A DNA stretch of 64,000 nucleotides from Catenulispora acidiphila DSM 44928 (GTDB lineage: Bacteria; Actinomycetota; Actinomycetes; Streptomycetales; Catenulisporaceae), in NCBI RefSeq assembly GCF_000024025.1, contig NC_013131.1, forward strand, positions 10,396,229-10,460,228, read 5' to 3'. The notes beneath the pieces are model-generated. The model had not been told where the DNA came from. It did not search any database and worked only from the letters and a program-made list of their open reading frames with translations. A program made the position numbers and the translations under genes. Below, one piece after another: positions 1 through 64,000 of this stretch; positions within the stretch are counted from its first letter, which is position 1; each line of letters opens with the position of its first letter.

Positions 1-677
1 AGAGCCACCAGCATCTTGTACGTGGTGGACCAGGACGGACCCGGCGCGTCGTAGTCCTTCACCGTGAGCACGACACCCTCAACCCGGACCTTGCCGGTCG
101 GCACCGGCCCTGCACTAGCCCGTGCTGCCTCGCGCTTGGCCCGCTCCGCGGAGCGCTGCGCCGCCCTCTCGGCGCAGCGGCGCACCCCTTCGGCCTGCGC
201 CTCGGACAGCTCGCCGGCCTCGCGGAGCTTGTCCTGCATGTCGCTGAGGAATTGGAAGTCGCCGTCGTAGTCACGAAGGAACTCCACGACGTCCCTGTGG
301 CGGGCGGCGAATGCGTCGGCGATCCTCTTGAGTCGGGCAGCGCGTCGAGCTGCCTCTGCGGCGGCCTTCGCGCGGAACGCCGCAAGCGCGTCGCCGACCG
401 TCAGCTCCTCAGTGATCAGGGTCGACCAGCTGCGGCCGTGGTTTGCGCCTTCGCACGAGCAGGAGCAGTTCGGGCCGACGGCGCTCATGCAGGCCCCGTC
501 GCACGCGGTGGTCGAGCGCGTGGCGTACAGCCGACTCGCAGGCACCGTGCGCTGGCATTCCGGACAGGTGAGCTGTGCCCGGTCGCCGGCGGTGTCCGGC
601 TGTTCGGCGCGGACGGGCCGGATGCAGCGCTGGCACTGTCCGAGGAAGGTGTAGGTCGGTGTGGAGGAGATGATCAC
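1..677 (-). CDS. Partial zinc-ribbon protein of the mobile element, C-terminus beyond the left edge
   Basis: An open frame runs from a GTG at 677 to the left edge without a stop (225 codons seen). The N-terminal 80 residues hold paired cysteines (CQRC, CPEC, then a Cys-rich CSCSC stretch), which suggests one or two zinc ribbons. The middle is an Ala/Arg/Glu-rich helical, probably coiled-coil stretch. The last visible part (VRVEGVVLTVKDYDAPGP) resembles the beta-rich, OB-like tail of actinophage and plasmid zinc-ribbon proteins; this is recalled similarity only. GGAG lies just upstream of the GTG, and the start sits behind the 204-bp repeat leader at 701-904. The function is unknown; nucleic-acid binding is an inference. 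Confidence 0.6.
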   Translation of the reverse strand, partial: MIISSTPTYTFLGQCQRCIRPVRAEQPDTAGDRAQLTCPECQRTVPASRLYATRSTTACDGACMSAVGPNCSCSCEGANHGRSWSTLITEELTVGDALAAFRAKAAAEAARRAARLKRIADAFAARHRDVVEFLRDYDGDFQFLSDMQDKLREAGELSEAQAEGVRRCAERAAQRSAERAKREAARASAGPVPTGKVRVEGVVLTVKDYDAPGPSWSTTYKMLVA

Positions 678-700
678 GGCTGGTCTCCGGTGAGGTGAGG

Positions 701-904
701 TGGGTGTCCTGGCCGGCCTCGTCGGCGTTGCCGCGCCGTCGGGGCCGGAGTCCCCTCGGGCGGATTGGCCCGAGCTGGCGGGCCGCAGGCCAAGCACGCC
801 CGCGCCGGTCGGGGCAAGGCTCGCGCGCAGCGCGACCGCGAAGCGGCCCCGGCCTTGCCGCGTGCCGGAGCGGAGTGTGCTTACCTCAGGTCGTCAGCCG
901 GGCG
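701..904 (-). repeat. 204-bp direct repeat copy 1, leader of the gene starting at 677
   Basis: This stretch matches 2983-3186 over 204 bp with one difference seen by eye (A at 764 versus T in the other copy). It contains the CGGCAA-loop hairpin (712-747) followed by a CCAGGACACC box on the minus strand. Upstream of that are a GCAAGGC/GCCTTGC helix and two small hairpins with GCAG and GAAG loops. Both copies stand just before a minus-strand start codon of unrelated genes, so the repeat behaves as a mobile or copied 5' leader, perhaps with a promoter. The rest of the gap up to 1102 shows nothing recognisable. Confidence 0.85.
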
Positions 905-1102
905 GACCGCCGGGATCGGCCTCAGAGAGGGACGCCGACGAGACGACAGACCACCTGTGCTTGCACGTTGCAATAGGCGTTCAGCGGCGTCAGCACGCCA
1001 TCACGTCCGTCTCGGCGAGGGAATGCTGCGGTGCACCGATGACGGCGACCGACCGGCGGGAGCGGTCCTGCGTACGGGCAGCAAGCCGCTCCCGGCCCGG
1101 CA

Positions 1103-1975
1103 CTACAGTCGCGCCAGTGCGAGCGAGGCGTCCCCGAAGGTCACCGTGTAGCCCCTGCTCGTGCGTTCCGCCTGGGCACCGCGCAGCCCTGCGACGTCGT
1201 CGGTCAGCGCCCTGGCGACGTCCTCGACGCGGGGGTGTTCCTCCCAGCGCAGTGTCCATGCATCGCCATCCCCAGCCAGTTGGCGGGATGTCGCCCGGGT
1301 GAGGGAGCCTCGCGGCTGGTCGGGTCGGTTCAGCGGGTCCTCGAACCACTGCCCGATCGCCCACTGACGTCTCGCATCGATGGCGCTGAACCGAGTGACG
1401 AGCCCGGCCAGCAGCACCCGGGCGTCAGCCGTGGGTTCGGGCAGCTCGGACAGCAAGGTCTTCTCGCTGGCGCTCAACGGGACGTCGATGTCGGCTGCCC
1501 GGATGTAGTCGTGATCGCCGCCGTCGGCCTGACCGAACCGGCCGTTGATGTTTGGAGTGACGACCATGCGGGCGCCGGTGGGGAGGTGGCGGAGCCGAAG
1601 TCCGCGGGTGTGATTGCTCACCGCCTCGAACCGCAGTCCCGGTACCTCGTCGAAGAACTTCGTCTCGGGCCTGGGAACGAGCCACGCCATGACGTTGAGC
1701 TCTGCGCGCGTGATGATCACGAGGTCGTCGTATCGCGGCGAGAGGATCATCGTGTAGCAGGTGAGTGTGGAGACGCCGTTGCGCGACGACAGGGCACTGG
1801 CTGCACCGGAATTCAGCAGCAGCCGAGCCAACAGAGCGCGTAGCTCCAGCTGAGCGGGACTGCACGCGTCGAGCCCGAGGTGCTCTCGGCCGACTCCGGC
1901 CTTGGCTGCCCGGGTGGTCTCGCCCGTGTAGGAACGGCGGACCTTAGCGAGTGTCTTACGGGTGGAATGGGTCAT
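1103..1975 (-). CDS. Hypothetical protein of the mobile element (290 aa)
   Basis: The frame reads from ATG 1975, preceded by AAGGAC at good distance; a longer in-frame extension upstream is low-complexity and is rejected. The N-terminus (MTHSTRKTLAKVRRSYTGE) is basic. No transmembrane segment or known catalytic motif is visible. The middle part (about residues 80-180) is a mixed alpha/beta region with a GFG-like loop (NINGRFGQADGG). I do not recognise the family. It lies between two genes carrying the 204-bp leader repeat but lacks that repeat itself. Confidence 0.6.
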   Translation of the reverse strand: MTHSTRKTLAKVRRSYTGETTRAAKAGVGREHLGLDACSPAQLELRALLARLLLNSGAASALSSRNGVSTLTCYTMILSPRYDDLVIITRAELNVMAWLVPRPETKFFDEVPGLRFEAVSNHTRGLRLRHLPTGARMVVTPNINGRFGQADGGDHDYIRAADIDVPLSASEKTLLSELPEPTADARVLLAGLVTRFSAIDARRQWAIGQWFEDPLNRPDQPRGSLTRATSRQLAGDGDAWTLRWEEHPRVEDVARALTDDVAGLRGAQAERTSRGYTVTFGDASLALARL

Positions 1976-2292
1976 CGCGGGTGTCCTTGGTCTGTGCCTC
2001 CCGGTCGGCACTGATCGAACACGCTGCGGACAACGGCATGCCGAAGAGAACAGGTGGGCGCGCAACACCCTTCTCGCGAGCACGAATGCACCGGGGCATG
2101 TGTCGTACTCGGCAGTCCGGCCACTGTCGGCCGGAAGCAGCCATGCTGCTCACGAAGAACCGTAGATGGCTGGACGTAGCAGCAGTCAAGCGGAATGCCA
2201 GATCAGCCCCAGAGAGTCAGCCGTCTGGCCTACACCATGCTGCCCCCAGCGAGGCGATCTGTCCGGGAACAGGCTGGCCGCGGGACTGGGAT

Positions 2293-2334
2293 GAGCCTGC
2301 GGCTCCGGACTGTCCGGTCCGGAGCCGCAGGCTC
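2293..2334 (-). terminator. Perfect 18-bp stem hairpin after the gene ending at 2344
   Basis: GAGCCTGCGGCTCCGGAC (2293-2310) pairs perfectly with 2317-2334 around a 6-nt loop. It lies 10 bp downstream of the stop of the minus-strand gene 2344-2958, so it probably terminates or protects that transcript. There is no T-run, as is usual in actinobacteria. The remainder of the gap 1976-2292 shows no convincing gene. Confidence 0.6.
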
Positions 2335-2343
2335 CAATCCGAC

Positions 2344-2958
2344 TCACACGGGCAGCGGGATATCCGGCTCTTCGACGGTCTTTACGGTGGCACCGGCCGT
2401 GCGCCACGGCTGGGAGAGCTTGCGCATGAGAAGGGCCTCGTACTCGTCGGCACGGCTACCGTGGACCGTCTCGTATGCCTGCATGTCGAGGACCTCCGCT
2501 GCTCGATCGAAGATGTTGGGAAACCGGCGGTTACCCAGGCGCAGGTAGAGGGTTTCGGCCCCGCCGTTCAGCGGCGCCGTCTGACTGGCGGCGGACAGAA
2601 CCGCAAGCTTCTCGGCGTCGGTGGCCGGGCGCGTATCAGCGCCGGCGGCGACGCGGTCGAGCAGTTCGCGGCAGTGTGTGCGGTACAGCAACTCCGGCCA
2701 GGGGCGGTCACTTGCCGGACGCAGCAGAGAAAAGCTCCCCCACAGTGGACCACGGTCATTTTCGCCGTGGCGCAGTTGGGCAGCTTCGATCTCCTCATCA
2801 GCCCATGCGCACTGGTCGAGTGCTGAATCGATGACATCGGCGATGTCGCGGAATGCCGCGTCCAGCCCAATGAGGCTGGCGGCGAGACGGAGACGGGGAG
2901 CGCGTTCGTCGCACGGCGCGTCCGGTGCGCACAGGCTTTCGTGTTCGAGGATGGTCAT
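2344..2958 (-). CDS. Hypothetical protein of the mobile element (204 aa)
   Basis: The start ATG at 2958 has AGGAGC upstream, and the frame ends at 2344. The product (MTILEHESLCAPDAPCDE...) is acidic and mostly helical, without membrane segments, signal peptide or clear motif; residues about 45-100 are rich in Leu/Arg/Glu. I do not recognise the family. Its leader is the second copy of the 204-bp repeat, so it is probably co-regulated with the gene starting at 677. Confidence 0.55.
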   Translation of the reverse strand: MTILEHESLCAPDAPCDERAPRLRLAASLIGLDAAFRDIADVIDSALDQCAWADEEIEAAQLRHGENDRGPLWGSFSLLRPASDRPWPELLYRTHCRELLDRVAAGADTRPATDAEKLAVLSAASQTAPLNGGAETLYLRLGNRRFPNIFDRAAEVLDMQAYETVHGSRADEYEALLMRKLSQPWRTAGATVKTVEEPDIPLPV

Positions 2959-2982
2959 GGGCGTGCTCCTGACGATGGTCGC

Positions 2983-3186
2983 TGGGTGTCCTGGCCGGCC
3001 TCGTCGGCGTTGCCGCGCCGTCGGGGCCGGAGTCCCCTCGGGCGGTTTGGCCCGAGCTGGCGGGCCGCAGGCCAAGCACGCCCGCGCCGGTCGGGGCAAG
3101 GCTCGCGCGCAGCGCGACCGCGAAGCGGCCCCGGCCTTGCCGCGTGCCGGAGCGGAGTGTGCTTACCTCAGGTCGTCAGCCGGGCG
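2983..3186 (-). repeat. 204-bp direct repeat copy 2, leader of the gene starting at 2958
   Basis: Second copy of the repeat at 701-904, with the same internal CGGCAA-loop hairpin (2994-3029). It ends 25 bp before the ATG of the downstream minus-strand gene. Conservation over 204 bp while the genes on either side differ points to recent duplication or selection on an RNA or DNA structure. Confidence 0.85.
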
Positions 3187-3295
3187 AGCCGCCAGGTTGG
3201 GCTTATGCGCACGGCCGAGAGCCGAGTTAAACCGCCCGGACCACCCTCGGGTGAAATGCATCGCTTCTCTCGACCGTGTCCACGAAGATGGGTCC

Positions 3296-4051
3296 ATGCA
3301 GCAGGAACGAAGTTGGGTGTACGCAGCGTGCACGGTCCGTCTGGCCCCAGATCAGCCGGGCTGCGAAGCCGTTTTCGATCAAGCTCTAACAAACGGCCTT
3401 GCGGCGATCGTGGCGCTTGAGTGGCCAGGCGCTGAGGCCAATGCCAGGGGCCGCGTACGTTCCGCAGCGGAGCTCTTGGACGTCATCTCAGAGCGCGTTC
3501 CGCAGGACGGACAGACAGGCGTTTACCCCATCCCAGACACCAGTATCAGCCAGGGTCTTAATACGCTGGTTGATGTGGCGACGCTGCGCGATGGGGTGAC
3601 GCAGACACAGCAGGTCCGTCATGCTCGCGGTCCAGGACGCCTTGAAGAGCGACACGTCGACGCACTCCGGGCTCTGGATCATCACCGGAGTCTCCGCTCC
3701 CTGAGTGGTGAGGAGTCCGACAGGGTCTGGGATCAAGCACGCGAAGACGATCGTGCCTCCATCTTGCGGGCGGTCGCGTTCCTCGATCTCATCGGTGAAG
3801 ACGAGGCTGCGCGTCGGGCGGTGGATGTGGAGAACCCGAACGCGTATCACCCCAAGCACAATCCGGATGGTCAGGAACTTGAAGAGTGCCCCGTATGCGG
3901 ACTCGATACCTTCTGCATTCAGGGCATTGATGACTACGGGTATGGGTTCGGGTCTGGGCAGTGCCTCGTGTGCGCGTACGTCCGGAGCCGTGACACGGCA
4001 GATGAGATGGCCTTGGACTTCCACATCGCCCGGCTCTCCGCCAAGGACTAG
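3296..4051 (+). CDS. Hypothetical protein with a C-terminal zinc ribbon (251 aa)
   Basis: The reading from ATG 3296 gives 251 residues. Four cysteines in two pairs near the C-terminus (C198/C201 in CPVC and C223/C226 in CLVC, separated by a Gly/Tyr-rich loop) form a probable zinc ribbon. The N-terminal 150 residues are alpha/beta with no catalytic motif that I recognise. The minus-strand frame opposite (3488-4294) lacks any such motif, so the plus strand is preferred. It is one of the few plus-strand genes in the element; its role is unknown. Confidence 0.55.
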   Translation: MQQERSWVYAACTVRLAPDQPGCEAVFDQALTNGLAAIVALEWPGAEANARGRVRSAAELLDVISERVPQDGQTGVYPIPDTSISQGLNTLVDVATLRDGVTQTQQVRHARGPGRLEERHVDALRALDHHRSLRSLSGEESDRVWDQAREDDRASILRAVAFLDLIGEDEAARRAVDVENPNAYHPKHNPDGQELEECPVCGLDTFCIQGIDDYGYGFGSGQCLVCAYVRSRDTADEMALDFHIARLSAKD

Positions 4052-4073
4052 CCCTGCGGGCCGCCGGTGCTGC

Positions 4074-5177
4074 TCAGCTGGGAGGTGTAGTGCCCGCACC
4101 GCCATAGTCGGTGCGCGGAAGGTTGCTGCGGGCGCGGGAAAGATCGTCACACAGCCCGACGATCTTGGTAGCGATCCGCGCGAACTTGGCAAGAGCGCTG
4201 ACGGCTTTCTGCTGCGTTGAGTTGTGCCACTGGGCGCGGCCGTAGTCGTCGTCTGCCTCCGCCAGCCGTCCCAGCTCGTCGATGATTCGTGCAAGAGCGG
4301 TCAGGACGGCGCGGCTGCTCGCAGCGTCGGTGGTGGGTGGTCGCTGGTCCCGCAAGAGCGTGCTGAAGTACCACCCGGATTCCCATACTGCGTAGACCTG
4401 ATGCCCCACCATGAGCGAATAGGGCTTGGCAACCGCCACCTGGAGCTCGGCGACCTTGTCCCGGAAGTCCTGCGCCGCTTCCTCGAAGGAAACGTACCCT
4501 GCGGTCTGGTGCCGCGGTGCCCAGTGTGTACGTGGCCGCTCTGCGGCGGCAGGCACGTGATCGGGCTCCGGTGAGATTTGGCTCGGCTGAATGCCGTTCT
4601 TCCGCAGGCGATAGAGCCGTTGTCGACACCGCGAAGAGCATGTGGAGCGTGGCCGACCCGTGCCGGCGTAGGGCAGAGGGCTGTTGCAGACGAGGCAGCT
4701 TTGGCCGTTCCAAGGATCGTCCGGACGATCCTCGCCCTTCCGCAGAGGTCGAGGGCCGCGCGGTCCGAAGTATCGGATTGCGGCTAGATCACGCAGTTCG
4801 TCAAGGACATCAGGCTGATCATCGTTGCTCCCTGGTGAGCGAGCGTTCCTTAGCATGCGGATCAGGTCAAGTGCGGCGCCTTCCACCGACTTGACCACTT
4901 TGACGGACGTGTTGAAGCGGACTGCGGTTTCCTCATAGGACTTGGGCACGCCGTCGTTGATCCCGTAGAGGTAGCAGGCGACATCAGCTGCGTTTCGGTA
5001 GTTGCCAACAGCAGCGTTGAAGTGCTTGAACGGCTCGGCTAGCTCTGGCCCAGCATGGAGCGCGACCTTTTCCGCGCCGGACGCCTCGGTCAGCAGCGTC
5101 CAGAAGTTGATCGCCGCGGCACCGCTGACAGCGGAGTCGCCCACAGAGTCACGCGGCGTCGTCCGTCGGCGGGTCAC
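4074..5177 (-). CDS. Sigma-region-4-like HTH plus zinc-finger protein (367 aa)
   Basis: A GTG start at 5177 overlaps the stop of the preceding gene (GTGA), implying translational coupling. Residues about 79-111 (SYEETAVRFNTSVKVVKSVE) look like the helix-turn-helix of sigma-70 region 4. Residues 161-184 hold C161, C164, C180 and C184 in a CxxC-x15-CxxxC arrangement followed by a basic stretch (RCRQRLYRLRK), a zinc finger seen in actinobacterial small DNA-binding proteins. The C-terminal third is helical. A DNA-binding regulator is likely; the target is unknown. Confidence 0.6.
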   Translation of the reverse strand: MTRRRTTPRDSVGDSAVSGAAAINFWTLLTEASGAEKVALHAGPELAEPFKHFNAAVGNYRNAADVACYLYGINDGVPKSYEETAVRFNTSVKVVKSVEGAALDLIRMLRNARSPGSNDDQPDVLDELRDLAAIRYFGPRGPRPLRKGEDRPDDPWNGQSCLVCNSPLPYAGTGRPRSTCSSRCRQRLYRLRKNGIQPSQISPEPDHVPAAAERPRTHWAPRHQTAGYVSFEEAAQDFRDKVAELQVAVAKPYSLMVGHQVYAVWESGWYFSTLLRDQRPPTTDAASSRAVLTALARIIDELGRLAEADDDYGRAQWHNSTQQKAVSALAKFARIATKIVGLCDDLSRARSNLPRTDYGGAGTTPPS

Positions 5178-5425
5178 GACTGGTGCTCGATGTCAGTCCT
5201 CGGCACAGACCCATCGTCGCGTCCATGCGGACCAGCCGACAATGTCTCTGGCGATAGCGGCGGCTCGACCTCGTGAAGCCTGGCCAGGCCATCCACAATC
5301 CGGGGAATGTCCTCGGGGTTTGCTCGGTTCAGCACGTCGCGAGCAATGCCACGTAGCAGCCAAGCGCGGATCGTTGCATGCCCGAGCAAAGTAATCGCGC
5401 CAACGATCGGCCACGCGTCGACCAT
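5174..5425 (-). CDS. Small membrane protein upstream of the HTH/zinc-finger gene (83 aa)
   Basis: ATG 5425 has GGAAGG upstream. The N-terminus (VDAWPIVGAITLLGHATIRAW) forms one probable membrane helix; the rest is soluble and charged. The stop overlaps the GTG of the next gene. The frame stays open upstream through a possible leader peptide (start at 5557) and two strong hairpins, so a longer product cannot be excluded. Family not recognised. Confidence 0.5.
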   Translation of the reverse strand: MVDAWPIVGAITLLGHATIRAWLLRGIARDVLNRANPEDIPRIVDGLARLHEVEPPLSPETLSAGPHGRDDGSVPRTDIEHQS

Positions 5426-5453
5426 CAAGAGTCTGCCTTCCTGGGCGTGGAGA

Positions 5454-5557
5454 CGTCGATGGCCCCAGACCGCAGGGTCCGGGGCCATCGACGGAACATG
5501 CGCAGAAACGAAAAAACCCACCAGCAGGCTGGTGGGAATCTCTGCGATTCGGCACAT
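5454..5557 (-). promoter_or_regulatory. Leader with intrinsic terminator and second hairpin, possible attenuator
   Basis: On the minus strand an ATG at 5557 opens a short peptide (MCRIAEIPTSLLVGFFVS). Its PTSLLVGFF codons form a 9-bp hairpin (5517-5536) followed directly by six T (5516-5511), a textbook intrinsic terminator. Next comes an 18-bp near-perfect hairpin (5454-5493), then the ribosome site of the gene at 5425. A terminator inside a short coding leader upstream of a gene suggests attenuation. The rest of the gap to 5769 shows no other gene. Confidence 0.5.
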
Positions 5558-5769
5558 ACTCTTGGCCGAACGACGCCCAGAATACACTCTACGTAGCGGT
5601 GGCGCCACCAGTTGTTTCCGCAGGTCAAGCGGACTGGGTTGACACGTGGGACTTTCGTAACGCTTAACGTCCCTAGGCCCGGCGCCCACCACGAGTCCGT
5701 GGTTCGCGTGCGATACCGCACTAGTCGCGATGCTTGATGGAATCAATGTTCTGCGTAACGCTGAACGCT

Positions 5770-6390
5770 ATGGGGGCAGAACTGACGGGAGCTCTTGCAG
5801 GACTGATTGGGGCGGGTCTCGGTGCCGGCGCCGCGATATGGGGCAGCCTTACGGCGGCGCGCACCCAACTACGACTGAACCAGGCGCAACTTCAAGCGGC
5901 CGTCGCGGCTGAAGAGATCCGGATCGCTCGCGTCGCATACGCGGACTTCCTGCGTGCTGGCATCCAGTTCGAGCTCGCCTGGCGAAGTCTGTTGATCGGC
6001 TTCCGGGAGGGTGCGAGTGCTGATGAGCTGGACCGCTTGTACGCTCGCGTAATCGAGGTCGAGCACAATCGCTGGATGTTCTACTCCGTGGTGCTGTTGG
6101 AGGCCCCGGAATCCGTCGTTGTACTCGCCAGGGAGCTCACAGCCGCGTACGTAGAACTCGACATCGTCGGTGAGGCGGCCCGCCGACGCTTGTCCGCCGA
6201 GAAGGACGGCTCTACCGCACGCTGGCCTGATTTCGACCGGGCTTCGTCCAAGTGTGGTGAACTGACCGCCAAGTTCGCTGTGGGGGCGAAGGCCGAGCGT
6301 GCGGCGGCACGCGATATCGAAGTGGTCGAACCGTCGCAACACACGCGACGACCGCTCCTCGCGCGGTGGCCCGGCCATAGCAATAACTGA
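5770..6390 (+). CDS. Single-pass membrane protein with coiled-coil cytoplasmic region (206 aa)
   Basis: Starting at ATG 5770 the product begins with a glycine-rich hydrophobic helix (LTGALAGLIGAGLGAGAAIW) and continues as a Gln/Ala/Glu-rich amphipathic helix typical of actinobacterial membrane-anchored coiled-coil proteins of unknown function. Upstream in-frame ATGs at 5734 and 5743 are possible. It is transcribed divergently from the gene at 5425. No enzymatic motif is seen. Confidence 0.6.
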   Translation: MGAELTGALAGLIGAGLGAGAAIWGSLTAARTQLRLNQAQLQAAVAAEEIRIARVAYADFLRAGIQFELAWRSLLIGFREGASADELDRLYARVIEVEHNRWMFYSVVLLEAPESVVVLARELTAAYVELDIVGEAARRRLSAEKDGSTARWPDFDRASSKCGELTAKFAVGAKAERAAARDIEVVEPSQHTRRPLLARWPGHSNN

Positions 6391-6462
6391 GCGCAGGTAT
6401 AGAACCCGATCGCGATCGACGCGCGTGTGCCGCCGCCTGTCGCGGCACACGCGCCTGGGGAA

Positions 6463-7539
6463 CTACGCGCTGGCTCCGGTGGGGCCTGGGTCTGCCGAGG
6501 CAATCGCAGCGGCCATCTCGTCGGCGCTCCGCCGACCGCGGACCTCGTAGTAGGCAGCGGTGGCGGTGCGCGGGAACTTCGGGTCGTTGGCGCGCACGAT
6601 CGGTTCTCTCCAGCCGTTGAAGCTCGTGGGGACAGTGACGCTCTTGGGGTTGACCCGCAGGACCTCGTACCATCGGCCGCCGTAGAGGACGAAGTCGCCC
6701 TTGGCGAAGTCGGCTTTCGACCAGACCTTGACGCCGTCCGCCTCGGCGGCCTTGACGTGCTCCCGCCAGTAGTCCAACTGCTCGCGCGTCTCGTCCAGGC
6801 GGCGCTTCAGCTCCGCGTCCCACTCGGAGGTGTCGGCGTTGCCGCCTTCGTGGTCGACGGGTTCGAGCAGGCGGAGGAGCTGCCGCTCCTCGGCCTCCAG
6901 CTTTTCGATGCGCCGAAGCGTGCGGGGAACGTTCTCGCGATGGCCGCGGTAGGCGGCGGCTGCGGCGGCGAGGTTGGCGTGATGGGCGTGCTTGTCGGCC
7001 TCAACGAAGGATCTGTCGATCTGGGCAGCGGCGCGGGCGCGGTAGTTCCGGTCCCGGTTGGCGGAGTAGTGGTCGGTGAGGACCGGCTGACCGAACGGGA
7101 TCCGGGACAGCTTCTCGCGGCCGGCGCTGTAGAGCGCTGCGGAACGGTCGGCGGCGGCGTCGGCGTAGTCCTGGCGGCGCTCGGCGCGGGCTTCGGCGCG
7201 CTCGTAGCGGTCGGCCTCGGCTTCGGCGAAGGTGCGCCTGGTGTCTTCGTCGATGGTTACGCTGACCTCGAAGCCAGCCGCGCGCAGCGCGGTCGCCGCA
7301 GCCTCGATCTTGCGGTGATCAGCTTGCTTGTCGCGGGAGTTCCGGATGACCCAGCAGCGCAGGTAGGGCGACCAGCGGAAGCGCTGCGGGTAGTCCTTCA
7401 GGATGTCGCCGGATCCGTCGCCCTTGGCGCCGCCGACGGCCGTCGTGCCGTCGGCTCGGGTGTGTGTGATCGTGATGGTGCCGCGCGGGCTCGGCGGCGG
7501 GTTGGGGCCGGACTCGATGTCAGTTCGTGCGGTGGTCAT
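6463..7539 (-). CDS. DUF3560-family protein (358 aa)
   Basis: ATG 7539 is preceded by GGAGCA. The central region carries the repeated Arg/Glu/Ala pattern typical of DUF3560 proteins (FAEAEADRYERAEARAERR), found mainly on actinobacterial plasmids and integrated elements. An N-terminal segment (YPQRFRWSPYLRCWVIRNSR) precedes it, and a small beta-rich C-terminal domain (KGDFVLYGGRWYEVLRVN) follows the long coiled coil. The function is unknown. The leader contains the structured element 7611-7680. Confidence 0.7.
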   Translation of the reverse strand: MTTARTDIESGPNPPPSPRGTITITHTRADGTTAVGGAKGDGSGDILKDYPQRFRWSPYLRCWVIRNSRDKQADHRKIEAAATALRAAGFEVSVTIDEDTRRTFAEAEADRYERAEARAERRQDYADAAADRSAALYSAGREKLSRIPFGQPVLTDHYSANRDRNYRARAAAQIDRSFVEADKHAHHANLAAAAAAYRGHRENVPRTLRRIEKLEAEERQLLRLLEPVDHEGGNADTSEWDAELKRRLDETREQLDYWREHVKAAEADGVKVWSKADFAKGDFVLYGGRWYEVLRVNPKSVTVPTSFNGWREPIVRANDPKFPRTATAAYYEVRGRRSADEMAAAIASADPGPTGASA

Positions 7540-7610
7540 GGTGCTGCTCCAGGCGGTTGGGGAGCCGTGGTGCGGGCCGGGTGGCCTGCTGGCGGGCTCT
7601 GCCAACCGGG

Positions 7611-7680
7611 GCGGGTCCGGGGGCGGGCAACCCCCGGAGAGCGAGCGTGCGAGCGTGGGGTTGCGCGAGCCCCGGCCCGC
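7611..7680 (-). repeat. Structured leader element, copy 1 of 2
   Basis: An outer helix (GCGGGTCCGGGG with CCCCGGCCCGC) encloses an invariant inner helix GCAACCCC/GGGGTTGC and a GAGCGA..GCG segment. The copy at 11815-11873 has a different outer-helix sequence that still pairs, so the fold rather than the sequence seems conserved. It lies 72 bp upstream of the DUF3560 start. Confidence 0.55.
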
Positions 7681-7761
7681 TCTGGTTCCGTAGGCGACCA
7701 GCAGCACCGGCACGGCCGACGGAACTGCCGACGAGCTGCCCGGGTTATCCCGGCCGAGTAG

Positions 7762-8568
7762 TCAGGCGATCCGCAGACGCGGTCGAGTGCCCGCGTGGGG
7801 ATTCCATTGGGCGCCGCTGGCCTCGGAGTAGGCGGACATCGAGCCGTCCGCGCCAGGTAGCCAGAGGTCGGCCGTCCGGTTGCGCCCGCGGGTGGCGCGG
7901 CCGTCGCTGACGATCGCCGCGCGTCGCCCGGTGAGGTGTCCGGTGCCCTCGCCGAGTCCGAACCACTGCTGTCGGTCCGTGCGCATGCGCAGGTGGGCCT
8001 CGGGCCAGTCTCCTGCGACGACCAGCACCGCGCCACGCTGCCGCTCGGTGGTCCGGACCTTGCTCGTGAGCACGCGGACCTGCTGGCCTGTCGGCCGATG
8101 CGGCAGTCGCAGCAGGACGATGTCGACAGCCTTCGCGAGCAGTGCGACTGCCTCGGGCCAGCGGTCGCCCGGCTCGTCCAGAAGCAGAAATCGCGACAGG
8201 TCCGCCCCCAGCCCGGCAGCCGCAGCGATGCCCAAGTCCGGGAAGCCCACCGCTGCGGCCCAAGCACCTCCAGCTGTGGCGCCGGCGAGCAGGCCGAGCG
8301 CGAGGTAGCCCGGACCAGTGCCGAGCTGCGGAGAGGATCCCGGTCGGGGTGGCAGGGCGACGATCGTGCCCCGCTCCAGGACGCCGCCGGGGACCAGCAG
8401 GCTCAGACACTCGTGCATAGGGATCGCCCCGCCCTGAGCCGGGCCGCGGCGGCGTACTTCCGGAGTCGTCCCGGAATCCCGCAACAGCGTTCTCAGCCGC
8501 TCGACCTCGATTTCGCGGTCTCGCCCCGATTCACCTTTCTCGAACGTTTGAGCGAGAGACATGGTCAC
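7762..8568 (-). CDS. ImuA-like RecA-fold protein, orphan (268 aa)
   Basis: Residues about 45-165 match the pattern of the actinobacterial RecA-like protein (ImuA/ImuA') that normally precedes an ImuB-type Y-family polymerase: a CLSLLVPGGVLERGTIV start, a segment where Walker A would be, then WAAAVGFPDLGIAAAAGLGADL and a LVLRLP-like strand. The Walker A is degenerate (ALPPRPGSSPQLGTGPGYLA, no GKT), so ATP binding is doubtful. No imuB or dnaE2 lies beside it. The start is GTG 8568 or ATG 8562. A role in DNA repair of the element is an inference. Confidence 0.6.
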   Translation of the reverse strand: MTMSLAQTFEKGESGRDREIEVERLRTLLRDSGTTPEVRRRGPAQGGAIPMHECLSLLVPGGVLERGTIVALPPRPGSSPQLGTGPGYLALGLLAGATAGGAWAAAVGFPDLGIAAAAGLGADLSRFLLLDEPGDRWPEAVALLAKAVDIVLLRLPHRPTGQQVRVLTSKVRTTERQRGAVLVVAGDWPEAHLRMRTDRQQWFGLGEGTGHLTGRRAAIVSDGRATRGRNRTADLWLPGADGSMSAYSEASGAQWNPHAGTRPRLRIA

Positions 8569-8704
8569 ACTCTCGGCGGGTCTTGCCCGGCTGTCAATCC
8601 AACCGCCGTAGCAAGCGGTAGGAGTCGTGACTGATGAGGCGGCTGTGTCGGACCTGCCGTCTAATCTCGTAGCCCCCGTCCACTACAGAGAGTAAGGAGC
8701 AGTC

Positions 8705-9019
8705 GTGAGCGTCGTGCCGAAGACCTCCGCGTTGCCTCGCCCGGTCATCCCCCGGCAGGTGTCGTCGACGACCCGTGAGGTCCCCGTTGGTCACGAGGGC
8801 GACATTGGAACCCTCACGGTGTCGACGGTGCCCGGCATCGGAGTCGTCGCCGTGGACATGCGGGTCGCCACACATGGCTCCACACTGGCCGCGCTGGCCG
8901 AGGCGACGGCCGCCGCCGTCACCCTCGGACTGCATGCCGGCGCACCGGCGGGAGCGTTCCGTGGGCTCGACTTCGCGGGCCTGAGCCTCGCAACCCTCGG
9001 AGCGGGCATCAAAGCCTGA
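8705..9019 (+). CDS. Hypothetical small protein (104 aa)
   Basis: GTG 8705 has the strong site AAGGAG 7 nt upstream. The product is Ala/Gly/Val-rich, with a beta-type middle (IGTLTVSTVPGIGVVAVDMRV) and an amphipathic, weakly hydrophobic C-terminal half. It diverges from the ImuA-like gene and is closed by the hairpin at 9035-9069. I do not recognise the family. Confidence 0.55.
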   Translation: MSVVPKTSALPRPVIPRQVSSTTREVPVGHEGDIGTLTVSTVPGIGVVAVDMRVATHGSTLAALAEATAAAVTLGLHAGAPAGAFRGLDFAGLSLATLGAGIKA

Positions 9020-9034
9020 CGCGGCGTCATCGCC

Positions 9035-9069
9035 TTCGAGGCGCCAGGAAGCATTCCTGGCACCTCGAA
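9035..9069. terminator. Bidirectional terminator between convergent genes
   Basis: TTCGAGG...CCTCGAA arms flank an inner CGCCAGGAA/TTCCTGGC stem with a GCA loop. It stands between the ends of the plus-strand gene 8705-9019 and the minus-strand gene 9083-9490, where a two-way terminator is expected. Confidence 0.75.
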
Positions 9070-9082
9070 GTTGGTCGAGCAG

Positions 9083-9490
9083 CTACATGCGGGCGAGTGC
9101 GTCCAGCGACTTCCAGCGGTAGCCCATCCACAGCTGTGGGCTTTCGTGCGCCCACGCCTCCGGGTAAGTCGCGCGGGACTCGACTTCGAGCCGGCCGTAT
9201 TCGATCAGCTCGGCGATTCGCTGGGCCGCCTCTTCGGCTTCGTGCCGGCCGCAGTCCCCGACCGGCACGGCCCGCAGGTCCGGGGCGTAGCCGTAGAGGC
9301 GGATGGCGCCGCGGCTCATGATGCCGGCCGTACGGCACGAGCCGGTGCGGCATAGGAGAGTGCCGTAGATGTTGGCGGTGCGCAGCTCTGCGTGGATCTC
9401 CGCCCACGCGACACGGACGAGCTCGGTGTCGACGTCCAACGCGGCGAGCGCGACGGCGAGGTCTTCGGCGAAGACGGTATCGGTGGTCAT
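9083..9490 (-). CDS. Hypothetical protein of the mobile element (135 aa)
   Basis: ATG 9490 is preceded by AAAGG. The product (MTTDTVFAEDLAVALAALD...) has an Arg/Cys-containing middle (LLCRTGSCRTAGIMSRGAIRL) with two cysteines 5 apart and a helical C-terminus ending in an aromatic patch (WMGYRWKSLDALARM). The family is not recognised. Upstream a CCTGGAC/GTCCAGG hairpin (about 9538-9567) takes the place of the CGGCAA-loop type used elsewhere. Confidence 0.55.
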   Translation of the reverse strand: MTTDTVFAEDLAVALAALDVDTELVRVAWAEIHAELRTANIYGTLLCRTGSCRTAGIMSRGAIRLYGYAPDLRAVPVGDCGRHEAEEAAQRIAELIEYGRLEVESRATYPEAWAHESPQLWMGYRWKSLDALARM

Positions 9491-9762
9491 GGTGGGCGGC
9501 CTTTCGTCGCTGCGGGATTGCTGACGGGCCTGCCTGGACCGGGGCGTCCCCGGCGGTGTCCAGGTGGAGCGCCCGCAGCGCAGCGAGGACGAACGACCTG
9601 GACACTGTCCGGGGAGGTTCTGGTACACCGTCGGCGTCAGCAATCGGTCTGCGACATGGCGAGCAACGGCCGGCCGCTTCCGCCGATGCCTGCTCGCGGA
9701 TGACTCCGATGCGCGATCCGCCAGCGGGCGGAGGTCGCAGCTTCATCTCTGGCCAGGGTGGC

Positions 9763-9803
9763 GACCCTGAATTTTTCGCCAAAACAGACCCTGATTTTTT
9801 CGC
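9763..9803. repeat. Tandem 17-bp T-rich direct repeat, possible operator
   Basis: Two near-identical 17-mers (9763-9779, 9787-9803; GACCCTGA then a T-run then TCGC) are spaced 24 bp apart in the gap between the divergent genes 9490(-) and 9864(+). The block is strikingly T-rich for this GC-rich DNA. Spacing slightly over two helical turns suits a bound repressor. The rest of this 373-bp gap holds only the hairpin noted for the 9490 gene. Confidence 0.5.
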
Positions 9804-9863
9804 AGGGTTCGACGACTCATCTGGCCTTAGTGTCGAGTCACCGTGCTGAGCCAGGAGGAAGAA

Positions 9864-9986
9864 ATGCAGGTTGCTACAGCGGCCCTGTCGCTGGTCACGG
9901 CTGTCGTGGTCGCCTTCACCACTGTCGTCGGATTTCTGGGCCAGCACCGTGCGAGGGGCAAGCGCCGGCGCCGAGCGCGCGATTGA
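9864..9986 (+). CDS. Small membrane protein (40 aa)
   Basis: A 40-codon frame starts at ATG 9864 behind a near-perfect ribosome site (AGGAGGAAGAA). The peptide has one hydrophobic helix (MQVATAALSLVTAVVVAF, continuing to about residue 25) and a very basic tail (RARGKRRRRARD), the build of a small inner-membrane protein with a cytoplasmic basic end. It is followed immediately by a terminator hairpin. Function unknown. Confidence 0.6.
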   Translation: MQVATAALSLVTAVVVAFTTVVGFLGQHRARGKRRRRARD

Positions 9987-10010
9987 GACCGGAGTCGTTC
10001 GACTCCGGTC
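9987..10010 (+). terminator. Terminator hairpin after the small membrane protein gene
   Basis: GACCGGAGTC (9987-9996) pairs perfectly with 10001-10010 around a GTTC loop and is followed by TT. It begins directly after the TGA of the 40-aa gene and faces the end of the convergent gene 10032-10931. Confidence 0.75.
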
Positions 10011-10031
10011 TTAGGGCAGCGCAGGGCTGGT

Positions 10032-10931
10032 TCACGCGCGGATTCCGGCGTGCGGGAGGACGTACGTGTAGCAGATGTTGCAGTTGACGCGGACGATGAA
10101 GATGTCCGCTCGGGTGGGCGCGGCGCCGGACGGTCGCTTGCTGTTGACCATGACCGTCACGCAGTCGCAGCCGGGACCGGCCTCGGCCTCGGCGCAGTCG
10201 TGGCACAGGGGTGCCGACTCGCGGCTGCGTACCTGCCCGCCGCACTCCGCCGCGCAGTCGACGACGCCGTGTTCGGCGAGGATGTCGTCGACGGGCCAGC
10301 TCTCGCACTCTGGGCACAGCGAACAGCCTCGCTCGCCCAAGCCGGTCAACACCGCCTGGACCAGGTCTTCGGGCACCTTCCATCCGCGGAGCAGTTCAGC
10401 GCAGGCTGCATCCTGCTCCAGCTGGCACAGCCGGGCGTCGTCCAGAGATGGGTAGTGAGCGAGCGAGGTCTCCAGCGCGGCGACCGCCTCAAGCGTCGGG
10501 CCGTGGGAGGCGTCGTAGGTGAAAATGCCGCGCCAGACGGAGAAGTTGGCGCCAGCGTCACAGAGGACACGCTCGATCGTCTCGCTGTTGGACTGCCACA
10601 GTGCGCGGTGGCAGATATGCGGCTCGTTAGCGCCGCCGTGCTGGGCGTGCCAGTCGTAGTCCTCGACCGGTTCGCCGTCAGGGGCGGTCATCAGGGCGAT
10701 GGTGCGCCAGCGGAGCTGTTCGGCCTCGGAGGTCAGCTCGGCACGCAGCTGCCAAGGGCTGGCCCAGTGGCGACGGACGTCGGCGTAGTCCTCGGCGCTG
10801 TCGTGTAGTTCGGGGGTGAAGGGATACCGCTCGGGGTTGTGGATGGCGGCGAAGCGGTGCTCGCCGCATGTGCAGTGGTTGCCATCGTGGCCCGCGGTGA
10901 AAGCGTGGCCGAATGCCTCGTCGGTGTTCAT
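10032..10931 (-). CDS. Cysteine-rich hypothetical protein, last gene of the ssb operon (299 aa)
   Basis: ATG 10931 begins MNTDEAFGHAFTAGHDGNHC. The product has a CTCGEH motif near the N-terminus. The last third carries many cysteines in pairs (CSLCPEC, CAAECGG, CHDC, CDC, CNIC), suggesting two or more zinc-binding modules. The leader has a GC-rich hairpin (about 10961-10987) and a CCAGGAG ribosome box but no CGGCAA loop. Family not recognised. Confidence 0.6.
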   Translation of the reverse strand: MNTDEAFGHAFTAGHDGNHCTCGEHRFAAIHNPERYPFTPELHDSAEDYADVRRHWASPWQLRAELTSEAEQLRWRTIALMTAPDGEPVEDYDWHAQHGGANEPHICHRALWQSNSETIERVLCDAGANFSVWRGIFTYDASHGPTLEAVAALETSLAHYPSLDDARLCQLEQDAACAELLRGWKVPEDLVQAVLTGLGERGCSLCPECESWPVDDILAEHGVVDCAAECGGQVRSRESAPLCHDCAEAEAGPGCDCVTVMVNSKRPSGAAPTRADIFIVRVNCNICYTYVLPHAGIRA

Positions 10932-10999
10932 GGATCCGGCTCTCCTGGTCGTGAAAGGGAGCCGGGCCGGCGCGACCGCGCCAGCCCGGCGCGGCGGGG

Positions 11000-11701
11000 T
11001 CAGAGAGCCGGGTTGCTGCGGAAGTAGCTGGCGGCGACGGTGCGGCGGGCGTGATCGGAAGCCAGGATCTGGAGCGCGCGCTCGCGCTCGGTGTGCTCTG
11101 CGAGCTGGTCGGTGAGATCGGCGATGTCGGCGGCCCGGTCGGCGATCATGCGGCGGGTCTCGCGGAGCCGGGTGGTGGCGTCGTAGCCGGCTGCGGCCTG
11201 CTGGAGCTCGCGGTAGTCGGGGTGGCTGGTGTAGTGGGCGAGCAGGGTGATGACGATCCAGCCGGCGCGCTGGCGAGTCTTGTCGGGGGCAGGCTGGGCC
11301 GAGCTGCGGGTCAGTGGGGTGGATACGGCCACGTCGCGCGGGGTGAGGGTGCGCCACCGTTCGGGGTGGGTGAAGTGGGCGCCGCCGCCGAGCGTGATGC
11401 CGTTGATGATGGGGCGGTCGGTGCGGTCGCACTGGTTGACGTCGGGCAAGCCGCGGCCGTACCAGACTCCTGCGTCGGTGGGGAGCGGGGTGAGGCCGGT
11501 GTGGTTCGGACGGATGGTGAAGGAGCCGCGGGCGCGTTCGGCCTTGACGATGCGGTAGTAGGCGGTGCCGGTGGCGAAGTCGAGTTCTTCATCGACGACC
11601 AGCTGCCCGAACTCGTCCGGCAGGTCGAGGCTGACGGTGTGCGTGACGACGGTCAGCGGCGGGGTGTCGAGCGTGGTCGGTGGCAGTTCGAGGATGGTCA
11701 C
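11000..11701 (-). CDS. Hypothetical protein of the ssb operon (233 aa)
   Basis: GTG 11701 is preceded by CCAGGAGCACC. The N-terminal 60 residues form a beta-rich region (VVTHTVSLDLPDEFGQLVVDEELDFATG), the middle is Pro/Thr-rich, and the C-terminal 70 residues are a long charged helix (LRETRRMIADRAADIADLTDQ), a probable coiled coil. Both a CGGCAA hairpin (11733-11772) and the structured element 11815-11873 stand in its leader. Function unknown. Confidence 0.6.
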   Translation of the reverse strand: MTILELPPTTLDTPPLTVVTHTVSLDLPDEFGQLVVDEELDFATGTAYYRIVKAERARGSFTIRPNHTGLTPLPTDAGVWYGRGLPDVNQCDRTDRPIINGITLGGGAHFTHPERWRTLTPRDVAVSTPLTRSSAQPAPDKTRQRAGWIVITLLAHYTSHPDYRELQQAAAGYDATTRLRETRRMIADRAADIADLTDQLAEHTERERALQILASDHARRTVAASYFRSNPAL

Positions 11702-11732
11702 TGCGGTGCTCCTGGTCTGGTCGCTTGTCCTG

Positions 11733-11772
11733 GGCCGGACCGTGGCGTTGCCGCGCCTTGTCGGTCCGGGCC
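11733..11772 (-). promoter_or_regulatory. CGGCAA-loop leader hairpin before the gene at 11701
   Basis: GGCCGGACCG arms pair around a loop reading CGGCAA on the mRNA strand. Downstream follow CCCAGGACAA and ACCAGGAG boxes, then the GTG start. Confidence 0.6.
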
Positions 11773-11814
11773 GTTCGGCCGGGTGGCCTGCTGGCGTGCC
11801 GTGGCAAACCACGG

Positions 11815-11873
11815 CGGTCCCCGGCGGGGCAACCCCCGAAGAGCGAAGCGTGGGGTTGCGGCGCCGGGGACCG
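11815..11873 (-). repeat. Structured leader element, copy 2 of 2
   Basis: A 10-bp outer helix (CGGTCCCCGG with CCGGGGACCG) is perfect. Inside, GCAACCCC pairs with GGGGTTGC as in the copy at 7611-7680, and the GAGCGAAGCG apex is also shared. A flanking CCGTGG-CAAA-CCACGG hairpin lies at 11799-11814. Outer arms differ between copies yet pair in both. Confidence 0.55.
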
Positions 11874-11949
11874 GTGTGGTTCCCCTTGGGCGTCCAGCAG
11901 TTCACCGGTCGAGCCGGAGTTCGGAGGCGACCTCTCGGCGTGACCTCGG

Positions 11950-12765
11950 TCAGACCGCGACCAAGGCGACCTCTCGCTCAGGAGCGTCAGCGGCCGGCTC
12001 AGCGTCGACTGCTGCGGCTGCTGCTTCGGCGCGGAGTCGTTGGCAGAGTTCGCTGGCGCGGTTCCGCTGGATGCGCAGTTCGTCGCGGAGCCGGTCGCGG
12101 GAGATCCCGCGTCCGCTGGTGCGGCGGTGGGCCTTGTCCAGCTCGCGGGCGCGAGCCAGCAGCGGATCCTCGCCGATCCCCGCCTGCTGTGCCGGTTCGT
12201 CCTGTCCGGCAGGAGGCTCGGCCGGGCCCGAATCGGCGTTATCGAGGACCGGAACGACGGCCGTAGCGCTGGCTTGCTCGGCTGCCGCGGGACCGGGTCC
12301 CGTCGCGGCGTGCAGGCTGCGGACGGTGTAGATCTGGCGTAGCAGCCACGGGCCGTTCTCGCTCCAGCCCAACAGCAACAGGGGGGCCACGGCGTCGAAT
12401 GCTGCGGTGCCGTAGCGCCCAGCACAGATCGACTCGGCGGTGTTGAGCGCCATCGTCAGAAGGCCGCACAGGATCAGCAGCCGGCGGGGCTTCTCCAGCT
12501 GCTTATCGGTGTAGCCGTGCAGGGACAGGTAGCGGATCCCGAGCAGCAGTCCGACGACCGACAGATCCACGGCCGGGCCGACCAGCCAGCCGATGTAGAG
12601 CGGGACGTGCAGGTACGCCGCGAGTGCGGCGACGTTGCCGAAGCTGAAGACGAACGTCAGGCCAGCGATCACGCCGGTGATGGTGGTGACGGCCCGGCGA
12701 GTCAGTGCCTCGCCGGGTATGTCTTGGCGCTCTTCGCGCATGGGAAGTGAGAGGGAAACGGACAA
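11950..12765 (-). CDS. DUF2637 / SpdB-like membrane protein (271 aa)
   Basis: The N-terminal 140 residues hold four hydrophobic helices (including TTITGVIAGLTFVFSFGNVA and a WLVGPAVDLSVVGLLLGIRY segment) matching the DUF2637 pattern of actinobacterial plasmids and AICEs. Such proteins are linked with SpdB spread functions that aid intramycelial plasmid transfer. The C-terminal 130 residues are soluble, with an arginine-rich helix (GRGISRDRLRDELRIQRNRA) that may bind DNA. The start is TTG 12765 (AAGGA upstream) or ATG 12741. It is the clearest sign of conjugative ancestry here. Confidence 0.7.
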   Translation of the reverse strand: MSVSLSLPMREERQDIPGEALTRRAVTTITGVIAGLTFVFSFGNVAALAAYLHVPLYIGWLVGPAVDLSVVGLLLGIRYLSLHGYTDKQLEKPRRLLILCGLLTMALNTAESICAGRYGTAAFDAVAPLLLLGWSENGPWLLRQIYTVRSLHAATGPGPAAAEQASATAVVPVLDNADSGPAEPPAGQDEPAQQAGIGEDPLLARARELDKAHRRTSGRGISRDRLRDELRIQRNRASELCQRLRAEAAAAAVDAEPAADAPEREVALVAV

Positions 12766-12828
12766 GGGAGGATCCTTCGACGCAGGCAGGCGGGAAGTGA
12801 GGTGGGGCTGACGCGCTGCGGCGTCGGG

Positions 12829-13242
12829 CTACTTCCGGGGTGGCTGGCTCTGCTTGAGCGCCATGTCCCGCACGGTGACGAAGGTGAACAGTTGCAGTCC
12901 TGCGATGATGGCGCCTGCCTCGATGGAGTGAGGCCACGTGGTAGTTAGCACGCGCAACAGCAGCGTTGTGAAGCCGCCGAGTCCGAGCGCGACGGCCAGC
13001 GTCTTGCCCGGGATGCCGTTGTCCTGGTTCTGCGCGCTGCCCATGGTGCCGTCTCCGTTGCTGCGGTCGTCGGTGGTCCCGGCCTGCCAAGCCGTTTGGG
13101 CTATTCCACCAGTTGAAGCGCCTGGCCGCGAGGGTGCGCAGGGAGTTGCGTGGACCGGCCTTCCGTCGATGAAGACCTTGAATGGCGGCTGAACTTCGTC
13201 GGCGCGGTCGCCGGAAGCGTTGTGGAGCTGGGTGTGGGACAT
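12829..13242 (-). CDS. Small two-helix membrane protein (137 aa)
   Basis: ATG 13242 follows a CAGGAC site. The first 66 residues are polar and low in structure. The last 70 contain two hydrophobic segments (GKTLAVALGLGGFTTLLLRV and AGAIIAGLQLFTFVTVRDMA). An in-frame ATG at 13044 with GGAGACGG upstream could start the membrane part alone. With the DUF2637 gene directly after it, it may be a second Spd-like transfer protein; this is inference from position and build. Confidence 0.55.
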   Translation of the reverse strand: MSHTQLHNASGDRADEVQPPFKVFIDGRPVHATPCAPSRPGASTGGIAQTAWQAGTTDDRSNGDGTMGSAQNQDNGIPGKTLAVALGLGGFTTLLLRVLTTTWPHSIEAGAIIAGLQLFTFVTVRDMALKQSQPPRK

Positions 13243-13272
13243 GGTCGTCCTGCTCTCTGGTCGTTGTCCTGG

Positions 13273-13304
13273 GAGCCTTCGGCCGGCGTTGCCGCGCAGG
13301 CCTC
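13273..13304 (-). promoter_or_regulatory. CGGCAA-loop leader hairpin before the gene at 13242
   Basis: GAGGCCTGCG and CGCCGG..GGCTC arms enclose CGGCAA on the mRNA strand; the stem is weaker than in other copies. CCCAGGACAACGACCAGAG follows and leads into the ribosome site. Confidence 0.5.
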
Positions 13305-13331
13305 AGCTGGAATGCAGAAGATCAGGGCCGT

Positions 13332-13676
13332 CTACGACGGCTCGTTCAGGCTGGCGAGCACCACCGATAGCGGTAGGGCCGGTGGCGTGCCGTCGCCGAA
13401 GCGTCGGCGTGCGGCGGCCATGCTCATGGCGAGGTGTGCGGCGACGGCTTCGATGCAGGCTCCGGCATGGAGGTCGGCGAAGCCGGCGGCGTCGCCGAGC
13501 CGGTCGAGCGCGTGGCTCAGCTCGCGCACGGCGGCACAGCACTGTCCCGGCTTGGCCGGGTCGAAGACCATACGCGCAGCGCTGAAGGTCAGGGTGCGTG
13601 CGGCGTCACGGACCCGCTCGTCCAGCACTTCGCGAAGCGGGTCATCGCCTCCGATCCCGGCCGGTACCTCGGTCAC
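13332..13676 (-). CDS. Hypothetical helical protein coupled to the gene above it (114 aa)
   Basis: GTG 13676 overlaps the stop of the preceding gene (GTGA at 13673-13676), so the two are translationally coupled. The product (VTEVPAGIGGDDPLREVLDE...) is predominantly helical and contains FDPAKPGQCCAAVRELSHALDRLGDA, resembling a small helical-bundle protein. No catalytic motif or membrane segment is seen. A longer upstream extension is possible in frame but would overlap the neighbouring gene fully. Confidence 0.55.
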   Translation of the reverse strand: MTEVPAGIGGDDPLREVLDERVRDAARTLTFSAARMVFDPAKPGQCCAAVRELSHALDRLGDAAGFADLHAGACIEAVAAHLAMSMAAARRRFGDGTPPALPLSVVLASLNEPS

Positions 13677-14140
13677 GCGTGGCACCCGGAGCGGGGGCGG
13701 GGAATCCGGGGCTGTCGCGCGGAGCGCGTCGATTGGCCGGTATCCGACGCAGGCCGGCGAAGAAGGATGCTGTCGGTCTCTGCGCGGTCCAGCTCGTGAG
13801 CGGTCAGGGTCGCGCGGCCGGTGCTCCAGGCGTGGAACAGCCGGTGGCATCCGTCGATGAGCAGATGTCCGGATGCGCCGTCACCGGTAGGGAGCGTGGC
13901 CAGTAGCAGCGGCCGGGACAAGTCCGTTGTCATCGCATAGGCGCGATCGAAGCCGTCGCCGGGGCCGAGCAGCGGCACGGCCGACGGATCGTCGCGGTCC
14001 AGGCCGTAGGCGTGTGCCCACATCGGCACGTCCAGCAGCACGATCGGGCGTTGCCCGGTGGTGGCGATGAGGTGTTCGGCGGCGGTGACATCGAAGATCC
14101 AGATGCCGTATTGGAAGGTCTGGCGCGGGGGTTCGGGCAT
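13673..14140 (-). CDS. Protein with ParB/Srx-like IDGxHR motif (155 aa)
   Basis: ATG 14140 follows GAGGAC. The C-terminal part has LLIDGCHRLFHAWSTGRATL followed by HELDRAETDSILL, which resembles the IDG-x-HR pattern of ParB/sulfiredoxin-fold proteins common beside actinobacterial mobile genes. The N-terminal half is beta-rich (FQYGIWIFDVTAAEHLI). DNA or nucleotide binding is plausible; the true role is unknown. Confidence 0.55.
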   Translation of the reverse strand: MPEPPRQTFQYGIWIFDVTAAEHLIATTGQRPIVLLDVPMWAHAYGLDRDDPSAVPLLGPGDGFDRAYAMTTDLSRPLLLATLPTGDGASGHLLIDGCHRLFHAWSTGRATLTAHELDRAETDSILLRRPASDTGQSTRSARQPRIPRPRSGCHA

Positions 14141-14170
14141 GGGGTAGTCCTCTGGATGGTTGTCCTGGGA

Positions 14171-14202
14171 CCGGTGGGCACGGTTGCCGTCGTGCGCTCC
14201 GG
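14171..14202 (-). promoter_or_regulatory. CGGCAA-loop leader hairpin before the gene at 14140
   Basis: CCGGAGCGCACG pairs with CGTGCCCACCGG around ACGGCAAC on the mRNA strand. CCCAGGACAACCATCCAGAGGA follows, giving the ribosome site of the ParB-like gene. Confidence 0.6.
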
Positions 14203-14217
14203 CTGGTGGCGGCTGGG

Positions 14218-14568
14218 TCAGGGGGCTGGGATGCAGGCGGCCAGCGGCACGCCTCGCAGGATGTATCGCGTCTGCTCCTGGGGGATGTCGTACTTCTCAC
14301 GGCCCTTGCTGCGCAGCGTCTGGGTGGAGGCTTCGTCCAACTCGATGTCGGCGCGCTCCCGCGTCGGGTCGATCGTGTGGATCGAGCCGGTCAGCCGGTT
14401 GAGGTAGCAGCGGCGAAGTCCGCTCAGCCGTATCGTCCGACCGGGGCTGAGGTTGGCGTTGAGCACGGTTCGCCGGTCGCGGATTGCCTGGGTGACGGTT
14501 TCCAGGTCGGCCCAGTTGGCCAGGGTGAGGATGTAGGCGCGGGCGGCGCTGAGGTTGGGGTTGGTCAC
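14218..14568 (-). CDS. Hypothetical protein of the ssb operon (116 aa)
   Basis: GTG 14568 has CCGGAGAAC upstream. The product (VTNPNLSAARAYILTLANW...) is mixed alpha/beta with a central basic stretch (SGLRRCYLNRLTGSIHTID). No motif that I recognise, no membrane segment. It sits between the ParB-like gene and a 175-aa unknown. Its own leader has a GC-rich region without a clear CGGCAA loop. Confidence 0.55.
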   Translation of the reverse strand: MTNPNLSAARAYILTLANWADLETVTQAIRDRRTVLNANLSPGRTIRLSGLRRCYLNRLTGSIHTIDPTRERADIELDEASTQTLRSKGREKYDIPQEQTRYILRGVPLAACIPAP

Positions 14569-14693
14569 GGGGTTCTCCGGGGTGGTGCTGGTCGGCGTGG
14601 CCGAGTGGGGGCGGCGGGGTGCTGAACGGCGGGGGACGGGCTTGGCCGGGAGCGGCGCCACTGGGCGGCGGACCGGTGGCCGACGCAGGGGCC

Positions 14694-15221
14694 TCATGCG
14701 CCGCCGTCCGTGGTGCCGAGCAGTACGGAGACGACTTCTCCGAGTCCTTCGGCATCGGTGCGCTCGATGGGGCTGCGCGGTTGTGGTCGCCAGTCGAAGT
14801 AGTCGGCGCCGATCGCGCGGGCGACGCGCAGCAGATGACCGGTGAAGTCGTGGCAGGGAAGGTATCCGTCGGCGTCCTGCATCGCCTTGGTGGCCCTGTC
14901 GACGCTGCGCAGGACGCGCACGCACGCCTCGGCGCGGGCCGTGTCCATCTCGAACGGCTTGAACACGTAGCGGGTGCTGTGGCATCGGCCCTCGGGTTCG
15001 AGGTAGGCGCGGACGTGGAAATCCGCATAGGCGGAAGCCGGATGCCCGTGCCGGTCGGAGGGCGGGTTCAGGCTGCGGCCGTGCTCCTCGGGGTCGAAGG
15101 TGTCGGCGGCGGTGGCTTTGTAGACCACGGACGCGACGATCTCGCCGACGTCATATTCGCGCTGGCGGGCGAGGAAGAAGCCGAGTTCTCGCCGGGTTCT
15201 GCTCGCAACGGTTCTGGACAT
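14694..15221 (-). CDS. Hypothetical protein of the ssb operon (175 aa)
   Basis: ATG 15221 follows ACAGGAC. The sequence starts with a basic helix (MSRTVASRTRRELGFFLARQ) and is otherwise soluble and mixed, with no known motif. A longer in-frame extension upstream is arginine-rich shadow sequence and is rejected because the ribosome site and hairpin leader lie directly before 15221. Function unknown. Confidence 0.6.
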   Translation of the reverse strand: MSRTVASRTRRELGFFLARQREYDVGEIVASVVYKATAADTFDPEEHGRSLNPPSDRHGHPASAYADFHVRAYLEPEGRCHSTRYVFKPFEMDTARAEACVRVLRSVDRATKAMQDADGYLPCHDFTGHLLRVARAIGADYFDWRPQPRSPIERTDAEGLGEVVSVLLGTTDGGA

Positions 15222-15255
15222 GGCGGTCCTGTTCTCTGGTGGGTTGTCCTGGTGC

Positions 15256-15289
15256 GTGTCGACGCGGCGTTGCCGCGCCGCGCCGACAC
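15256..15289 (-). promoter_or_regulatory. CGGCAA-loop leader hairpin before the gene at 15221
   Basis: GTGTCGGCGCGGC pairs with GCCGCGTCGACAC with one interruption around a GGCAAC loop. ACCAGGACAACCCACCAGAGAACAGGACC follows, in which both conserved boxes and the ribosome site are clear. Confidence 0.65.
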
Positions 15290-15361
15290 GGAGAGGAGGG
15301 CGGAACCCTCGGTGTTCCTGAGCGACCGGGCTCGGGCTGTGCCCGTAGGCCGTTGGTGAGG

Positions 15362-15655
15362 TCAGTAGCGGTGAGCCATCACGTCGACCCAGCGGACGGC
15401 GTCGCCGTAGGTAGACAGCTCGGGGCTGGGCGAGTCGTCGTCGCGGCGGGTGGTGCCGATCCACCAACCGGGTCGCGCGGCGGGCTTCACGTGGCCAAGG
15501 AGAACGCCGTGATCGTTGAACACGTCGATACTGGTGATCTCGTTCTCCGGGCTGCCGGGCTCGATATCGACGGTGTGAGCGGTGATCCTGATGTTCTTGC
15601 AGATCAGGCCGGAGAATCTGCCGGAGGCGGGCGGAAAGGGTCTCAGGGTGCTCAT
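15362..15655 (-). CDS. Hypothetical beta-rich protein (97 aa)
   Basis: ATG 15655 lies 3 bp after the stop of the preceding gene. The product carries CKNIRITAHTVDIEPGSPEN and a W-rich segment (RPGWWIGTT), suggesting a small all-beta domain. No family recognised. It has no separate hairpin leader and is evidently translated together with 15658-15966. Confidence 0.6.
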   Translation of the reverse strand: MSTLRPFPPASGRFSGLICKNIRITAHTVDIEPGSPENEITSIDVFNDHGVLLGHVKPAARPGWWIGTTRRDDDSPSPELSTYGDAVRWVDVMAHRY

Positions 15656-15657
15656 GG

Positions 15658-15966
15658 TCAGAGCACTGGCAGGTATTCGGACATCGACGCCAGCGCCCGG
15701 CGAGCGGAGGCGGCCGACTCGGCGAACAGCCGTGAACAGCCTCCGAAGCCGCCGTTGGTGACCATGCTCGCGTCCTGGGCGGCTTTGACCGCCGGGTCGC
15801 TCTGGCCGGCCTGCCACGCGTGGTACGCCTGGTCGGCGGTTTCCTGCATGCGTTCGGCGTAGGCGGACAGCGCGGTGCGGATGATGGTGGCGTGGTTGCG
15901 TGCCCACTCGGCGGTGGCGCGCTCGTCCTCGGCTTCGTCTGTGCTGAAGCCCCACGGGTAGCCCAT
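15658..15966 (-). CDS. Hypothetical helical protein (102 aa)
   Basis: ATG 15966 has AAGGAGC upstream. The product (MGYPWGFSTDEAEDERATAE...) is strongly helical with an alanine-rich middle and a serine/glycine linker, and resembles small coiled-coil proteins of plasmids. It is the first gene after ssb in the operon and follows its own CGGCAA hairpin. Function unknown. Confidence 0.6.
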   Translation of the reverse strand: MGYPWGFSTDEAEDERATAEWARNHATIIRTALSAYAERMQETADQAYHAWQAGQSDPAVKAAQDASMVTNGGFGGCSRLFAESAASARRALASMSEYLPVL

Positions 15967-16006
15967 GGCGGGATGCTCCTTGATCTCTGGTCGGCGTCCT
16001 GGGTGG

Positions 16007-16043
16007 GCCTGTCCCGGGTGGTTGCCGCCACCTCGGGACAGGC
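16007..16043 (-). promoter_or_regulatory. CGGCAA-loop leader hairpin before the gene at 15966
   Basis: This is the best copy of the leader hairpin: GCCTGTCCCGAGGTGG pairs with CCACCCGGGACAGGC with a single bulge, closing on a CGGCAA hexaloop. CCCAGGACGCCGACCAGAG follows. Confidence 0.7.
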
Positions 16044-16102
16044 GTGAGCTCAGCGGCTCGGCGGCGGCTGTGCCCGGAACTGGCCGGGCACAGCCTCGGG
16101 GA

Positions 16103-16549
16103 TCAGAACGGCCGTTCGGCACCGGCGGTGGCGGGAGTGGGCATCGACCACGGGTCCGGGCTCGGGGCGGCGCTCTGCGCGGTGCGGCTGGCCTTGACCG
16201 GCGTGGCGACCGCGAAGCGGAGCGAGACGCCGATCTCCTCGACCTCCAGGTTCAGAGTGGAACGCTTCTCGCCGTTGTCGGTGACCCAGTTGTTCTGGCG
16301 CAGCTTGCCGGTCACGATGACGCGCGAGCCCTTCGACAGCGATTCGGCGACGTTTTCCGCTCCGGCGGACTTCCACACACCGCAGCGGACGTACACCGAG
16401 TCTCCGTCCTTCCACTCGTTCGAGGACTTGTCGAAGACCCGCTCGGTGTGGGCGACCGTGAAGTTGGCGATGCTGCTGCCGTTGTCCAGGAAGCGCAGCG
16501 ACGGGGCGTCGGTGAGGTTGCCGACCAGGGTGATGCTGTTGCCGATCAT
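16103..16549 (-). CDS. ssb: Single-stranded DNA-binding protein
   Basis: The 148-aa product has the SSB OB-fold in residues 1-110 (GNLTDAPSLRFLDNGSSIANF, VRCGVWKSAGAENVAESLSKG, RVIVTGKLRQNNW), then a Ser/Pro/Ala linker. The last residues read GAERPF, so the Pro-Phe end is kept but the usual acidic run (DDDIPF) is nearly lost; docking of partner repair proteins may be altered. It heads a minus-strand operon and is expected to coat single-stranded DNA during replication or transfer of the element. It is separate from the chromosomal SSB, which is not in the window. Confidence 0.92.
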   Translation of the reverse strand: MIGNSITLVGNLTDAPSLRFLDNGSSIANFTVAHTERVFDKSSNEWKDGDSVYVRCGVWKSAGAENVAESLSKGSRVIVTGKLRQNNWVTDNGEKRSTLNLEVEEIGVSLRFAVATPVKASRTAQSAAPSPDPWSMPTPATAGAERPF

Positions 16550-16584
16550 GAGGTTGGTCCTTTGCTCTGGTAGTTCGTCCTGGG

Positions 16585-16647
16585 TGTCGTCCGGGTTGCC
16601 GCCCTTCCGACATCTCTTAATTTACTCTCTTAGCTCGCCTAGCGCAA
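16585..16647 (-). promoter_or_regulatory. Promoter and leader hairpin of the ssb operon
   Basis: On the minus strand -35 TTGCGC (16642-16647), a 17-bp spacer and -10 TAAATT (16619-16624) form a housekeeping-type promoter. The transcript would begin almost directly with the hairpin 16585-16612 (TGTCG/CGACA outer and GGG/CCC inner pairs, CGGCAA loop). Sequence from the -10 to beyond the hairpin is nearly identical to 24806-24845. Confidence 0.7.
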
Positions 16648-16754
16648 CCCCTACAGGGCCTTGATCTCAACCGTTATATGGCTGTGACCTGAGGTTTCGT
16701 CACCTGTTCAGGACAATGCAACGGCCTACGGCCCTGGCGTCGGTGGCCGGTCGC

Positions 16755-16910
16755 ACTTCCCCGTTCCGCAATAGCTGCCGATGGGTCCGGGGCCAAGAGT
16801 CCCCGCGGAGTCCAGGGGTGGGCGCAGCCCGCTCGCGACAGCGACGCGCAGCGCCCTTGACGCCGCGGGGCGACCCCGGATCATGTGCAGCGCGGAGCGG
16901 GGAAAAGCAC
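16755..16910. other. Multi-stem structured element upstream of the ssb promoter
   Basis: Nested helices can be drawn: outer TTCCCCGTTCCGC with GCGGAGCGGGGAA, then TCCGGGG/CCCCGGA, then TCCCCGCGG/CCGCGGGG, then GTCCAGGG/CCCTTGAC around small hairpins including GGGCGCAGCCC and CGCGCAGCGC. The related copy at 24963-25100 keeps ATAGCTGCCG, GGGTCCGGGGC and GCGACGCGCAGCGCCCTTGA. No gene is seen in the gap 16550-17011. Confidence 0.55.
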
Positions 16911-17011
16911 GTCCCTTCGTCCGCCGGCCACGCGCAGCGAGGCCAATCGAAGCGCACCCGGCGACGCCCCTGGCCGCTCCTCCTCTGCTGCGTGCTCGGG
17001 AAGGACTGCGG

Positions 17012-17635
17012 TCAGGAACTCTCGGTCGCAGCGCGAAGCCAGCGCTCGGCGGTACGCGTGCTCACATGGTGCTCCGCAGCGATATCCACAGCCTGTGGAT
17101 GGTCCCCTGTCGCAATCCGCCGTTTCAGGGCGATCACCCGTTCATCGCTGGCGTAGGCCGCGGTGGCCGGCTTAGGATCGCGGGACTTTCGAGGTCCGGA
17201 CCGCGGGCTTCCGTGTCCGGTCCGGGCGTCGGCGGCGTCCCAGAGCGTGGCGCGCCGCCATCGCGGGCGGCGGCCGTCGTAGTCCTGCGGGCTGGCCGCC
17301 GGGAGGTAGCCGTCGCGGACGGCCTTGCGGACGGCGGCGGCGTCCTTCCACCCGATGATCCGCGCGGCTTCGGCGGCGTAGACCAGATCGTCCGGGTCGC
17401 CGCTGCGGTCGACCTCGGTGAGGCGGGCTGCCTTCTCCTTCTGGTGTCCGGCGAACCAGGTCTCCCACTCGTCGGTGAACCAGTAGTCGGTGCGGCCCTC
17501 GCGGGTGGCCTTCTCCGGAAACCCGGTCTCGGCGCGGTTGGCGTACGCAGCATCGAGGGTGGAGCGGCCGATGCCGTAGCTGACCATGGCGGTGCGGTCG
17601 ACGACCTCGCGGCCGGCGAACTCGTGCAGCGGCAT
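17012..17635 (-). CDS. Helix-turn-helix DNA-binding protein (207 aa)
   Basis: ATG 17635 begins MPLHEFAGREVVDRTAMVSY. Three HTH-like segments can be seen: residues about 16-38 (MVSYGIGRSTLDAAYANR), about 86-110 (YAAEAARIIGWKDAAAVRKA, MerR/excisionase-like) and the C-terminus (VDIAAEHHVSTRTAERWLRA). The last resembles a resolvase or regulator HTH. It ends about 100 bp from the structured element 16755-16910 and could bind that region or the ssb promoter; this is inference. Confidence 0.6.
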   Translation of the reverse strand: MPLHEFAGREVVDRTAMVSYGIGRSTLDAAYANRAETGFPEKATREGRTDYWFTDEWETWFAGHQKEKAARLTEVDRSGDPDDLVYAAEAARIIGWKDAAAVRKAVRDGYLPAASPQDYDGRRPRWRRATLWDAADARTGHGSPRSGPRKSRDPKPATAAYASDERVIALKRRIATGDHPQAVDIAAEHHVSTRTAERWLRAATESS

Positions 17636-17925
17636 GGCGGGGTGCCTCCGGGGCGCGGCGTGGACGCTCCTGCCGGGCAGGCAGAGGCGGGCCGGCGGTG
17701 CCGGTCGGCTACCGATTCTAGGGCCTTCACCTGGGGTTCTCCTGTCGCAAATCGTGGTCCGTGTGGTGGCGGGTAGGGCGTAGGCTGGTGGGCACGTTCC
17801 GCGTCGGATGAAGAAGCCCCACTCTGGTCGGGCGTCCTGGGCCTTCGCGGGGCCAGGTGAGATGGCGGGTCCCTTGCCGGGGGACCGTGCTAGCCGGTAC
17901 CGCCCCATTGGGGCGGACCCGCCGC

Positions 17926-18750
17926 TCACCGACTACCTCCGGTCCCACAACGTCGACGGCGCCGAGCTGACGAGTCGCGAGGTAGGCCGGTTTCGCTAGT
18001 TCGGATGATCTTTTGACGCCACTCGGCCGCCCAGCGGGCACAGTTGGCCTCAGTTCGGTGGCCGACTCGGCATCCGGGCCGGTATCTGCCCTGGTAGCTC
18101 CATGCGAGGCTATCGGCCGATGCCAGATGACGGCCGTAGATCCCTAAGCCCGCGGTCTTCACTCCGAATCCGTGCAGACGTATCCGCAACGCGGCTACCG
18201 ACTCAACGATCGCTCTGATCTCCCCGGTCCCCTGGCGCCGACACACCGAGCCCAAACCGACCACTGGCTCATGCTCCAGATCGACGCCTGAGCGCGCGAA
18301 CAGATCTACGCAGCGCAGGTAGTCATCGCGCTGCCATCCCTGGATCACCGGCACGATCGGCAGATCCGGCGCGATGTCCCGCAGCCGCAGGTAGTTGTCC
18401 ACGGTGAGCTGCTGGTGGGCCTCGACCGAGAGCCCGGTCCCGACGAATCGCGACCGTCCCACCTGGCCGCCGCCTATGACAACGGGCTCACACATCCAGT
18501 CCATTTGAGCCGCCCATTGGAGCCCGCCGATCTCTTGTACGTAGCGGCGGACGGCGGCGGCGTACTGCTCGGCGGTGATGGTCCACCGGCCGTACTGCTG
18601 GATCTCACTGAATGCGCCGGAGTCCAGGCACCACGGCCCGAGCGCTCGCGGAAGGGTTCGGCGGTGGGCGAGTCGGCGGTGGGAGATGAACAGCGGGATG
18701 TCCGTTGCCGCCAGCCATGCCGGCTGGTGGCATCCGAGGTAGAACCTCAC
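17926..18750 (-). CDS. DpdA-like TGT-fold protein (deazapurine DNA modification family)
   Basis: The 274-aa product resembles the DpdA/queuine tRNA-ribosyltransferase-like family of actinobacterial phages and plasmids: RTLPRALGPWCLDSGAFSE with an aspartate in DSGAF (D43), AAQMDWMCEP at 82-89, VVGLGSVCRR, HGFGVKT at 193-199 and ADSLAWS at 212-218. DpdA inserts a 7-deazaguanine (preQ0-type) base into DNA. The C-terminal metal site seems incomplete (C227, H231, C237). No folE/queD/queE/queC genes for preQ0 are nearby, so the host would have to supply it. Start GTG 18750. DNA modification is inferred from the family, not shown. Confidence 0.65.
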   Translation of the reverse strand: MRFYLGCHQPAWLAATDIPLFISHRRLAHRRTLPRALGPWCLDSGAFSEIQQYGRWTITAEQYAAAVRRYVQEIGGLQWAAQMDWMCEPVVIGGGQVGRSRFVGTGLSVEAHQQLTVDNYLRLRDIAPDLPIVPVIQGWQRDDYLRCVDLFARSGVDLEHEPVVGLGSVCRRQGTGEIRAIVESVAALRIRLHGFGVKTAGLGIYGRHLASADSLAWSYQGRYRPGCRVGHRTEANCARWAAEWRQKIIRTSETGLPRDSSARRRRRCGTGGSR

Positions 18751-18783
18751 CGTTGGCCGCCTCCCTGGTCGCGTCGCGCGACG

Positions 18784-19563
18784 TCAGAGTTTGTCGGTGG
18801 CGCCGACGGGATGAGCGATGGCGATGCGGCGGCGTCGGCGTGGCCGGTCTGTGCTGTCGCCGCGGGCTCGGTCCACCTCGCGCTGCCACTCGCTGAAGCG
18901 TCGGTCTCCTTGGCGGCGTTGGAGGTGAGGGATCTGGTTCGCCGCCATCGCGACCGGTGCCGGACCGTAGGCGGCGAGGAGATCAGATTCTGCCTGCGAG
19001 TGCCATCCGCTGTGCTCGATTTCCGTCTCGGTCGGAAACACGTCGCAGACCCGGTGCCTGTGCAGATCGACGTATCGGTCGTAGATCCCTCCGAGGGAGA
19101 TGATCCACACTGCGTTCGGCGGCCGTTCGGGCTCCAGTATCCGGTCATGGAGCATGACCTCCTTCGTGTACGCGTAGAAGCTGGTGTTGGGCGTGGCGCG
19201 GATGATCCGCAGCCAGGCTCGGGCGTAGGCGGCGGAGTAGAAATCGCCTGCCGCATGGATCCGGACATGGGCGCCGGCGAACTTCGGATGGGACAATTCG
19301 GCAGTCATCGCCTGCTCCCATCCCTCGGGATCTTCGAGGGTGAACAGCAGGTTCCTCACGTGCGCGGCCTTCACGGCCGGGAAGTTGTACGTTCCTGATC
19401 TTGCAAAGCACACCTGGGAACAGACGCCGGCCGCCCTGCATGTGCGGAATGTCGTCCCGTCCGGGAGTCGTGCGGCCAGCGCTGGAATAGTCCAGGACCA
19501 GATGCCGTCTCTCGCGAGGTCGCGGTTGGCGCGGCTGAGCAGCCGCGTGGGCCGCTCAGACAT
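18784..19563 (-). CDS. GP88-family protein with Cys cluster (259 aa)
   Basis: ATG 19563 lies inside the end of the preceding gene (TATGTCTGA). The product matches the mycobacteriophage gene-product-88 pattern: IWSWTIPAL, TCRAAGVCSQVCFARSGTYN, VRIHAAGDFYS and FYAYTKEV. Cysteines 42, 48 and 52 (C-x5-C-x3-C) could hold a metal or Fe-S cluster. It is 33 bp upstream of the DpdA-like gene; I recall the two families occurring together in actinophages, which should be checked. The function of GP88 proteins is not established to my knowledge. Confidence 0.65.
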   Translation of the reverse strand: MSERPTRLLSRANRDLARDGIWSWTIPALAARLPDGTTFRTCRAAGVCSQVCFARSGTYNFPAVKAAHVRNLLFTLEDPEGWEQAMTAELSHPKFAGAHVRIHAAGDFYSAAYARAWLRIIRATPNTSFYAYTKEVMLHDRILEPERPPNAVWIISLGGIYDRYVDLHRHRVCDVFPTETEIEHSGWHSQAESDLLAAYGPAPVAMAANQIPHLQRRQGDRRFSEWQREVDRARGDSTDRPRRRRRIAIAHPVGATDKL

Positions 19564-20329
19564 AACCCGCCCCAACTGGAACCGGGATCGTCTCTCCAGC
19601 GTCATCCGCTGCGATCGGCATGGGCCGGTCGTGCAGAAGGGTGAGGTCGTCGCGGGAGCAGATCCAAGCGAAGTCATCAGGCAGGTCGCCGGGCCGCTTC
19701 AGCAACTCGGGGTTCTCCTCGGCTTCGCGTGTCTCCAACGCGGTGTGCAGGTTCAGATCGTTGTCGACGTAGATGAACAGGCGTTTGCCGCCGATCTCGA
19801 CGATGACGCCCTGGAGCGCGTCGGACTTGGGCTCGTCGAGCTCTTCCAACTCGCTACCGATGGCGGCGCTCGCGGTGAAGTTGATGAGCAGCGCGGCTGG
19901 GTTGGTGATCTCGGGCATGGTGCGGGGCTTTCCTGATCGGGGCTTGCGGCGGGTGAAGAAGCGTCCACGGCGCTCGACGTAGCGGCCGTAGAGGAAGGCT
20001 GCGGCTTCGGCCTGGTCGTGGAAGCCGGAGACGACGGGTTCGGCTGCGGAGGTGCCGGCCGGGCTGTAGTGAACATCCGAGATCGCGGTGTAGTAGTAGC
20101 CGAACCGGATGCGGCCGTCCTCGACGCGGGTCGACTCGATCGCGCCGATGCGGATGCCCTCGTTGTATTTGCCGAAGTAGATCCACGCTCCGCTGCGGGA
20201 GCCCTTCTCAAGGCCGACGCGGAAGCGTGCCCTTTGCTTCGGGGCCGACTCGGTGGCGACCTGAACGCGGTAGGCGCACCAGTCGCGGAAGCTGGGCCGC
20301 TCGACGGCGGACTTGTGGACCGGGCTCAT
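19556..20329 (-). CDS. Hypothetical protein of the DpdA operon (257 aa)
   Basis: ATG 20329 overlaps the stop of the gene before it (ATGA). The N-terminal 130 residues hold aromatic, beta-type sequence (GAWIYFGKYNEGIRIGAIE, RIRFGYYYTAISDVHY). The rest (from MPEITNPAALLINF) has a small alpha/beta domain (VIVEIGGKRLFIYVDNDLNL). An in-frame ATG at the junction with AGGAAAG about 13 nt upstream may start the second part separately. Family unknown. Confidence 0.55.
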   Translation of the reverse strand: MSPVHKSAVERPSFRDWCAYRVQVATESAPKQRARFRVGLEKGSRSGAWIYFGKYNEGIRIGAIESTRVEDGRIRFGYYYTAISDVHYSPAGTSAAEPVVSGFHDQAEAAAFLYGRYVERRGRFFTRRKPRSGKPRTMPEITNPAALLINFTASAAIGSELEELDEPKSDALQGVIVEIGGKRLFIYVDNDLNLHTALETREAEENPELLKRPGDLPDDFAWICSRDDLTLLHDRPMPIAADDAGETIPVPVGAGYV

Positions 20330-21108
20330 CGGGCGCACTCCGTCTCCAGCGCGATCCTGGCGTCGGTGTAGGCGTCCCAGTCCCGCGCGGTCGGGGGTAC
20401 GTCGATGACGGGGACGGCGGCGGGGTCCTCGTCGCGGATCGCCCACAGGGCCGCGCGTGCGAGCCATCGATCGAAGCCAGGCGCGAAACCGGAGTTCGCC
20501 CGGTAAGCGGGAGTGACCAACCCCGACGATTCGTGATACTCGGCAACCTGCAACCGGTCTTCGGCGACCGCGTGCCAGCCGGTCAGCCGGGCCGCACGCG
20601 AGCAGCGGACGATCATCGTGTCGTGCTGGTGCGGCTGCGGGCCGGTCGCGCGCAGGGTCAGCTCTGTCCAGTGCTGGGTGACCAGGTCGCCGCCCAGGTG
20701 CGGCGGTCCCCACCATCCGTGCTCGTGCCGGCGGGACGGGTCAATGGTGCTGATCGAGCGGTGGCGCAAGCAAAAGTCGGCCGGGCTCATGCGCCAGGTC
20801 TGCCCGTCCCGCTGGTACTCGCGGACCGGGGCCGGCTTTCGGGTGGCGGGGCGGAGGTCGACGGCGATGCCTCGGCCGTCGACGCCGAGCAGGACGGCCC
20901 GGTGGTCGTCGGGCCGGTCGATCATCAGAGCCCAGCCGCGTTGGCGGAACGTGCGGACGGGGACGACCTCGGCCGCGCCGATGCCCGCGCGGCTGCGGGC
21001 GGACACGGCTTCGGCGCGCAGGTCCTTCTTGTAGAGCGTCCAGCACACGGTGCGCGCCGTGTAGCCGTGCAGATCAACTGGGGTCGGGGGCGAGGTCATG
21101 TTGCTCAC
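20326..21108 (-). CDS. Hypothetical protein of the DpdA operon (260 aa)
   Basis: GTG 21108 overlaps the preceding stop (GTGA), and its own stop overlaps the next ATG, so translation is coupled on both sides. The product has a DLHGYTARTVCWTLYKKDLRA start, a beta-rich middle with many Trp/His residues (HRSISTIDPSRRHEHGWWGP) and a helical C-terminus. No motif that I can assign to a known enzyme. Confidence 0.6.
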   Translation of the reverse strand: MSNMTSPPTPVDLHGYTARTVCWTLYKKDLRAEAVSARSRAGIGAAEVVPVRTFRQRGWALMIDRPDDHRAVLLGVDGRGIAVDLRPATRKPAPVREYQRDGQTWRMSPADFCLRHRSISTIDPSRRHEHGWWGPPHLGGDLVTQHWTELTLRATGPQPHQHDTMIVRCSRAARLTGWHAVAEDRLQVAEYHESSGLVTPAYRANSGFAPGFDRWLARAALWAIRDEDPAAVPVIDVPPTARDWDAYTDARIALETECAR

Positions 21109-21683
21109 AGGTCGTCCCCGTCCTGCTCGACGGCTTCGGAGCCCGGGAGTTGCTGCCAGATGGTTCCGGTCCAGACCTGCCAGTGTCCGCCGGGGTCGTC
21201 GGCGACCTCGGCGAGGGCTGCGGCGACCGCGGCCGGGACGACCGCTGCCACGCTCAGGCCGGTCTCCTGGGGCGGGATGAACACCCGGATCGCGAGGGTC
21301 AGCAGCGTGCCGCCGTCACGCAAGAACCGGGCCACCGTTTGGCCTTCGGCGACGGCTTGGAGGAGACGTTCGCTGATCTGCCATTCCTCGACCAGCAGGG
21401 CCATCAGCTGACTGCCGGTCACTGGCCGGCCGTGGTGTCGGCACTGGGCGGCGAACTCGTTGACCTTGGCGGGGCTGAAGGATCCAGTGGGGCGGAACGT
21501 CAGGTCACCACCTTCGTCGGTGCCCTCGATCGTGCCGATGTCGTGGCCGCCGAAGCGGACGAGCGCGACGAGCGTCGCGCCGCTCGGAGTCGGCAGAGAC
21601 GACATGGACACGACCTGAGGATGATCGGCGGGGACGAGCAACCCGGTGTGCATCAGGGTGACTGTCTCGGGGCGGGTGGTCAT
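21105..21683 (-). CDS. Hypothetical protein of the DpdA operon (192 aa)
   Basis: ATG 21683 (MTTRPETVTLMHTGLLVPAD) is preceded by AAGGACTCCC. The product combines a beta-rich N-terminal half (TLVALVRFGGHDIGTIEGTD) and a helical, alanine-rich C-terminal half (VAAVVPAAVAAALAEVADD). It is the first gene of a five-gene coupled set ending with the DpdA-like gene. No family recognised. Confidence 0.6.
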   Translation of the reverse strand: MTTRPETVTLMHTGLLVPADHPQVVSMSSLPTPSGATLVALVRFGGHDIGTIEGTDEGGDLTFRPTGSFSPAKVNEFAAQCRHHGRPVTGSQLMALLVEEWQISERLLQAVAEGQTVARFLRDGGTLLTLAIRVFIPPQETGLSVAAVVPAAVAAALAEVADDPGGHWQVWTGTIWQQLPGSEAVEQDGDDL

Positions 21684-21921
21684 GGCGGGAGTCCTTGTGC
21701 GGGGCGCGGCCGGGCCGCGGAAAGTGTTCGGGGAGATGGCGCAGATCGTGCGCCGGAAGCGCGAGGCACGGGACGCGTGGTGCTGCGCAGGGCTCGATGC
21801 CCGTGCGCAGCACGCCGGCCTCGGGGCTGAAGGGTCGGAGCCGTCCGGACACACAGCGTCAGGTCGGACGGTCCGGGTCGGGCAGGCCGGGATGGTCTCC
21901 CGGCCTGCCCTGACGGTCAGG

Positions 21922-23649
21922 TCAGATCTCGTCGGCGTCTTCACAGTCCGGGTCGGGGTCGTCCTCGTCCGAGCCGGGTTCGTCCTGCGACTCGCTCTGT
22001 CCTGTTTCCGGGTCGTCCTGGGCCTCGGCGTCGTCCTCGGGCTCGTCCTCGGCCCGGTCCTCGCCGTCGTCCTCGTTCAGCGTGTCCGCCATGACAGGCG
22101 CGGAGGCGGCTGGATCGTAGGGCCGGTCCTCCATCACGGCCTGCTCGATCGGCGACGGCTTGTAGCCCAGCGCGACCAAGAGTTTCAGCCACTCGGCGGC
22201 CTGCTTGCGCTCGTGCCGGTAGCCCTGAGAGCGATCGGTCCGCCAGAGTCCGTCGCTCATGTTCTTCTCGAAGCCTGCGACCAGCGGCAGGAACGTGAGC
22301 AGAACCAGCCGCTTGGCCGACGCCTTGGCCGTCAGTTTCGCCCAATCGGACGGGGCCTTGGGCTGTCCGAGGAGTTCGGCCACCAACTCGCCGTGACCGC
22401 TGAGAACTCCGTCCTGCGCGGCCGACCACCCGCGCAGGAGGTTGAAGGCGGTGAAGCGGGTGATGGCGGCGGTGTGCTCGGGCGACAGCGAGGTGCGGGC
22501 CATCAGCGAGGCAAGCCACTTGGTTCGCACAGTGCGGGCCGCGCGCCAGTCCTTGTTCCCCTCGATCACCCGCTTGCGCTGCGCTCTCTCCTCCGCCTTC
22601 TTCCGGGCGGCCTCTGCGATCTGTTCCGCGCTGCCCAGCGGCGGCGCGACCGCTGGCGGGGTGAAGGTCTCGCGGTCGATGTGCTTGCAGATCTTCGAGT
22701 CGCGGCAGGCGTAGAACACGCGTGGGGCTCCAGAGCGCTCGAAGACCGCGAGATGGCCGGGGCACTCGGCATGCACTTCGGGTTCTATCCCTCGCCCGGC
22801 CGTCGTCGGCATGGTGGCCAGCCTCACCAGACCGGCCGGAGCATCGTCGAACTCGTACAGCGCCACGCCTGCGGTCTTGTGCTGCTCGCGGATCTCCTCG
22901 CGGGCGGCCTTCTCGGCGCGGTCCTGGCGTTCCCGCTCCATCTGCCAGTCGAACTGATCGTCGCTGAACGCCTCGATGAGGCGAGCGGTCGCCTCGGCGT
23001 CGTCGGAGAACTCGGCCAGTGCGGCAAGCTCGGGCACGCTCCACTGGAACTCGATCACGGCGGCGGCCTTGGCGGCGGCTTCCTGCGTCTCTGCGGACAG
23101 CGTCGCGGCCCGAAGCGCCTGGTTCACCTCCTTGGCCTTGCCGCCGTAGGCACCGGCGAGACGCGTCTTGGTGGCTCCGGCCTCGTGGGCGGCGAACAGC
23201 GCGTTGGCCTCTTCCTGTGGCGTCAGCAGCTTCTTGTGCCGGGAGGTCATCAGCTGGTCGAGGTACTGACCGGCTTCGTCCTGGGCGCGGTCCCCGCTGA
23301 AGAAGCACGGCACGGCAGCAAGATCGGCCTTGATCGCGCCACCCATGCGGCGGTGCCCTTCGAGCACCCGATAGACGCCGGGCGTGGCCGATGCGGTGAT
23401 CTTCAGAGGATCGATGATCCCCTCAGCCTTGATGCTGGCGACGAACGCGGCGTTGAGATCGAGGTCCTTGCGGACATTGCCGGGATGCGCAATCAGCGCG
23501 GCCAGCGGGATCATGACAGCTTCCTGCGGCTGCGGGGTCTCAACAACCCCCTGCTCGGCCCCCTCGCGGGTGAGGACGGCGGCGGTCGCGGTTTCGACGG
23601 GTGTGGCGTCCTCGGCGAGGATTTCCGGCTCGGCGACGGTGATGGTCAT
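21922..23649 (-). CDS. ParB/RepB/Spo0J-family partition-like protein (575 aa)
   Basis: The N-terminal ParB nuclease-like domain (residues about 45-120) includes IPLAALIAHPGNVRKDLDLN and the R-box-like VLEGHRRMGGAIKADLAAVP (GHRR at 98-101). A helical HTH region follows (LAGAYGGKAKEVNQALRAAT). The long middle is Lys/Arg-rich, and the last 55 residues are almost all acidic. At 575 aa it is much longer than chromosomal ParB. No parA lies beside it. It could serve partition, regulation or nicking of the element; the acidic tail is unusual. Confidence 0.75.
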   Translation of the reverse strand: MTITVAEPEILAEDATPVETATAAVLTREGAEQGVVETPQPQEAVMIPLAALIAHPGNVRKDLDLNAAFVASIKAEGIIDPLKITASATPGVYRVLEGHRRMGGAIKADLAAVPCFFSGDRAQDEAGQYLDQLMTSRHKKLLTPQEEANALFAAHEAGATKTRLAGAYGGKAKEVNQALRAATLSAETQEAAAKAAAVIEFQWSVPELAALAEFSDDAEATARLIEAFSDDQFDWQMERERQDRAEKAAREEIREQHKTAGVALYEFDDAPAGLVRLATMPTTAGRGIEPEVHAECPGHLAVFERSGAPRVFYACRDSKICKHIDRETFTPPAVAPPLGSAEQIAEAARKKAEERAQRKRVIEGNKDWRAARTVRTKWLASLMARTSLSPEHTAAITRFTAFNLLRGWSAAQDGVLSGHGELVAELLGQPKAPSDWAKLTAKASAKRLVLLTFLPLVAGFEKNMSDGLWRTDRSQGYRHERKQAAEWLKLLVALGYKPSPIEQAVMEDRPYDPAASAPVMADTLNEDDGEDRAEDEPEDDAEAQDDPETGQSESQDEPGSDEDDPDPDCEDADEI

Positions 23650-23684
23650 GGCGGATACGCCTTCCTGGTTCGTTGTCCTGGGAT

Positions 23685-23719
23685 CGGCCGCGCCGGGGTT
23701 GCCGCCCCGGCGCGAGCCG
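23685..23719 (-). promoter_or_regulatory. CGGCAA-loop leader hairpin before the parB-like gene
   Basis: CGGCTCGCGCCGGGG pairs with CCCCGGCGCGGCCG with a small bulge, closing on a CGGCAA loop. CCCAGGACAACGAACCAGGAAGG follows, so the conserved ACCAGAG box is here ACCAGGA. Confidence 0.65.
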
Positions 23720-23777
23720 TGAAGGTGAAGAGAGAGGGTCCGGCCGGGCCGTGGTCCGGCCGGATGAGAGGGAAGGA

Positions 23778-24767
23778 TCAGACCGACAGCAGGCGGTGAG
23801 CCTCGTGCTTCCGCGTCGTCACCTCGGACGAGGTCAGCACCCGATGTGCCCGAACCACATCGGTCTTCGCGGGCGCGTAGTGGTCCAGGTACTCACCGAT
23901 CGCCTGAACTCCGGCCCACCGGGTTCCCCGGATGTTCGCGTTCGTAGGGGCGTACTCGAACAGGCGGCGCAGGTGCCCCATCCGCTTGGCGTCGTTGCTC
24001 TTGGTGCGCGGTCCGGCGTTCGGCTCCAGCGGCCACAGTTCGTGACACACCTTCTCGAACTCGGCGAGTGTCAGCGTTTCGTTGATCATCCGCTCGGCGG
24101 CCTTCTCGAACTCCTCGACGTACTTGAACATCAAGCCCAGCGCCTTACGGGCCTCGGCGATCTTCTTCTTGGCGCTCTCGGTGTGGCGGATCGAGAAGGA
24201 GGACCGGGCGCGATCGAGCGCAAGGGACTGAGTGTTGGCACAGACGATCCGGATCGGCGTGACGATCAGCTTGTACGCCCCGGTCCCGTCGTGCGAGTTC
24301 AGGCCGGAGATGTACAAGTCGAGCCGATCGGTACCCGCGACCGTCATCGTCTCGGGCAGCCGCATGGTGACGAACACCTGTCGGCCTTCGCGCAGAGATC
24401 CGGCGGTCTCAAAGTGCGCGCCGGAAGCATCCACCAGCGTGTTCATGATCTGGCAGTTCTCTTCGTTCTGAACCGGGGTGTAGTCCGATCCGACGATGCC
24501 GAGATAGTCAGTACGCCGGGTCTTCGGGTTGGTCCGGACCGTCATGAACCTGTCCGGGGAGTCCACGGTAGTGACACCGTGCTCGGTGATCTCCTTGCCC
24601 GCTACGGGGATCTTGCGGACGTTCCATCCGTCCAGGAATGCCGTGGTCAGGGCCTCTTCAGCCGTCATCGCGTCGCGGGTGACGGTTCCGAGCCGGTGCC
24701 ATGCGTTCTCGCGAGCGCTGGCGAACGCGGTCGTACCGTCGCGGAACCGTTCCAACAGATGAGCCAT
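23778..24767 (-). CDS. DUF932 phage/plasmid-like protein (329 aa)
   Basis: The sequence matches the DUF932 family (phage/plasmid-like protein): ENAWHRLGTVTRDAMTAEEA near the start, YLGIVGSDYTPVQNEE, ETAGSLREGRQVFVTMRLP, LYISGLNSHDGTGAYKLIVT and RIVCANTQSLAL. Members occur on plasmids, phages and ICEs and have no proven role; some are suspected of replication or anti-restriction functions. It heads the second main operon of the element and shares its promoter type with ssb. Confidence 0.85.
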   Translation of the reverse strand: MAHLLERFRDGTTAFASARENAWHRLGTVTRDAMTAEEALTTAFLDGWNVRKIPVAGKEITEHGVTTVDSPDRFMTVRTNPKTRRTDYLGIVGSDYTPVQNEENCQIMNTLVDASGAHFETAGSLREGRQVFVTMRLPETMTVAGTDRLDLYISGLNSHDGTGAYKLIVTPIRIVCANTQSLALDRARSSFSIRHTESAKKKIAEARKALGLMFKYVEEFEKAAERMINETLTLAEFEKVCHELWPLEPNAGPRTKSNDAKRMGHLRRLFEYAPTNANIRGTRWAGVQAIGEYLDHYAPAKTDVVRAHRVLTSSEVTTRKHEAHRLLSV

Positions 24768-24805
24768 GTTCCGTGCTGCCTTCCTCTGGTCTATCTCTCC
24801 TGGGT

Positions 24806-24868
24806 TGTCGTCCGGGTTGCCGCCCTTCCGACAGCTCTTAATTTACTCTTCTGGAGTGCGGGAGTCAA
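24806..24868 (-). promoter_or_regulatory. Promoter and leader hairpin of the DUF932-parB operon
   Basis: On the minus strand -35 TTGACT (24863-24868), a 17-bp spacer and -10 TAAATT (24840-24845) precede the hairpin 24806-24833, with the same loop and stems as at 16585-16612. The box CCCAGGAGAG and ACCAGAGG lead into the ribosome site of the ATG at 24767. Confidence 0.75.
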
Positions 24869-24962
24869 CCGAAGGGCCAGGTCAGGCGTGGAATGAGATG
24901 TATTTGTGACCTTGCGAAGCTAAGCCTGACCACAGGTCAGAAGCCCCCGACCACTCCTCGCC

Positions 24963-25100
24963 GGCCCTTCCATAGCTGCCGCGGGGTCCGGGGCTGAGAG
25001 GTCGGCCGGGTCAAGGGTCGGCCGAAGGCCGATCGCGAAGCGACGCGCAGCGCCCTTGATGCGGCCGGCCGGCCCCGGAAACTGGGCAGCGGAAGGGCCA
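24963..25100. other. Multi-stem structured element upstream of the DUF932 promoter
   Basis: Outer GGCCCTTCC/GGAAGGGCC and GCTGCC/GGCAGC helices enclose TCCGGGGC/GCCCCGGA, GGTCGGCCG/CGGCCGGCC and GTCAAGGG/CCCTTGAT, with inner hairpins TCGGCCGAAGGCCGA, TCGCGAAGCGA and CGCGCAGCGC. It is the partner of 16755-16910 with compensating changes in the helices and about the same distance to the promoter. No gene is seen in 24768-25234. Confidence 0.6.
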
Positions 25101-25234
25101 AGAGAAGCCTCGTGGAAGCTTGAACTAGTCCACGCGGGAGCTCAGTCGTGGCCACGGGACTGGCGGACCTCCGCGACACGTGGCCCTTGCATGAGCCCCG
25201 AATCGTAGACGTATGCGCTGATGGCAGGGCCTGG

Positions 25235-26296
25235 CTACCACTGTGGTGGGAAGTCGATTCCTCCGCCAGCTCCGAACATAGAGATCGGGACCGTCGTCTC
25301 ATCGACGATCGACCAGTGGCTGCCGCTCACAACTCGATAGTCGATCTCCCGGGCCTGGCGTTGCCAACGCTCGAAATCCTCGTCGCTTTCAACCTGACGC
25401 CCAACGCGGCAGCTCATCAGCACAGCATCGAAGGCTCTTCCAATCGCCTCGGCAATAGGTGTCCCGCCGTCGACCGCGCTGAAGGTGAAGTGGACGCTCC
25501 CTGGATCGTCCGACACGAGATGAACCAGTGGCGCCCCGCCCCCTTGTAGCTGGCGCCAAAGCTTTTTGATCTCCAAGCTGTTCCGGCGGATGTAGAACGA
25601 GGCGTGCCAAAAGATGCCCTCTGCCCCGTCCAGATCGTCGGGGTAGGTCGCCCAGGGCCGACGGCTGACAGTGAGCTCGAAGCTGGTGTCATAGCGGGCT
25701 TCCGCGTGGTCGATGAGGCGTAGAGCTGTTGGATGCTGGCGTCGGAGCCAGCCTTGCGTAACTGGATCAGAGTGCTTATCAGGGTCAGGGCCTGAACGTC
25801 TGTTGTAGGAGGCGCACGCAATGAAGGCACCACGCTCAAGGTCGCGGAGAGTTTGCTCCAGCCGACCAAGGTCGTCCGAATGTGGCTTACGCATATGGCC
25901 GATCCGGTGACGGATCCTCATTAGCTCGTCCTGCCGGCCAGCCCAAGACCTAGGTTCCAGCAGCGCGTACCGAAGCTGATCATCATGCTCGGCAATGACC
26001 TTCAGCAGTTGGCTGTAGTCGAGGTAGGCAAGCGGGTTGTCGCTGTCTGCACTCGACATGTGCTGAAACTGTGCGTCCTGCCGTTGGCGTCCCGCAGAGG
26101 CTGCGACTGCCTTCTGCCATGCCGAGCCGTAGAGGCTGCGGAGCTCGACGTAGACCAGCTCGCGTAGCCACGTTTCGAGCTGCCACCACCTTGCGAAGAT
26201 GGCATACGTCTCCTCGGGCAGACTCGCGGACCGCGCGGCGTAGAACGCGCGCTCAGTCGCGGCGCTAAGCAGAGGCCGCTCCTCTTCAGCATCCAT
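25235..26296 (-). CDS. HEPN-domain-like defence protein (353 aa)
   Basis: The first 160 residues are helical and fit the Swt1-like/HEPN type: FARWWQLETWLRELVYVELR, YLDYSQLLKVIAEHDDQLRY, then R129-HRIG-H134, the R-x4-H signature of HEPN ribonucleases. The C-terminal half is alpha/beta without a motif that I know. It is divergent, with a 107-bp gap, from the AbiJ-NTD3/nuclease gene. A toxin or abortive-infection role is inferred from the HEPN motif and context. Confidence 0.6.
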   Translation of the reverse strand: MDAEEERPLLSAATERAFYAARSASLPEETYAIFARWWQLETWLRELVYVELRSLYGSAWQKAVAASAGRQRQDAQFQHMSSADSDNPLAYLDYSQLLKVIAEHDDQLRYALLEPRSWAGRQDELMRIRHRIGHMRKPHSDDLGRLEQTLRDLERGAFIACASYNRRSGPDPDKHSDPVTQGWLRRQHPTALRLIDHAEARYDTSFELTVSRRPWATYPDDLDGAEGIFWHASFYIRRNSLEIKKLWRQLQGGGAPLVHLVSDDPGSVHFTFSAVDGGTPIAEAIGRAFDAVLMSCRVGRQVESDEDFERWQRQAREIDYRVVSGSHWSIVDETTVPISMFGAGGGIDFPPQW

Positions 26297-26403
26297 GTAG
26301 CAACTATCAGGGCGAGCCGACCATCTTCGCAGCTCTTTTAGGCCGTGAACCCAAAGCCGTCGCCGACGTGGGCGATGTGGCCTGGCGGCGCTAGTCTCGA
26401 TGT

Positions 26404-27399
26404 GTGGTCACCGAGGTCAAGCCTGAAGCTCTACGCAGGGCTATCGCGGCTGAGATCGCTCAGATGAAGTCGTACGAGGTCCCTGACGAATGCGTGAGGC
26501 TCGGTCTCGCGGCAGGCAGCGAATCGGAGGCGTTTGAGGGCAAGTTCCGCTATGTCATGGCGAGGCTGCGGCATCTGGAACTGCCCCGCTTGCTAGCCAT
26601 CGCTCAGCGCTGCATCAATGATCACGACGTGCCAGAACTACAGGGACTAGTTGATCATTTCGGGCACCGCGGGGTGGACGGCGAATTCAAAAACTTGATC
26701 TTCGCGGCCGATGGTCCGAAACCAGAGCTCTTCTTCGTGGATGCCGTGAACAACGAGGTCGAGATCACGAAGAACGCTGAGCATTGTTTGATCTACACGA
26801 AACCCCTCACTGCGCAGGGGTTGACGTGGGCAGACCTAGTCGGCTGGTGGCGCGACAACTGCCCCCAGCTGAGGGATGCTGACGACGTGGTCGTTGGACA
26901 ACATCTCTACAAGCGGCTGTTCGCCTCTCTCGCGTCCGAGCCAGAGCAGATAGTCTTTCGGGCCTACTGCTCGCTCTACCGCCGTGCTGGGGGCTTCGAG
27001 TTGCCGGCGCTCGTGCCGCAGGTGTACCTCCACTACGACCCCATCGTGGCGTCCATGCGACGAGGGCCGCGCCCACGTGAGCGGCAGCGTATGGACTTTC
27101 TGCTCCTGCTGCCGCGTCGCGAGCGAATAGTCGTTGAGGTGGATGGCAAGCATCACTATGCCGATGGCAGCGGGGTGGCGAGCCCTGAACGCTACGCCAA
27201 GATGGTCGCGGAGGACCGGCGACTGCGCCTCGATGGTTACGAAGTGTTCCGCTTTGGTGGGTCAGAGTTCACGGATCCTAGCGTCGAAGAGTCCATCCTC
27301 TCCTTCTTTATTGAACTGCTTGACAAGCATGGTGTGCCAACTACGGCCGGTGTCTCCGAGACGGTGGACGTCACCAGCCGAACGATGCAAACGAAGTAG
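26404..27399 (+). CDS. AbiJ-NTD3-like protein with C-terminal PD-(D/E)XK nuclease (331 aa)
   Basis: The N-terminal 200 residues are helical with LRHLELPRLLAIAQRCINDH and FGHRGVDGEFKNLIFAADGP, resembling the AbiJ_NTD3 family. The C-terminal domain (about 228-310) has MDFLLLLP, IVVEVDGKHHYADG (E245, D247, K249) and EDRRLRLDGYEVFRFGGSEF, the arrangement of DUF559/MTES_1575-type restriction-endonuclease-fold nucleases. A -10 box TAGTCT (26392-26397) lies 6 nt before the GTG, so the mRNA is probably leaderless. A phage-defence nuclease is the best guess. Confidence 0.7.
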   Translation: MVTEVKPEALRRAIAAEIAQMKSYEVPDECVRLGLAAGSESEAFEGKFRYVMARLRHLELPRLLAIAQRCINDHDVPELQGLVDHFGHRGVDGEFKNLIFAADGPKPELFFVDAVNNEVEITKNAEHCLIYTKPLTAQGLTWADLVGWWRDNCPQLRDADDVVVGQHLYKRLFASLASEPEQIVFRAYCSLYRRAGGFELPALVPQVYLHYDPIVASMRRGPRPRERQRMDFLLLLPRRERIVVEVDGKHHYADGSGVASPERYAKMVAEDRRLRLDGYEVFRFGGSEFTDPSVEESILSFFIELLDKHGVPTTAGVSETVDVTSRTMQTK

Positions 27400-27471
27400 G
27401 TCGCCGCTGTTCGAAGTCAGGCACAGTGACCGGTGCTGGAGCAGCCTCGGTGGGTGCGGGTTGGGCCTGCG

Positions 27472-28092
27472 TTAGAGGCGCTTAGGGAGCTCGCTAAGCG
27501 ACTTCTCGAACGTCGCGTACCGTCGATCCAGAACGTAGACCCCAAGCCGGTACGGCCTGAAACCAAGCCGTTCCCACGAGCGTCCGATTGCCGCCATCGC
27601 CTCGCTGGTCGCCGGCTCAACGGCAACGCCGTCTTCGTCCCTCTGGGTATCGAGGGGGAAGGGGTACACCGTCACGATGTCGCACCCTGGGCCGATCATC
27701 TTGATTGCCATGCCCGTGAGGTACGTCCCCAAGCCGCGACCCCGGTACGGCTCATCGAGTTGGACGCTCTCGACGATGAGGTACGGACCGAACGGCATTT
27801 CGACTGGCGCTTCAGCATCATCGGCGAGAGCCAAGATGACTTCAGCGTGCCGGGACGCGTGACCGTCGAGTGCGTCGAGACTGTCGAAGACCCGGCCCAC
27901 CATCGCCTCATCAACCATCAGGAACTGCATGTGGCCGATTTGGATCGGCTCGGCGTCGGGCTCATCGCCGTCCTCCAACATGATCTGCACGAACCATCGC
28001 GGCGCCTCATCCGTGCGCTCGCCGTCGCACATCCCAAGGTGAAGCATGCTGCCAATGTCGAGACGGATGGCATACAGATCCACAGCCTTCAA
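27472..28092 (-). CDS. GNAT-like acetyltransferase (206 aa)
   Basis: Residues about 105-150 carry the GNAT core: YLIVESVQLDEPYRGRGLGT with the acetyl-CoA loop R-G-R-G-L-G, then LTGMAIKMIGPGCDIVTVYP and a WERLGFRPYRLGVYVLD end typical of motif B. The N-terminus is a beta-rich substrate part. Substrate unknown. It converges with the nuclease gene and is the last gene before the tRNA-Pro; it may be element cargo. Confidence 0.65.
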   Translation of the reverse strand: MKAVDLYAIRLDIGSMLHLGMCDGERTDEAPRWFVQIMLEDGDEPDAEPIQIGHMQFLMVDEAMVGRVFDSLDALDGHASRHAEVILALADDAEAPVEMPFGPYLIVESVQLDEPYRGRGLGTYLTGMAIKMIGPGCDIVTVYPFPLDTQRDEDGVAVEPATSEAMAAIGRSWERLGFRPYRLGVYVLDRRYATFEKSLSELPKRL

Positions 28093-28416
28093 AGCGGCCC
28101 TCCGCAGCTTCCGATCACTGGCCCGAGGCTCCCGAGCCTAGCTGCCCTCCGACCGCTAGCCAACGCCGCGCGTCGCGACATGACGACATCGAGTGACCCT
28201 GTGGCACAGAAGATCGAGATGATTTCGTTATAAACAGCGGTCTGATGTCCGCAGCGAGGCTGTCCAAATGTTCAAACGGCCAGGTCGAAGGTGTTCTCAA
28301 CAGCCTCAGGCTGTGTCAGCCTGGGTCCAGCCGTCCGTGCGGACATTTTGCGGACACGAAAGGCAAGAGGCCCGATCCCATCTCTGGAATCGAGCCTCTG
28401 ACCTGCACTTGCGTAG
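28093..28416. other. Non-coding end of the element next to tRNA-Pro
   Basis: No convincing gene is seen. The stretch has several GTCCGC/GCGGAC repeats (28248, 28331-28357, direct and inverted) that could be integrase or excisionase arm sites. A hairpin, GAGGCCCGAT with ATCGAGCCTC (about 28370-28400), lies just past the tRNA 3' end and may be its terminator. If the element integrated in the tRNA, its end would be the tRNA 3' part at 28417 onward. Confidence 0.4.
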
Positions 28417-28490
28417 TCGGGGTGACAGGATTTGAACCTGCGGCCTCTACGTCCCGAACGTAGCGCGCTACCAAGCTGCGCCACACCCCG
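28417..28490 (-). tRNA. tRNA-Pro (CGG)
   Basis: The minus strand reads a 7-bp acceptor stem CGGGGTG/CACCCCG, D-arm GGCGCAGCTTGGTAGCGC, anticodon arm CTACG-TTCGGGA-CGTAG with anticodon CGG, and T-arm GCAGGTTCAAATCCTGT, discriminator A. CCA is not encoded. The 3' half of the gene faces the accessory region, the usual orientation for integration of mobile elements. Confidence 0.95.
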
Positions 28491-28559
28491 ATCGTGCGTG
28501 GACAGTCTACCCAAAGCGGGGCTGGAAGCGAAAACGACTTAATCGGGCAGGTCAGGGGG

Positions 28560-29534
28560 TCAGGAGCGGGGGGTCAGGGTCAGGAGGGTGGCTTCGGGGG
28601 GGCAGCAGAAGCGGACTTGGGCGAAGCGGGAGGTGCCGCAGCCGGCTGAGACGTGGAGGTGGGATTCGGCGTAGGTGGACAGGCCGGCGGCTCGGCGGCG
28701 GTCGAGGTCGCAGTTGGTCACCAGGGCGCCGTAGAGGGGGAGGCGGAGTTGGCCGCCGTGGGTGTGGCCGGCGAGGATCAGCGGGAGGCCGTCGGCGGAC
28801 ATGGCGTCGAGGACGCGGCGGTAGGGGGCGTGGACGACGCCGATGGTCAGATCGGTGCCGGGCAGGGTGCGGGCGGCGCTGTGGGTGCCGGAGGTGGTGG
28901 CCGGGGCGGCGCCTTCTTCGGCGGTGGCGACGGCGAGGGGTGCTGAGGCGGCCGTGTAGTCGTCGCGGCGGATGTGGGGGTCGTCGACGCCGACCAGGCC
29001 GACCACCGGGCCCGCGGCGCCGGGCAGGGTGAGCCGGTCGGTGCGGTTGGTCAGGTCCAGCCAGCCGGCTTTGGCGAAGCCGTCGCGGAGCTTCTGCCAG
29101 TCGTTCATCGGGCCCTTGCCGCGGGTGCGCTTGCTCGGGTCGCCGCCGAGGAGGTACTTCGTGGGGTTCAGGGGCTTGGCCGCGAGGTAGTCGTTGGAGC
29201 CCATGACGAAGGCGCCGGGCAGCTCCATCAGCGGCTCCAGGGCGTCCAGGACCGAGCCGACGCCGTCCGGGTGGGACAGGTTGTCGCCGGTGTTGACCAC
29301 GAAGTCCGGCTGCAGGGCCGCCAGCGAGCGCAGCCAGCGGACCTTGCGGTACTGCTCGGGGATCATGTGGATGTCCGAGACCTGCAGGATCCGGAACGGG
29401 CGCACCCCGCGCGGGAGCACCGGGACCTCGTAGCGGCGCACCCGGAAGAGGTTGGGCTCCACCTTGTGCGCGTAGGTGAGCCCGGCTGCCGCCGCGCCGA
29501 CGAGGGACAGGGGGACTGTCACGAGCTTCCGCAT
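28560..29534 (-). CDS. Metallophosphoesterase (324 aa)
   Basis: The calcineurin-type motifs are all present: QVSDIHMIPE (DxH), VNTGDNLSH (GDN), VMGSNDYL (GNxD type) and LAGHTHGGQLRLP (GHTHGGQ). A signal-anchor helix starts the protein (VTVPLSLVGAAAAGLTYA). Family members are YkuE/UDP-2,3-diacylglucosamine-like hydrolases; the substrate is not known. ATG 29534 lies 7 nt after a GATAAT box and is preferred over ATG 29543. First backbone gene beyond the tRNA. Confidence 0.85.
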   Translation of the reverse strand: MRKLVTVPLSLVGAAAAGLTYAHKVEPNLFRVRRYEVPVLPRGVRPFRILQVSDIHMIPEQYRKVRWLRSLAALQPDFVVNTGDNLSHPDGVGSVLDALEPLMELPGAFVMGSNDYLAAKPLNPTKYLLGGDPSKRTRGKGPMNDWQKLRDGFAKAGWLDLTNRTDRLTLPGAAGPVVGLVGVDDPHIRRDDYTAASAPLAVATAEEGAAPATTSGTHSAARTLPGTDLTIGVVHAPYRRVLDAMSADGLPLILAGHTHGGQLRLPLYGALVTNCDLDRRRAAGLSTYAESHLHVSAGCGTSRFAQVRFCCPPEATLLTLTPRS

Positions 29535-29621
29535 GGCTTCCATTATCAGCCTCGGGGGAAATCTCGCGGCCGGACCGGGGGAGTTGATGACACACTGGCG
29601 TGGAAGCCAGAAGGGATGATC

Positions 29622-30074
29622 ATGACCGCGCTCAAGGAAACGCTCCGCACCGATCTCACCGCCGCCATGAAGGGCCGCGACGAGTTGGTGACCGCCACCC
29701 TGCGGATGGCGCTGACCGCCGTCGGCACCGAGGAGGTCGCCGGGAAGCAGGCGCGCGTACTGTCCGACGCCGAGGTCGTCCAGGTGCTCACGCGCGAGGC
29801 GAAGAAGCGCCGGGAGGCCGCGGAGGCGTTCGAGAACGGCGGCCGCCCCGAGCAGGCCGCGCGGGAGAAGGCTGAGGGCGAGGTCCTGGCCCGCTACCTG
29901 CCCGCCCAGCTGAGCGATGAGGAGCTGGCCGAGCTGGTCGCCGCCGCGATCGCCGAGACCGGCGCCGAGGGTCCCAAGGGCATGGGCCTGGTGATGAAGG
30001 CGCTGAACCCCAAGATCGCCGGACGCGCCGAGGGCGGCCGGGTCGCCGCCGCGGTGAAGTCCGCGCTGGCGTAA
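29622..30074 (+). CDS. GatB/YqeY-domain protein (150 aa)
   Basis: The short product is a stand-alone YqeY: MTALKETLRTDLTAAMKGRD, TREAKKRREAAEAFENGGRP, EVLARYLPAQLSDEELAELV and GPKGMGLVMKALNPKIAGRA. It resembles the tail domain of GatB that recognises tRNA; the free protein has no settled function. AAGGG sits 7 nt upstream of ATG 29622, which is why the overlapping ATG at 29616 is not chosen. Divergent from the phosphoesterase gene. Confidence 0.88.
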   Translation: MTALKETLRTDLTAAMKGRDELVTATLRMALTAVGTEEVAGKQARVLSDAEVVQVLTREAKKRREAAEAFENGGRPEQAAREKAEGEVLARYLPAQLSDEELAELVAAAIAETGAEGPKGMGLVMKALNPKIAGRAEGGRVAAAVKSALA

Positions 30075-30198
30075 GCGACTTCGGGCCGCGCGCTCCGTAC
30101 CGCAAGCCCGTCACGTTGGACGCGGCGTCGATCGCAAGGCACGTCGATCGACGCCGCTGCCATGGTCGCCTTCCGCGCTTTGGCCCTAGGGTTGATCC

Positions 30199-30978
30199 AT
30201 GGCGAATCCGCAGACCTTCACGGTCCGCTACCTCGGCGGCCCTTCGGCCCTGCTCGACTACGGCGGCGTCTCGATCCTCGTGGACCCGACCTTCGACCCG
30301 CCCGGCGACTACCCCATCGGCCAGCGGGTCCTGACCAAGACCGCCGGCGCCGCCCTGACCGCCGACGAGGTCGGTGCCGTGGACGTGGTGCTGCTCTCCC
30401 ACGACCAGCACCCTGACAACCTCGACCACGGCGGCCGCGACTACGTCGACACCGCCCGCACCGTCCTGAGCACGCGCTCAGCCGAGGAGCGCCTGGGCGG
30501 CGCGGTGCTGGGCCTGCCGAACTGGGTGAGCCAGGAGTTCGACCGCCCCGGCGGCGGCACCGCCCTGGTCACCGGGGTCCCGGCGCTGCACGGCCCGGAG
30601 GGCAGCGAGTCCGTGGTCGGCGAGGTCACCGGCTTCGTCCTGACCGGCGAGGACCTGCCGACCGTCTACATCAGCGGCGACAACGCCTCCCTGGACCGGG
30701 TCCGCGAGATCGCCGCCCGCTACGCCCCGGTCGAGGTGGCCCTGCTGTTCGCCGGCGGCGCCCGCACCCCGCTGCTGGACTTCGCCTACCTGACGCTGAC
30801 CAGCGCCGAGGCCGCCGAAGCCGCCGGGATCCTGCAGGCCGGCGCCGTGGTCCCGCTGCACTTCGAGCAGTGGGCGCACTTCAGCGAGGGCGGCGAGCAA
30901 CTTCAGCAGGCGTTCGCGGCGGCGGGCCTGAGCGAGCGGCTGCGGCTGCTCAAGCCGGGCGAGTCGACGGGGTTCTGA
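30199..30978 (+). CDS. MBL-fold metal-dependent hydrolase (259 aa)
   Basis: UlaG/YtnP-like metallo-beta-lactamase-fold pattern: YLGGPSALLDYGGVSILVDP, VLLSHDQHPDNLD (SHDxHxDNLD), later VPALHGP, VYISGDNAS and VVPLHFEQWAHF. Two metal ions are expected. The substrate is unknown. A TAGGGT -10 box at 30187-30192 lies 6 nt before the ATG, so the transcript is probably leaderless. Confidence 0.85.
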   Translation: MANPQTFTVRYLGGPSALLDYGGVSILVDPTFDPPGDYPIGQRVLTKTAGAALTADEVGAVDVVLLSHDQHPDNLDHGGRDYVDTARTVLSTRSAEERLGGAVLGLPNWVSQEFDRPGGGTALVTGVPALHGPEGSESVVGEVTGFVLTGEDLPTVYISGDNASLDRVREIAARYAPVEVALLFAGGARTPLLDFAYLTLTSAEAAEAAGILQAGAVVPLHFEQWAHFSEGGEQLQQAFAAAGLSERLRLLKPGESTGF

Positions 30979-31031
30979 GCCGGCCGGGGTTCCGAGCCGG
31001 CAGAGTTCCGAGCCGGCAGGGCTCCGAGCGC

Positions 31032-31730
31032 CTAAGCGACCGACGCGGTCTCGGGGACGGACGCCGGACCCGGGACCGGCCCGAACCTGTCCAGCAGCGG
31101 CACCCGGTACAGGTTCGGCGCGATCCAGACGTGCCACAGACCGAGCACGAAGACGATCGCCGAGCTGCTGACCAGGAAGGATCCGAGCACGTCCAGCGGG
31201 TAGTGCGCGCCAATGTAGAGCCGGCTGAAGGCCACCAGCAGCGTCCACAGCGTGGCGAGCACGACCGTCAGCCCGAACCACCGGGTCCGCGCCGCCAGCA
31301 GGCACACCGCGACGGCGAGCGAGAAGGCGAACGAGGTGTGCCCCGAGGGGAACGAGTTCGACCCGGTCTCCGGCGCCAGCGAGTACAGGACCGGCGGCCG
31401 GTGCCGGGCGACGATGATCTTCGCGATCTCCGAGCTGTTCCAGCCGACCGCGATCACCAGGAACGTGGCGCAGGCCTGCACCGGATTGCGCCGCCAGAGG
31501 AAGAACAGCGTGATCAGCACGATGATCGCCAGTCCCCCCACCGGCGAGGCGAGGTTCGCCAGATCCAGCATCGCGCGGTTCAGCCAGCCGGTCCGCAACT
31601 CCTGGATGTGCCCGTCCCACGACAGCTCCGTGCTCCGCGTCAGCGAGGTGTGCGCGGCGGTGAGACCGACGGCGAGCGCGGCGGCGAACAGCGCCACCGC
31701 GATCACCAACCAGTGGCGTACCTTCGGCAT
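31032..31730 (-). CDS. PAP2-family membrane phosphatase (232 aa)
   Basis: The three phosphatase motifs are seen: KIIVARHRP (KX6RP), NSFPSGHTSF (PSGH) and SRLYIGAHYPLDV (SRX5HX3D). About six hydrophobic helices surround them. Such enzymes act on phosphatidic acid or undecaprenyl pyrophosphate at the membrane; which one cannot be told. It is divergent from the blaI-like gene. Confidence 0.85.
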   Translation of the reverse strand: MPKVRHWLVIAVALFAAALAVGLTAAHTSLTRSTELSWDGHIQELRTGWLNRAMLDLANLASPVGGLAIIVLITLFFLWRRNPVQACATFLVIAVGWNSSEIAKIIVARHRPPVLYSLAPETGSNSFPSGHTSFAFSLAVAVCLLAARTRWFGLTVVLATLWTLLVAFSRLYIGAHYPLDVLGSFLVSSSAIVFVLGLWHVWIAPNLYRVPLLDRFGPVPGPASVPETASVA

Positions 31731-31823
31731 CGCGGATACTCCTACGATCGGGGGATGCAGTCCATGGGCTGTACGGGTGAGACTGGTGAACGCCCGGTGA
31801 ACGAGGCGTTCTCGTCCGAGAAT

Positions 31824-31842
31824 CTACTACAAGCTGTAGCAT
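31824..31842. promoter_or_regulatory. BlaI/MecI-type operator
   Basis: CTACTACAAGCTGTAGCAT holds the perfect inverted repeat CTACA-AGC-TGTAG (31827-31839), the TACA/TGTA pattern bound by BlaI/MecI repressors. It lies 53 bp upstream of the repressor gene, fitting autoregulation. Confidence 0.7.
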
Positions 31843-31894
31843 CAATGTGGACGACACCCCGTCCGCTGACCCGGACGTGTGAGGAGACCCCCTG

Positions 31895-32254
31895 ATGGCC
31901 ACCGGACGCAGACCCTCCGGAGCGCTGGAGCAGGAAGTGCTGGCCACGCTGTGGGCCGCGGGCCGTCCGCTCACTCCGGCCACGGTCCAGGAGCAGGTCG
32001 GCGGCGACCTCGCCTACACCACCGTGAAGACGATCCTGGACCGGCTGCACGAGAAGAAGATGCTCACACGCGTACGCGAGGGGAAGGCATACGCCTACAC
32101 CCCCGTCGTGGAGCAGGCCGATCTGGCCGCCGAGGCGATGCGCGCCGCGCTCGAGGGCAGCATCGACCGCCCGGCCGTGCTCTCGAAGTTCCTCGGCGAG
32201 ATCTCCCCCGACGACGCGGCTGTGATCCGCGAGTTGCTGGGCGACTCGCCATGA
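31895..32254 (+). CDS. BlaI/MecI/CopY-family repressor (119 aa)
   Basis: Winged-helix repressor: SGALEQEVLATLWAAGRPLT, VQEQVGGDLAYTTVKTILDR (recognition helix), LHEKKMLTRVREGKAYAYTP and the dimerisation tail. It overlaps the following peptidase gene by 4 bp (ATGA). In related pairs the membrane peptidase cleaves or inactivates the repressor upon a cell-wall signal. The operator at 31824-31842 is the likely binding site. Confidence 0.9.
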   Translation: MATGRRPSGALEQEVLATLWAAGRPLTPATVQEQVGGDLAYTTVKTILDRLHEKKMLTRVREGKAYAYTPVVEQADLAAEAMRAALEGSIDRPAVLSKFLGEISPDDAAVIRELLGDSP

Positions 32255-33246
32255 GCGTCAACGTCTACCTCCCGCTGCTGGCCGCCGTCGCGCTCGGCGC
32301 CGCCGGTCCGGCTCTGGGCCGCCGCCTGCCGCCGGCGGTCGCCACGGTCCTGCTCACCGCCGCCGCGCTGGTCACCAGCTTCACCTCGCTCGCCTCGCTG
32401 GCTCTGCTGACCGGGGTCGTCGTCCTGCGCATCCCGGAATTCGCCGCCGAAGGCCGCCTGTCGGACGCCGTCCTCATGCACGGTCCGGTGACTCCGCTGG
32501 AGGGCGCCGTCGCGGGCACGGCCCTCCTGGCCCTGCTCCCCTTCGCGATCCGCGCCGGCATCCGCCTGTGGCGCGAGTCCGCGCGGACCTACCGCCTGGC
32601 CAAAGCCTTCTCGGCGCATCCGGCGAGCATCGCGGTCATCCAGGACCCGCGCGCCCAGGCCTTCGCCGTCCCGGGGATACCGTCCCTGCCCGGCCACGCC
32701 GCGATCCCGACCCGCATCGTCGCGACCGACTCGCTGCTGCGCACCCTCAACGAGGACCAGCGCCGCGCGATGTTCGCCCACGAGCAGGCGCACCTGCGCC
32801 GGCGGCACCACCTCTACCTGCTCCTGACCAACCTCGCCGTGGTCGCGAACCCGCTGCTCTGGCGGCTGCCGGACGCGGTCACCGAGGCCACCGAGCGCTG
32901 GGCCGACGAGGACGCCGCGGTCGCGGTCGGCGATCGGGAGGTCCTGGCACGGGCTCTCGGCCGCGCCGCCCTGTCGAACCTCCCCCGCACCGTCCCGGCG
33001 ATGGCCCAGGCGCATGTGGGCAAACGCGTCCGCGCGCTCATGGCGCCTCCTCCTCCGCGCCGCCGCGTACTGGCCGCACTGGTGGGATTCGCTATAGCGG
33101 CGACGGTATTCGCCTCCATCGACTCCGCCCGAGAGACGGAGGACTTCTTCGACAACGCTCGGGACGCCTGGCACGTCGCCCACGAGCACCCCGTCGCGGA
33201 GCACCCGCAGCTCGTCGTCAGCCCGACCGTCGGCGGCCGGGATTAG
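32251..33246 (+). CDS. M56-family membrane metallopeptidase (331 aa)
   Basis: HEQAH in FAHEQAHLRRRHHLYLLL gives the zinc-binding HExxH of BlaR1/M56 proteases, flanked by membrane helices (LLPLLAAVALGAAGPALG and others). EATERWADEDAAVAVG carries the third-ligand region. No sensor penicillin-binding domain is attached, as in most actinobacterial members. Partner of the repressor gene just upstream. Confidence 0.88.
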   Translation: MSVNVYLPLLAAVALGAAGPALGRRLPPAVATVLLTAAALVTSFTSLASLALLTGVVVLRIPEFAAEGRLSDAVLMHGPVTPLEGAVAGTALLALLPFAIRAGIRLWRESARTYRLAKAFSAHPASIAVIQDPRAQAFAVPGIPSLPGHAAIPTRIVATDSLLRTLNEDQRRAMFAHEQAHLRRRHHLYLLLTNLAVVANPLLWRLPDAVTEATERWADEDAAVAVGDREVLARALGRAALSNLPRTVPAMAQAHVGKRVRALMAPPPPRRRVLAALVGFAIAATVFASIDSARETEDFFDNARDAWHVAHEHPVAEHPQLVVSPTVGGRD

Positions 33247-33255
33247 CCTGAAGAC

Positions 33256-33480
33256 ATGTGCCGATCGATTAAGACCCTGCGCGAGCCCTACGTGGAGAAC
33301 CCGACCTCCGAGGACGTCCACGCCGCAGCGCTTCAGTACGTCCGCAAGATCAGCGGCTTCCGCGCGCCGAGCAAGGCCAATACCGAGGCGTTCGAGCAGG
33401 CTGTGGCTGCCGTCGCGGCGGCGACCCAGGACCTCCTGGACCATCTCGAAGTCCGTAAGCAGGCGCCGAGTGCCGCGTAG
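33256..33480 (+). CDS. DUF2277 protein (74 aa)
   Basis: MCRSIKTLREPYVENPTSED and ALQYVRKISGFRAPSKANTE match the small DUF2277 family almost throughout, including the conserved MCRxI start. The function is unknown. A TAGCCT -10 box at 33244-33249 lies 6 nt before the ATG, so it is probably leaderless, and it overlaps the next gene by 11 bp. Confidence 0.85.
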   Translation: MCRSIKTLREPYVENPTSEDVHAAALQYVRKISGFRAPSKANTEAFEQAVAAVAAATQDLLDHLEVRKQAPSAA

Positions 33481-33883
33481 AGAACGCCGGGGCGGAAACG
33501 CTAAGGCGATTCCCACTACGTGTCCCTGCGGAGCGGGAAAGCCATATGCCGACTGCTGTGGCCCGCTGCACTCCGCACGCACTACGGCGACGACAGCGGA
33601 ACAACTCATGCGTTCCCGCTATAGCGCCTTCGCCGTACAGGACGCCGCGTACCTGGAGAAGACGCACCACTCCTCGACGCGCCCGGCATCAGTCGAGTTC
33701 GAGCCGAAGCTCCGCTGGACCGGTCTGGAGATCCTGGGCACCACCGGCGGGACGGCGTTCCACACCGACGGCACCGTCGAATTCATCGCGCACTACACGG
33801 AGTCCGGTCGCGCCGGCTCTATGCGGGAGAACAGTTCCTTCGTCCGCGAAGACGGGAACTGGGTCTACCTAAGCGCCCTATAG
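33470..33883 (+). CDS. YchJ-like SEC-C/NTF2 protein (137 aa)
   Basis: An N-terminal SEC-C-type zinc motif (TCPCGAGKPYADCCGP, C-x-C-x8-CC) precedes an NTF2-like domain (AEQLMRSRYSAFAVQDAAYL, TVEFIAHYTESGR, RENSSFVREDGNWVYL), the UPF0225/YchJ arrangement. The start is GTG 33470, inside the end of the DUF2277 gene. Function unknown. Confidence 0.85.
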   Translation: MPRRERRGGNAKAIPTTCPCGAGKPYADCCGPLHSARTTATTAEQLMRSRYSAFAVQDAAYLEKTHHSSTRPASVEFEPKLRWTGLEILGTTGGTAFHTDGTVEFIAHYTESGRAGSMRENSSFVREDGNWVYLSAL

Positions 33884-33914
33884 CGAACCGGCGAATCGCT
33901 TTGCTTACCTCTCC

Positions 33915-35114
33915 TCAGGACGTCGACGTCGACGTGGCCGCCGACGTCGGCTGCGCCACCATCCGCTGCCCCGGCGCCGCGAAGTACGCCGTGGCATAGA
34001 CCGCCGCCCCGCAGTCCGCCCGGAAGCTCACGCTCTGCGTCGGCTGCGACCCGTACACCGAGTAGAGCACCGAATAGATCGACGCCCCCGGCACGGACGA
34101 CGAGGCCGGCGTCCCCGACGGCGTCGGCTGGCTCGACGGTGACGACGTCGCACCGGTCGGCGTCGGACCCGCCGAGGACGCGGTCTGCGTCGGGCTGCCG
34201 GTCGACGGCGGCACGGAGGTCGGCGCGTTCGTCGGCGGCGGACTCGTCGGGCACGTCCGGGGGACCCACGCGAGCTGGAACTCGAACCGCTCGCCCGGCT
34301 GGAGCACCAGCGTCTGACCGGCCGGGACGGCCAGCAGCAGCGGCGCGACTGTCTGATCCGCTGGGTGGACCTGGATTTTCGCCGGCGCGCCACCGGCACC
34401 GGTGACGGTCAGACCCGGCATCCCCTCCAGCGTGCAGACCGCTTTCGCCGTCCCCTGGAAGGTCTCGTAGGTGACGCCTCCGGTCGTGCTGTTCTGAGTG
34501 GCGGCCACAGACGTCACCGTCGAGTTCTGACACAGCGGTGCCAGCGGGCTGCCGGTCGCCGTGATCGACGGCGTCGTCGCGGACAGCGGTGTCGTCGTGC
34601 TCCCCGGCACCGAGGCCGGCGAGGACGGCGTTTCGGTACCCACCGATCCACCGCTGGACATGTCCTGGCCGCCGACGGGTGTCCCCGGGCCGTGGCCGGA
34701 ACCGCCGCCCGGCACGTCGTTCGTCGCCGTCGACATCAGGTTGCCGACGGCGGTGCCGCCGGTTTCCGAGGGCCCAGAGTCGAAAGAGCTGCGCGCGGCC
34801 AGCGTCGCCCCGGCGCTCACCGCGAACACCGAGACAGCTGTCGCCGCCAGAGCAGCGTGCCGCCGTCGGCGCCGCGCAGGAACCGCGCGCCGCAGATACT
34901 CCAGCGTCCCCGGGCCCGGTTCCAACCCGGCGACGGCTTGCTGGAAGCGCTCCCGCAGAATCTCGCTGATCGCATCCAGGCCGTCGTTCAGACCATCGTC
35001 CGAGCCATCGCCTGGCGACTCCGAACCCTGCTGTCCGTTGGCGAAAGGTGTGCCCGGCTCCGATTCCCCGTCCGGCGGCCGCGGCGCCCTGTCGTCCTCG
35101 TGTGGCGCGCTCAC
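33915..35114 (-). CDS. Single-pass membrane protein coupled to a SigE-type sigma factor (399 aa)
   Basis: Residues about 84-106 form one membrane helix (RRRRHAALAATAVSVFAVSAGATLA) after an acidic cytoplasmic part with a helix (LDAISEILRERFQQAVAGLE) that could hold the sigma factor. The outside is Ser/Thr/Pro-rich with two cysteine-containing beta domains and ends in a Ser/Thr-rich tail. Start and the sigma stop overlap. It is probably the sigma partner or a surface target of it. No ZAS zinc motif is seen. Confidence 0.65.
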   Translation of the reverse strand: MSAPHEDDRAPRPPDGESEPGTPFANGQQGSESPGDGSDDGLNDGLDAISEILRERFQQAVAGLEPGPGTLEYLRRAVPARRRRRHAALAATAVSVFAVSAGATLAARSSFDSGPSETGGTAVGNLMSTATNDVPGGGSGHGPGTPVGGQDMSSGGSVGTETPSSPASVPGSTTTPLSATTPSITATGSPLAPLCQNSTVTSVAATQNSTTGGVTYETFQGTAKAVCTLEGMPGLTVTGAGGAPAKIQVHPADQTVAPLLLAVPAGQTLVLQPGERFEFQLAWVPRTCPTSPPPTNAPTSVPPSTGSPTQTASSAGPTPTGATSSPSSQPTPSGTPASSSVPGASIYSVLYSVYGSQPTQSVSFRADCGAAVYATAYFAAPGQRMVAQPTSAATSTSTS

Positions 35115-35674
35115 CGGAACGCCTCCATCCGTACCCGAAGGGCCTCGATCCCGCGAGACCCATAAGCCTTGACCGACCCGATCGAGATCCCGAGCAGGTC
35201 GGCGACCTGCGCCTCGGTCAGGTCCGAGAAATAGCGGAGCACCAGCACCTCGCGCTGGCGCCGCTGGATGCCCCGCAGGGCGTGGATCAGGGCGTCCTTC
35301 TCCAGCAGTTCATAGGCGCCCTCCTCGGCGCTGGCCATGTCCGGCATCGGCTTGGGCGCCAAACGCATGCCGATCAGGCGCCGGCGCAGGGCCGAGCGGG
35401 AGAGGTTCACGACCGTCTGGCGCAGGTAGGCCAGGACCTTGTCGGAGTCCCGCACCCGCGAACGCGCGCTGTGCACCCGGATGAACGCCTCCTGCACCAC
35501 GTCCTCGCACGAGGCGAGATCGTCCAGCAGGAGCGCGGCCAGCTTCAGCAGGGAGCTGTAATGGTCGCGGTACGTCTGCGTGAGCAGGTCGACGGTGACG
35601 TCGCCGGTCTCTCGGTCAGACGCCACCACTGCCCCACCCGTCCACGACGGCGACGTCAACACTCCAGCGGTCAC
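35111..35674 (-). CDS. SigE-family RNA polymerase sigma factor (187 aa)
   Basis: Region 2 (LKLAALLLDDLASCEDVVQE, AFIRVH, YLRQTVVNLSRSALRRRL) and region 4 (ALRGIQRRQREVLVLRYFSD, LTEAQVADLLGISIGSVKAYGSRG) match the SigE-type sigma family of actinobacteria. The first GTG (35674) gives a 16-residue extension that may not be used; a GTG further in would shorten it. It drives at least its coupled membrane gene. Confidence 0.88.
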   Translation of the reverse strand: MTAGVLTSPSWTGGAVVASDRETGDVTVDLLTQTYRDHYSSLLKLAALLLDDLASCEDVVQEAFIRVHSARSRVRDSDKVLAYLRQTVVNLSRSALRRRLIGMRLAPKPMPDMASAEEGAYELLEKDALIHALRGIQRRQREVLVLRYFSDLTEAQVADLLGISIGSVKAYGSRGIEALRVRMEAFR

Positions 35675-35834
35675 AGTGGTTAGACACGGAGCACCCCCGC
35701 AGAGTTGTACCGCCTACGAGGGTGTTCCGACAGGCACATACCTCTATTCCTACCCGATGTGCCGACCGCGGGCGGTGCCGGTTCGCAAAATCGCGGGCTG
35801 AGCAGGGGCCGGGGGGAATACCAACCCTGAGACA

Positions 35835-35864
35835 GTCGCGCCGGTCATCGTGGACCGGCGCGAC
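35835..35864. terminator. Terminator hairpin at the end of the asd operon
   Basis: GTCGCGCCGGTC (35835-35846) pairs perfectly with 35853-35864 around ATCGTG. It sits 41 bp past the asd stop, upstream of the sigma gene that reads the same way. Confidence 0.75.
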
Positions 35865-35904
35865 TTGCGACCGAGGAGCAGACGAAGGACAGTGCCGATC
35901 CGCC

Positions 35905-36966
35905 CTAGCTCTTTCCGCTCAGCTCCGCCGCCACGACCTCGGCGATCTGCGCGGTGTTCAGCGCGGCGCCCTTGCGCAGGTTGTCCCCGCACACGAACAG
36001 CTCCAGCGACTTCGGGTCGTCCAGCGTGCGTCGGATGCGGCCCACCCACGTCGGGTCGGTGCCCACCACGTCCGCCGGGGTCGGGAACTCCCCGGCCGCC
36101 GGGTCGTCGAGCACGACGACGCCCGGGGCGGCCCGCAGTATCTCGTGCGCGCCGGCCACGGTGACCTCGTCCTCGAAGCTGGCGTGCACCGAGACCGAGT
36201 GCGTGGTGACCACCGGGACGCGCACACAGGTCGCCGAGACCCGCAGGTTCGGCAGACCCAGGATCTTGCGCGACTCGTTGCGGATCTTCAGCTCCTCGGA
36301 GGACCAGCCGTCCTCCTTCAGCGAGCCGGCCCAGGGCACCACGTTCAGCGCCAGCGGCGCCGGGAACGGGCCCAGGTCGCCGACCACGCCGCGCAGGTCG
36401 CCGGGGTGCGTGCCGAGGTTGGTGCCGGACACCTTCTCCATCTGCGCGCGCAGCGTGTCGATGCCGGGCTGGCCGGCGCCGGAGGCCGCCTGGTAGGAGG
36501 CGGCCACGACCGAGGCCAGGCCGTAGCGCTGGTGCAGGGCGCCCAGGACCACGATCATCGACAGCGTCGTGCAGTTCGGGTTGGCGATGATGCCCTTGGG
36601 CCGGTTGCGCGCCGCGGAGGCGTTCACCTCCGGCACGACCAGCGGCACCTGCGGATCCATCCGGAACGCGCCGGAGTTGTCCACGGCCACCGCGCCCTTG
36701 GCCGCCGCGATCGGCGCCCACTGCGCCGAGACCTCGTCGGGCACGTCGAACATCGCCACGTCGATGCCCTCGAAGGCCTCCTCGGACAGCGCCACGACCT
36801 CCAGCTGCTCGCCGCGGCAGGCGAGCTTGCGGCCGGCGCTGCGCGGCGAGGCGATCAAACGGATCTCGCCCCAGACGTCCTCGCGGGTGGACAGCAGGTC
36901 GAGCATCACGGTCCCGACCGCTCCGGTCGCCCCCACGACCGCCAGGGTGGGCTTCTTACCAGTCAT
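35905..36966 (-). CDS. asd: Aspartate-semialdehyde dehydrogenase
   Basis: NADP-binding GATGAVG at the N-terminus ([20 protein letters not shown]), SPRSAGRK, the catalytic cysteine in [13 protein letters not shown] and the late [13 protein letters not shown] region identify ASADH. It converts aspartyl phosphate to the semialdehyde used for lysine, threonine, methionine and diaminopimelate. It overlaps the ask stop (ATGA), the usual actinomycete ask-asd operon. Confidence 0.97.
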
Positions 36967-38231
36967 CGGCCGGTGCCTCCGTAAACCACGGCTTCCTCGC
37001 CGTCGGCATCCAGGCCGAAGGCGGTGTGCAGTGCGGCGACGGCGTCCTTGACGACGTCGGCGCGGCAGACCACGGAGATGCGGATCTCCGAGGTCGAGAT
37101 CATCTCGGCGTTCACGCCGACGTTGGACAGGGCCTCGAAGAACACCGCGGTGACCCCGGGGTGGGACTTCATGCCCGCGCCGACCAGCGACACCTTGGCG
37201 ATCTGGTCGTCGAACAGCAGCGACTCGAAGCCGATCGCCGGCTGCACCTTCTGCAGCGCGGTGATCGCCCGGCGGCCGTCGGCGACCGGCAGCGTGAAGG
37301 AGATGTCCGTCCGGCCGGTCGCGGCGGCCGAGATGTTCTGCACCACCATGTCGATGTTCAGCTCAGCGTCGGCGATGGTGCGGAAGATCTGGGCGGCCAC
37401 GCCCGGCTTGTCGGGCACGCCCACCACCGTGACCTTCGCCTCGCTGGTGTCATGAGCGACGCCGGCGATGATGGCTTGCTCCACGGTCTCTCCTTCTTCT
37501 CTTGCGCGGACCCAGGTGCCCTCGTGCTGGGCGAACGAGGAACGGACATGGATCGGGACGTTGAACCGGCGCGCGTACTCCACGCTGCGCAGGTGCAGGA
37601 TCTTCGCGCCGGACGCGGCGAGTTCCAGCATCTCCTCATAGGTGACCCGGTTCAGTTTGCGGGCCTTGGGCACCAGCCGCGGGTCGGCGGAGAAGACGCC
37701 GTCCACGTCGGTGTAGATCTCGCAGACATCGGCACCGAGGGCGGCGGCCAGCGCGACCGCGGTGGTGTCCGAGCCGCCGCGGCCCAGCGTGGTGATGTCC
37801 TTGGTGGTCTCCGAGACGCCCTGGAAGCCGGCCACGATGGTGATCGCGCCCTCGTCCAGCGCCGTGCGCAGCCGGCCCGGCGTCACCGAGGTGATGCGGG
37901 CCCGGTTGAACGACTGGTCGGTGATCACGCCGGCCTGCGAGCCGGTGTAGCTGCGCGCGTCCCCGCCCATGGAGTTGATCGCCATCGCCACCAGCGACAT
38001 CGAGATGCGCTCGCCGGCGGTGAGCAGCATGTCGTACTCCCGGCCCTCCGGGATCGGCGAGACCTGCTTGGCCAGGTCGATCAGCTCATCGGTGGTGTCG
38101 CCCATCGCCGACACCACGACGCACACCTCGTGCCCGGCCCGGCGGGTCTCCATGATGCGTTTGGCGACACGCTTGATGCTCTCGGCGTCGGCAACGGAGC
38201 TGCCTCCGTACTTCTGGACGATGAGGCCCAC
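36963..38231 (-). CDS. ask: Aspartate kinase with internal start for a beta subunit
   Basis: The 422-aa product starts [20 protein letters not shown], with the kinase motifs KYGGSS and [20 protein letters not shown], and ends in two ACT domains ([20 protein letters not shown] and [20 protein letters not shown]) that bind feedback inhibitors. First enzyme of the aspartate pathway. An in-frame GTG at 37484 with a strong ribosome site probably yields the separate ACT-only beta subunit. Confidence 0.97.
37482..37495 (-). promoter_or_regulatory. Internal ribosome site and GTG start of the aspartate kinase beta subunit
   Basis: AAGGAG (37490-37495) stands 5 nt before an in-frame GTG (37482-37484) at about codon 250 of ask, just ahead of the ACT domains. 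The predicted product has 173 residues. Alpha2-beta2 enzymes made in this way are known from other actinobacteria and Bacillus. Confidence 0.75.
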
Positions 38232-38403
38232 GCGGTGTCTCCCTGGAGGTGAGGCGGTGTGCGGTACGAAGGCCGCCCGCAGGCGGCCCGCCGCCTTCGA
38301 GTCTAATCGGGGCCGCTGAGACTCCCCTGAGCTTTCACCATGTGGGACCGGCCGCCACCGCAGGTCAGGCGGCCGGTCACGGACAGAGCGGGGAAAAGCG
38401 CGC

Positions 38404-38940
38404 TCAACCGGTGGTCGCGCCGAGCCGGGAGCGGGCCACCACCGACAGCAGCGCCCGCTGCACCGCCGAGGCCGCCGGACCCCAGCTGGACAGGTAGGAG
38501 AACTGCCACCACCACAGCGCTTCAGTGACGCGCTCGGCCTTGTAGTGGGCCAGGCCGTGCGCCAGGTCCGCGCAGACCAGGGCCAGGTCGTCGGAGATGC
38601 GCCGGGTCTCGATCTCGGACTTCGGCGCCAGCGGGTCGAACACCTCCTTGTAGGTGTTCACCGGCTTGAGCAGCGCGTTCAGCTTCTCCCGCAGCTCGTC
38701 CAGGTCCGGGTCGGGACCGGCGTCGGTCTCGAAGCGCTCGTCGGGCACCACGTCCCGGATGGCGCCCAGGCGCCCGCCGGCCAGCAGCAGCTGCGAGGTC
38801 TCCAGGAGCAGGATCGGCACGCTGCTGTCCGGGGCGTCGCCGCGCGCCACCGCGCGTACCGAGAGCAGGAAGGAGGTGACCTGGTCGTGGATCTCGATCG
38901 CGAATTCCGACAAATCGTCGGAGGTCATCGGTTCAGACAT
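38404..38940 (-). CDS. DUF5063 protein (178 aa)
   Basis: The product ([69 protein letters not shown]) fits the DUF5063 family, which is regularly found next to recR in actinomycetes. Mostly helical; function unknown. The start overlaps the end of recR by 8 bp. Confidence 0.8.
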
Positions 38941-39532
38941 CGAGCTGTCTTCTCCCCTCGAACGCCCGGCCGAGGGTGACCTCGTCGGCGTATTCCAGAT
39001 CCCCGCCCACCGGCAGGCCCGATGCCAGCCGGGTCACCCGCAGCCCGAGGGGTTTGATGAGCCGCGCCAGGTACGTGGCGGTGGCCTCCCCTTCCAGGTT
39101 CGGGTCGGTGGCCAGGATCACCTCGGTGATCACGCCGTCGGCCAGCCGCTTGAGCAGTTCCTTGACCCGCAGGTCGTCCGGGCCCACGCCGTCGATCGGC
39201 GAGATGGCCCCGCCCAGCACGTGGTAGCGGCCGCGGAACTCGCGCGTCTTCTCCACCGCGACGACGTCCTTGGACTCCTCCACCACGCACAGGCTGCTCG
39301 GATCGCGCCGGGGATCCCGGCAGATCTTGCACTCCTGCTGCTCGGCGACGTTGAAGCAGACCGCGCAGAACCGCACCTGCTCCTTGGCCCGGATCAGGAC
39401 CTCGGCCAGCCGCCGCACGTCTGCGGGGTCGGCCTGCAGCAGGTGGAAGGCGATGCGCTGCGCCGATTTGGGCCCGATGTTGGGCAGATGGCCGAGCTCG
39501 TCGATCAAATCCTGGACCACACCCTCGTACAT
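38933..39532 (-). CDS. recR: Recombination mediator protein RecR
   Basis: All parts are present: the helix-hairpin-helix ([20 protein letters not shown]), the four-cysteine zinc finger ([16 protein letters not shown]) and the Toprim domain ([38 protein letters not shown]). RecR works with RecF and RecO in loading RecA at gaps. The order ybaB-recR-DUF5063 is that of other actinomycetes. 199 aa is the usual length. Confidence 0.97.
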
Positions 39533-39552
39533 GGCAGAATCCCCGACTCGCC

Positions 39553-39933
39553 TCAGCCGAACAGATTGCCGAGGTTGCCCAGGTCGGGCATCCCGCCGCC
39601 GGCCAGCGGGCCCATCTTGTCCGCGGCCAGCTTGTCCGCCGCCGCGCGCGCGTCGCGCACCGCGGCGATCACCAGGTCGGCCAGCGTCTCGGTGTCCTCG
39701 GGGTCGGCGGCCTCGGGCTTGATGTCCAGACCCACCAGGTCCCCGGTGCCGGTCACCTTGGCGGTCACCAGACCGCCGCCGGCGCTGCCGGAGACGATCG
39801 TGCGCTCCAGTTCCTGCTGCGCCTCGACCATGCGCTGCTGCATCTGCATGGCCTGGCCGAGCATGCCCTGCAGGTCCATGCCGCCGAGGTCCGGCATCCC
39901 GCCACCGGGCCCGGTCTCATCGGGGAAAGCCAC
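39553..39933 (-). CDS. YbaB/EbfC nucleoid-associated protein
   Basis: The 126-aa product has the YbaB helix ([20 protein letters not shown]) and core ([40 protein letters not shown]), with Gly/Met-rich ends typical of actinobacterial members. It binds DNA as a dimer. It lies between dnaX and recR, the standard arrangement. Confidence 0.93.
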
Positions 39934-40132
39934 TGTGGGTGCTCCTGTTCCTGCCGCTGTACGCCGCTATGTGAAGTCGTACTCGACCATACGCGCTCCG
40001 GGACCGACCCGGCCAATACCGCGTGTCCCGGTCGAGAACGGCCCGGGTCGGGCCGGGTGGGGGCTGGCCGGCCCGGGGTGATCTTGGTTATCCGGTGGTC
40101 GGAGCCGGTGTAGGACCGCTCAGCCGCACCGC

Positions 40133-42673
40133 TCAGTCCTCGGCGTCCAACCGCTGCGCGCCGAGTTCCCGGACGACGAGTTCGTGGGCTGAGGCGTTGT
40201 CCTCGGCGAGGACCTCGTCGTCGTCGGAGACGACATCGTCCTCGGGACGGACCACAGGGGTCGGGGGTGGCGGCGGCGATGCCGGGGGCGCCGGGGCGGC
40301 AGCCGGCTTCTGCTGCGCCTGTGAGGGTTGTTGAGCTTGGTGCGCGGACGACGCCGGGGCGGCGGCACGCGGCGGCTCGGGCTCACGCTGCGGGGGCGGT
40401 GACGGCTGCGAGGGCTGGGACGGCTGCGACGCCGCCTGCTGAGCCTGCGAGGGCTGATACGAGCTCGGCGGCGGAGGCATCTGCGCCGGGGGCGGCGGCG
40501 TCATGGAGACGCCCGGCGCGACCTGCGTCCCAGGGGTCTGCGACGGATCGACGATCGCGTCGACCTGCCACTGGAAGCCGAACATGTCGCGCACGGCCTG
40601 GCGCAGCGTGTCGGAGGTCCCCCGGCTCACGAAGCGGTCCCGCGCGCCGGCGCTGACGAACGCCACCTGCAGGCGGTCGCCGTCCAGGCCGAGCACCTGC
40701 GAGTTCTGACTCAGGAGCATCCAGCTCACCCGGCCGTCGCGGCGCTTGACCTCCTCGACCAGGTCCGGCCACATGCGGCGGATGTCGATGCCGGCGGGTG
40801 CGGCGCCGCCTGGTGAAGGCGGTGAGGGCTGGGGCTGCGGTTGGGGGACGGCGGCTGGAGTCGGAGCCGGCTGGGGAGCGCTGGGTTCGTCCGCTGCCCA
40901 TGCCGGAGGTTCGGGGACGCTGGCGCTCGAGGGTGCGGTGGCGTCGGCGGCCCAGGAGGGTGCGCTTTCGGAAGACGGTCCGGGCCCGGCGTTTGCCTGC
41001 TGGCTGGCACCGGCGTTCGGCGCGCCTGATTCCCACGGCGGTGTGCCGAGGGCGCCCTGGCTGGTAGCGGCAGCAGGTCCGCTGCCAGTGCTGCTCGGCT
41101 CAGGGGCATTGGCGTTGGCGTTGTTATTGGCGTTGGCATTGGCGTTCGCGGCAGCCGGCGCGCCAGCGCCCTGCTCCCACGGCGGTGTCCCCAGCGGACC
41201 GGCCGCCGGGTTCGGCGCACCTCCACTGTTCGCCGCGGACTGCTCAGCCCCGCCGCCGCTGTTCGCCGCAGACGGGCCGCCGCCCTGCTCCCAAGGCGGC
41301 GTTCCGAGACTGCCCCCGCCAGTTGCCTGCTGATTGTCCGGAGCATTCTGCGGATTCCCACCGCTCGGCACCGAACCGGCCGGTACCGAAGCGCCAGCGC
41401 CTGCACCCGCAGCGCTCGGCCGGCGCACCGGCGGCTCGTCGTACTCGTCCTCCACCACGCGCGGCCCGCTGCCCATCGGCGCCATCGGCGCGGGGGCGGC
41501 GGCGCCGAGCACCACGCCGCGCCGCTCCAGCCGGTCCACCCGCGCGACCAGGCCGCGCTCGGCGTCGTCGGCGCCGGGCAGCAGCACGCGGGCGCACACC
41601 AGCTCCAGCAGCAGGCGGGGCGCGGTGGCGCCGCGCATCTCGGTCAGCCCGGTGTTCACCAGGTCGGCCGCGCGGGACAGCTCGGAGGCGCCGAAGGACC
41701 GCGCCTGCCCGGCCATCCGCTCGAACTGGTCGTCGGGCACGTCGATCAGGGCCCGGGCGGCTCCGGCGTCGGTGACCGCGTTCAGGACCACCAGGTCGCG
41801 GAAGCGCTCCAGCAGGTCGGTCAGGAACCGCCGCGGATCGTGCCCGCTCTCGACGACCTGGTCCACCAGGCCGAACACCGCGGCGCCGTCGTTCCCGGCG
41901 AAGGCCTCGACCAGCCGGTCCAACAGCGCGGCGTCGGTGTAGCCGAGCAGCCCGGTGGCCATCGCGTAGGTGACGCCGTTCTCGTCGGCACCGGCCAGCA
42001 GCTGGTCCAGCACCGACATCGCGTCCCGCGCCGATCCGGCACCGGCCCGCACCACCAGCGGCAGCACCTCCGGCTCCACCTTGATGCCCTCGCGGGCGGT
42101 GATGTCATTCAGGTGCTCGCGCAGCACGCCGGGCGGGATCAGCCGGAACGGATAGTGGTGCGTCCGGGACCGGATGGTCCCGATCACCTTCTCCGGCTCG
42201 GTGGTGGCGAAGATGAACTTCAGATGCGGCGGCGGCTCTTCCACGACCTTCAGCAGGGCGTTGAACCCCGCCGAGGTCACCATGTGCGCCTCGTCGATGA
42301 TGTAGATCTTGAACCGGGACGCCGCCGGCGCGAAGAAGGCCCGCTCCCGCAGATCGCGCGCGTCGTCCACCCCGCCGTGCGAAGCCGCGTCGATCTCGAT
42401 CACGTCGATCGACCCCGACCCGCCGTTCGCCAGCTCCACACACGACCGGCACGTCCCGCACGGCGTCGGCGTGGGTCCCTGCTCGCAGTTCAGGCAGCGC
42501 GCCAGAATCCGCGCACTGGTGGTCTTGCCGCACCCCCGAGGCCCGCTGAACAGGTAGGCGTGGTTCACCCGACCGTTCCGGAGCGCCTGCTGCAGGGGTA
42601 GCGTCACGTGCTCCTGGCCGACGACCTCCTCAAAGGTCTCGGGCCGATAGCGGCGATACAGCGCGAGGGACAC
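40133..42673 (-). CDS. dnaX: DNA polymerase III subunits gamma/tau with low-complexity tail
   Basis: The AAA+ clamp-loader part is clear: LYRRYRPETFEEVVGQEHVT, Walker A GPRGCGKT (44-51), the zinc module (C63, C72, C75, C78), IIDEAHMVT and the sensor region. From about residue 420 the protein is Pro/Gln/Ala/Asn-rich, with three LGTPPWE(Q/S)G repeats and an ANANANANNNANANA tract, ending in a folded tau domain (MWPDLVEEVKRRDGRVSWML). GTG 42673 is chosen because the family starts at SLALYRRYRP; no clear ribosome site is present. Confidence 0.95.
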   Translation of the reverse strand: MSLALYRRYRPETFEEVVGQEHVTLPLQQALRNGRVNHAYLFSGPRGCGKTTSARILARCLNCEQGPTPTPCGTCRSCVELANGGSGSIDVIEIDAASHGGVDDARDLRERAFFAPAASRFKIYIIDEAHMVTSAGFNALLKVVEEPPPHLKFIFATTEPEKVIGTIRSRTHHYPFRLIPPGVLREHLNDITAREGIKVEPEVLPLVVRAGAGSARDAMSVLDQLLAGADENGVTYAMATGLLGYTDAALLDRLVEAFAGNDGAAVFGLVDQVVESGHDPRRFLTDLLERFRDLVVLNAVTDAGAARALIDVPDDQFERMAGQARSFGASELSRAADLVNTGLTEMRGATAPRLLLELVCARVLLPGADDAERGLVARVDRLERRGVVLGAAAPAPMAPMGSGPRVVEDEYDEPPVRRPSAAGAGAGASVPAGSVPSGGNPQNAPDNQQATGGGSLGTPPWEQGGGPSAANSGGGAEQSAANSGGAPNPAAGPLGTPPWEQGAGAPAAANANANANNNANANAPEPSSTGSGPAAATSQGALGTPPWESGAPNAGASQQANAGPGPSSESAPSWAADATAPSSASVPEPPAWAADEPSAPQPAPTPAAVPQPQPQPSPPSPGGAAPAGIDIRRMWPDLVEEVKRRDGRVSWMLLSQNSQVLGLDGDRLQVAFVSAGARDRFVSRGTSDTLRQAVRDMFGFQWQVDAIVDPSQTPGTQVAPGVSMTPPPPAQMPPPPSSYQPSQAQQAASQPSQPSQPSPPPQREPEPPRAAAPASSAHQAQQPSQAQQKPAAAPAPPASPPPPPTPVVRPEDDVVSDDDEVLAEDNASAHELVVRELGAQRLDAED

Positions 42674-42714
42674 GTAGCAAAGGTAGCGGCTGACACCGAC
42701 AACCGGACAAAAAA

Positions 42715-42803
42715 GAACTCCCATGCACCCGCCAGAGCACACCGACCCTTGCTGCCGTCAAGCCCTGGGGGAGTTGAGTGTGATGACGCCGCATGGGAGT
42801 CCG
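42715..42803 (-). ncRNA. ffs: Signal recognition particle RNA (small bacterial type)
   Basis: On the minus strand GACTCCCATGC pairs with GCATGGGAGTTC at the ends. The centre has CCCCAGGGCTTGACGGCAGC and AAGGGTCGGTGTGCTCTGG, the SRP RNA apical core with its conserved GGCAGCAAGGG internal loop. Six T follow (42714-42709) as terminator. It lies between dnaX and tRNA-Ser, as in other actinobacteria. Confidence 0.92.
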
Positions 42804-42858
42804 AGGACAAGCATATAGGAGTGCGGACCCATCCCGAGAGTCAGGTATGCTTCTCGGC

Positions 42859-42943
42859 GGAGGATTCGCCTAGTGGCCTAGGGCGCACGCTTGGAAAGCG
42901 TGTTGGGGGCAACCCCTCACGAGTTCAAATCTCGTATCCTCCG
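42859..42943 (+). tRNA. tRNA-Ser (GGA)
   Basis: GGAGGAT/ATCCTCC acceptor stem, anticodon arm CACGC-TTGGAAA-GCGTG with anticodon GGA, a long variable arm (TTGGGGGCAACCCCTC) as required for serine tRNA, T-arm ACGAGTTCAAATCTCGT and discriminator G. CCA is not encoded. Confidence 0.97.
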
Positions 42944-42969
42944 CCTTCGCCCAGCTGGGCGTGCACGAG

Positions 42970-42992
42970 GGCCCGGACCGACGGTCCGGGCC
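42970..42992 (+). terminator. Terminator after tRNA-Ser
   Basis: GGCCCGGACC and GGTCCGGGCC form a perfect 10-bp stem with a GAC loop, followed by TTCGTCGTTTT. Confidence 0.85.
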
Positions 42993-43174
42993 TTCGTCGT
43001 TTTCGCGTCGGATCCGGGGGACTCGCGCGCGCCGGCGGGGAGGTCGGCGGCTTGGCGAATGTGATGCATCTCGCACTGGGCGTGTCGGCGGGCGGCCGAA
43101 AGCGGTGGCTCCACACTTTCGGGTGACGGGGTGTTCGGGTGACCGGGTGGCTGAGCGACTTCTTCGCAGTGGCC

Positions 43175-43672
43175 TCACACGCCGAGCCGCGCCAGGAACT
43201 CCTCGAGCTTGCCGGCCATGCGTCCGACCTGCTCCTCGACCTTCAGGGTCTCCTCGAGGCGGTCGCCGGCCGCGCCGGGTGATTTCACGCCGCGGATGTA
43301 CAGGGAGCACGCGAGGTCTGAGCAGAGGTAGAGGCCCACCGAGTTGCCCTGGCGGCCGGCGTCTCCTGCCTTGCGGCCGGTCATCAGCGACACGCCGCCG
43401 CCGGCGTGTGTCGTCAGACACAGTGAGCACAGGTTGCGGCGCAGGAAGCCCTTGCGGCTTGCGGCGCTGCGCAGGGTGACGCCGGTCAGGCCGTCGCCGC
43501 GCGGGGTCACGAGGTAGGCGCGGTCCTGGGCGCCGAGGTCGCGCCAGCCGAGGAAGTCGAGGTCGTCCCAGGGGGTCTGCGCCAGGTCGCGGGGCATGGG
43601 GATGCGCTTGGCCTCGCCTTGGGAACAGTTGGCGAAGCTGGCCCGGATGGCGTCTTCGGTGAGGGGGTGCAT
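43175..43672 (-). CDS. FBP-domain (FusB-like) zinc protein (165 aa)
   Basis: MHPLTEDAIRASFANCSQGE and a treble-clef-type zinc site (NLCSLCLTTHAGG with a later CSDLACS) match the FBP/EF-G-binding family, relatives of the FusB fusidic-acid protection protein. In actinobacteria such proteins are stand-alone. Binding to EF-G is inferred from the family. No operon partner. Confidence 0.8.
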   Translation of the reverse strand: MHPLTEDAIRASFANCSQGEAKRIPMPRDLAQTPWDDLDFLGWRDLGAQDRAYLVTPRGDGLTGVTLRSAASRKGFLRRNLCSLCLTTHAGGGVSLMTGRKAGDAGRQGNSVGLYLCSDLACSLYIRGVKSPGAAGDRLEETLKVEEQVGRMAGKLEEFLARLGV

Positions 43673-43839
43673 GAGATCGAGCTGACCATGACCGGGCTCC
43701 GGTCGGCAAAGCGGATTTGCCGGTGTCTCAGCAACGCCCCGCGCAAGACGATGTCCGTGGCGATATTCATGGCGATGTTCATGGCGATGCCCGGACCCAG
43801 CGAAGGCCCGGGCACCGCCGCGCTGCGACAGACAGAGCG

Positions 43840-45393
43840 CTACTGAAGTGCCGCCAGCAACGACTCCGTCGTCGTGATCGCGGTCAGAGCCTGACCGTTC
43901 TCCACCGCGGTCAAGAACTGGTCCCGGCTCACCTGCAGCGGCGCGTACGGGGCGCGCGACAGTGTGGGCATCGCTCCGGTCGCGGTCACCGGCTGGCCGG
44001 GTTGGCCGGGCCGGTAGCTCAGCGGCTCTGACGACAGCGTCATGGTCAGCACCGGCTTGCTCAGGTCGTCGGGCAAGAACACATAGCTGTCCACGAGCGG
44101 GGTGTCCGAGGAGGTGGCCGAATCGCTGTTCGGATACGTCTCATTGATCATCAGTGTCCCGCCCGGCACCGTCCTGCGGGTGCAGCTGTCGCCCGCCTCG
44201 CAGGTCCCGTATTCCCGCTGCCGGTCCGCGGCGTCCAGGACGAATGCCGTCCAGTTCAGCTGGTCCGTGCCGGTCGGTCCGGTCAGATACAGCCGCGGCA
44301 GGGTCTCGGAACTGTCGATGCCGGCCTTCACCCCGGGCGGAAGCGCCGCCCCGGCCGCCGCGGCGATCCGGTCTCCGGCGGCGGCGACCTGTGCCTTCGC
44401 CGCCGGTGCGATCGCGGTCCGGTAGTCCAGCAGATACTCCAGCCCGTGCAGTCCCGGTCTGCTCAGCATCGCGACGAGGTCGTCGTTGGACATCAGCAGC
44501 CCAGAGGGGTCGGAGACCGGGATCTCGGGCACGGGGGGCGGCCACGGGATTCCGGGCTCGACGTCCGCCGGCGCGCGGTCCGCGTACCGGATCGGCGCGA
44601 TCGCCGTCTCGATCTGAAACTCGAACGCGTACTGGGTGCGATCAGCCGGGACGAACAACATCGACAGTGATCTGCTCACGACGGTCTTCTCAGTGCCGGG
44701 CTTCAGCGCGTCCACCGCCACGCCGATGTGCCGCAGCTGATCGGCCGCGGTGTAGACGTGCTCGTCGAGGTAGATGGTCCCGCCGTCGGCGATCCTGGTC
44801 TCGCAGGTGCCTCCCTCCTGGCAGGCGAACTTGCGGATGGCTGTGTCCTCCGCCGGTGCCCGACCGACCCACATCGCCGCCAGGTTCGATCCGCTCGGTC
44901 CGGACAGGACGCCGCTCATCCGGTTGATGAAGACCGTGTCGTCGTGCATACCCACCTGCCCGAAGGCGATCCCCGCCGGCAACAGCGGCTGTAGCGCCGC
45001 GGGCAGCCGGTTCTTGAGGTCCTGCATCTTGTCGATGCTGGCCGGCCCTGGGCCGAAGCCCAACGGGCCGCTCGGGGGCGCGTAGACCGGCTCCGAGGAG
45101 GTCGCCGGGGTCACCGGGGTCGGATTCCGGTGCCTGGCCGGCGTCGCTCCGGTCACCGCGGTGAACGTCCCGATCACGGCCAGCACGCTCAGCACGGCAC
45201 CGCACGCCGCCCACCTCCGGTTCCGGCGCCGGGCGGCGTCCCCGCGGGCGATGGACCCGCTCGCGAGGTCGCGCATCGGCGGCTCGGCGCCGGCGAAGGC
45301 CGAGTCGAGGAGACCGCGCACGGCGCCGTCTCCGTGGTCTTCGACACTCATGTCAGGACTCATCTCAGGTCCGCTTTCCTCACTCCTGCTCAC
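43840..45393 (-). CDS. Membrane-anchored protein coupled to a SigE-type sigma factor (517 aa)
   Basis: A short cytoplasmic part with a DLASGSIARGDAARRRNRRW segment leads into one membrane helix (WAACGAVLSVLAVIGTFTAV), followed by a large extracellular part with two similar cysteine-bearing segments (FACQEGGTCETRIADGGTIY and YGTCEAGDSCTRRTVPGGTL), so the exterior looks internally duplicated. GTG 45393 overlaps the sigma stop; ATG 45363 with GAGGAAA upstream is an alternative start. It is the probable regulator or target of the coupled sigma factor. Confidence 0.65.
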   Translation of the reverse strand: MSRSEESGPEMSPDMSVEDHGDGAVRGLLDSAFAGAEPPMRDLASGSIARGDAARRRNRRWAACGAVLSVLAVIGTFTAVTGATPARHRNPTPVTPATSSEPVYAPPSGPLGFGPGPASIDKMQDLKNRLPAALQPLLPAGIAFGQVGMHDDTVFINRMSGVLSGPSGSNLAAMWVGRAPAEDTAIRKFACQEGGTCETRIADGGTIYLDEHVYTAADQLRHIGVAVDALKPGTEKTVVSRSLSMLFVPADRTQYAFEFQIETAIAPIRYADRAPADVEPGIPWPPPVPEIPVSDPSGLLMSNDDLVAMLSRPGLHGLEYLLDYRTAIAPAAKAQVAAAGDRIAAAAGAALPPGVKAGIDSSETLPRLYLTGPTGTDQLNWTAFVLDAADRQREYGTCEAGDSCTRRTVPGGTLMINETYPNSDSATSSDTPLVDSYVFLPDDLSKPVLTMTLSSEPLSYRPGQPGQPVTATGAMPTLSRAPYAPLQVSRDQFLTAVENGQALTAITTTESLLAALQ

Positions 45394-45911
45394 GATCGGC
45401 CCGGCCCGTCGGCGACCCCGGCCAGCGACGTCCGCAACAACGCCAGCCCGCGGCTGGCCATGCTCTTCACCGAACCCTGGGAGATGTCGAGGATCCCCGC
45501 GGTCTGCTCCACGCTCAGGTCCTCCCAGTACCGCAGCACCACGACCGCGCGGGTCCGGGGAGGCAGGCACTTCAGCGCGTCCAGCACCGCGAGCCGGGTC
45601 TCGGTGTGCTCCGGCGGCGCGGGGTTCTCGGGGAGGTGTTCCACGGGCACCGTGTCCAGGCGCGACTTTCTCTTGGAGTCCAGAAAGCACCGGTAGACCA
45701 CGTGCCGCGCATAGGCGCCGGGGTTGTCCGCGTCGCGGACCCGGTTCCAGTGCCGGTAGATGCGGTCGAACGCGATCTGGACGAGGTCCTCGGCGAAATG
45801 CCAGTCGCCGCACAGGAGATAGGCCGACCGCCGCAGGTGGCTCTGGCTGGCCACCGCGAACTCGCGGAACTCCTCCCGCGTATCGGGGTGCTCGGCAGAG
45901 CGACTTCCCAT
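45390..45911 (-). CDS. SigE-family RNA polymerase sigma factor (173 aa)
   Basis: Region 2 (RRSAYLLCGDWHFAEDLVQI, AFDRIYRHWNRV) and region 4 (ALKCLPPRTRAVVVLRYWED, LSVEQTAGILDISQGSVKSMASRG) give a SigE-type sigma factor. ATG 45911 is preferred; an in-frame GTG at 45923 is possible. Upstream is the imperfect palindrome TGAGTGTCGACTCA. The stop overlaps the coupled membrane gene. Confidence 0.88.
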   Translation of the reverse strand: MGSRSAEHPDTREEFREFAVASQSHLRRSAYLLCGDWHFAEDLVQIAFDRIYRHWNRVRDADNPGAYARHVVYRCFLDSKRKSRLDTVPVEHLPENPAPPEHTETRLAVLDALKCLPPRTRAVVVLRYWEDLSVEQTAGILDISQGSVKSMASRGLALLRTSLAGVADGPGRS

Positions 45912-46097
45912 ATGGAGTCTCACGTGAGTGTCGACTCACATGTTCCGCGAGCAGGTTCGTCAGCGGAGCGAGATTTCGCGCGCACCGTCCCGAACAGCCT
46001 CGGGGACATCACATTCCGGACCCGTTCCGTCACGATTTTGTGTCCTCTTTGCCGATCGGGCGCCGCCTCCCCGAGCGGCTCCGGCTACCCTGGTGCC

Positions 46098-46394
46098 GTG
46101 ATCTTCAAGCGCATCGGCGAAGGGCGGCCCTACCCCGACCACGGACGCTCCTTCAAGGAGTGGGCCGAGGTCGCCCCGCGCCAGATCCGCTTGGATCAGC
46201 TCATCACCACGAAGCGCCACCTGGACCTGGACGCCCTGCTGTCCCAGGACTCCACCTTCTACGGCGACCTGTTCGCGCATGTCGTGCACTGGCGGGGCGG
46301 CTATTACCTGGAGGACGGCCTGCACCGCGCGGTGCGCGCCGCGCTCCAACAGCGCACCGTACTGCACGCACGGGTGCTGGACCTCGAGGGATGA
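46098..46394 (+). CDS. Conserved actinobacterial small protein (98 aa)
   Basis: The product (VIFKRIGEGRPYPDHGRSFK, VRLDQLITTKRHLDLDALL-type core, YYLEDGLHRAVRAALQQRTV) resembles a small protein widely kept in actinomycetes and distantly recalling ParB-like folds (DGLHRAVRA). TACCCT (46086-46091) lies 6 nt before GTG 46098, so the mRNA is probably leaderless. It overlaps the next gene (ATGA). Function unknown. Confidence 0.8.
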   Translation: MIFKRIGEGRPYPDHGRSFKEWAEVAPRQIRLDQLITTKRHLDLDALLSQDSTFYGDLFAHVVHWRGGYYLEDGLHRAVRAALQQRTVLHARVLDLEG

Positions 46395-46687
46395 GGAACC
46401 GCGCAGCCACCCTCACCGGTGCTGTCGCCGTCATAGCGATCCTGGCAGGCGTGCTCTGGTACGCGAACCGCCCCGCGCCGTCGCCGGCGAAAGCGGGCGA
46501 CTGCATCACGGCGCCCTCCGGCGGCAGCTTCAAGACCGTCGGCTGCACCGACCACGGCGCCGCCTTCAAGGTGGCCGCGGTACTCGCCACCGGCGACAGC
46601 AACGGCTGCGATGCCTACCCAGCAGTGGTCATGTCCGTCGTGGACGAGAACCACACCAAGACCCTGTGCCTCGACAGCGCCAAGTAG
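46391..46687 (+). CDS. Small membrane-anchored protein, LppU-like fold possible (98 aa)
   Basis: A start helix (LTGAVAVIAILAGVLWYA) is followed by an exported domain with four cysteines (AGDCI, KTVGCTDHGAAFKV, SNGCDAYP, LCLDSAK) in the pattern of actinobacterial LppU/septum-formation-like domains. Coupled to the gene upstream. Role unknown; two disulphides are likely. Confidence 0.65.
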   Translation: MRNRAATLTGAVAVIAILAGVLWYANRPAPSPAKAGDCITAPSGGSFKTVGCTDHGAAFKVAAVLATGDSNGCDAYPAVVMSVVDENHTKTLCLDSAK

Positions 46688-46735
46688 AAGTCCGGCTGCG
46701 GGCGCCGAAGGCGTCTGGCGCATTACGCTGCGAAG

Positions 46736-48040
46736 GTGAGTGATCTCCGGGAGTTGCTGCGATCGGGGCTCTTCCGGCGGCTGTTCGCGACCCGCCTGAT
46801 CGGCCAGTTCGGCGACGGCGTGTTCCAGGTGGCCCTGGCGGCCTTCGTCGTGTTCTCCCCGCAGAAGGAGGCGACGGCCGCGGAGGTCGCGAAAGCGTTC
46901 GCGCTTCTGCTGGTCCCCTTCACGGTCATCGGGCCGTTCGCCGGAGTCTTCTTGGACCGGTGGCGCCGTCGGCAGGTGCTGCTCTACGCCAACGTCATGC
47001 GCGCCGGGATCGTGCTGATCGTGGCGGCCCAAGTCCTCGCCGGACACAGCGGAATCCTCTTCTACGCCTCCGCTCTAGGGGTTCTCAGCTGCAACCGCTT
47101 CATCCTCGCCGGATTGTCGGCCGCTCTTCCACAGGCTGTGGATAACAAACGGCTCGTCGTCGCCAACGCGGTCTCGCCGACCGCCGGAACACTCGCCGCG
47201 ACCCTCGGCGGCTCCGTGGGAGTCGTGGTCCGCGCACTCGTCGGATCCGGGGACAGAGCCAACGCCCTCATCCTCGTCGTCGCCGCTGTCCTCTATATGG
47301 CGGGCGGTCTAGTAGCCCGCACCATGAAGCGCGACTCCCTGGGTCCGGACCAGAGCCCAGGAACCTCCACATGGAGCGAGCTGAAGGTCGTGGCGCGCGG
47401 ACTAGTGGAGGGCTTGGAGCATCTGAAGGAACGCAAGCCCGCGGCCGCGGCGCTGGCCGCGATCACCGCCAACCGCTTCTGCTACGGCCTGACGACCATC
47501 ATGGTCCTGCTGTTGTTCCGCAACACCTTCAACGACCCGCAGGACACCAACGCCGGTCTGCGCGGCTTCGGAACAGCGGTCGCCGTCTCCGGATTCGGCT
47601 ACTTCATCGCCGCCTTCGCCTCGCCGATCATCTTGCGCCACGTGAGGTTCTCCACCTGGATCACGGTCTGCATGATCGGATCCGGGGTCGCGCTGGCCGC
47701 CTCCGCCGGCTGGTGGCGCGTCGTCCCGCTGCTGATCGGCGCGCTCGTCCTGGGGTTCCTGGCGCAGGGGCAGAAGATCTGTACCGACACCACTGTGCAG
47801 CGCAATGTGGAGGACTCTTATAGAGGACGCGTGTTCTCGCTCTACGACATGCTCTTCAACGGCGCGTTCGTCGCGGCGGCCGCTGTGGCCGCCGCGACGC
47901 TGCCGGCGTCCGGGAAGTCGACGGCGCTCCTGTACGCGACCGTCGCCGTGTACCTGGTGACCGGAATCGCTTATGCCTGGTTCCGCGCGGCTTCCCGCTC
48001 GGCCCACCACGACCGCAGTTCCGTCTCCGCCGTCTCGTGA
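46736..48040 (+). CDS. MFS transporter (434 aa)
   Basis: About ten to twelve membrane helices with the MFS-type loop FLDRWRRRQVLLYANVMRAG after helix 2 and the internal repeat around LEHLKERKPAAAALAAITAN. Resembles the major-facilitator exporters often next to pcnA in actinomycetes; substrate unknown. TACGCT (46724-46729) lies 6 nt before GTG 46736, hence a leaderless mRNA. The last 70 bp overlap the end of the convergent nucleotidyltransferase gene. Confidence 0.85.
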   Translation: MSDLRELLRSGLFRRLFATRLIGQFGDGVFQVALAAFVVFSPQKEATAAEVAKAFALLLVPFTVIGPFAGVFLDRWRRRQVLLYANVMRAGIVLIVAAQVLAGHSGILFYASALGVLSCNRFILAGLSAALPQAVDNKRLVVANAVSPTAGTLAATLGGSVGVVVRALVGSGDRANALILVVAAVLYMAGGLVARTMKRDSLGPDQSPGTSTWSELKVVARGLVEGLEHLKERKPAAAALAAITANRFCYGLTTIMVLLLFRNTFNDPQDTNAGLRGFGTAVAVSGFGYFIAAFASPIILRHVRFSTWITVCMIGSGVALAASAGWWRVVPLLIGALVLGFLAQGQKICTDTTVQRNVEDSYRGRVFSLYDMLFNGAFVAAAAVAAATLPASGKSTALLYATVAVYLVTGIAYAWFRAASRSAHHDRSSVSAVS

Positions 48041-49446
48041 TCCAGCGGACCGCGGTCCATACGCAGCTCCAGCAGGTGCTTGTACGCGGCTCCGACCTCC
48101 GGTCCCGGCTTGATCGCGAGGATCTGCATGATCTCGTTGCCGTCCAGGTCCGGGCGGATCGAGTCGAGCTCCTCCCGCTCGCGCAGCTCGGCGATGCGGC
48201 GCTCCAGGTCGTCGTAAGCGTGCTCCAGCATCAGAGCGCGGCGGCGGTTGCGGGTGGTGCAGTCCGAGCGCGTCAGCTTGTGCAGCCGCTCCAGCAGGGG
48301 ACCGGCGTCGCGCACGTAACGGCGTACCGCGCTGTCCGTCCACTCCGCCTCGCCGTATCCGTGGAACCGCAGATGCAGCTCCACCAACCGCGAGGTGTCG
48401 TCGATGATCTCCTTGCTGTACTTCAGTTTCCGCAGCCGCGAGGCCGTCATGTGCGCGCCGACGACCTCGTGGTGGTGGAACGACACGCCGCCGCCGGGCT
48501 CGAAGCGCCGGGTCTTCGGCTTGCCGATGTCGTGCAGCAGCGCGGCCAGGCGCAGGATCAGGTCCGGGCCGTCGGTCTCCAGATCGATCGCCTGCTCCAG
48601 CACCGTCAGGGTGTGCTCGTAGACGTCCTTGTGCCGGTGGTGCTCGTCGATCTCCAGGCGCAGTTTGGGCAGTTCGGGCACCACGATATCGGCCAGCCCG
48701 GTGTCCACCAGCAGCGCCAGCCCGGCCCGCGGGTTCGGGGCGAGGAGCAGTTTGGAAAGCTCGACCTGGACCCGCTCGGCGCTGACGATGGTCAGGCGCT
48801 CGGCCATCTCGGTCATCGCGGTGCGGACTTCCGGGGCGACGTCGAAGCCGAGCTGCGCGGCGAAGCGCGCCGCGCGCATCATCCGCAGCGGGTCGTCGGA
48901 GAAGGACATCTCCGGGGTGCCCGGCGTCCGGAGCACGCCGGCACCGAGGTCGGCGAGTCCGCCGTAGGGATCGACGAACTCGAAGTCCTCCGGATCGGCG
49001 CTCAGCCGCACCGCCATGGCGTTCACCGTGAAGTCGCGGCGGAACAGGTCGTCCTCGATCGAGTCGCCATAGGCCACCTCGGGCTTGCGCGACTCGCGGT
49101 CGTAGGCCTCGGAGCGGAAGGTGGTGATCTCCAGCTTCGCGCCGGCCTTCTGCGCGCCGACCGTGCCGAAGGCGATGCCGACGTCCCAGACCGCCTCGGC
49201 CCAGCCCTGCATCAGTTTCAGCACCTGCTCGGGCCGGGCGTCGGTGGTGAAGTCCAGATCCTCGCTGAGCCGGCCCAGCAGCGCGTCCCGGACCGGACCG
49301 CCGACCAGGGCCAGGCTGTGACCTGCGGCAGCGAACCGGCCGGCCAGCTCGCCCAGGACCGGCACGACTCGTAGCAGTTCTGTTACCGCCGCCCGCTGTG
49401 CCTGGTCAAGGTGCGGTTCCGGGGGTCGCCGGTGGTCGGTGTGCAT
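47971..49446 (-). CDS. CCA tRNA nucleotidyltransferase / PcnA-type enzyme
   Basis: The polymerase-beta-type head has LVGGPVRDALLGRLSEDLDF with GG and DxD motifs and LFRRDFTVNAMAVRLS; the C-terminal part has an HD domain (RLAALLHDIGKPKTRRF, FHHHEVVGAHM). At 491 aa it fits the actinobacterial CCA-adding/poly(A)-polymerase family, which completes the tRNA CCA end that the tRNA genes here lack. It is the left member of the conserved block pcnA-DUF6049-murJ. Confidence 0.93.
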   Translation of the reverse strand: MHTDHRRPPEPHLDQAQRAAVTELLRVVPVLGELAGRFAAAGHSLALVGGPVRDALLGRLSEDLDFTTDARPEQVLKLMQGWAEAVWDVGIAFGTVGAQKAGAKLEITTFRSEAYDRESRKPEVAYGDSIEDDLFRRDFTVNAMAVRLSADPEDFEFVDPYGGLADLGAGVLRTPGTPEMSFSDDPLRMMRAARFAAQLGFDVAPEVRTAMTEMAERLTIVSAERVQVELSKLLLAPNPRAGLALLVDTGLADIVVPELPKLRLEIDEHHRHKDVYEHTLTVLEQAIDLETDGPDLILRLAALLHDIGKPKTRRFEPGGGVSFHHHEVVGAHMTASRLRKLKYSKEIIDDTSRLVELHLRFHGYGEAEWTDSAVRRYVRDAGPLLERLHKLTRSDCTTRNRRRALMLEHAYDDLERRIAELREREELDSIRPDLDGNEIMQILAIKPGPEVGAAYKHLLELRMDRGPLDHETAETELRSWWAEREAARNQA

Positions 49447-49502
49447 GGTGTCCGAGTTTACGTGTCGGGGCGCGGTCGCCGGGCCGGACTACGATTCGTC
49501 AG

Positions 49503-51659
49503 GTGACCAGCCGAGTCTGCCGCGCGATTTCCGCCTTCGTGCTGTTCGTGGGCGCCATGAGTCTGCTGCCCGGCACCGCTCGGGCGGAGGCGCCGCACGC
49601 CGACGCGGCCCGCCCGGATTCCCGGCCGGTCCAGGTCGGGATCGGTAAGATCTCGCCGCAGATCCCAGACTTCAGCGACACGAAGAAGACGATGACGTTC
49701 TCCGGTGTCGTGCAGAACACCGGAACCACGCCCCTGAAGGACGCCCACCTCGAGGTGTGGCGCAGCCTGGTCACCGCACGGTCGGCCATGGGTTCGGCCG
49801 ACGGCGAGGGCTACCCCACGGCGGCCAAGTCCGTGAAGATCACCCAGCTCGCCGCGGGCGCCTCCCAGCAGTGGAGCATCACCTCCAGCGAGACCGACCT
49901 GCTCGGCGACTACTCCCCCCAGCCCGGCGTCTACGCGATCGACTTCGACGTGCGGGACTCCAACGACAACTTCGTGGGCGGCCAGCGGACGTACATCGTC
50001 TGGAAGCCGACGAAGATGCCGAACGCCGGGCAGGCCCGGGTGGCGCTGATGTGGCCGGTCGTCGGCCAGCCCGGGCTGACCGGGCAGAAGATGCCGGACA
50101 CCTCCGAGGCGCCGATCGTGGCGGACCAGTCGACGGCCCAGCAGTACGCGCAGAACGGCCGCCTGAGCAATATCCTCCAGCAGGGGCAGGGGATGACCGT
50201 CAACTGGCTGGTCGACCCCGACGTGCTCTACACCGCGCACGAGCTGGCCAACGGCTACTTCTATCCGGATCCGTCGAAAAGCGGCAAACTGACCGGCGAC
50301 ACCGGCGCGGCTCCGGAGGCCTGGTACAACCAGGCCGTCGCTCTGCTGTCCTCGCCCAGCGCGCAGAACTGCTGGAATCTCCTTTACGGGGACCCGGATC
50401 TGAACACCCTGTCCCACAGCGGCCCGGCCGGCCAGAGCCTGTTGAACGCGGCCGCGACCGTGCGGGCGCCGGTCACCGCGATCGGCTGCCGGCCGGGCAG
50501 CCAGACCGTCGCCTGGCCCTCCGACGGCCAAGCCGACGCGGCCACGCTGGCGGGCCTGGCCGCGGCCAAGATCCCGAACCTGGTGACACTGGTCGGCTCG
50601 AACCTCGTCTCCCAGTGGCCCTCGGCGCATGCCTCGCTGCCGAGCAGCCCGAACACAGTCGTCTACGACAACTACCTGTCGAACATCTTCACCGACCCCG
50701 CCAAGCCCGCCGCGCCCTCGCTGAGCAACGCCGGCGTCCTGGCCGGACAGCAGTGGCTGGCGCAGACCGCGCTGGCGGACGTCGAGGGCTCGGGCATCCA
50801 CGTCGTGACTCCGCCGCGGGACTTCGACCCGCCGCCGGAACTCCTCACCGCGATCAACGCCGTGAAGTCGGTGCCGCCCCAGTACCAGTGGTTCGGGCTG
50901 GAGAACCTCGGCAAGGTCCTCACCGACGCGCCGGCCAAGCCCGAGAAGGTCTCCGCGCTGACCAAGGTCGCCACGGCGAACATGGCGGCCGCCGCGGTGA
51001 ACGCGGCCTTCGACAGCCAGCAGCTCGACCACTCGCTGCACGCGATCATGGTCGGCCGCGAATACGACAGCGCCGTCCCGTTCCGGCCGGTGGCGACCTG
51101 GTGGCGGAACCACGGCGGCGACGCGGCCTACGGCCAGACCGTGTACTCCACGGTGGTCGCCGATCACGCGCTGGTGTCCTTCGGCCAGCAGAACCCGCCG
51201 TTGACCATGTCCGGCAAGTCCGGAACGGTACCGGTCACCATCAACAACAAGACCGACGCGACGATCCAGGTCTACCTGCGCATCCAGGACCAGGGCGCGC
51301 ACACCATGTTCCTCCAGGTCAACCAGGACCAGGGGGTGCACAGCGTGCAGTCGGGCCAGTCGGCGACCATCCGGATCCCGGTCCAGGCCCGGGGCAACGG
51401 CCAGCAGGTCACGCTGACGGCCCAGCTGTACACGTGTGCAGACACCCACGACGACTGCACGTATTATCCGTCGAACCTGATCACACATGTGGCCAACGGC
51501 AGCGTCACCAGCGTCACGGTGAAGGTCAGCCGCATCGGTCTGATCGCCCTGGGTCTGATGATCGGGTCGGGCGCGCTGCTGATCCTGCTGATCGGATTGC
51601 GCGTCTACCGCGCCAAGCGCACCCATCACGCCCCCGCACAGGACACAATGGCAAGTTGA
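49503..51659 (+). CDS. DUF6049 secreted/membrane protein (718 aa)
   Basis: A signal peptide (SAFVLFVGAMSLLPGTARAE) leads into a large extracellular part with an Ig-like start (MTFSGVVQNTGTTPLKDAHL), a central alpha/beta domain and a late beta domain (GTVPVTINNKTDATIQVYLR). One C-terminal membrane helix (LIALGLMIGSGALLILLIGL) and a short basic tail complete the DUF6049 layout. It always precedes murJ in actinomycetes, so a role in wall synthesis is inferred. A TACGAT box ends 7 nt before the GTG. Confidence 0.88.
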   Translation: MTSRVCRAISAFVLFVGAMSLLPGTARAEAPHADAARPDSRPVQVGIGKISPQIPDFSDTKKTMTFSGVVQNTGTTPLKDAHLEVWRSLVTARSAMGSADGEGYPTAAKSVKITQLAAGASQQWSITSSETDLLGDYSPQPGVYAIDFDVRDSNDNFVGGQRTYIVWKPTKMPNAGQARVALMWPVVGQPGLTGQKMPDTSEAPIVADQSTAQQYAQNGRLSNILQQGQGMTVNWLVDPDVLYTAHELANGYFYPDPSKSGKLTGDTGAAPEAWYNQAVALLSSPSAQNCWNLLYGDPDLNTLSHSGPAGQSLLNAAATVRAPVTAIGCRPGSQTVAWPSDGQADAATLAGLAAAKIPNLVTLVGSNLVSQWPSAHASLPSSPNTVVYDNYLSNIFTDPAKPAAPSLSNAGVLAGQQWLAQTALADVEGSGIHVVTPPRDFDPPPELLTAINAVKSVPPQYQWFGLENLGKVLTDAPAKPEKVSALTKVATANMAAAAVNAAFDSQQLDHSLHAIMVGREYDSAVPFRPVATWWRNHGGDAAYGQTVYSTVVADHALVSFGQQNPPLTMSGKSGTVPVTINNKTDATIQVYLRIQDQGAHTMFLQVNQDQGVHSVQSGQSATIRIPVQARGNGQQVTLTAQLYTCADTHDDCTYYPSNLITHVANGSVTSVTVKVSRIGLIALGLMIGSGALLILLIGLRVYRAKRTHHAPAQDTMAS

Positions 51660-51713
51660 GACACCGGCAATGATCGGACGACGGACACCACGGACGCGGG
51701 GAGCGCTGGAGAA

Positions 51714-54413
51714 ATGACGAGCGACGGCAGTGGTCTGTGGCACCCGGATCCGCCGCGCGACGACGACGACCAGCGGCCCCGGCGCGCACCCCAGCCTGGT
51801 CCGGGCGGACCGCAGGGCAGTGATCCTCATCACTCCCCGGCTCCCGGCCCGGCTCCGCAGCAGCCCTGGACCCCGCAGGCCGAACCGCGGTTCGACCCGC
51901 AGACCGGCCGTCCGCTGCCCCCCGACCCCCGCGCGGGCCAGGGGCGGCCGCCGGCGCCGCAGACACCGCCGCCGCCGCAGCCGCACCAGCCGCGCCCGGA
52001 TCCGGCGCGTCCGCCGCAGCCCGGCGGTCCCGAGCCGTCCCACCGCGAGCAGTACGCCGGTCCGCAGGACCCCTATCGCGCGGCCCGCGGCCCGTACACC
52101 GGCGACCCGCGCCAGGGCAGTCAGCCCCCGCCGCGCGGCGCCGACCAGTACCCGAACCCCGGCGCCCCGGGCCGCGGAGCGCACCCCGACCCGCGGAACC
52201 CGCAGCAGTACGCCGCCCCCTCGCACGGCCGTCAGCCCGATCCCCGGCCGGCTCCCGGGCGCCCCGACCAGTTCGGCGGCGCCCCCTCGCACGGCGGCGA
52301 TCCGCGCCGCGTCCAGGCCGATTCCTGGCAGCCGGCGCCGCCGCCCCAGGGCCCTGGTACCGACGGGGACGCCGGCCACGGCCGCCGACCGGTCGACGAC
52401 AGCCGCGCGCTGTTCCGCGACGAGGTCCCGGGCCGCGGCGGCGACCAGCCGCCGTCCTGGCAGCCGCCGCAGCCGCCGCAGCCGGAGCGCGAGCAGTACG
52501 GCGCGCCGGAGGACGAGGACGACCACGAGCGCGACTGGCGCGACGACTACGAGGACGCGGTCAGCGCCACCCGCTGGGACCTCTCGCCGATCCCGACGAT
52601 GACGGTCGCGCCCCGCCGCGCGAACCCCAGCAACCTCGAAGCCCTGATACCGCCACGCCGCGGCCGCGTGCAGGGTCCGGCCACGCGCGGGCCCGGCGGC
52701 CCGGCCGGCACCGGGCCGGGCACCCGCGAGGGCGCTCCCTGGGAGCAGGGCGTCCGGGACCGCACCGCGACCGAGGTCCGCCCGCAGGCGCCGGCCGAGC
52801 CCAGCGTCGGCCGCGCCTCGCGGCTGATGGCCCTGGGCACCCTCGCCTCCCGGCTGACCGGCCTGGTCCGGCAGTTCCTTCTTGTGGCCGCGATCGGCAC
52901 CGCCGACGTCGCGAACTCCTACACCATCGGCCTGAACCTGCCGAACATGCTGTACATCCTGATCATCGGCGGCGCGCTGAACGCGGTGTTCGTGCCGCAG
53001 CTGGTGCGCTCGATGCACCGGGACCGCGACGGCGGCTCGGCCTACGCCAGCCGGCTGCTGACGCTGGTGCTGACCGGCGTGCTCACGCTGACGATCTTCA
53101 CCGAGCTGTTCACCCCGCAGCTGGTGGACCTGTTCTCCAGCTTCAGCGGGTCGAACCGGCAGCTGGCGATCAGCCTCGGCCGCATGTTCATGCCCCAGAT
53201 CTTCTTCCTGGGACTGTTCGTGGTGCTGGGCCAGATCCTCAACGCCAAGGGCCGCTTCGGGCCGATGATGTGGACCCCGGTGCTGACCAACGTCGTGGTC
53301 ATCGGCTCCACCGGCGCCTATTGGTACATCAACCAGAAGAACGACCTGACCCCCTCGACCATCCCGGCGGCCGACGTCCGGCTGCTGGGCCTGGGCGTCA
53401 CGCTGGGCATCGCGGTGCAGGCGCTGACGCTGCTGCCGTACATCAAGTCCGCCGGCATGAACCTGACCCTGCGCTTCGACTGGCGCGGCCACGGCCTGGG
53501 CAAGGCCGTCACGCTGGCCAAGTGGACGCTGCTGTTCGTGCTGGTGAACCAGATCGGCCTGGCCGTGGTCATGCGCTACGCCTCCGACGTCGGCAACGAC
53601 GGCTTCGAGCACTGGGGTGTCGCGGCGTACAACAACGCCTACATGATCTGGGGTCTGCCGCAGGCGCTGATCACCGTCTCGGTCATCACCGCCCTGCTGC
53701 CCCGGATGAGCCGCGCGGCGGTGAAGAACGACCTGGCCTCGGTCCGCGAGGACATCTCCTACGGCCTGCGGGTCACCGGCGTGGCGATCGTCCCGGCGGC
53801 GTTCGCGTTCCTGGTGCTGGGACCGCAGATCGCGGTGGTGCTGTTCAAGCACGGCGGCATGTCCATGGACAACGCCCACATCATCGGATACATGCTCTCC
53901 GCGTTCGGGCTGGGCCTGATCCCGTTCTCGGCACAGTTCCTGATGCTGCGCGGTTTCTACGCCTTCGAGGACACCAAGAGCCCGTTCACCATCAACATCT
54001 GGATCTCGCTGGCCAACGTGGTGTTGAGCACAGCGGTGTTCTTCGCGCTCAAGGGCGGCGGCGAGGAGCGCTGGGCGGTGGTGGCGATGTGCTCGGTCTA
54101 CGGCATCGCGTACTGCCTGGGCCTGGCGATCACCGTGCAGAAGCTCAAGAGGCGGCTGCGCGGTCTGGACGGCAAGCGCATCATGCAGACGTACGTCCGG
54201 CTGATCGGGGCCTCCGCGGTCGCCGCCGGCGCTACGTTTATCGTCGCTTTATATGTGAACCGTATGGTCGGTCAGAGTTGGCTGGGCTCCGCGGCCGCGC
54301 TGGCGGTCGGCGGCGGCCTGCTCGCCACCCTGTTCGTCCTGTGCTCGCGCTTGATGCATGTCGAGGAAGTCGAGCAGTTGCTCGGCTCGGTACGCGCGAA
54401 GTTGGGGAGGTAG
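51714..54413 (+). CDS. murJ: Lipid II flippase MurJ (MviN) with long Pro-rich N-terminal extension
   Basis: The C-terminal 540 residues are the MurJ/MviN core: ASRLTGLVRQFLLVAAIGTA, NLPNMLYILIIGGALNAVFV, PQLVRS and 14-15 membrane helices. It moves the peptidoglycan precursor lipid II across the membrane. The first ~270 residues are Pro/Gln/Arg/Asp-rich and without structure, a usual but here very long actinobacterial extension with likely phosphorylation sites. ATG 51714 has GGAG close upstream. The pseudokinase gene follows 154 bp later. Confidence 0.96.
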   Translation: MTSDGSGLWHPDPPRDDDDQRPRRAPQPGPGGPQGSDPHHSPAPGPAPQQPWTPQAEPRFDPQTGRPLPPDPRAGQGRPPAPQTPPPPQPHQPRPDPARPPQPGGPEPSHREQYAGPQDPYRAARGPYTGDPRQGSQPPPRGADQYPNPGAPGRGAHPDPRNPQQYAAPSHGRQPDPRPAPGRPDQFGGAPSHGGDPRRVQADSWQPAPPPQGPGTDGDAGHGRRPVDDSRALFRDEVPGRGGDQPPSWQPPQPPQPEREQYGAPEDEDDHERDWRDDYEDAVSATRWDLSPIPTMTVAPRRANPSNLEALIPPRRGRVQGPATRGPGGPAGTGPGTREGAPWEQGVRDRTATEVRPQAPAEPSVGRASRLMALGTLASRLTGLVRQFLLVAAIGTADVANSYTIGLNLPNMLYILIIGGALNAVFVPQLVRSMHRDRDGGSAYASRLLTLVLTGVLTLTIFTELFTPQLVDLFSSFSGSNRQLAISLGRMFMPQIFFLGLFVVLGQILNAKGRFGPMMWTPVLTNVVVIGSTGAYWYINQKNDLTPSTIPAADVRLLGLGVTLGIAVQALTLLPYIKSAGMNLTLRFDWRGHGLGKAVTLAKWTLLFVLVNQIGLAVVMRYASDVGNDGFEHWGVAAYNNAYMIWGLPQALITVSVITALLPRMSRAAVKNDLASVREDISYGLRVTGVAIVPAAFAFLVLGPQIAVVLFKHGGMSMDNAHIIGYMLSAFGLGLIPFSAQFLMLRGFYAFEDTKSPFTINIWISLANVVLSTAVFFALKGGGEERWAVVAMCSVYGIAYCLGLAITVQKLKRRLRGLDGKRIMQTYVRLIGASAVAAGATFIVALYVNRMVGQSWLGSAAALAVGGGLLATLFVLCSRLMHVEEVEQLLGSVRAKLGR

Positions 54414-54566
54414 CCGCCTGGCGATAACGCGCTGTCGACCGATCCGCGAGACGTTTCGGCGGGGGCAACCCCCCATGGTTCGGAACAGTCTGCACAGATG
54501 AGGGTCGGACAACGCGCCACGAGGACGGCACGAAACCTAATACCATGAGGCGGGGATGACGAGACC

Positions 54567-56351
54567 ATGCCACAGAGCATGCACGGACCAGGGAGTCATG
54601 TGGCAGCCGCGGACCAGACCACCGATCCGGACGGCGGCCTCGGCGCGGACGCCGAGGCGCTGATCCGGTCACTCGGCGTGACCGTGGGCGACCGGCTCGA
54701 CGGCCGGTACCGCCTGGAGCGCGTCCTGCACACCACGGGCCCGGCCATCACCTGGCTCGCCGCCGACGAGAAGCTGAACCGGCCCAACCGCATCCACCTG
54801 CTGCGCTCGGACCAGCCTCGGGCCGAGGCCTTCATGGCCGCCGCCCGCGCCGCCGCGGCCATGGCCGACAACCACTTCGTCCAGGTCCTGGACGCCGTGC
54901 CCGACGAAGGCCTCTACTACGTCATCACCGAGTGGCTGCACGACGGCCACACCCTGGGCGAGGTCCTGTCCGGCGGGCCGGTCCCGGTCACCGAGGCGGT
55001 CCGGATCACCTCCGAGCTGGCCCGCGCCATGACCGAGGCCCACGACCAGGGCCTGGCCCACCTGCGGCTGTCCCCCAAGACGGTGCTGCGCACCGACACC
55101 GGCGAGGTGAAGATCCTCGACCTGTGTCTGGCCGCGGCGCTGACCGGCACGGTCTCGCGCGATCCGATGGGCACCGACCTGGGCGCGATCGGCGAGCTGG
55201 CCTACGCGCTGCTCACCGGCAAGCGCCCGCAGCAGCCGGACCCGGTCCCGCCGAGCGAGCTGCGCCCCGAGGTCTCCCCGCAGCTCGACGAGGTGATCCT
55301 GCGCATCCTCGGCGACGGCCCGGCCGGCCCGCAGTTCCAGACCCCGACCGAGGTCGCCGACGCCCTGGCCCAGCTGCCGCGCCCGCGCTACGAGGCGCCG
55401 CTGCCCTCGACCCCGCAGACCGCGCCGCTGCGCCACCAGCAGACCACGGTCATGCCCGCGATGACCGGCGAGACCTCGCGGACCAGGGCCATGCCGCACG
55501 TCGAGCCGAGCTACCAGCAGGCGCAGACGCCCGCGCCGACACGGCCCGCCCCGCACAGCGCCCCGCAGCGGCAGAACTACGACGACACCGACTACCGTCC
55601 GCGCGGCGGGGGATCCGGGGGCGGCTACGGCGGCTCGCGCGGCTCCGGCGGCGGCGACGGCGGCCGCAACAGCTCGACGCTGATCATCGTCGGCGCGATC
55701 GCCGCCGTGGTCGCCATCGCGCTGCTGGCCTACACGATGTTCGGCGGCAGCGGGAACAAGAACAAGGCGAACGCCGGCAGCACCGGCACGTCCTCCGGTC
55801 CGGCCAGCACCTCGGGGTCGAGCCAGGCACCGCCCTCCTCGGACATCACCCCCGCGGCGGTGTCGGTCTATGACGAGGACAGCGGCACCGAAGGCGCCGG
55901 CTACCTGGCCAACGGCCAGATCGGCAGCAAGGGCTGGATCACCAACCAGTACTGCTCGAGCACGCCGACCTACAACAGCAAGCCGAAGAGCACCGGCCTG
56001 ATCTTCGACCTGGGCTCGGTCAAGACCATCACCAGCGCGACCGTGACCGTCGGTACCGCGGGCGCGGCGATGGAGATGCAGACCGCCGGCGCCTCGGTCA
56101 CCGCGGTGCCCGCCGTCGTCGGCGGAACCGCGCCGACCGGCTTCACCTCGGCCGCGACGGCCACCGCGAGCGACACCACCGTCACCCTGACCGCCAAGTC
56201 GCCGGTGAGCACGCGCTACGTGCTGATCTGGTTCACCAAGCCGCTGCCGGCGGTGTCCGACCCGGATGTCACGCACATAAAGTGTGCCTCGGACAGCGGC
56301 AAACGCTTCGGCGACTCCATCATGTCCGTGAAGTTCAACGCCGGCTCCTGA
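54567..56351 (+). CDS. MurJ-associated membrane pseudokinase (594 aa)
   Basis: Residues 40-270 have a protein-kinase fold (GDRLDGRYRLERVLHTTGPA) but lack the catalytic set: no VAxK lysine, HRD replaced by LAHLRLSPKTVL and DFG replaced by DLC. It therefore should bind but not phosphorylate. After a Pro/Gln-rich and Gly-rich linker come a membrane helix (TLIIVGAIAAVVAIALLAYT) and an extracellular discoidin-like beta domain. In mycobacteria this pseudokinase is fused to MviN and, once phosphorylated, recruits FhaA. Confidence 0.88.
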   Translation: MPQSMHGPGSHVAAADQTTDPDGGLGADAEALIRSLGVTVGDRLDGRYRLERVLHTTGPAITWLAADEKLNRPNRIHLLRSDQPRAEAFMAAARAAAAMADNHFVQVLDAVPDEGLYYVITEWLHDGHTLGEVLSGGPVPVTEAVRITSELARAMTEAHDQGLAHLRLSPKTVLRTDTGEVKILDLCLAAALTGTVSRDPMGTDLGAIGELAYALLTGKRPQQPDPVPPSELRPEVSPQLDEVILRILGDGPAGPQFQTPTEVADALAQLPRPRYEAPLPSTPQTAPLRHQQTTVMPAMTGETSRTRAMPHVEPSYQQAQTPAPTRPAPHSAPQRQNYDDTDYRPRGGGSGGGYGGSRGSGGGDGGRNSSTLIIVGAIAAVVAIALLAYTMFGGSGNKNKANAGSTGTSSGPASTSGSSQAPPSSDITPAAVSVYDEDSGTEGAGYLANGQIGSKGWITNQYCSSTPTYNSKPKSTGLIFDLGSVKTITSATVTVGTAGAAMEMQTAGASVTAVPAVVGGTAPTGFTSAATATASDTTVTLTAKSPVSTRYVLIWFTKPLPAVSDPDVTHIKCASDSGKRFGDSIMSVKFNAGS

Positions 56352-56361
56352 TCCGGCCACC

Positions 56362-57021
56362 ATGTCCGACCCGCGTGCGGATCTGACCCTCCTCGACGAC
56401 CGGGCCCTGCTGGCCCGGCACGTCGAGGGGGACGGCGAGGCCTTCGGCGAGCTCTTCCGCCGCCACCGCGACCGGCTCTGGGCCGTCGCGCTGCGCACGC
56501 TGAGCGACCCGGAGGACGCCGCCGACGCGCTGCAGGACGCGATGCTCTCGGCCTACCGCGCCGCCGGCTCCTTCCGCGGCGACTCGGCGGTCACCACCTG
56601 GCTGCACCGGGTCGTGGTGAACGCCTGCCTGGACCGGATGCGGCGGCGCGGCAGCCGTCCCACGGTGCCGCTGCCGGAGGTGGAGACCGAGTACGCGCGG
56701 CCGACCGTCACCGACGAGATCACCACCACCGATCTGCGCCTGGCCCTGGCCTCGGCGCTGGCGACCCTGCCGGAAGAACAGCGGGTGGCCCTGGTCATGG
56801 TGGACGTCGAGGGCTACAGCGTGGATGAGACCGCCGGAGCGCTCGGCGTCGCCCCCGGGACCGTCAAGAGCCGTTGCGCCCGCGCCCGGGCGAAACTGCT
56901 GCCGCTCCTGAAGGACCTCCGTGAGGGAAACCCAACACCACCTCCGGGGAACCAAGAGGGCACAGCGCGCGTCAAAGTTGCGACGCGTCAAGATCGCCGG
57001 GAAGGAGGCACGGCCGGATGA
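56362..57021 (+). CDS. sigM: ECF sigma factor SigM
   Basis: Region 2 (DDRALLARHVEGDGEAFGEL, FRRHRDRLWAVALRTLSDPE) and region 4 (ALATLPEEQRVALVMVDVEG, YSVDETAGALGVAPGTVKSRCARARAKL) match the SigM group that stands between the murJ pseudokinase and its anti-sigma gene in actinomycetes. It controls responses to envelope or disulphide stress. The stop overlaps the next ATG. Confidence 0.93.
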   Translation: MSDPRADLTLLDDRALLARHVEGDGEAFGELFRRHRDRLWAVALRTLSDPEDAADALQDAMLSAYRAAGSFRGDSAVTTWLHRVVVNACLDRMRRRGSRPTVPLPEVETEYARPTVTDEITTTDLRLALASALATLPEEQRVALVMVDVEGYSVDETAGALGVAPGTVKSRCARARAKLLPLLKDLREGNPTPPPGNQEGTARVKVATRQDRREGGTAG

Positions 57022-57884
57022 TGACTGATCCCGCCGCTTCCGGACCGGGGACCCATCTGGACCCCGACCAGATGGCGGACCTGTTCGAAGGGCTGCTCGA
57101 CACCACTGCCGCCGACCGTGCGCAGGCGCATCTGGCCACGTGCCCGGTGTGCTCCGCGGACTTCGCGCTCATCACCGGCGAGTCCGATCTGAGCGCGTCG
57201 AGCGAGTCGAACGGGCTGAGCAGGCTAAGCGAGCTGCTGCCGCCGGTGCCGATCCCCCAGGATGTCGTGACGCGCATCGAGGCCGCGCTCTACCGCGAGC
57301 CGCCGCTGAAGGTCGCGCCTGCTGCCGCACCGGTGGGCCACCATGCCACCGCGCCGCCCCGTCGGCGGTTCCGCATCCGCCTCGGCGCGCTGGCCGGCGC
57401 GACCCTCGTGATCGCAGGCGGTATCGGTGTCGTCACGGCACTGAACAGCGGGGGCGGCTCCACGAAGTCGAGCAGCGCCGCCTCGGGCGCGTCCTCCGAG
57501 AACCCGGACGGCTCGCACGTCGCCGGCCAGGCACCATCGGGCGGGGCGATGTCGCCGCAGGTCGGCCGCGGGCCCGACTCCTCGGCCGGGGCGCTGGATC
57601 CCGGCGAGGCGAGCATCGAGCAGCAGGCCGAGGCCCTCCTCGGGAAGCACGCGGCGACGCCGGCGATCGGAGCCGGGCCCGAATGCGTCCCCGAGGGCGT
57701 GGCCGACGGCGCGAAGCCACTAGCCAAGACGCAGACCCGTTATCAGGGTGAAGCGGCCTGGCTGCTGGTCTACGCCAAGCCCGGCAGCGCGACCCTCGCC
57801 GAGGTGTACGTCGTCGCCGTGAATGCGTGCACTTCGGGCAATCTGGGACAGGTCGCCGACCACCTCGAGATCACGCGCCCTTAA
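57018..57884 (+). CDS. Anti-sigma factor RsmA-like, ZAS type (288 aa)
   Basis: The N-terminal HxxxCxxC zinc motif (AQAHLATCPVC) marks a ZAS anti-sigma domain. A membrane helix follows (RLGALAGATLVIAGGIGVVT) and then a polar extracellular domain ending in a TLAEVYVVAVNACTSGNLGQ strand. It is coupled to sigM (4-bp overlap) and should hold SigM inactive. The likely counterpart in Streptomyces is RsmA, which was reported to bind an Fe-S cluster. Confidence 0.85.
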   Translation: MMTDPAASGPGTHLDPDQMADLFEGLLDTTAADRAQAHLATCPVCSADFALITGESDLSASSESNGLSRLSELLPPVPIPQDVVTRIEAALYREPPLKVAPAAAPVGHHATAPPRRRFRIRLGALAGATLVIAGGIGVVTALNSGGGSTKSSSAASGASSENPDGSHVAGQAPSGGAMSPQVGRGPDSSAGALDPGEASIEQQAEALLGKHAATPAIGAGPECVPEGVADGAKPLAKTQTRYQGEAAWLLVYAKPGSATLAEVYVVAVNACTSGNLGQVADHLEITRP

Positions 57885-57993
57885 CACCGCACGGGAAACC
57901 GGCCACGTGGCACGGCCGGGAATGCATCTTGCCTAGGATCGGTTGAGCCAACCGGCACTCAAGCTGCCCCAGGATTCGAGAGGCCAGGCTCAC

Positions 57994-58947
57994 GTGAGCG
58001 AGATCCGTAACGTCATCATCATCGGTTCGGGACCCGCCGGGTACACCGCCGCGGTGTACACCGCGCGCGCGGGCCTGAACCCGCTGGTGTTCGCCGGTTC
58101 CGTGACGGCCGGCGGCGCGCTGATGAACACCACCGACGTGGAGAACTTCCCCGGCTTCCCCGAGGGCATCATGGGCCCGGACCTGATGGACAACATGCAG
58201 AAGCAGGCTGAGCGCTTCGGCGCGGAGCTGGTCTTCGACGACGTGACGGCGGTCGACCTGAGCGGGGCCATAAAGAAGGTCACGGACTCGGCCGGTACCG
58301 TGCACGAAGCGCACACCGTCATCGTCTCCACCGGCTCGGCGTACAAGGAGCTGGGCCTGCCGGACGAGAAGCGGCTCAGCGGCAAGGGCGTCTCCTGGTG
58401 CGCCACCTGTGACGGCTTCTTCTTCAAGGGCCAGGACATCGTCGTGGTCGGCGGCGGCGACACCGCCATGGAGGAGGCGCTGTTCCTCACCCGCTTCGGC
58501 CAGACCGTCACCGTCGTGCACCGCCGCGACGAGCTGCGGGCGTCCAAGGTGATGCAGGAGCGGGCCTTCGCCAACCCGAAGATCTCCTTCGTCTGGGACT
58601 CCGAGGTCGCCGGCATCGAGGGCGAGACCCACGTCACCGGCGTCAAGCTGCGCAACCTGAAGACCGGCGAGGAGACGCTGCGGCCGGCCGGCGCGCTGTT
58701 CGTGGCGATCGGCCACCTGCCGCGCACCGAGCTGTTCCACGGGGTGCTGGACCTCGACGACGAGGGCTACATCAAGGTCGACTCGCCGACCACCCGCACC
58801 AGCCTGCCGGCCGTGTACGCGTGCGGCGACGTGGTCGACCACACCTACCGGCAGGCCATCACCGCCGCCGGCACCGGCTGTGCCGCCGCCCTGGACGCCG
58901 AGCGGCACCTGTCGGAGCTGGCGCACCACCAGCCCGTCACCGTCTGA
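57994..58947 (+). CDS. trxB: Thioredoxin reductase
   Basis: FAD-binding VIIIGSGPAGYTAAVYTARA, the redox pair in WCATCDGFF (CATC), NADPH-binding VVVGGGDTAMEEALFLTRFG and GDVVDHTYRQAITAAGTGC identify TrxB. The electrons of NADPH go to the thioredoxin encoded just downstream. GTG 57994 gives a normal 317-aa length; an upstream TTG (57943) lies too close to a TAGGAT promoter box (57935-57940) to be used. Confidence 0.97.
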   Translation: MSEIRNVIIIGSGPAGYTAAVYTARAGLNPLVFAGSVTAGGALMNTTDVENFPGFPEGIMGPDLMDNMQKQAERFGAELVFDDVTAVDLSGAIKKVTDSAGTVHEAHTVIVSTGSAYKELGLPDEKRLSGKGVSWCATCDGFFFKGQDIVVVGGGDTAMEEALFLTRFGQTVTVVHRRDELRASKVMQERAFANPKISFVWDSEVAGIEGETHVTGVKLRNLKTGEETLRPAGALFVAIGHLPRTELFHGVLDLDDEGYIKVDSPTTRTSLPAVYACGDVVDHTYRQAITAAGTGCAAALDAERHLSELAHHQPVTV

Positions 58948-58987
58948 ATCGCCCTTGAATCGAACACAGCCCCTAAATCGAGCACAG

Positions 58988-59022
58988 CCCGTGAAACATC
59001 GCGCGATGTTTCACGGGAAACA
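58988..59022. promoter_or_regulatory. Perfect palindrome overlapping a parS-like site
   Basis: 58988-59017 is a perfect 30-bp palindrome (CCCGTGAAACATCGC with its complement). Its right part, TGTTTCACGGGAAACA at 59007-59022, matches the parS consensus TGTTTCACGTGAAACA in 15 of 16 positions. parS sites cluster near oriC and parAB, which fits this location. It could also be a trxA regulatory site or terminator. Confidence 0.6.
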
Positions 59023-59055
59023 CTCACCAACTCAGGACTACACGAGGAGCACACC

Positions 59056-59382
59056 ATGGGTGACATCCGCCAAGTGACCGACGCGACCTTCGAGGAGGAG
59101 GTCCTGAAGAACGACAAGCCGGTGCTGGTCGACTTCTGGGCCCCGTGGTGCGGCCCGTGCCGCCAGGTCGCCCCGGTGCTCGAGGCCATCTACGCCGAGC
59201 ACGGCGAGAAGATCGACGTCGTCAAGCTGAACACCGACGAGAACCCGCTGACCCAGGCCAAGTACGGCGTCCGCTCGATCCCGACGCTCAACGTCTACCG
59301 GGGCGGCGAGGTCGTGAAGACGATCGTCGGCGCCAAGCCGAAGGCTCTCCTGCTGAAGGACCTGGCTGACTACGTCGCCTGA
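59056..59382 (+). CDS. trxA: Thioredoxin
   Basis: The 108-aa protein has the active site in VDFWAPWCGPCRQVAPVLEA (WCGPC), the cis-proline in VRSIPTLNVYRGGEVV and the usual length. It is the substrate of the trxB product and reduces protein disulphides. GAGGAG precedes the ATG. A terminator follows at 59452-59480. Confidence 0.98.
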   Translation: MGDIRQVTDATFEEEVLKNDKPVLVDFWAPWCGPCRQVAPVLEAIYAEHGEKIDVVKLNTDENPLTQAKYGVRSIPTLNVYRGGEVVKTIVGAKPKALLLKDLADYVA

Positions 59383-59451
59383 CCCAGTGGGACGTTCGTC
59401 AGCGATCCAGTGCGGTCTCGCTACGTAAGCTGACCCGGATATGGATTCGTC

Positions 59452-59480
59452 AAAGGGGCGGTCTTTGAGACCGCCCCTTT
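59452..59480 (+). terminator. Intrinsic-type terminator after trxA
   Basis: AAAGGGGCGGTCT pairs with AGACCGCCCCTTT around TTG, a 13-bp stem with a T-rich 3' end. Confidence 0.9.
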
Positions 59481-59526
59481 CGGCTATGCGCAGACGAGAG
59501 AGACAGAGTGCGTAGGGTAGGGAACC

Positions 59527-60672
59527 GTGACCACTGAACCGACGTACCGCCGCGGCGACTCCGGGCCCGCGGTGGCCGCGATCCGCGAACGCCTGGCCCG
59601 GCTCGGCCTGATCGACGCCGGGTCCATCCCCGCACAGGGCGAGCCGGTCTTCGACGACGCGGTGGAGAACGCGGTCCGCCACTTCCAGCAGACCCGCCGC
59701 ACGACGGTCGACGGCATGGTCACCCCGGGCACGATGCGCCTGCTGGAAGAGGCCTCCTGGCGCCTCGGCGACCGCGACCTGGTCCCCTCTCCCGCCGAGC
59801 CGCCGTTCGGCGACGACGTGGCCGAACTGCAGCGCTCGCTGCTCACCCTCGGCTTCGACTGCGGCCGGGTCAACGGCGCCTATGACCCCACCACCGTGGG
59901 GGCGGTCCGGGAGTTCCAGCGCAACGTCGGACTCCCGGCGACCGGCGTCACCGACCTGGCGACCGTCCAGGCCCTCAACCGTCTGAACCGCCGGATGGCG
60001 CACGGCGGCCTGCTGCACGCGATGCGCGAATCAGAGGCCATCCAGAGCGCGGGCCCGGCCCTGCCCGGCAAGACCCTGGTCCTGGATCCCGGCCACGGCG
60101 GTGCGGACACCGGCGTCCGCGGCGGCGGCCTGATCGAGGCCGAAGTCGTCTTCGACATCGCCGATCGGGTGAAGACGCGGCTGGAGAAATTGAGCGTCAC
60201 CACGCACATGTCGCACGGTCCCGGCGGCAGCCCCGACGACCGCCGCCGTGCGGAGAAGGCCAACGAACTCGGCGCGGATCTCCTCATCTCGCTGCACTGC
60301 GACTTCCACAGCAACCCCGCGGCCTCCGGCGTCGCGGCGTTCTACTACGGCAACGACCGCTTCGGCCACAGCTCCCCCACCGGCGAGCGCTTCGCCGGCC
60401 TGGTGCAGCGCGAGGTCACCGCGCGCACCGGCCTGGCCAACCTCGGCACCCACGGCATGACCTGGGACGTGCTCCGCTACACGCAGATGCCGGCGGTTCG
60501 CATCGAACTCGGCTACCTCACCAGCCCGCACGACGCCGCGCTGCTCGCCTCGCAGCGGTTCCGCGAGTCGTGCGCCGACGCCATAGTGGTCGCGGTCCAG
60601 CGGCTGTACCTGCCGCCGGAGTCGGACGCGCCGACCGGTGTGCTGCGGCTGGCGGAGCTGCGCTCGCACTGA
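59527..60672 (+). CDS. CwlM-like N-acetylmuramoyl-L-alanine amidase (381 aa)
   Basis: Two peptidoglycan-binding-1 repeats (YRRGDSGPAVAAIRERLARL; FGDDVAELQRSLLTLGFDCG) are followed by an Amidase_3 domain (LVLDPGHGGADTGVRGGGLI with the zinc His/Glu, LLISLHCDFHSNP, and VRIELGYLTSPHD with a late Glu). There is no signal peptide, as in mycobacterial CwlM, which in its cytoplasmic form regulates MurA. The location next to trxA fits that gene. Confidence 0.9.
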   Translation: MTTEPTYRRGDSGPAVAAIRERLARLGLIDAGSIPAQGEPVFDDAVENAVRHFQQTRRTTVDGMVTPGTMRLLEEASWRLGDRDLVPSPAEPPFGDDVAELQRSLLTLGFDCGRVNGAYDPTTVGAVREFQRNVGLPATGVTDLATVQALNRLNRRMAHGGLLHAMRESEAIQSAGPALPGKTLVLDPGHGGADTGVRGGGLIEAEVVFDIADRVKTRLEKLSVTTHMSHGPGGSPDDRRRAEKANELGADLLISLHCDFHSNPAASGVAAFYYGNDRFGHSSPTGERFAGLVQREVTARTGLANLGTHGMTWDVLRYTQMPAVRIELGYLTSPHDAALLASQRFRESCADAIVVAVQRLYLPPESDAPTGVLRLAELRSH

Positions 60673-60867
60673 GGGTGGCGCCGGTTCAGGCTCGCTCGGT
60701 CCTCCCTCCGTGGTCCAGGGGTCTGGGGGTCGGGAGTCCGGCGGTCCGAACCGGCGGCTGGTCTTGCCAGCCAAGGTTCTGCCCGAGCCGGCACGTGCTC
60801 GACGCCTTCGGACCTTCTGGTGGGTCACCGCAGGCAGCGCTCCCGGCCGCGCCCCTACCCTGGAGGC

Positions 60868-61869
60868 GTGCCCCATCCCCACCAAGCCGTCCTCGTCGGC
60901 CGCGGACACCCGGCGATCCGGGCGACCCACGCGAAGACCTTCGAGCTGACCGCGGAGCCGGCCATCAGCGCGCGGGCCACCTGCGTGCTCGCTGTCGGCA
61001 CCGTGCTGGACCCGAATCTGGCTCCATTGCGCGGTCGTGTCCGGCTGACCCTGGCGACTCCGGGACTGCCCGCACTCACCGGTGAGGCCACGCTGAACCC
61101 GCGCCGCGCGCTCACCGACCGGGCCGTCATCCGCCGCAGCCGCACCCTCGACGCGGACACGCTGGCCGTCGACTCGACCCTCACCGCCGACGACCTTCCC
61201 GAGGCGTTCGCCGCGGCTCTCACCGATCCGGGGCGCGAGGTCACTCTCACCGTCGAGGAGATCGGGCCGGGTCGGCCGCTGCTCCAGGTCGGCTTCGGAG
61301 AGCGGACGCATCTCCCGTCGCTGAAGGATGTCGGCGCCCAGGACACCCTGGTGCTGACCATCGCGCCCGACGCACCGCCCAAGGAGGTCGTCGCGACCAA
61401 CGCAGTGCTCGAACGAGCCGCCGCTGCCGGCGCCCGCGTCTCGGTGGCCAGCCCGCACAAGCCTCTGGAAGCCCTATTGGCCGCGGGTCTACCTCCGTAC
61501 CCCTACGCATACTGGGGAAGCCCACAGCGCCTCTCCACGCTCCCTCTGACGGCCACCGTGTTCCACATGCCACCGGCGACGGATGCCTCCCTGCTCGCCG
61601 GGCGTGACATCTGGATCGAGGACACCTCAGAGCTCGATATCGGCACCGCCATGACGCGCACAACGCCGTCCGCAGCCGTCGAAGCTTCCGGTGTCCTGAC
61701 CGTCGTCGGCCCGGCGTCATCAGAGGCCGAACTCGTCGACCTCACCGCTGTCGCCCGCGCCCTCGTCGGAGCCGATATCGCCCCGCGAACCCTGACCGAG
61801 GCCCTGGCGCCCTTCGGACTCACCCGCAAACGGCTCTACGCGCTTCTCACCGAGCAGGACCAGACATGA
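60868..61869 (+). CDS. DUF371 protein with RsmI-like C-terminal part (333 aa)
   Basis: The first 125 residues match DUF371 (VLVGRGHPAIRATHAKTFEL, ARATCVLAVGTVLDPNLAPL), a domain best known from archaea. The rest contains DTLVLTIAPDAPPKEVVATN and a C-terminal helical end (ALAPFGLTRKRLYALLTEQD) that recall the RsmI/tetrapyrrole-methylase fold of 16S rRNA methyltransferases; this second match is weaker. TACCCT (60856-60861) lies 6 nt before GTG 60868, so a leaderless mRNA is likely. It overlaps the Kam-type gene by 4 bp. Confidence 0.65.
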   Translation: MPHPHQAVLVGRGHPAIRATHAKTFELTAEPAISARATCVLAVGTVLDPNLAPLRGRVRLTLATPGLPALTGEATLNPRRALTDRAVIRRSRTLDADTLAVDSTLTADDLPEAFAAALTDPGREVTLTVEEIGPGRPLLQVGFGERTHLPSLKDVGAQDTLVLTIAPDAPPKEVVATNAVLERAAAAGARVSVASPHKPLEALLAAGLPPYPYAYWGSPQRLSTLPLTATVFHMPPATDASLLAGRDIWIEDTSELDIGTAMTRTTPSAAVEASGVLTVVGPASSEAELVDLTAVARALVGADIAPRTLTEALAPFGLTRKRLYALLTEQDQT

Positions 61870-62618
61870 CTCGCACCACCGCCCTCAAAGTCCTCGCCGG
61901 CAAGAAGCTCACCGACCTGGATCCCGACGAGTGGGCCAAGGCCCAGGCTTCGGCCGAGCGGATTCTCGTGGACGTCGGCACCGGCGACGCGCGCACGGCC
62001 TACCGCCAGGCCATCGCGCATCCGGAGTGGCTCGTGGTCGGCGTCGACCCGGCGTGGCAGCGCATGACCGAGACCGCGGTGCGCGCGGCGCGCAAGCCGG
62101 CCAAGGGCGGAGCTCCGAATCTGGTCCTGGTCAGCTCGGCGATCGAGACGGTTCCGGCCGCCTTGCACGGCGTCGCCGACGAGGTGATGGTGCTCATGCC
62201 GTGGGGCAAGCTGCTGCGCGGAGTGGTGCTCGGTGAAGCCGACGTCCTGTCCGGTCTGCGCGCGGTCGCCAAGCCCGGCGCCCCGCTGGAGATCTCGATT
62301 GGCACCAGCATCTGGCGCGAGCCGATCCCGCTGGAGATCCGCGACCTCCCCGAGCTCACCCCGGAGACGGTCGTCTCAACCGGTCTGACCGATCGTCTGG
62401 CCGCGCTCGGCTGGCAGGTCGCCGACGTCCGGCTGGTGCCGCACACCGATCTGGACACCATCAGCTCGTCGTGGGCGCGGCGGCTGGGATCGGGCGCCAC
62501 GGAGACCGTTCTGCACCTCCGAGCGGTCGCGGTCGACCCACGTGACCCGGTGGGGACGCAGCACCCCGCCGCCGAATCCGCCCAGGACACCCCCGAGGAA
62601 CCACAGCGCGACGTGTAG
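61866..62618 (+). CDS. Kam-family 16S rRNA (adenine-1408-N1) methyltransferase (250 aa)
   Basis: The SAM-binding region (ERILVDVGTGDARTAYRQAI, VVGVDPAWQRMTETAVRAAR) and the KPAKGGAPNLVLVSSAIETV and LMPWGKLLRGVVLG segments match KamB/NpmA-type enzymes. Two tryptophans, W113 (MPWG) and W203 (SSSWARRL), occupy the places of the paired Trp that hold the flipped A1408. Methylation of A1408 gives kanamycin and apramycin resistance. A Kam protein from Catenulispora acidiphila (CacKam) is known and this could be that gene or a close relative. Translation is coupled to the DUF371 gene. Confidence 0.85.
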   Translation: MTRTTALKVLAGKKLTDLDPDEWAKAQASAERILVDVGTGDARTAYRQAIAHPEWLVVGVDPAWQRMTETAVRAARKPAKGGAPNLVLVSSAIETVPAALHGVADEVMVLMPWGKLLRGVVLGEADVLSGLRAVAKPGAPLEISIGTSIWREPIPLEIRDLPELTPETVVSTGLTDRLAALGWQVADVRLVPHTDLDTISSSWARRLGSGATETVLHLRAVAVDPRDPVGTQHPAAESAQDTPEEPQRDV

Positions 62619-62872
62619 CACGCCCCGGGCTGTCGGGCGGATCCTCAGCGCCGAGGCGGTCCACCTCCGCATCAGCCGACTCCCTTCGCCGACGACATCC
62701 GGCCCGTCCGGCCAGTGAGAAAGCGGGGCCGAACTGCCCCCGCGGCGGTCTGCGTGGGGGATGTTAGTCCTGTCACACGACCCCGAAAAGGCGGACAAGC
62801 CGCCGAGAAGATGGCTTTGCCTGCTTGACTTGGTGGAACAGGCTTCCACCTTCCGACTCCAAGGAGAGTGAT

Positions 62873-64000
62873 ATGGAACTCCCGCAGCGTCCGGGTTCCC
62901 GGCTCGACTCGTATGTCGACCGTTACGCAGCCAGGACCCGCGGGATGACCGCATCCGAGATCCGAGCTCTGTTCGCCGTGGCCTCCCGGCCGGAAGTGGT
63001 GTCGCTCGCCGGCGGCATGCCGAACCTCGCGGCGCTGCCGATGGACTCCATCGCCACGGTCGCCGAGGAGCTGGTCCGCGAGTCCGGCACCGTCGCGATG
63101 CAGTATGGCGGAGCCCAAGGCGATGAGACCCTGCGCGAGCAGATCTGCGAGATCATGCGCCTGGAGGGCATCGAAGGCCACCCCGACGACGTCATCGCGA
63201 CGGTCGGCTCGCAGCAGGCGCTGGACCTGGTCACCCGGATCTTCATCGACCCCGGCGACGTCATCCTCGCCGAGGGTCCCTCCTATGTGGGCGCACTCGG
63301 CGTCTTCGCCTCGTACCAAGCGCAGGTGGTCCACGTCGCGATGGACGACCAGGGCCTGGTACCGGACACCCTGCGCACGGCGATCGCCTCGGTGAAGGCT
63401 TCCGGCCGCCGCATCAAGTTCCTCTACACGATCCCGAACTTCCACAACCCCGCCGGCGTGACGATGGCCGTCGAACGGCGTCCGGAGATCGTTGAGATCT
63501 GCCGCGACGCGGGGATCCTGATCCTCGAGGACAACCCCTACGGACTGCTCGGGTTCCAGGGCGAGATCTACCCGGCGCTGCGTTCGCTGGACACCGAGAA
63601 CGTCATCTATCTCGGATCGTTCTCCAAGACATTCGCCCCCGGGTTCCGTGTCGGCTGGGCTCTGGCGCCGCACGCCGTGCGCGAGAAACTGACGCTGGCG
63701 GCCGAGGCCGCGGACCTGTGTCCGCCGGCCTTCTCGCAGATGATGGTCTCCCGCTACTTGAGCACTCAGCCGTGGCGCGAGCAGATCAAGGCCTTCCGGG
63801 CCATGTATCTGGAGCGCCGCGACGCGACGCTGACGGCGCTGTCCGAGCTGATGCCCGCGGGTGTCACGTGGACCAAGCCCGACGGCGGCTTCTACGTGTG
63901 GGTCACGCTTCCACCGGGACTCGACTCCAAGGCGATGCTGCCCCGCGCCGTCACCGCGCGCGTGGCGTACGTCCCGGGCACGGGCTTCTACTCGGACGGA
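62873..64000 (+). CDS. PLP-dependent aminotransferase, partial at right edge
   Basis: An open frame from ATG 62873 (AAGGAG 6 nt upstream) runs off the edge after 376 codons. The class I/II fold is clear: GGMPNLAALPMDSIATVAEE, QYGGAQGDETLREQI, GSQQALDLVTRIFIDPGDV, TIPNFHNPAGVTM and SFSKTFAPGFRVGW with the PLP lysine. It resembles the MocR/2-aminoadipate aminotransferase type. A GGTGGAA-CAGGC-TTCCACC hairpin (62832-62850) lies in its leader. Substrate unknown. Confidence 0.9.
   Translation, partial: MELPQRPGSRLDSYVDRYAARTRGMTASEIRALFAVASRPEVVSLAGGMPNLAALPMDSIATVAEELVRESGTVAMQYGGAQGDETLREQICEIMRLEGIEGHPDDVIATVGSQQALDLVTRIFIDPGDVILAEGPSYVGALGVFASYQAQVVHVAMDDQGLVPDTLRTAIASVKASGRRIKFLYTIPNFHNPAGVTMAVERRPEIVEICRDAGILILEDNPYGLLGFQGEIYPALRSLDTENVIYLGSFSKTFAPGFRVGWALAPHAVREKLTLAAEAADLCPPAFSQMMVSRYLSTQPWREQIKAFRAMYLERRDATLTALSELMPAGVTWTKPDGGFYVWVTLPPGLDSKAMLPRAVTARVAYVPGTGFYSDG

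Follow-up and report, generated by a model that had tools for sequence, protein, structure and literature searches.

A hairpin leader repeated before genes of conjugative-type elements in Streptomycetales looks like an undescribed RNA tag

Ten tagged genes in Catenulispora acidiphila

The window analysed here—64,000 nucleotides of the Catenulispora acidiphila chromosome—carries a conjugative-type element in which ten minus-strand genes are preceded by the same kind of leader, composed of a hairpin that exposes the loop CGGCAA, then a CCAGGA-type box and, in most copies, an ACCAGAG-type box (Table 1). Near the left edge of the window, on the same strand as the leaders, is a MOBF-type relaxase gene (TrwC). 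A search for an attachment site marked by a repeat of the tRNA genes found none. All ten hairpins of the original prediction are present in sense orientation before genes, and their loops start at a fixed distance of 49–61 nt upstream of the start codon. Leaders are referred to by the lower coordinate of the loop.

Table 1. Leaders, promoters and selected leader-bearing genes in the window (all on the minus strand)
Feature	Position	Loop	CCAGGA-type box	ACCAGAG-type box	Start codon	Product or remark
Leader hairpin	713–748	CGGCAA, 728–733	CCAGGACACC, 703–712	absent	GTG 677	duplicate at 3010
Leader hairpin	2995–3030	3010–3015	2985–2994	absent	ATG 2958	ORF of 204 aa
Leader hairpin	11735–11769	11748–11753	CCAGGACAAG, 11724–11733	ACCAGAC	GTG 11701	233 aa
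Leader hairpin	13274–13308	13289–13294	13263–13272	13255–13261	ATG 13242	137 aa
Leader hairpin, A.C-closed loop	14170–14204	14184–14189	14159–14168	TCCAGAG	ATG 14140	155 aa
Leader hairpin, 15-bp stem	15255–15290	15270–15275	15243–15252	15234–15240	ATG 15221	175 aa
Leader hairpin, one bulged A	16007–16043	16022–16027	15993–16002	15985–15991	ATG 15966	102 aa
SSB gene	16103–16549					single-strand DNA-binding protein, leader-bearing
Promoter-linked leader	16585–16612		16574–16583	16565–16571	16549	SSB; TGTCG-GAA-GGG-CGGCAA-CCC-GGA-CGACA
Sigma-70-like promoter	16619–16647					TTGCGC-N17-TAAATT; -10 at -12 to -7 of hairpin base
ParB-like gene	21922–23649					575 aa, leader-bearing
Leader hairpin, one bulged T	23685–23719	23699–23704	23672–23681	ACCAGGA	23649	ParB-like protein
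DUF932 gene	23778–24767					TIGR03299, leader-bearing
Promoter-linked leader	24806–24833			24784–24790	24767	DUF932 protein; hairpin almost the same as 16596
Sigma-70-like promoter	24840–24868					TTGACT-N17-TAAATT; -10 at -12 to -7 of hairpin base

Under a strict rule, in which a stem of at least 3 bp closes CGGCAA and is followed by CCAGG 8–35 nt downstream, the 64 kb hold nine sites, all on the minus strand, against an expectation of 0.09 derived from 300 first-order Markov copies of the window, none of which contained more than one site. The tenth leader, 14184, misses the rule solely through the A.C mismatch that closes its loop. No other loop is nearly as common in such a placement as CGGCAA (nine occurrences; the runner-up has three). 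Genome-wide, 91 sites match the looser pattern CGGCAA-N4-22-CCAGGA, the ten window sites included, versus 72 for a reversed control. Since leaders 728 and 3010 go back to a single recent duplication, with identical blocks of 140 and 63 bases, and hairpins 16596 and 24817 are almost alike, the window contains about eight independent stems.

The boxes, predicted as uniform CCAGGAC and ACCAGAG motifs, do follow the hairpins but vary from leader to leader. The first is exactly CCAGGACAAC at 13289, 14184, 15270 and 23699 and deviates from it at the remaining leaders; the second is exactly ACCAGAG at 13289, 15270, 16022, 16596 and 24817, is altered at three leaders and is missing from the duplicated pair. 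According to RNAfold, the CGGCAA loop is unpaired with a probability of 0.8–1.0 in nine of the ten hairpins, the exception being 24817, for which a competing fold is predicted. The box and the Shine-Dalgarno region are merely partly unpaired in the predicted folds, and the direction of a translational effect is therefore not readable from the leader alone. No complementarity suggestive of a loop–box pseudoknot was seen by eye.

Placement does not depend on a promoter. Only leaders 16596 and 24817 have a sigma-70-like promoter of their own, with the base of the hairpin at the predicted transcription start; the other eight have none, and the majority of copies lie between genes of one strand, in agreement with the view that most are internal to operons. 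An unrelated strong hairpin is situated immediately upstream of the leader at 16007–16043; a second intercistronic hairpin, considered as a component of the motif, was discarded because it is present at some sites only.

Selection on the fold and variation between elements

The hairpin fold is under selection, as had been proposed: pairing is kept while the sequences of the arms vary. In the window, native arms pair with -22.7 kcal/mol versus -13.0 kcal/mol for swapped arms (arm-swap permutation, p ~1e-4), and 23 stems pooled from all elements give p ~5e-5. The covariation score of the set comprising the window and its sister element is 0.50 versus 0.11 in shuffles, with 0 of 500 shuffles as high; in the Streptomyces leader set described below, the pair-count score was likewise reached by 0 of 500 shuffles. 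Significant covariation, occurrence outside the window and comparison with Rfam had been named as checks on the original prediction, and it came through each of them.

Outside the window, leaders were found in a sister element from another genus of the same family (G012) and in linear plasmids of Streptomyces. G012 has four, all with the loop CGGCAT and a box of their own, the loop starting 52–60 nt before the start codon. The combination of CGGCAT with CCCCGAAGAACACCAACC occurs at four sites versus 0.03 expected, whereas the count of bare CGGCAT hairpins is weak (5 versus 2.5), so that the significance comes from the box. The Streptomyces linear plasmids carry many leaders, with loops (A/G)GTGGCA and the box CCGAAnACrCACC: 45 hairpins were counted versus 1.7 with permuted loops, and 41 of the 45 stand 42–64 nt before a start codon, versus 0.5 with permuted loops. 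One 179-kb plasmid holds 19 leaders, all within its two end regions, and in related plasmids up to ~20 genes are tagged in each. As in the window, the Streptomyces leaders are placed equally with a promoter, the hairpin base being at the predicted transcription start, and without one. Genes for DUF932, ParB-like and SSB proteins are among those tagged.

The leaders cluster in mobile elements, and their loop and box are nearly uniform inside one element and change jointly between elements, while the stems vary freely. The CGGCAA loop and its boxes, put forward as the hallmark of the leader, hold for the window element but represent a dialect rather than family invariants. The family boundary is also soft, because two Streptomyces plasmids, L106 and L180, carry hairpin leaders with loops lacking GGC(A).

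Model R1, seeded with the window leaders and run on 14 genomes of the family, returned the ten window sites and otherwise noise except for G012 at E 0.01. The model does not pick up the Streptomyces dialects; these came to light in the regions upstream of DUF932, ParB and SSB homologues. Among 392 genomes of the order, six matched a strict AGTGGCA pattern, and in five of the six a hairpin stands before a start codon in range; one of the five (L186/L234) has an ORF of under 60 aa and hence fails the stricter counting rule of the 45-hairpin census. The strict window pattern had 20 matches in GTDB genome contigs, and the 15 inspected for sequence and fold were chance-like and mostly from unrelated phyla. 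In viral contigs a pattern of the strict window type had no match, and the CGGCAT and AGTGGCA matches came down to chance or to a different kind of phage hairpin, so that the leader does not look phage-borne. The upstream regions of a Pimelobacter plasmid contained no leader of such kind. A search of G012 for DUF932 at E ≤ 1e-20 found nothing, and the parts of GUGGCA-type plasmids that were read contained no match to the ParB-like protein.

Comparison with described systems

At the gathering thresholds of Rfam release 15, no leader was matched in the window or in eight further sequences (L178, L179, L155, L106, L236, L228, L229 and L232), and within window positions 1–26,000 none was matched even at E ≤ 1. 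As far as the searches went, the claim that no described family has these features stands with regard to sequence and structure; the arrangement, by contrast, has precedents, the nearest being SAS/ESAS and EGeRS1. In cluster K mycobacteriophages, SAS and ESAS repeats of unknown function occur shortly before many start codons (Pope et al. 2011, PMC3203893; PMC12699233). SAS itself, GGGATAGGAGCCC, is conserved over 13 nt and adjoins the start codon, and about half of the SAS copies have an upstream imperfect inverted repeat, the ESAS, whose arms are conserved 17-nt sequences separated by a variable spacer (PMC3203893; PMC12699233). The leader shares with them the start-codon-proximal repetition in one mobile genome, the conserved copies on unrelated genes and a consensus that is not constant, differing between subclusters in the phages and between elements here. 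However, the sequence upstream of all ten window start codons differs from the SAS, the leader arms differ between sites with pairing kept and the loop fixed, and the leader's box is unrelated as well, being CCAGGACAAC/ACCAGAG or CCGAAnACrCACC.

A second precedent, EGeRS1 of the pLS20 family, is likewise a structured non-coding repeat before establishment operons of conjugative plasmids, acts by an unknown mechanism and has been proposed to coordinate the establishment regulon (Val-Calvo et al. 2021, PMC8708921). It spans 400–600 bp, comprises several inverted repeats and blocks read-through (PMC8708921), whereas the leader is a single hairpin of ~60 nt before single genes in Streptomycetales. 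The targets of ANTAR proteins in actinobacteria also present hexaloop hairpins in mRNA leaders to a trans-acting protein—a reader that is only proposed here—but consist of two tandem hairpins, both with hexaloops that have A1 and G4 (PMC8164766). The leader has one hairpin, with the loop CGGCAA, CGGCAU or (A/G)GUGGCA.

In its working, the leader may resemble protein-read RNA operators, a likeness hinted at indirectly by the element-specific loop and box. Phage coat-protein operators and boxB/nut sites combine a free stem with a fixed loop and are read out by a protein, resulting in repression or antitermination. They differ in being single- or few-copy and in having other loops, and the leader has no known cognate protein.

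A proposed reading and its rivals

With a probability of roughly 0.55, the leader is a cis-acting RNA element read by a trans-acting, probably element-encoded RNA-binding protein that controls translation initiation and/or stability of the tagged genes. A leader of ~55–60 nt would present, in this order, a free-stem hairpin with a fixed exposed loop, a single-stranded box, the Shine-Dalgarno region and the start codon, and would mark an establishment-type regulon in Streptomycetales, on conjugative plasmids and on integrated conjugative elements. In each mRNA the protein would attach to both loop and box, placing all tagged genes under joint control; for example, they might be held down in a settled host and released upon entry into a new cell. 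A trans-acting reader of the loop, already part of the original prediction, is favoured by the joint change of loop and box between elements, and the specificity of this code for each element makes an element-encoded reader probable. The antisense sRNA suggested at the same time is less likely, since the box has no exact antisense counterpart on the plus strand of the window. Among the stretches read, which span some of the elements only in part, no gene common to all of them, including a candidate reader, was found. The nearly uniform loop and box of each element, the free stems and the occurrence of copies both behind promoters and in operons favour cis-acting RNA with a trans-acting factor and argue against a DNA operator, a promoter of the Frpo type and a simple terminator.

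Part of the evidence would also suit a stabilising or processing element, a rather unlikely explanation in which the hairpin caps an mRNA 5′ end—arising from transcription start or from cleavage between cistrons—and blocks 5′-dependent RNases, with a host RNase or no dedicated factor as its reader. The promoter-linked hairpins do begin at the predicted transcription start, and some internal copies (16022, 23699 and several in Streptomyces) are preceded by another strong hairpin after the upstream gene, which fits cleavage between hairpins. Yet a cap requires neither a fixed loop nor a box, both of which are conserved per element but differ from one element to the next. The second hairpin is no general feature (mean z -1.2 in the window and -1.6 for the internal Streptomyces copies), and no conserved cleavage motif was seen upstream. 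The combination of a fixed-loop hairpin with a single-stranded box is also akin to the boxB/boxA layout, and some intercistronic hairpins could be U-less terminators. A factor binding loop and box might accordingly modify RNA polymerase for terminator read-through in long operons, in the manner of nut, put or LoaP, or the leader might be a conditional attenuator. This is improbable, however, given that antitermination has no need of a separate copy for each tagged cistron at a fixed distance from the start codon, and Pfam gave no NusG-type domain among the scanned subset of window proteins.

The two remaining explanations fare worse. Inverted repeats near promoters are common operators and GC-rich intergenic hairpins common terminators, and two window copies are located directly at a promoter; nevertheless, a repressor-bound double-stranded operator or an ordinary terminator is very unlikely. 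The arms of an operator would be conserved, whereas here only their pairing is kept. At all sites the hairpin is followed by a C-rich, CCAGGAC-type sequence instead of a T run (U run in the RNA), and constitutive termination directly behind a gene's own promoter, where two copies lie, would silence that gene. Least probable of all is an Frpo-type promoter on single-stranded DNA, or a different single-stranded-DNA signal active during conjugative entry. The gene content (SSB, ParB-like, DUF932) resembles that of a leading region, and hairpins repeated before leading-region genes such as ssb have been reported for Frpo/ssi (PMC11541004). Frpo stems on the transferred strand, however, contain the promoter with its -35 and -10 elements, while leader stems are GC-rich, unconserved and devoid of both; where a leader has a promoter, as in two window copies, it is an ordinary one upstream of the hairpin. 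The fixed start-codon distance and the box beside the ribosome site point to RNA instead.

To our knowledge, little is understood of the way in which establishment genes are switched on by the conjugative elements of antibiotic-producing actinomycetes. The leader looks like an undescribed RNA tag that lets mobile elements control a whole gene set at once. More tentatively, it might belong to a widespread, undescribed RNA system of actinobacterial conjugative elements, each with an RNA-binding master regulator and a loop/box code of its own, borne by the leader of every tagged establishment gene, up to ~20 per plasmid. Such a system would be a post-transcriptional counterpart of zygotic induction, and differing loop codes would provide compatibility or immunity among elements sharing a host. 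The leader may also serve as a portable part for synthetic biology in Streptomyces. As a short RNA tag with an element-specific loop, it allows the regulon to be defined from sequence alone and offers a handle for the search for its regulator; if read by a protein, it would constitute an RNA-level regulon of up to ~20 genes in one mobile element.

Number and anatomy of the leaders in the window

The ten CGGCAA-loop hairpins originally predicted are all present, each on the minus strand. Requiring a stem of at least 3 bp closing CGGCAA, plus CCAGG 8–35 nt beyond, yields nine sites, all minus, versus 0.09 expected from first-order Markov copies (300 copies, none with more than one site); the site at 14184 (numbers denote loop positions) misses this strict rule solely through an A·C mismatch closing the loop. 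Other loops in equivalent placement occur at most three times each in the window. The unit consists of the stem (11–15 bp, in many cases interrupted by a single bulge or internal loop) and its CGGCAA loop, then, after a linker of 0–4 nt, a CCAGGA-type box. Beyond this box, and beyond the ACCAGAG-type box that most units add, lie a Shine-Dalgarno-like stretch and the start codon, the latter 49, 52, 52, 52, 54, 55, 55, 56, 57, and 61 nt after the loop start at the ten sites. RNAfold predicts the loop to be unpaired at the window sites, except at 24817, where a fold competes.

A sigma-70-like promoter (TTGCGC/TTGACT-N17-TAAATT) precedes sites 16596 (SSB) and 24817 (DUF932), its −10 hexamer occupying positions −12 to −7 relative to the hairpin base, a spacing by which the hairpin would form the 5′ start of the transcript. 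No promoter of this kind is found at the other eight window leaders. Leaders 728 and 3010 represent a recent duplication. The loop-less boxes listed in the table are perhaps a decayed leader of the gene around 17.0–17.8 kb, and the extra hairpin upstream of some internal leaders may serve as a terminator lacking a U run or as protection for a 3′ end. Terminators without U tails reportedly featured in 1995 work on phiC31. The DpdA-type and GP88 genes, which lie side by side, possibly constitute a DNA-modification module.

Features of the window and of further stretches (L handles; L001 reaches beyond the window's left edge, the others are Streptomyces sequence)
Stretch	Position	Strand	Feature
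Window	713–960, 2995–3240		Near-identical (identical blocks of 140 and 63 bases): leader plus upstream flank, unrelated genes downstream
Window	17822–17856	minus	CCAGGACGCCCGACCAGAG boxes, no CGGCAA loop ahead (model R1, built from window leader seeds: 22 bits, E 0.008)
Window	17926–18750, 18784–19677		DpdA-type (deoxypurine-in-DNA) protein, ~50% identical to mycobacteriophage homologues, adjoining GP88 protein
Window	25235–26296		Swt1-like HEPN protein beside DUF932 end of cluster; weak match to candidate defence family PDC-M34B
L001	10457–14629	minus	TrwC/MOBF relaxase, 1390 aa; strand of leader-bearing genes, past left edge
L001	9012–10427	minus	Glutamyl/glutaminyl-tRNA synthetase family protein; strand of leader-bearing genes, past left edge
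Window; L236; L228; L232	upstream of leaders 16022, 23699; 24103; 15015; 5731		Extra strong, unconserved hairpin between preceding gene and internal leader
L106; L180	952, 2059, 12324; 809, 1922		Promoter-linked hairpin leaders, other loops (e.g., CCGACUA), similar boxes (GCCGAACCCATCAACC)

Leaders in a sister element and in Streptomyces linear plasmids

The search outside the window called for by the original prediction, run on a sample of genomes and plasmids, uncovered leaders in two settings. A genome of the same family but another genus (G012) encodes a ParB-like relative, 40% identical to the window protein, and its 47.5-kb contig carries four leaders, one before that ParB-like gene and one before each of three further genes. 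The loop is CGGCAT in 4/4, and the boxes GCCCCGAAGAACACCAACC / GCCCCAAGGAAAACCAACC / GCCCCGACAAACCTCAACC / TCCCCAAAGGCACCTGACC are shared. With the box required, four sites compare with 0.03 for permuted loops; the hairpin count without this requirement is weak.

Streptomyces linear plasmids, reached via the DUF932 protein of the window, bear equally placed hairpins upstream of DUF932, ParB-like, and SSB genes. One group has AGUGGCA or GGUGGCA as its loop, a second UGGCA/UUGGCC. Across 11 Streptomyces stretches, 45 hairpins close (A/G)GTGGCA with at least 5 bp, 41 of them with a start codon and Shine-Dalgarno-like stretch 42–64 nt past the loop start; 19 permuted loops gave means of 1.74 and 0.47, a control not fully independent of discovery because L179, L181, L183, and L233 had served to find the loop, while L228–L232 came from a pattern match and L236 from continuing along the same plasmid. 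The box of these leaders is CCGAAnACrCACC. As in the window, promoter-linked (TATAGT-like −10 just upstream) and internal copies with common loop and box occur side by side. The 179-kb plasmid NZ_CP108771 harbors 19 such hairpins, 18 ahead of a start codon. All sit in its leftmost 12.4 kb or its rightmost 35.2 kb; the stretch separating these two regions has none. The DUF932 gene lies ~1–3 kb from one end of linear plasmids NZ_CP109080, NZ_CP109471, NZ_CP109216, NZ_CP109119, NZ_CP108445, NZ_CP107984, and NZ_CP108771, placing tagged genes close to the ends. The L106 and L180 leaders, on other Streptomyces plasmids, are further dialects, that is, element-specific loop and box versions; since their loops differ, the family boundary is soft.

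Selection on the fold and the nature of the signal

The proposal that the fold is selected holds, as arm-swap permutation and covariation reveal pairing kept across variable arms. Native hairpins average −22.7 kcal/mol versus −13.0 for arm-swapped chimeras (eight distinct window stems), and native pairing was equalled in about 1 in 10,000 (20,000 permutations). For 12 hairpins from window and sister element, the covariation score is 0.503 versus 0.111 shuffled (0/500) and at most 0.17 with the pairing partner slid; both sides change in four of five loop-proximal pairs. Streptomyces (A/G)GUGGCA stems likewise covary (eight stems; 0.490 versus 0.136 shuffled, 0/500).

The arms vary freely while pairing persists; what is conserved is a loop and a single-stranded box a fixed distance ahead of the start codon, oriented in the sense direction whether or not a promoter is present. 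Such a combination bears the signature of an RNA signal at the message start rather than that of a DNA operator, a terminator, or a promoter hairpin.

As the original prediction supposed, the leader matches no known family in an Rfam search. Among open-access full texts, it comes closest to the SAS/ESAS sequences of cluster K mycobacteriophages, which have no known function (PMC3203893; PMC12699233), and to EGeRS1 of pLS20-type plasmids (PMC8708921). ANTAR targets (PMC8164766) differ in hairpin number and loop. Frpo promoters (PMC11541004) occur in a similar genomic setting but are built differently.

Inside one element, unrelated genes carry nearly the same loop and box, yet both change together between elements, a pattern that is best explained by a trans-acting reader differing from element to element. 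Most simply, this putative reader would be an element-encoded RNA-binding protein, and control may act at translation or stability, its level and direction being equally putative. The tagging of DUF932, ParB-like, and SSB genes, with a MOBF relaxase (TrwC) nearby, suggests that the tagged genes serve establishment after transfer.
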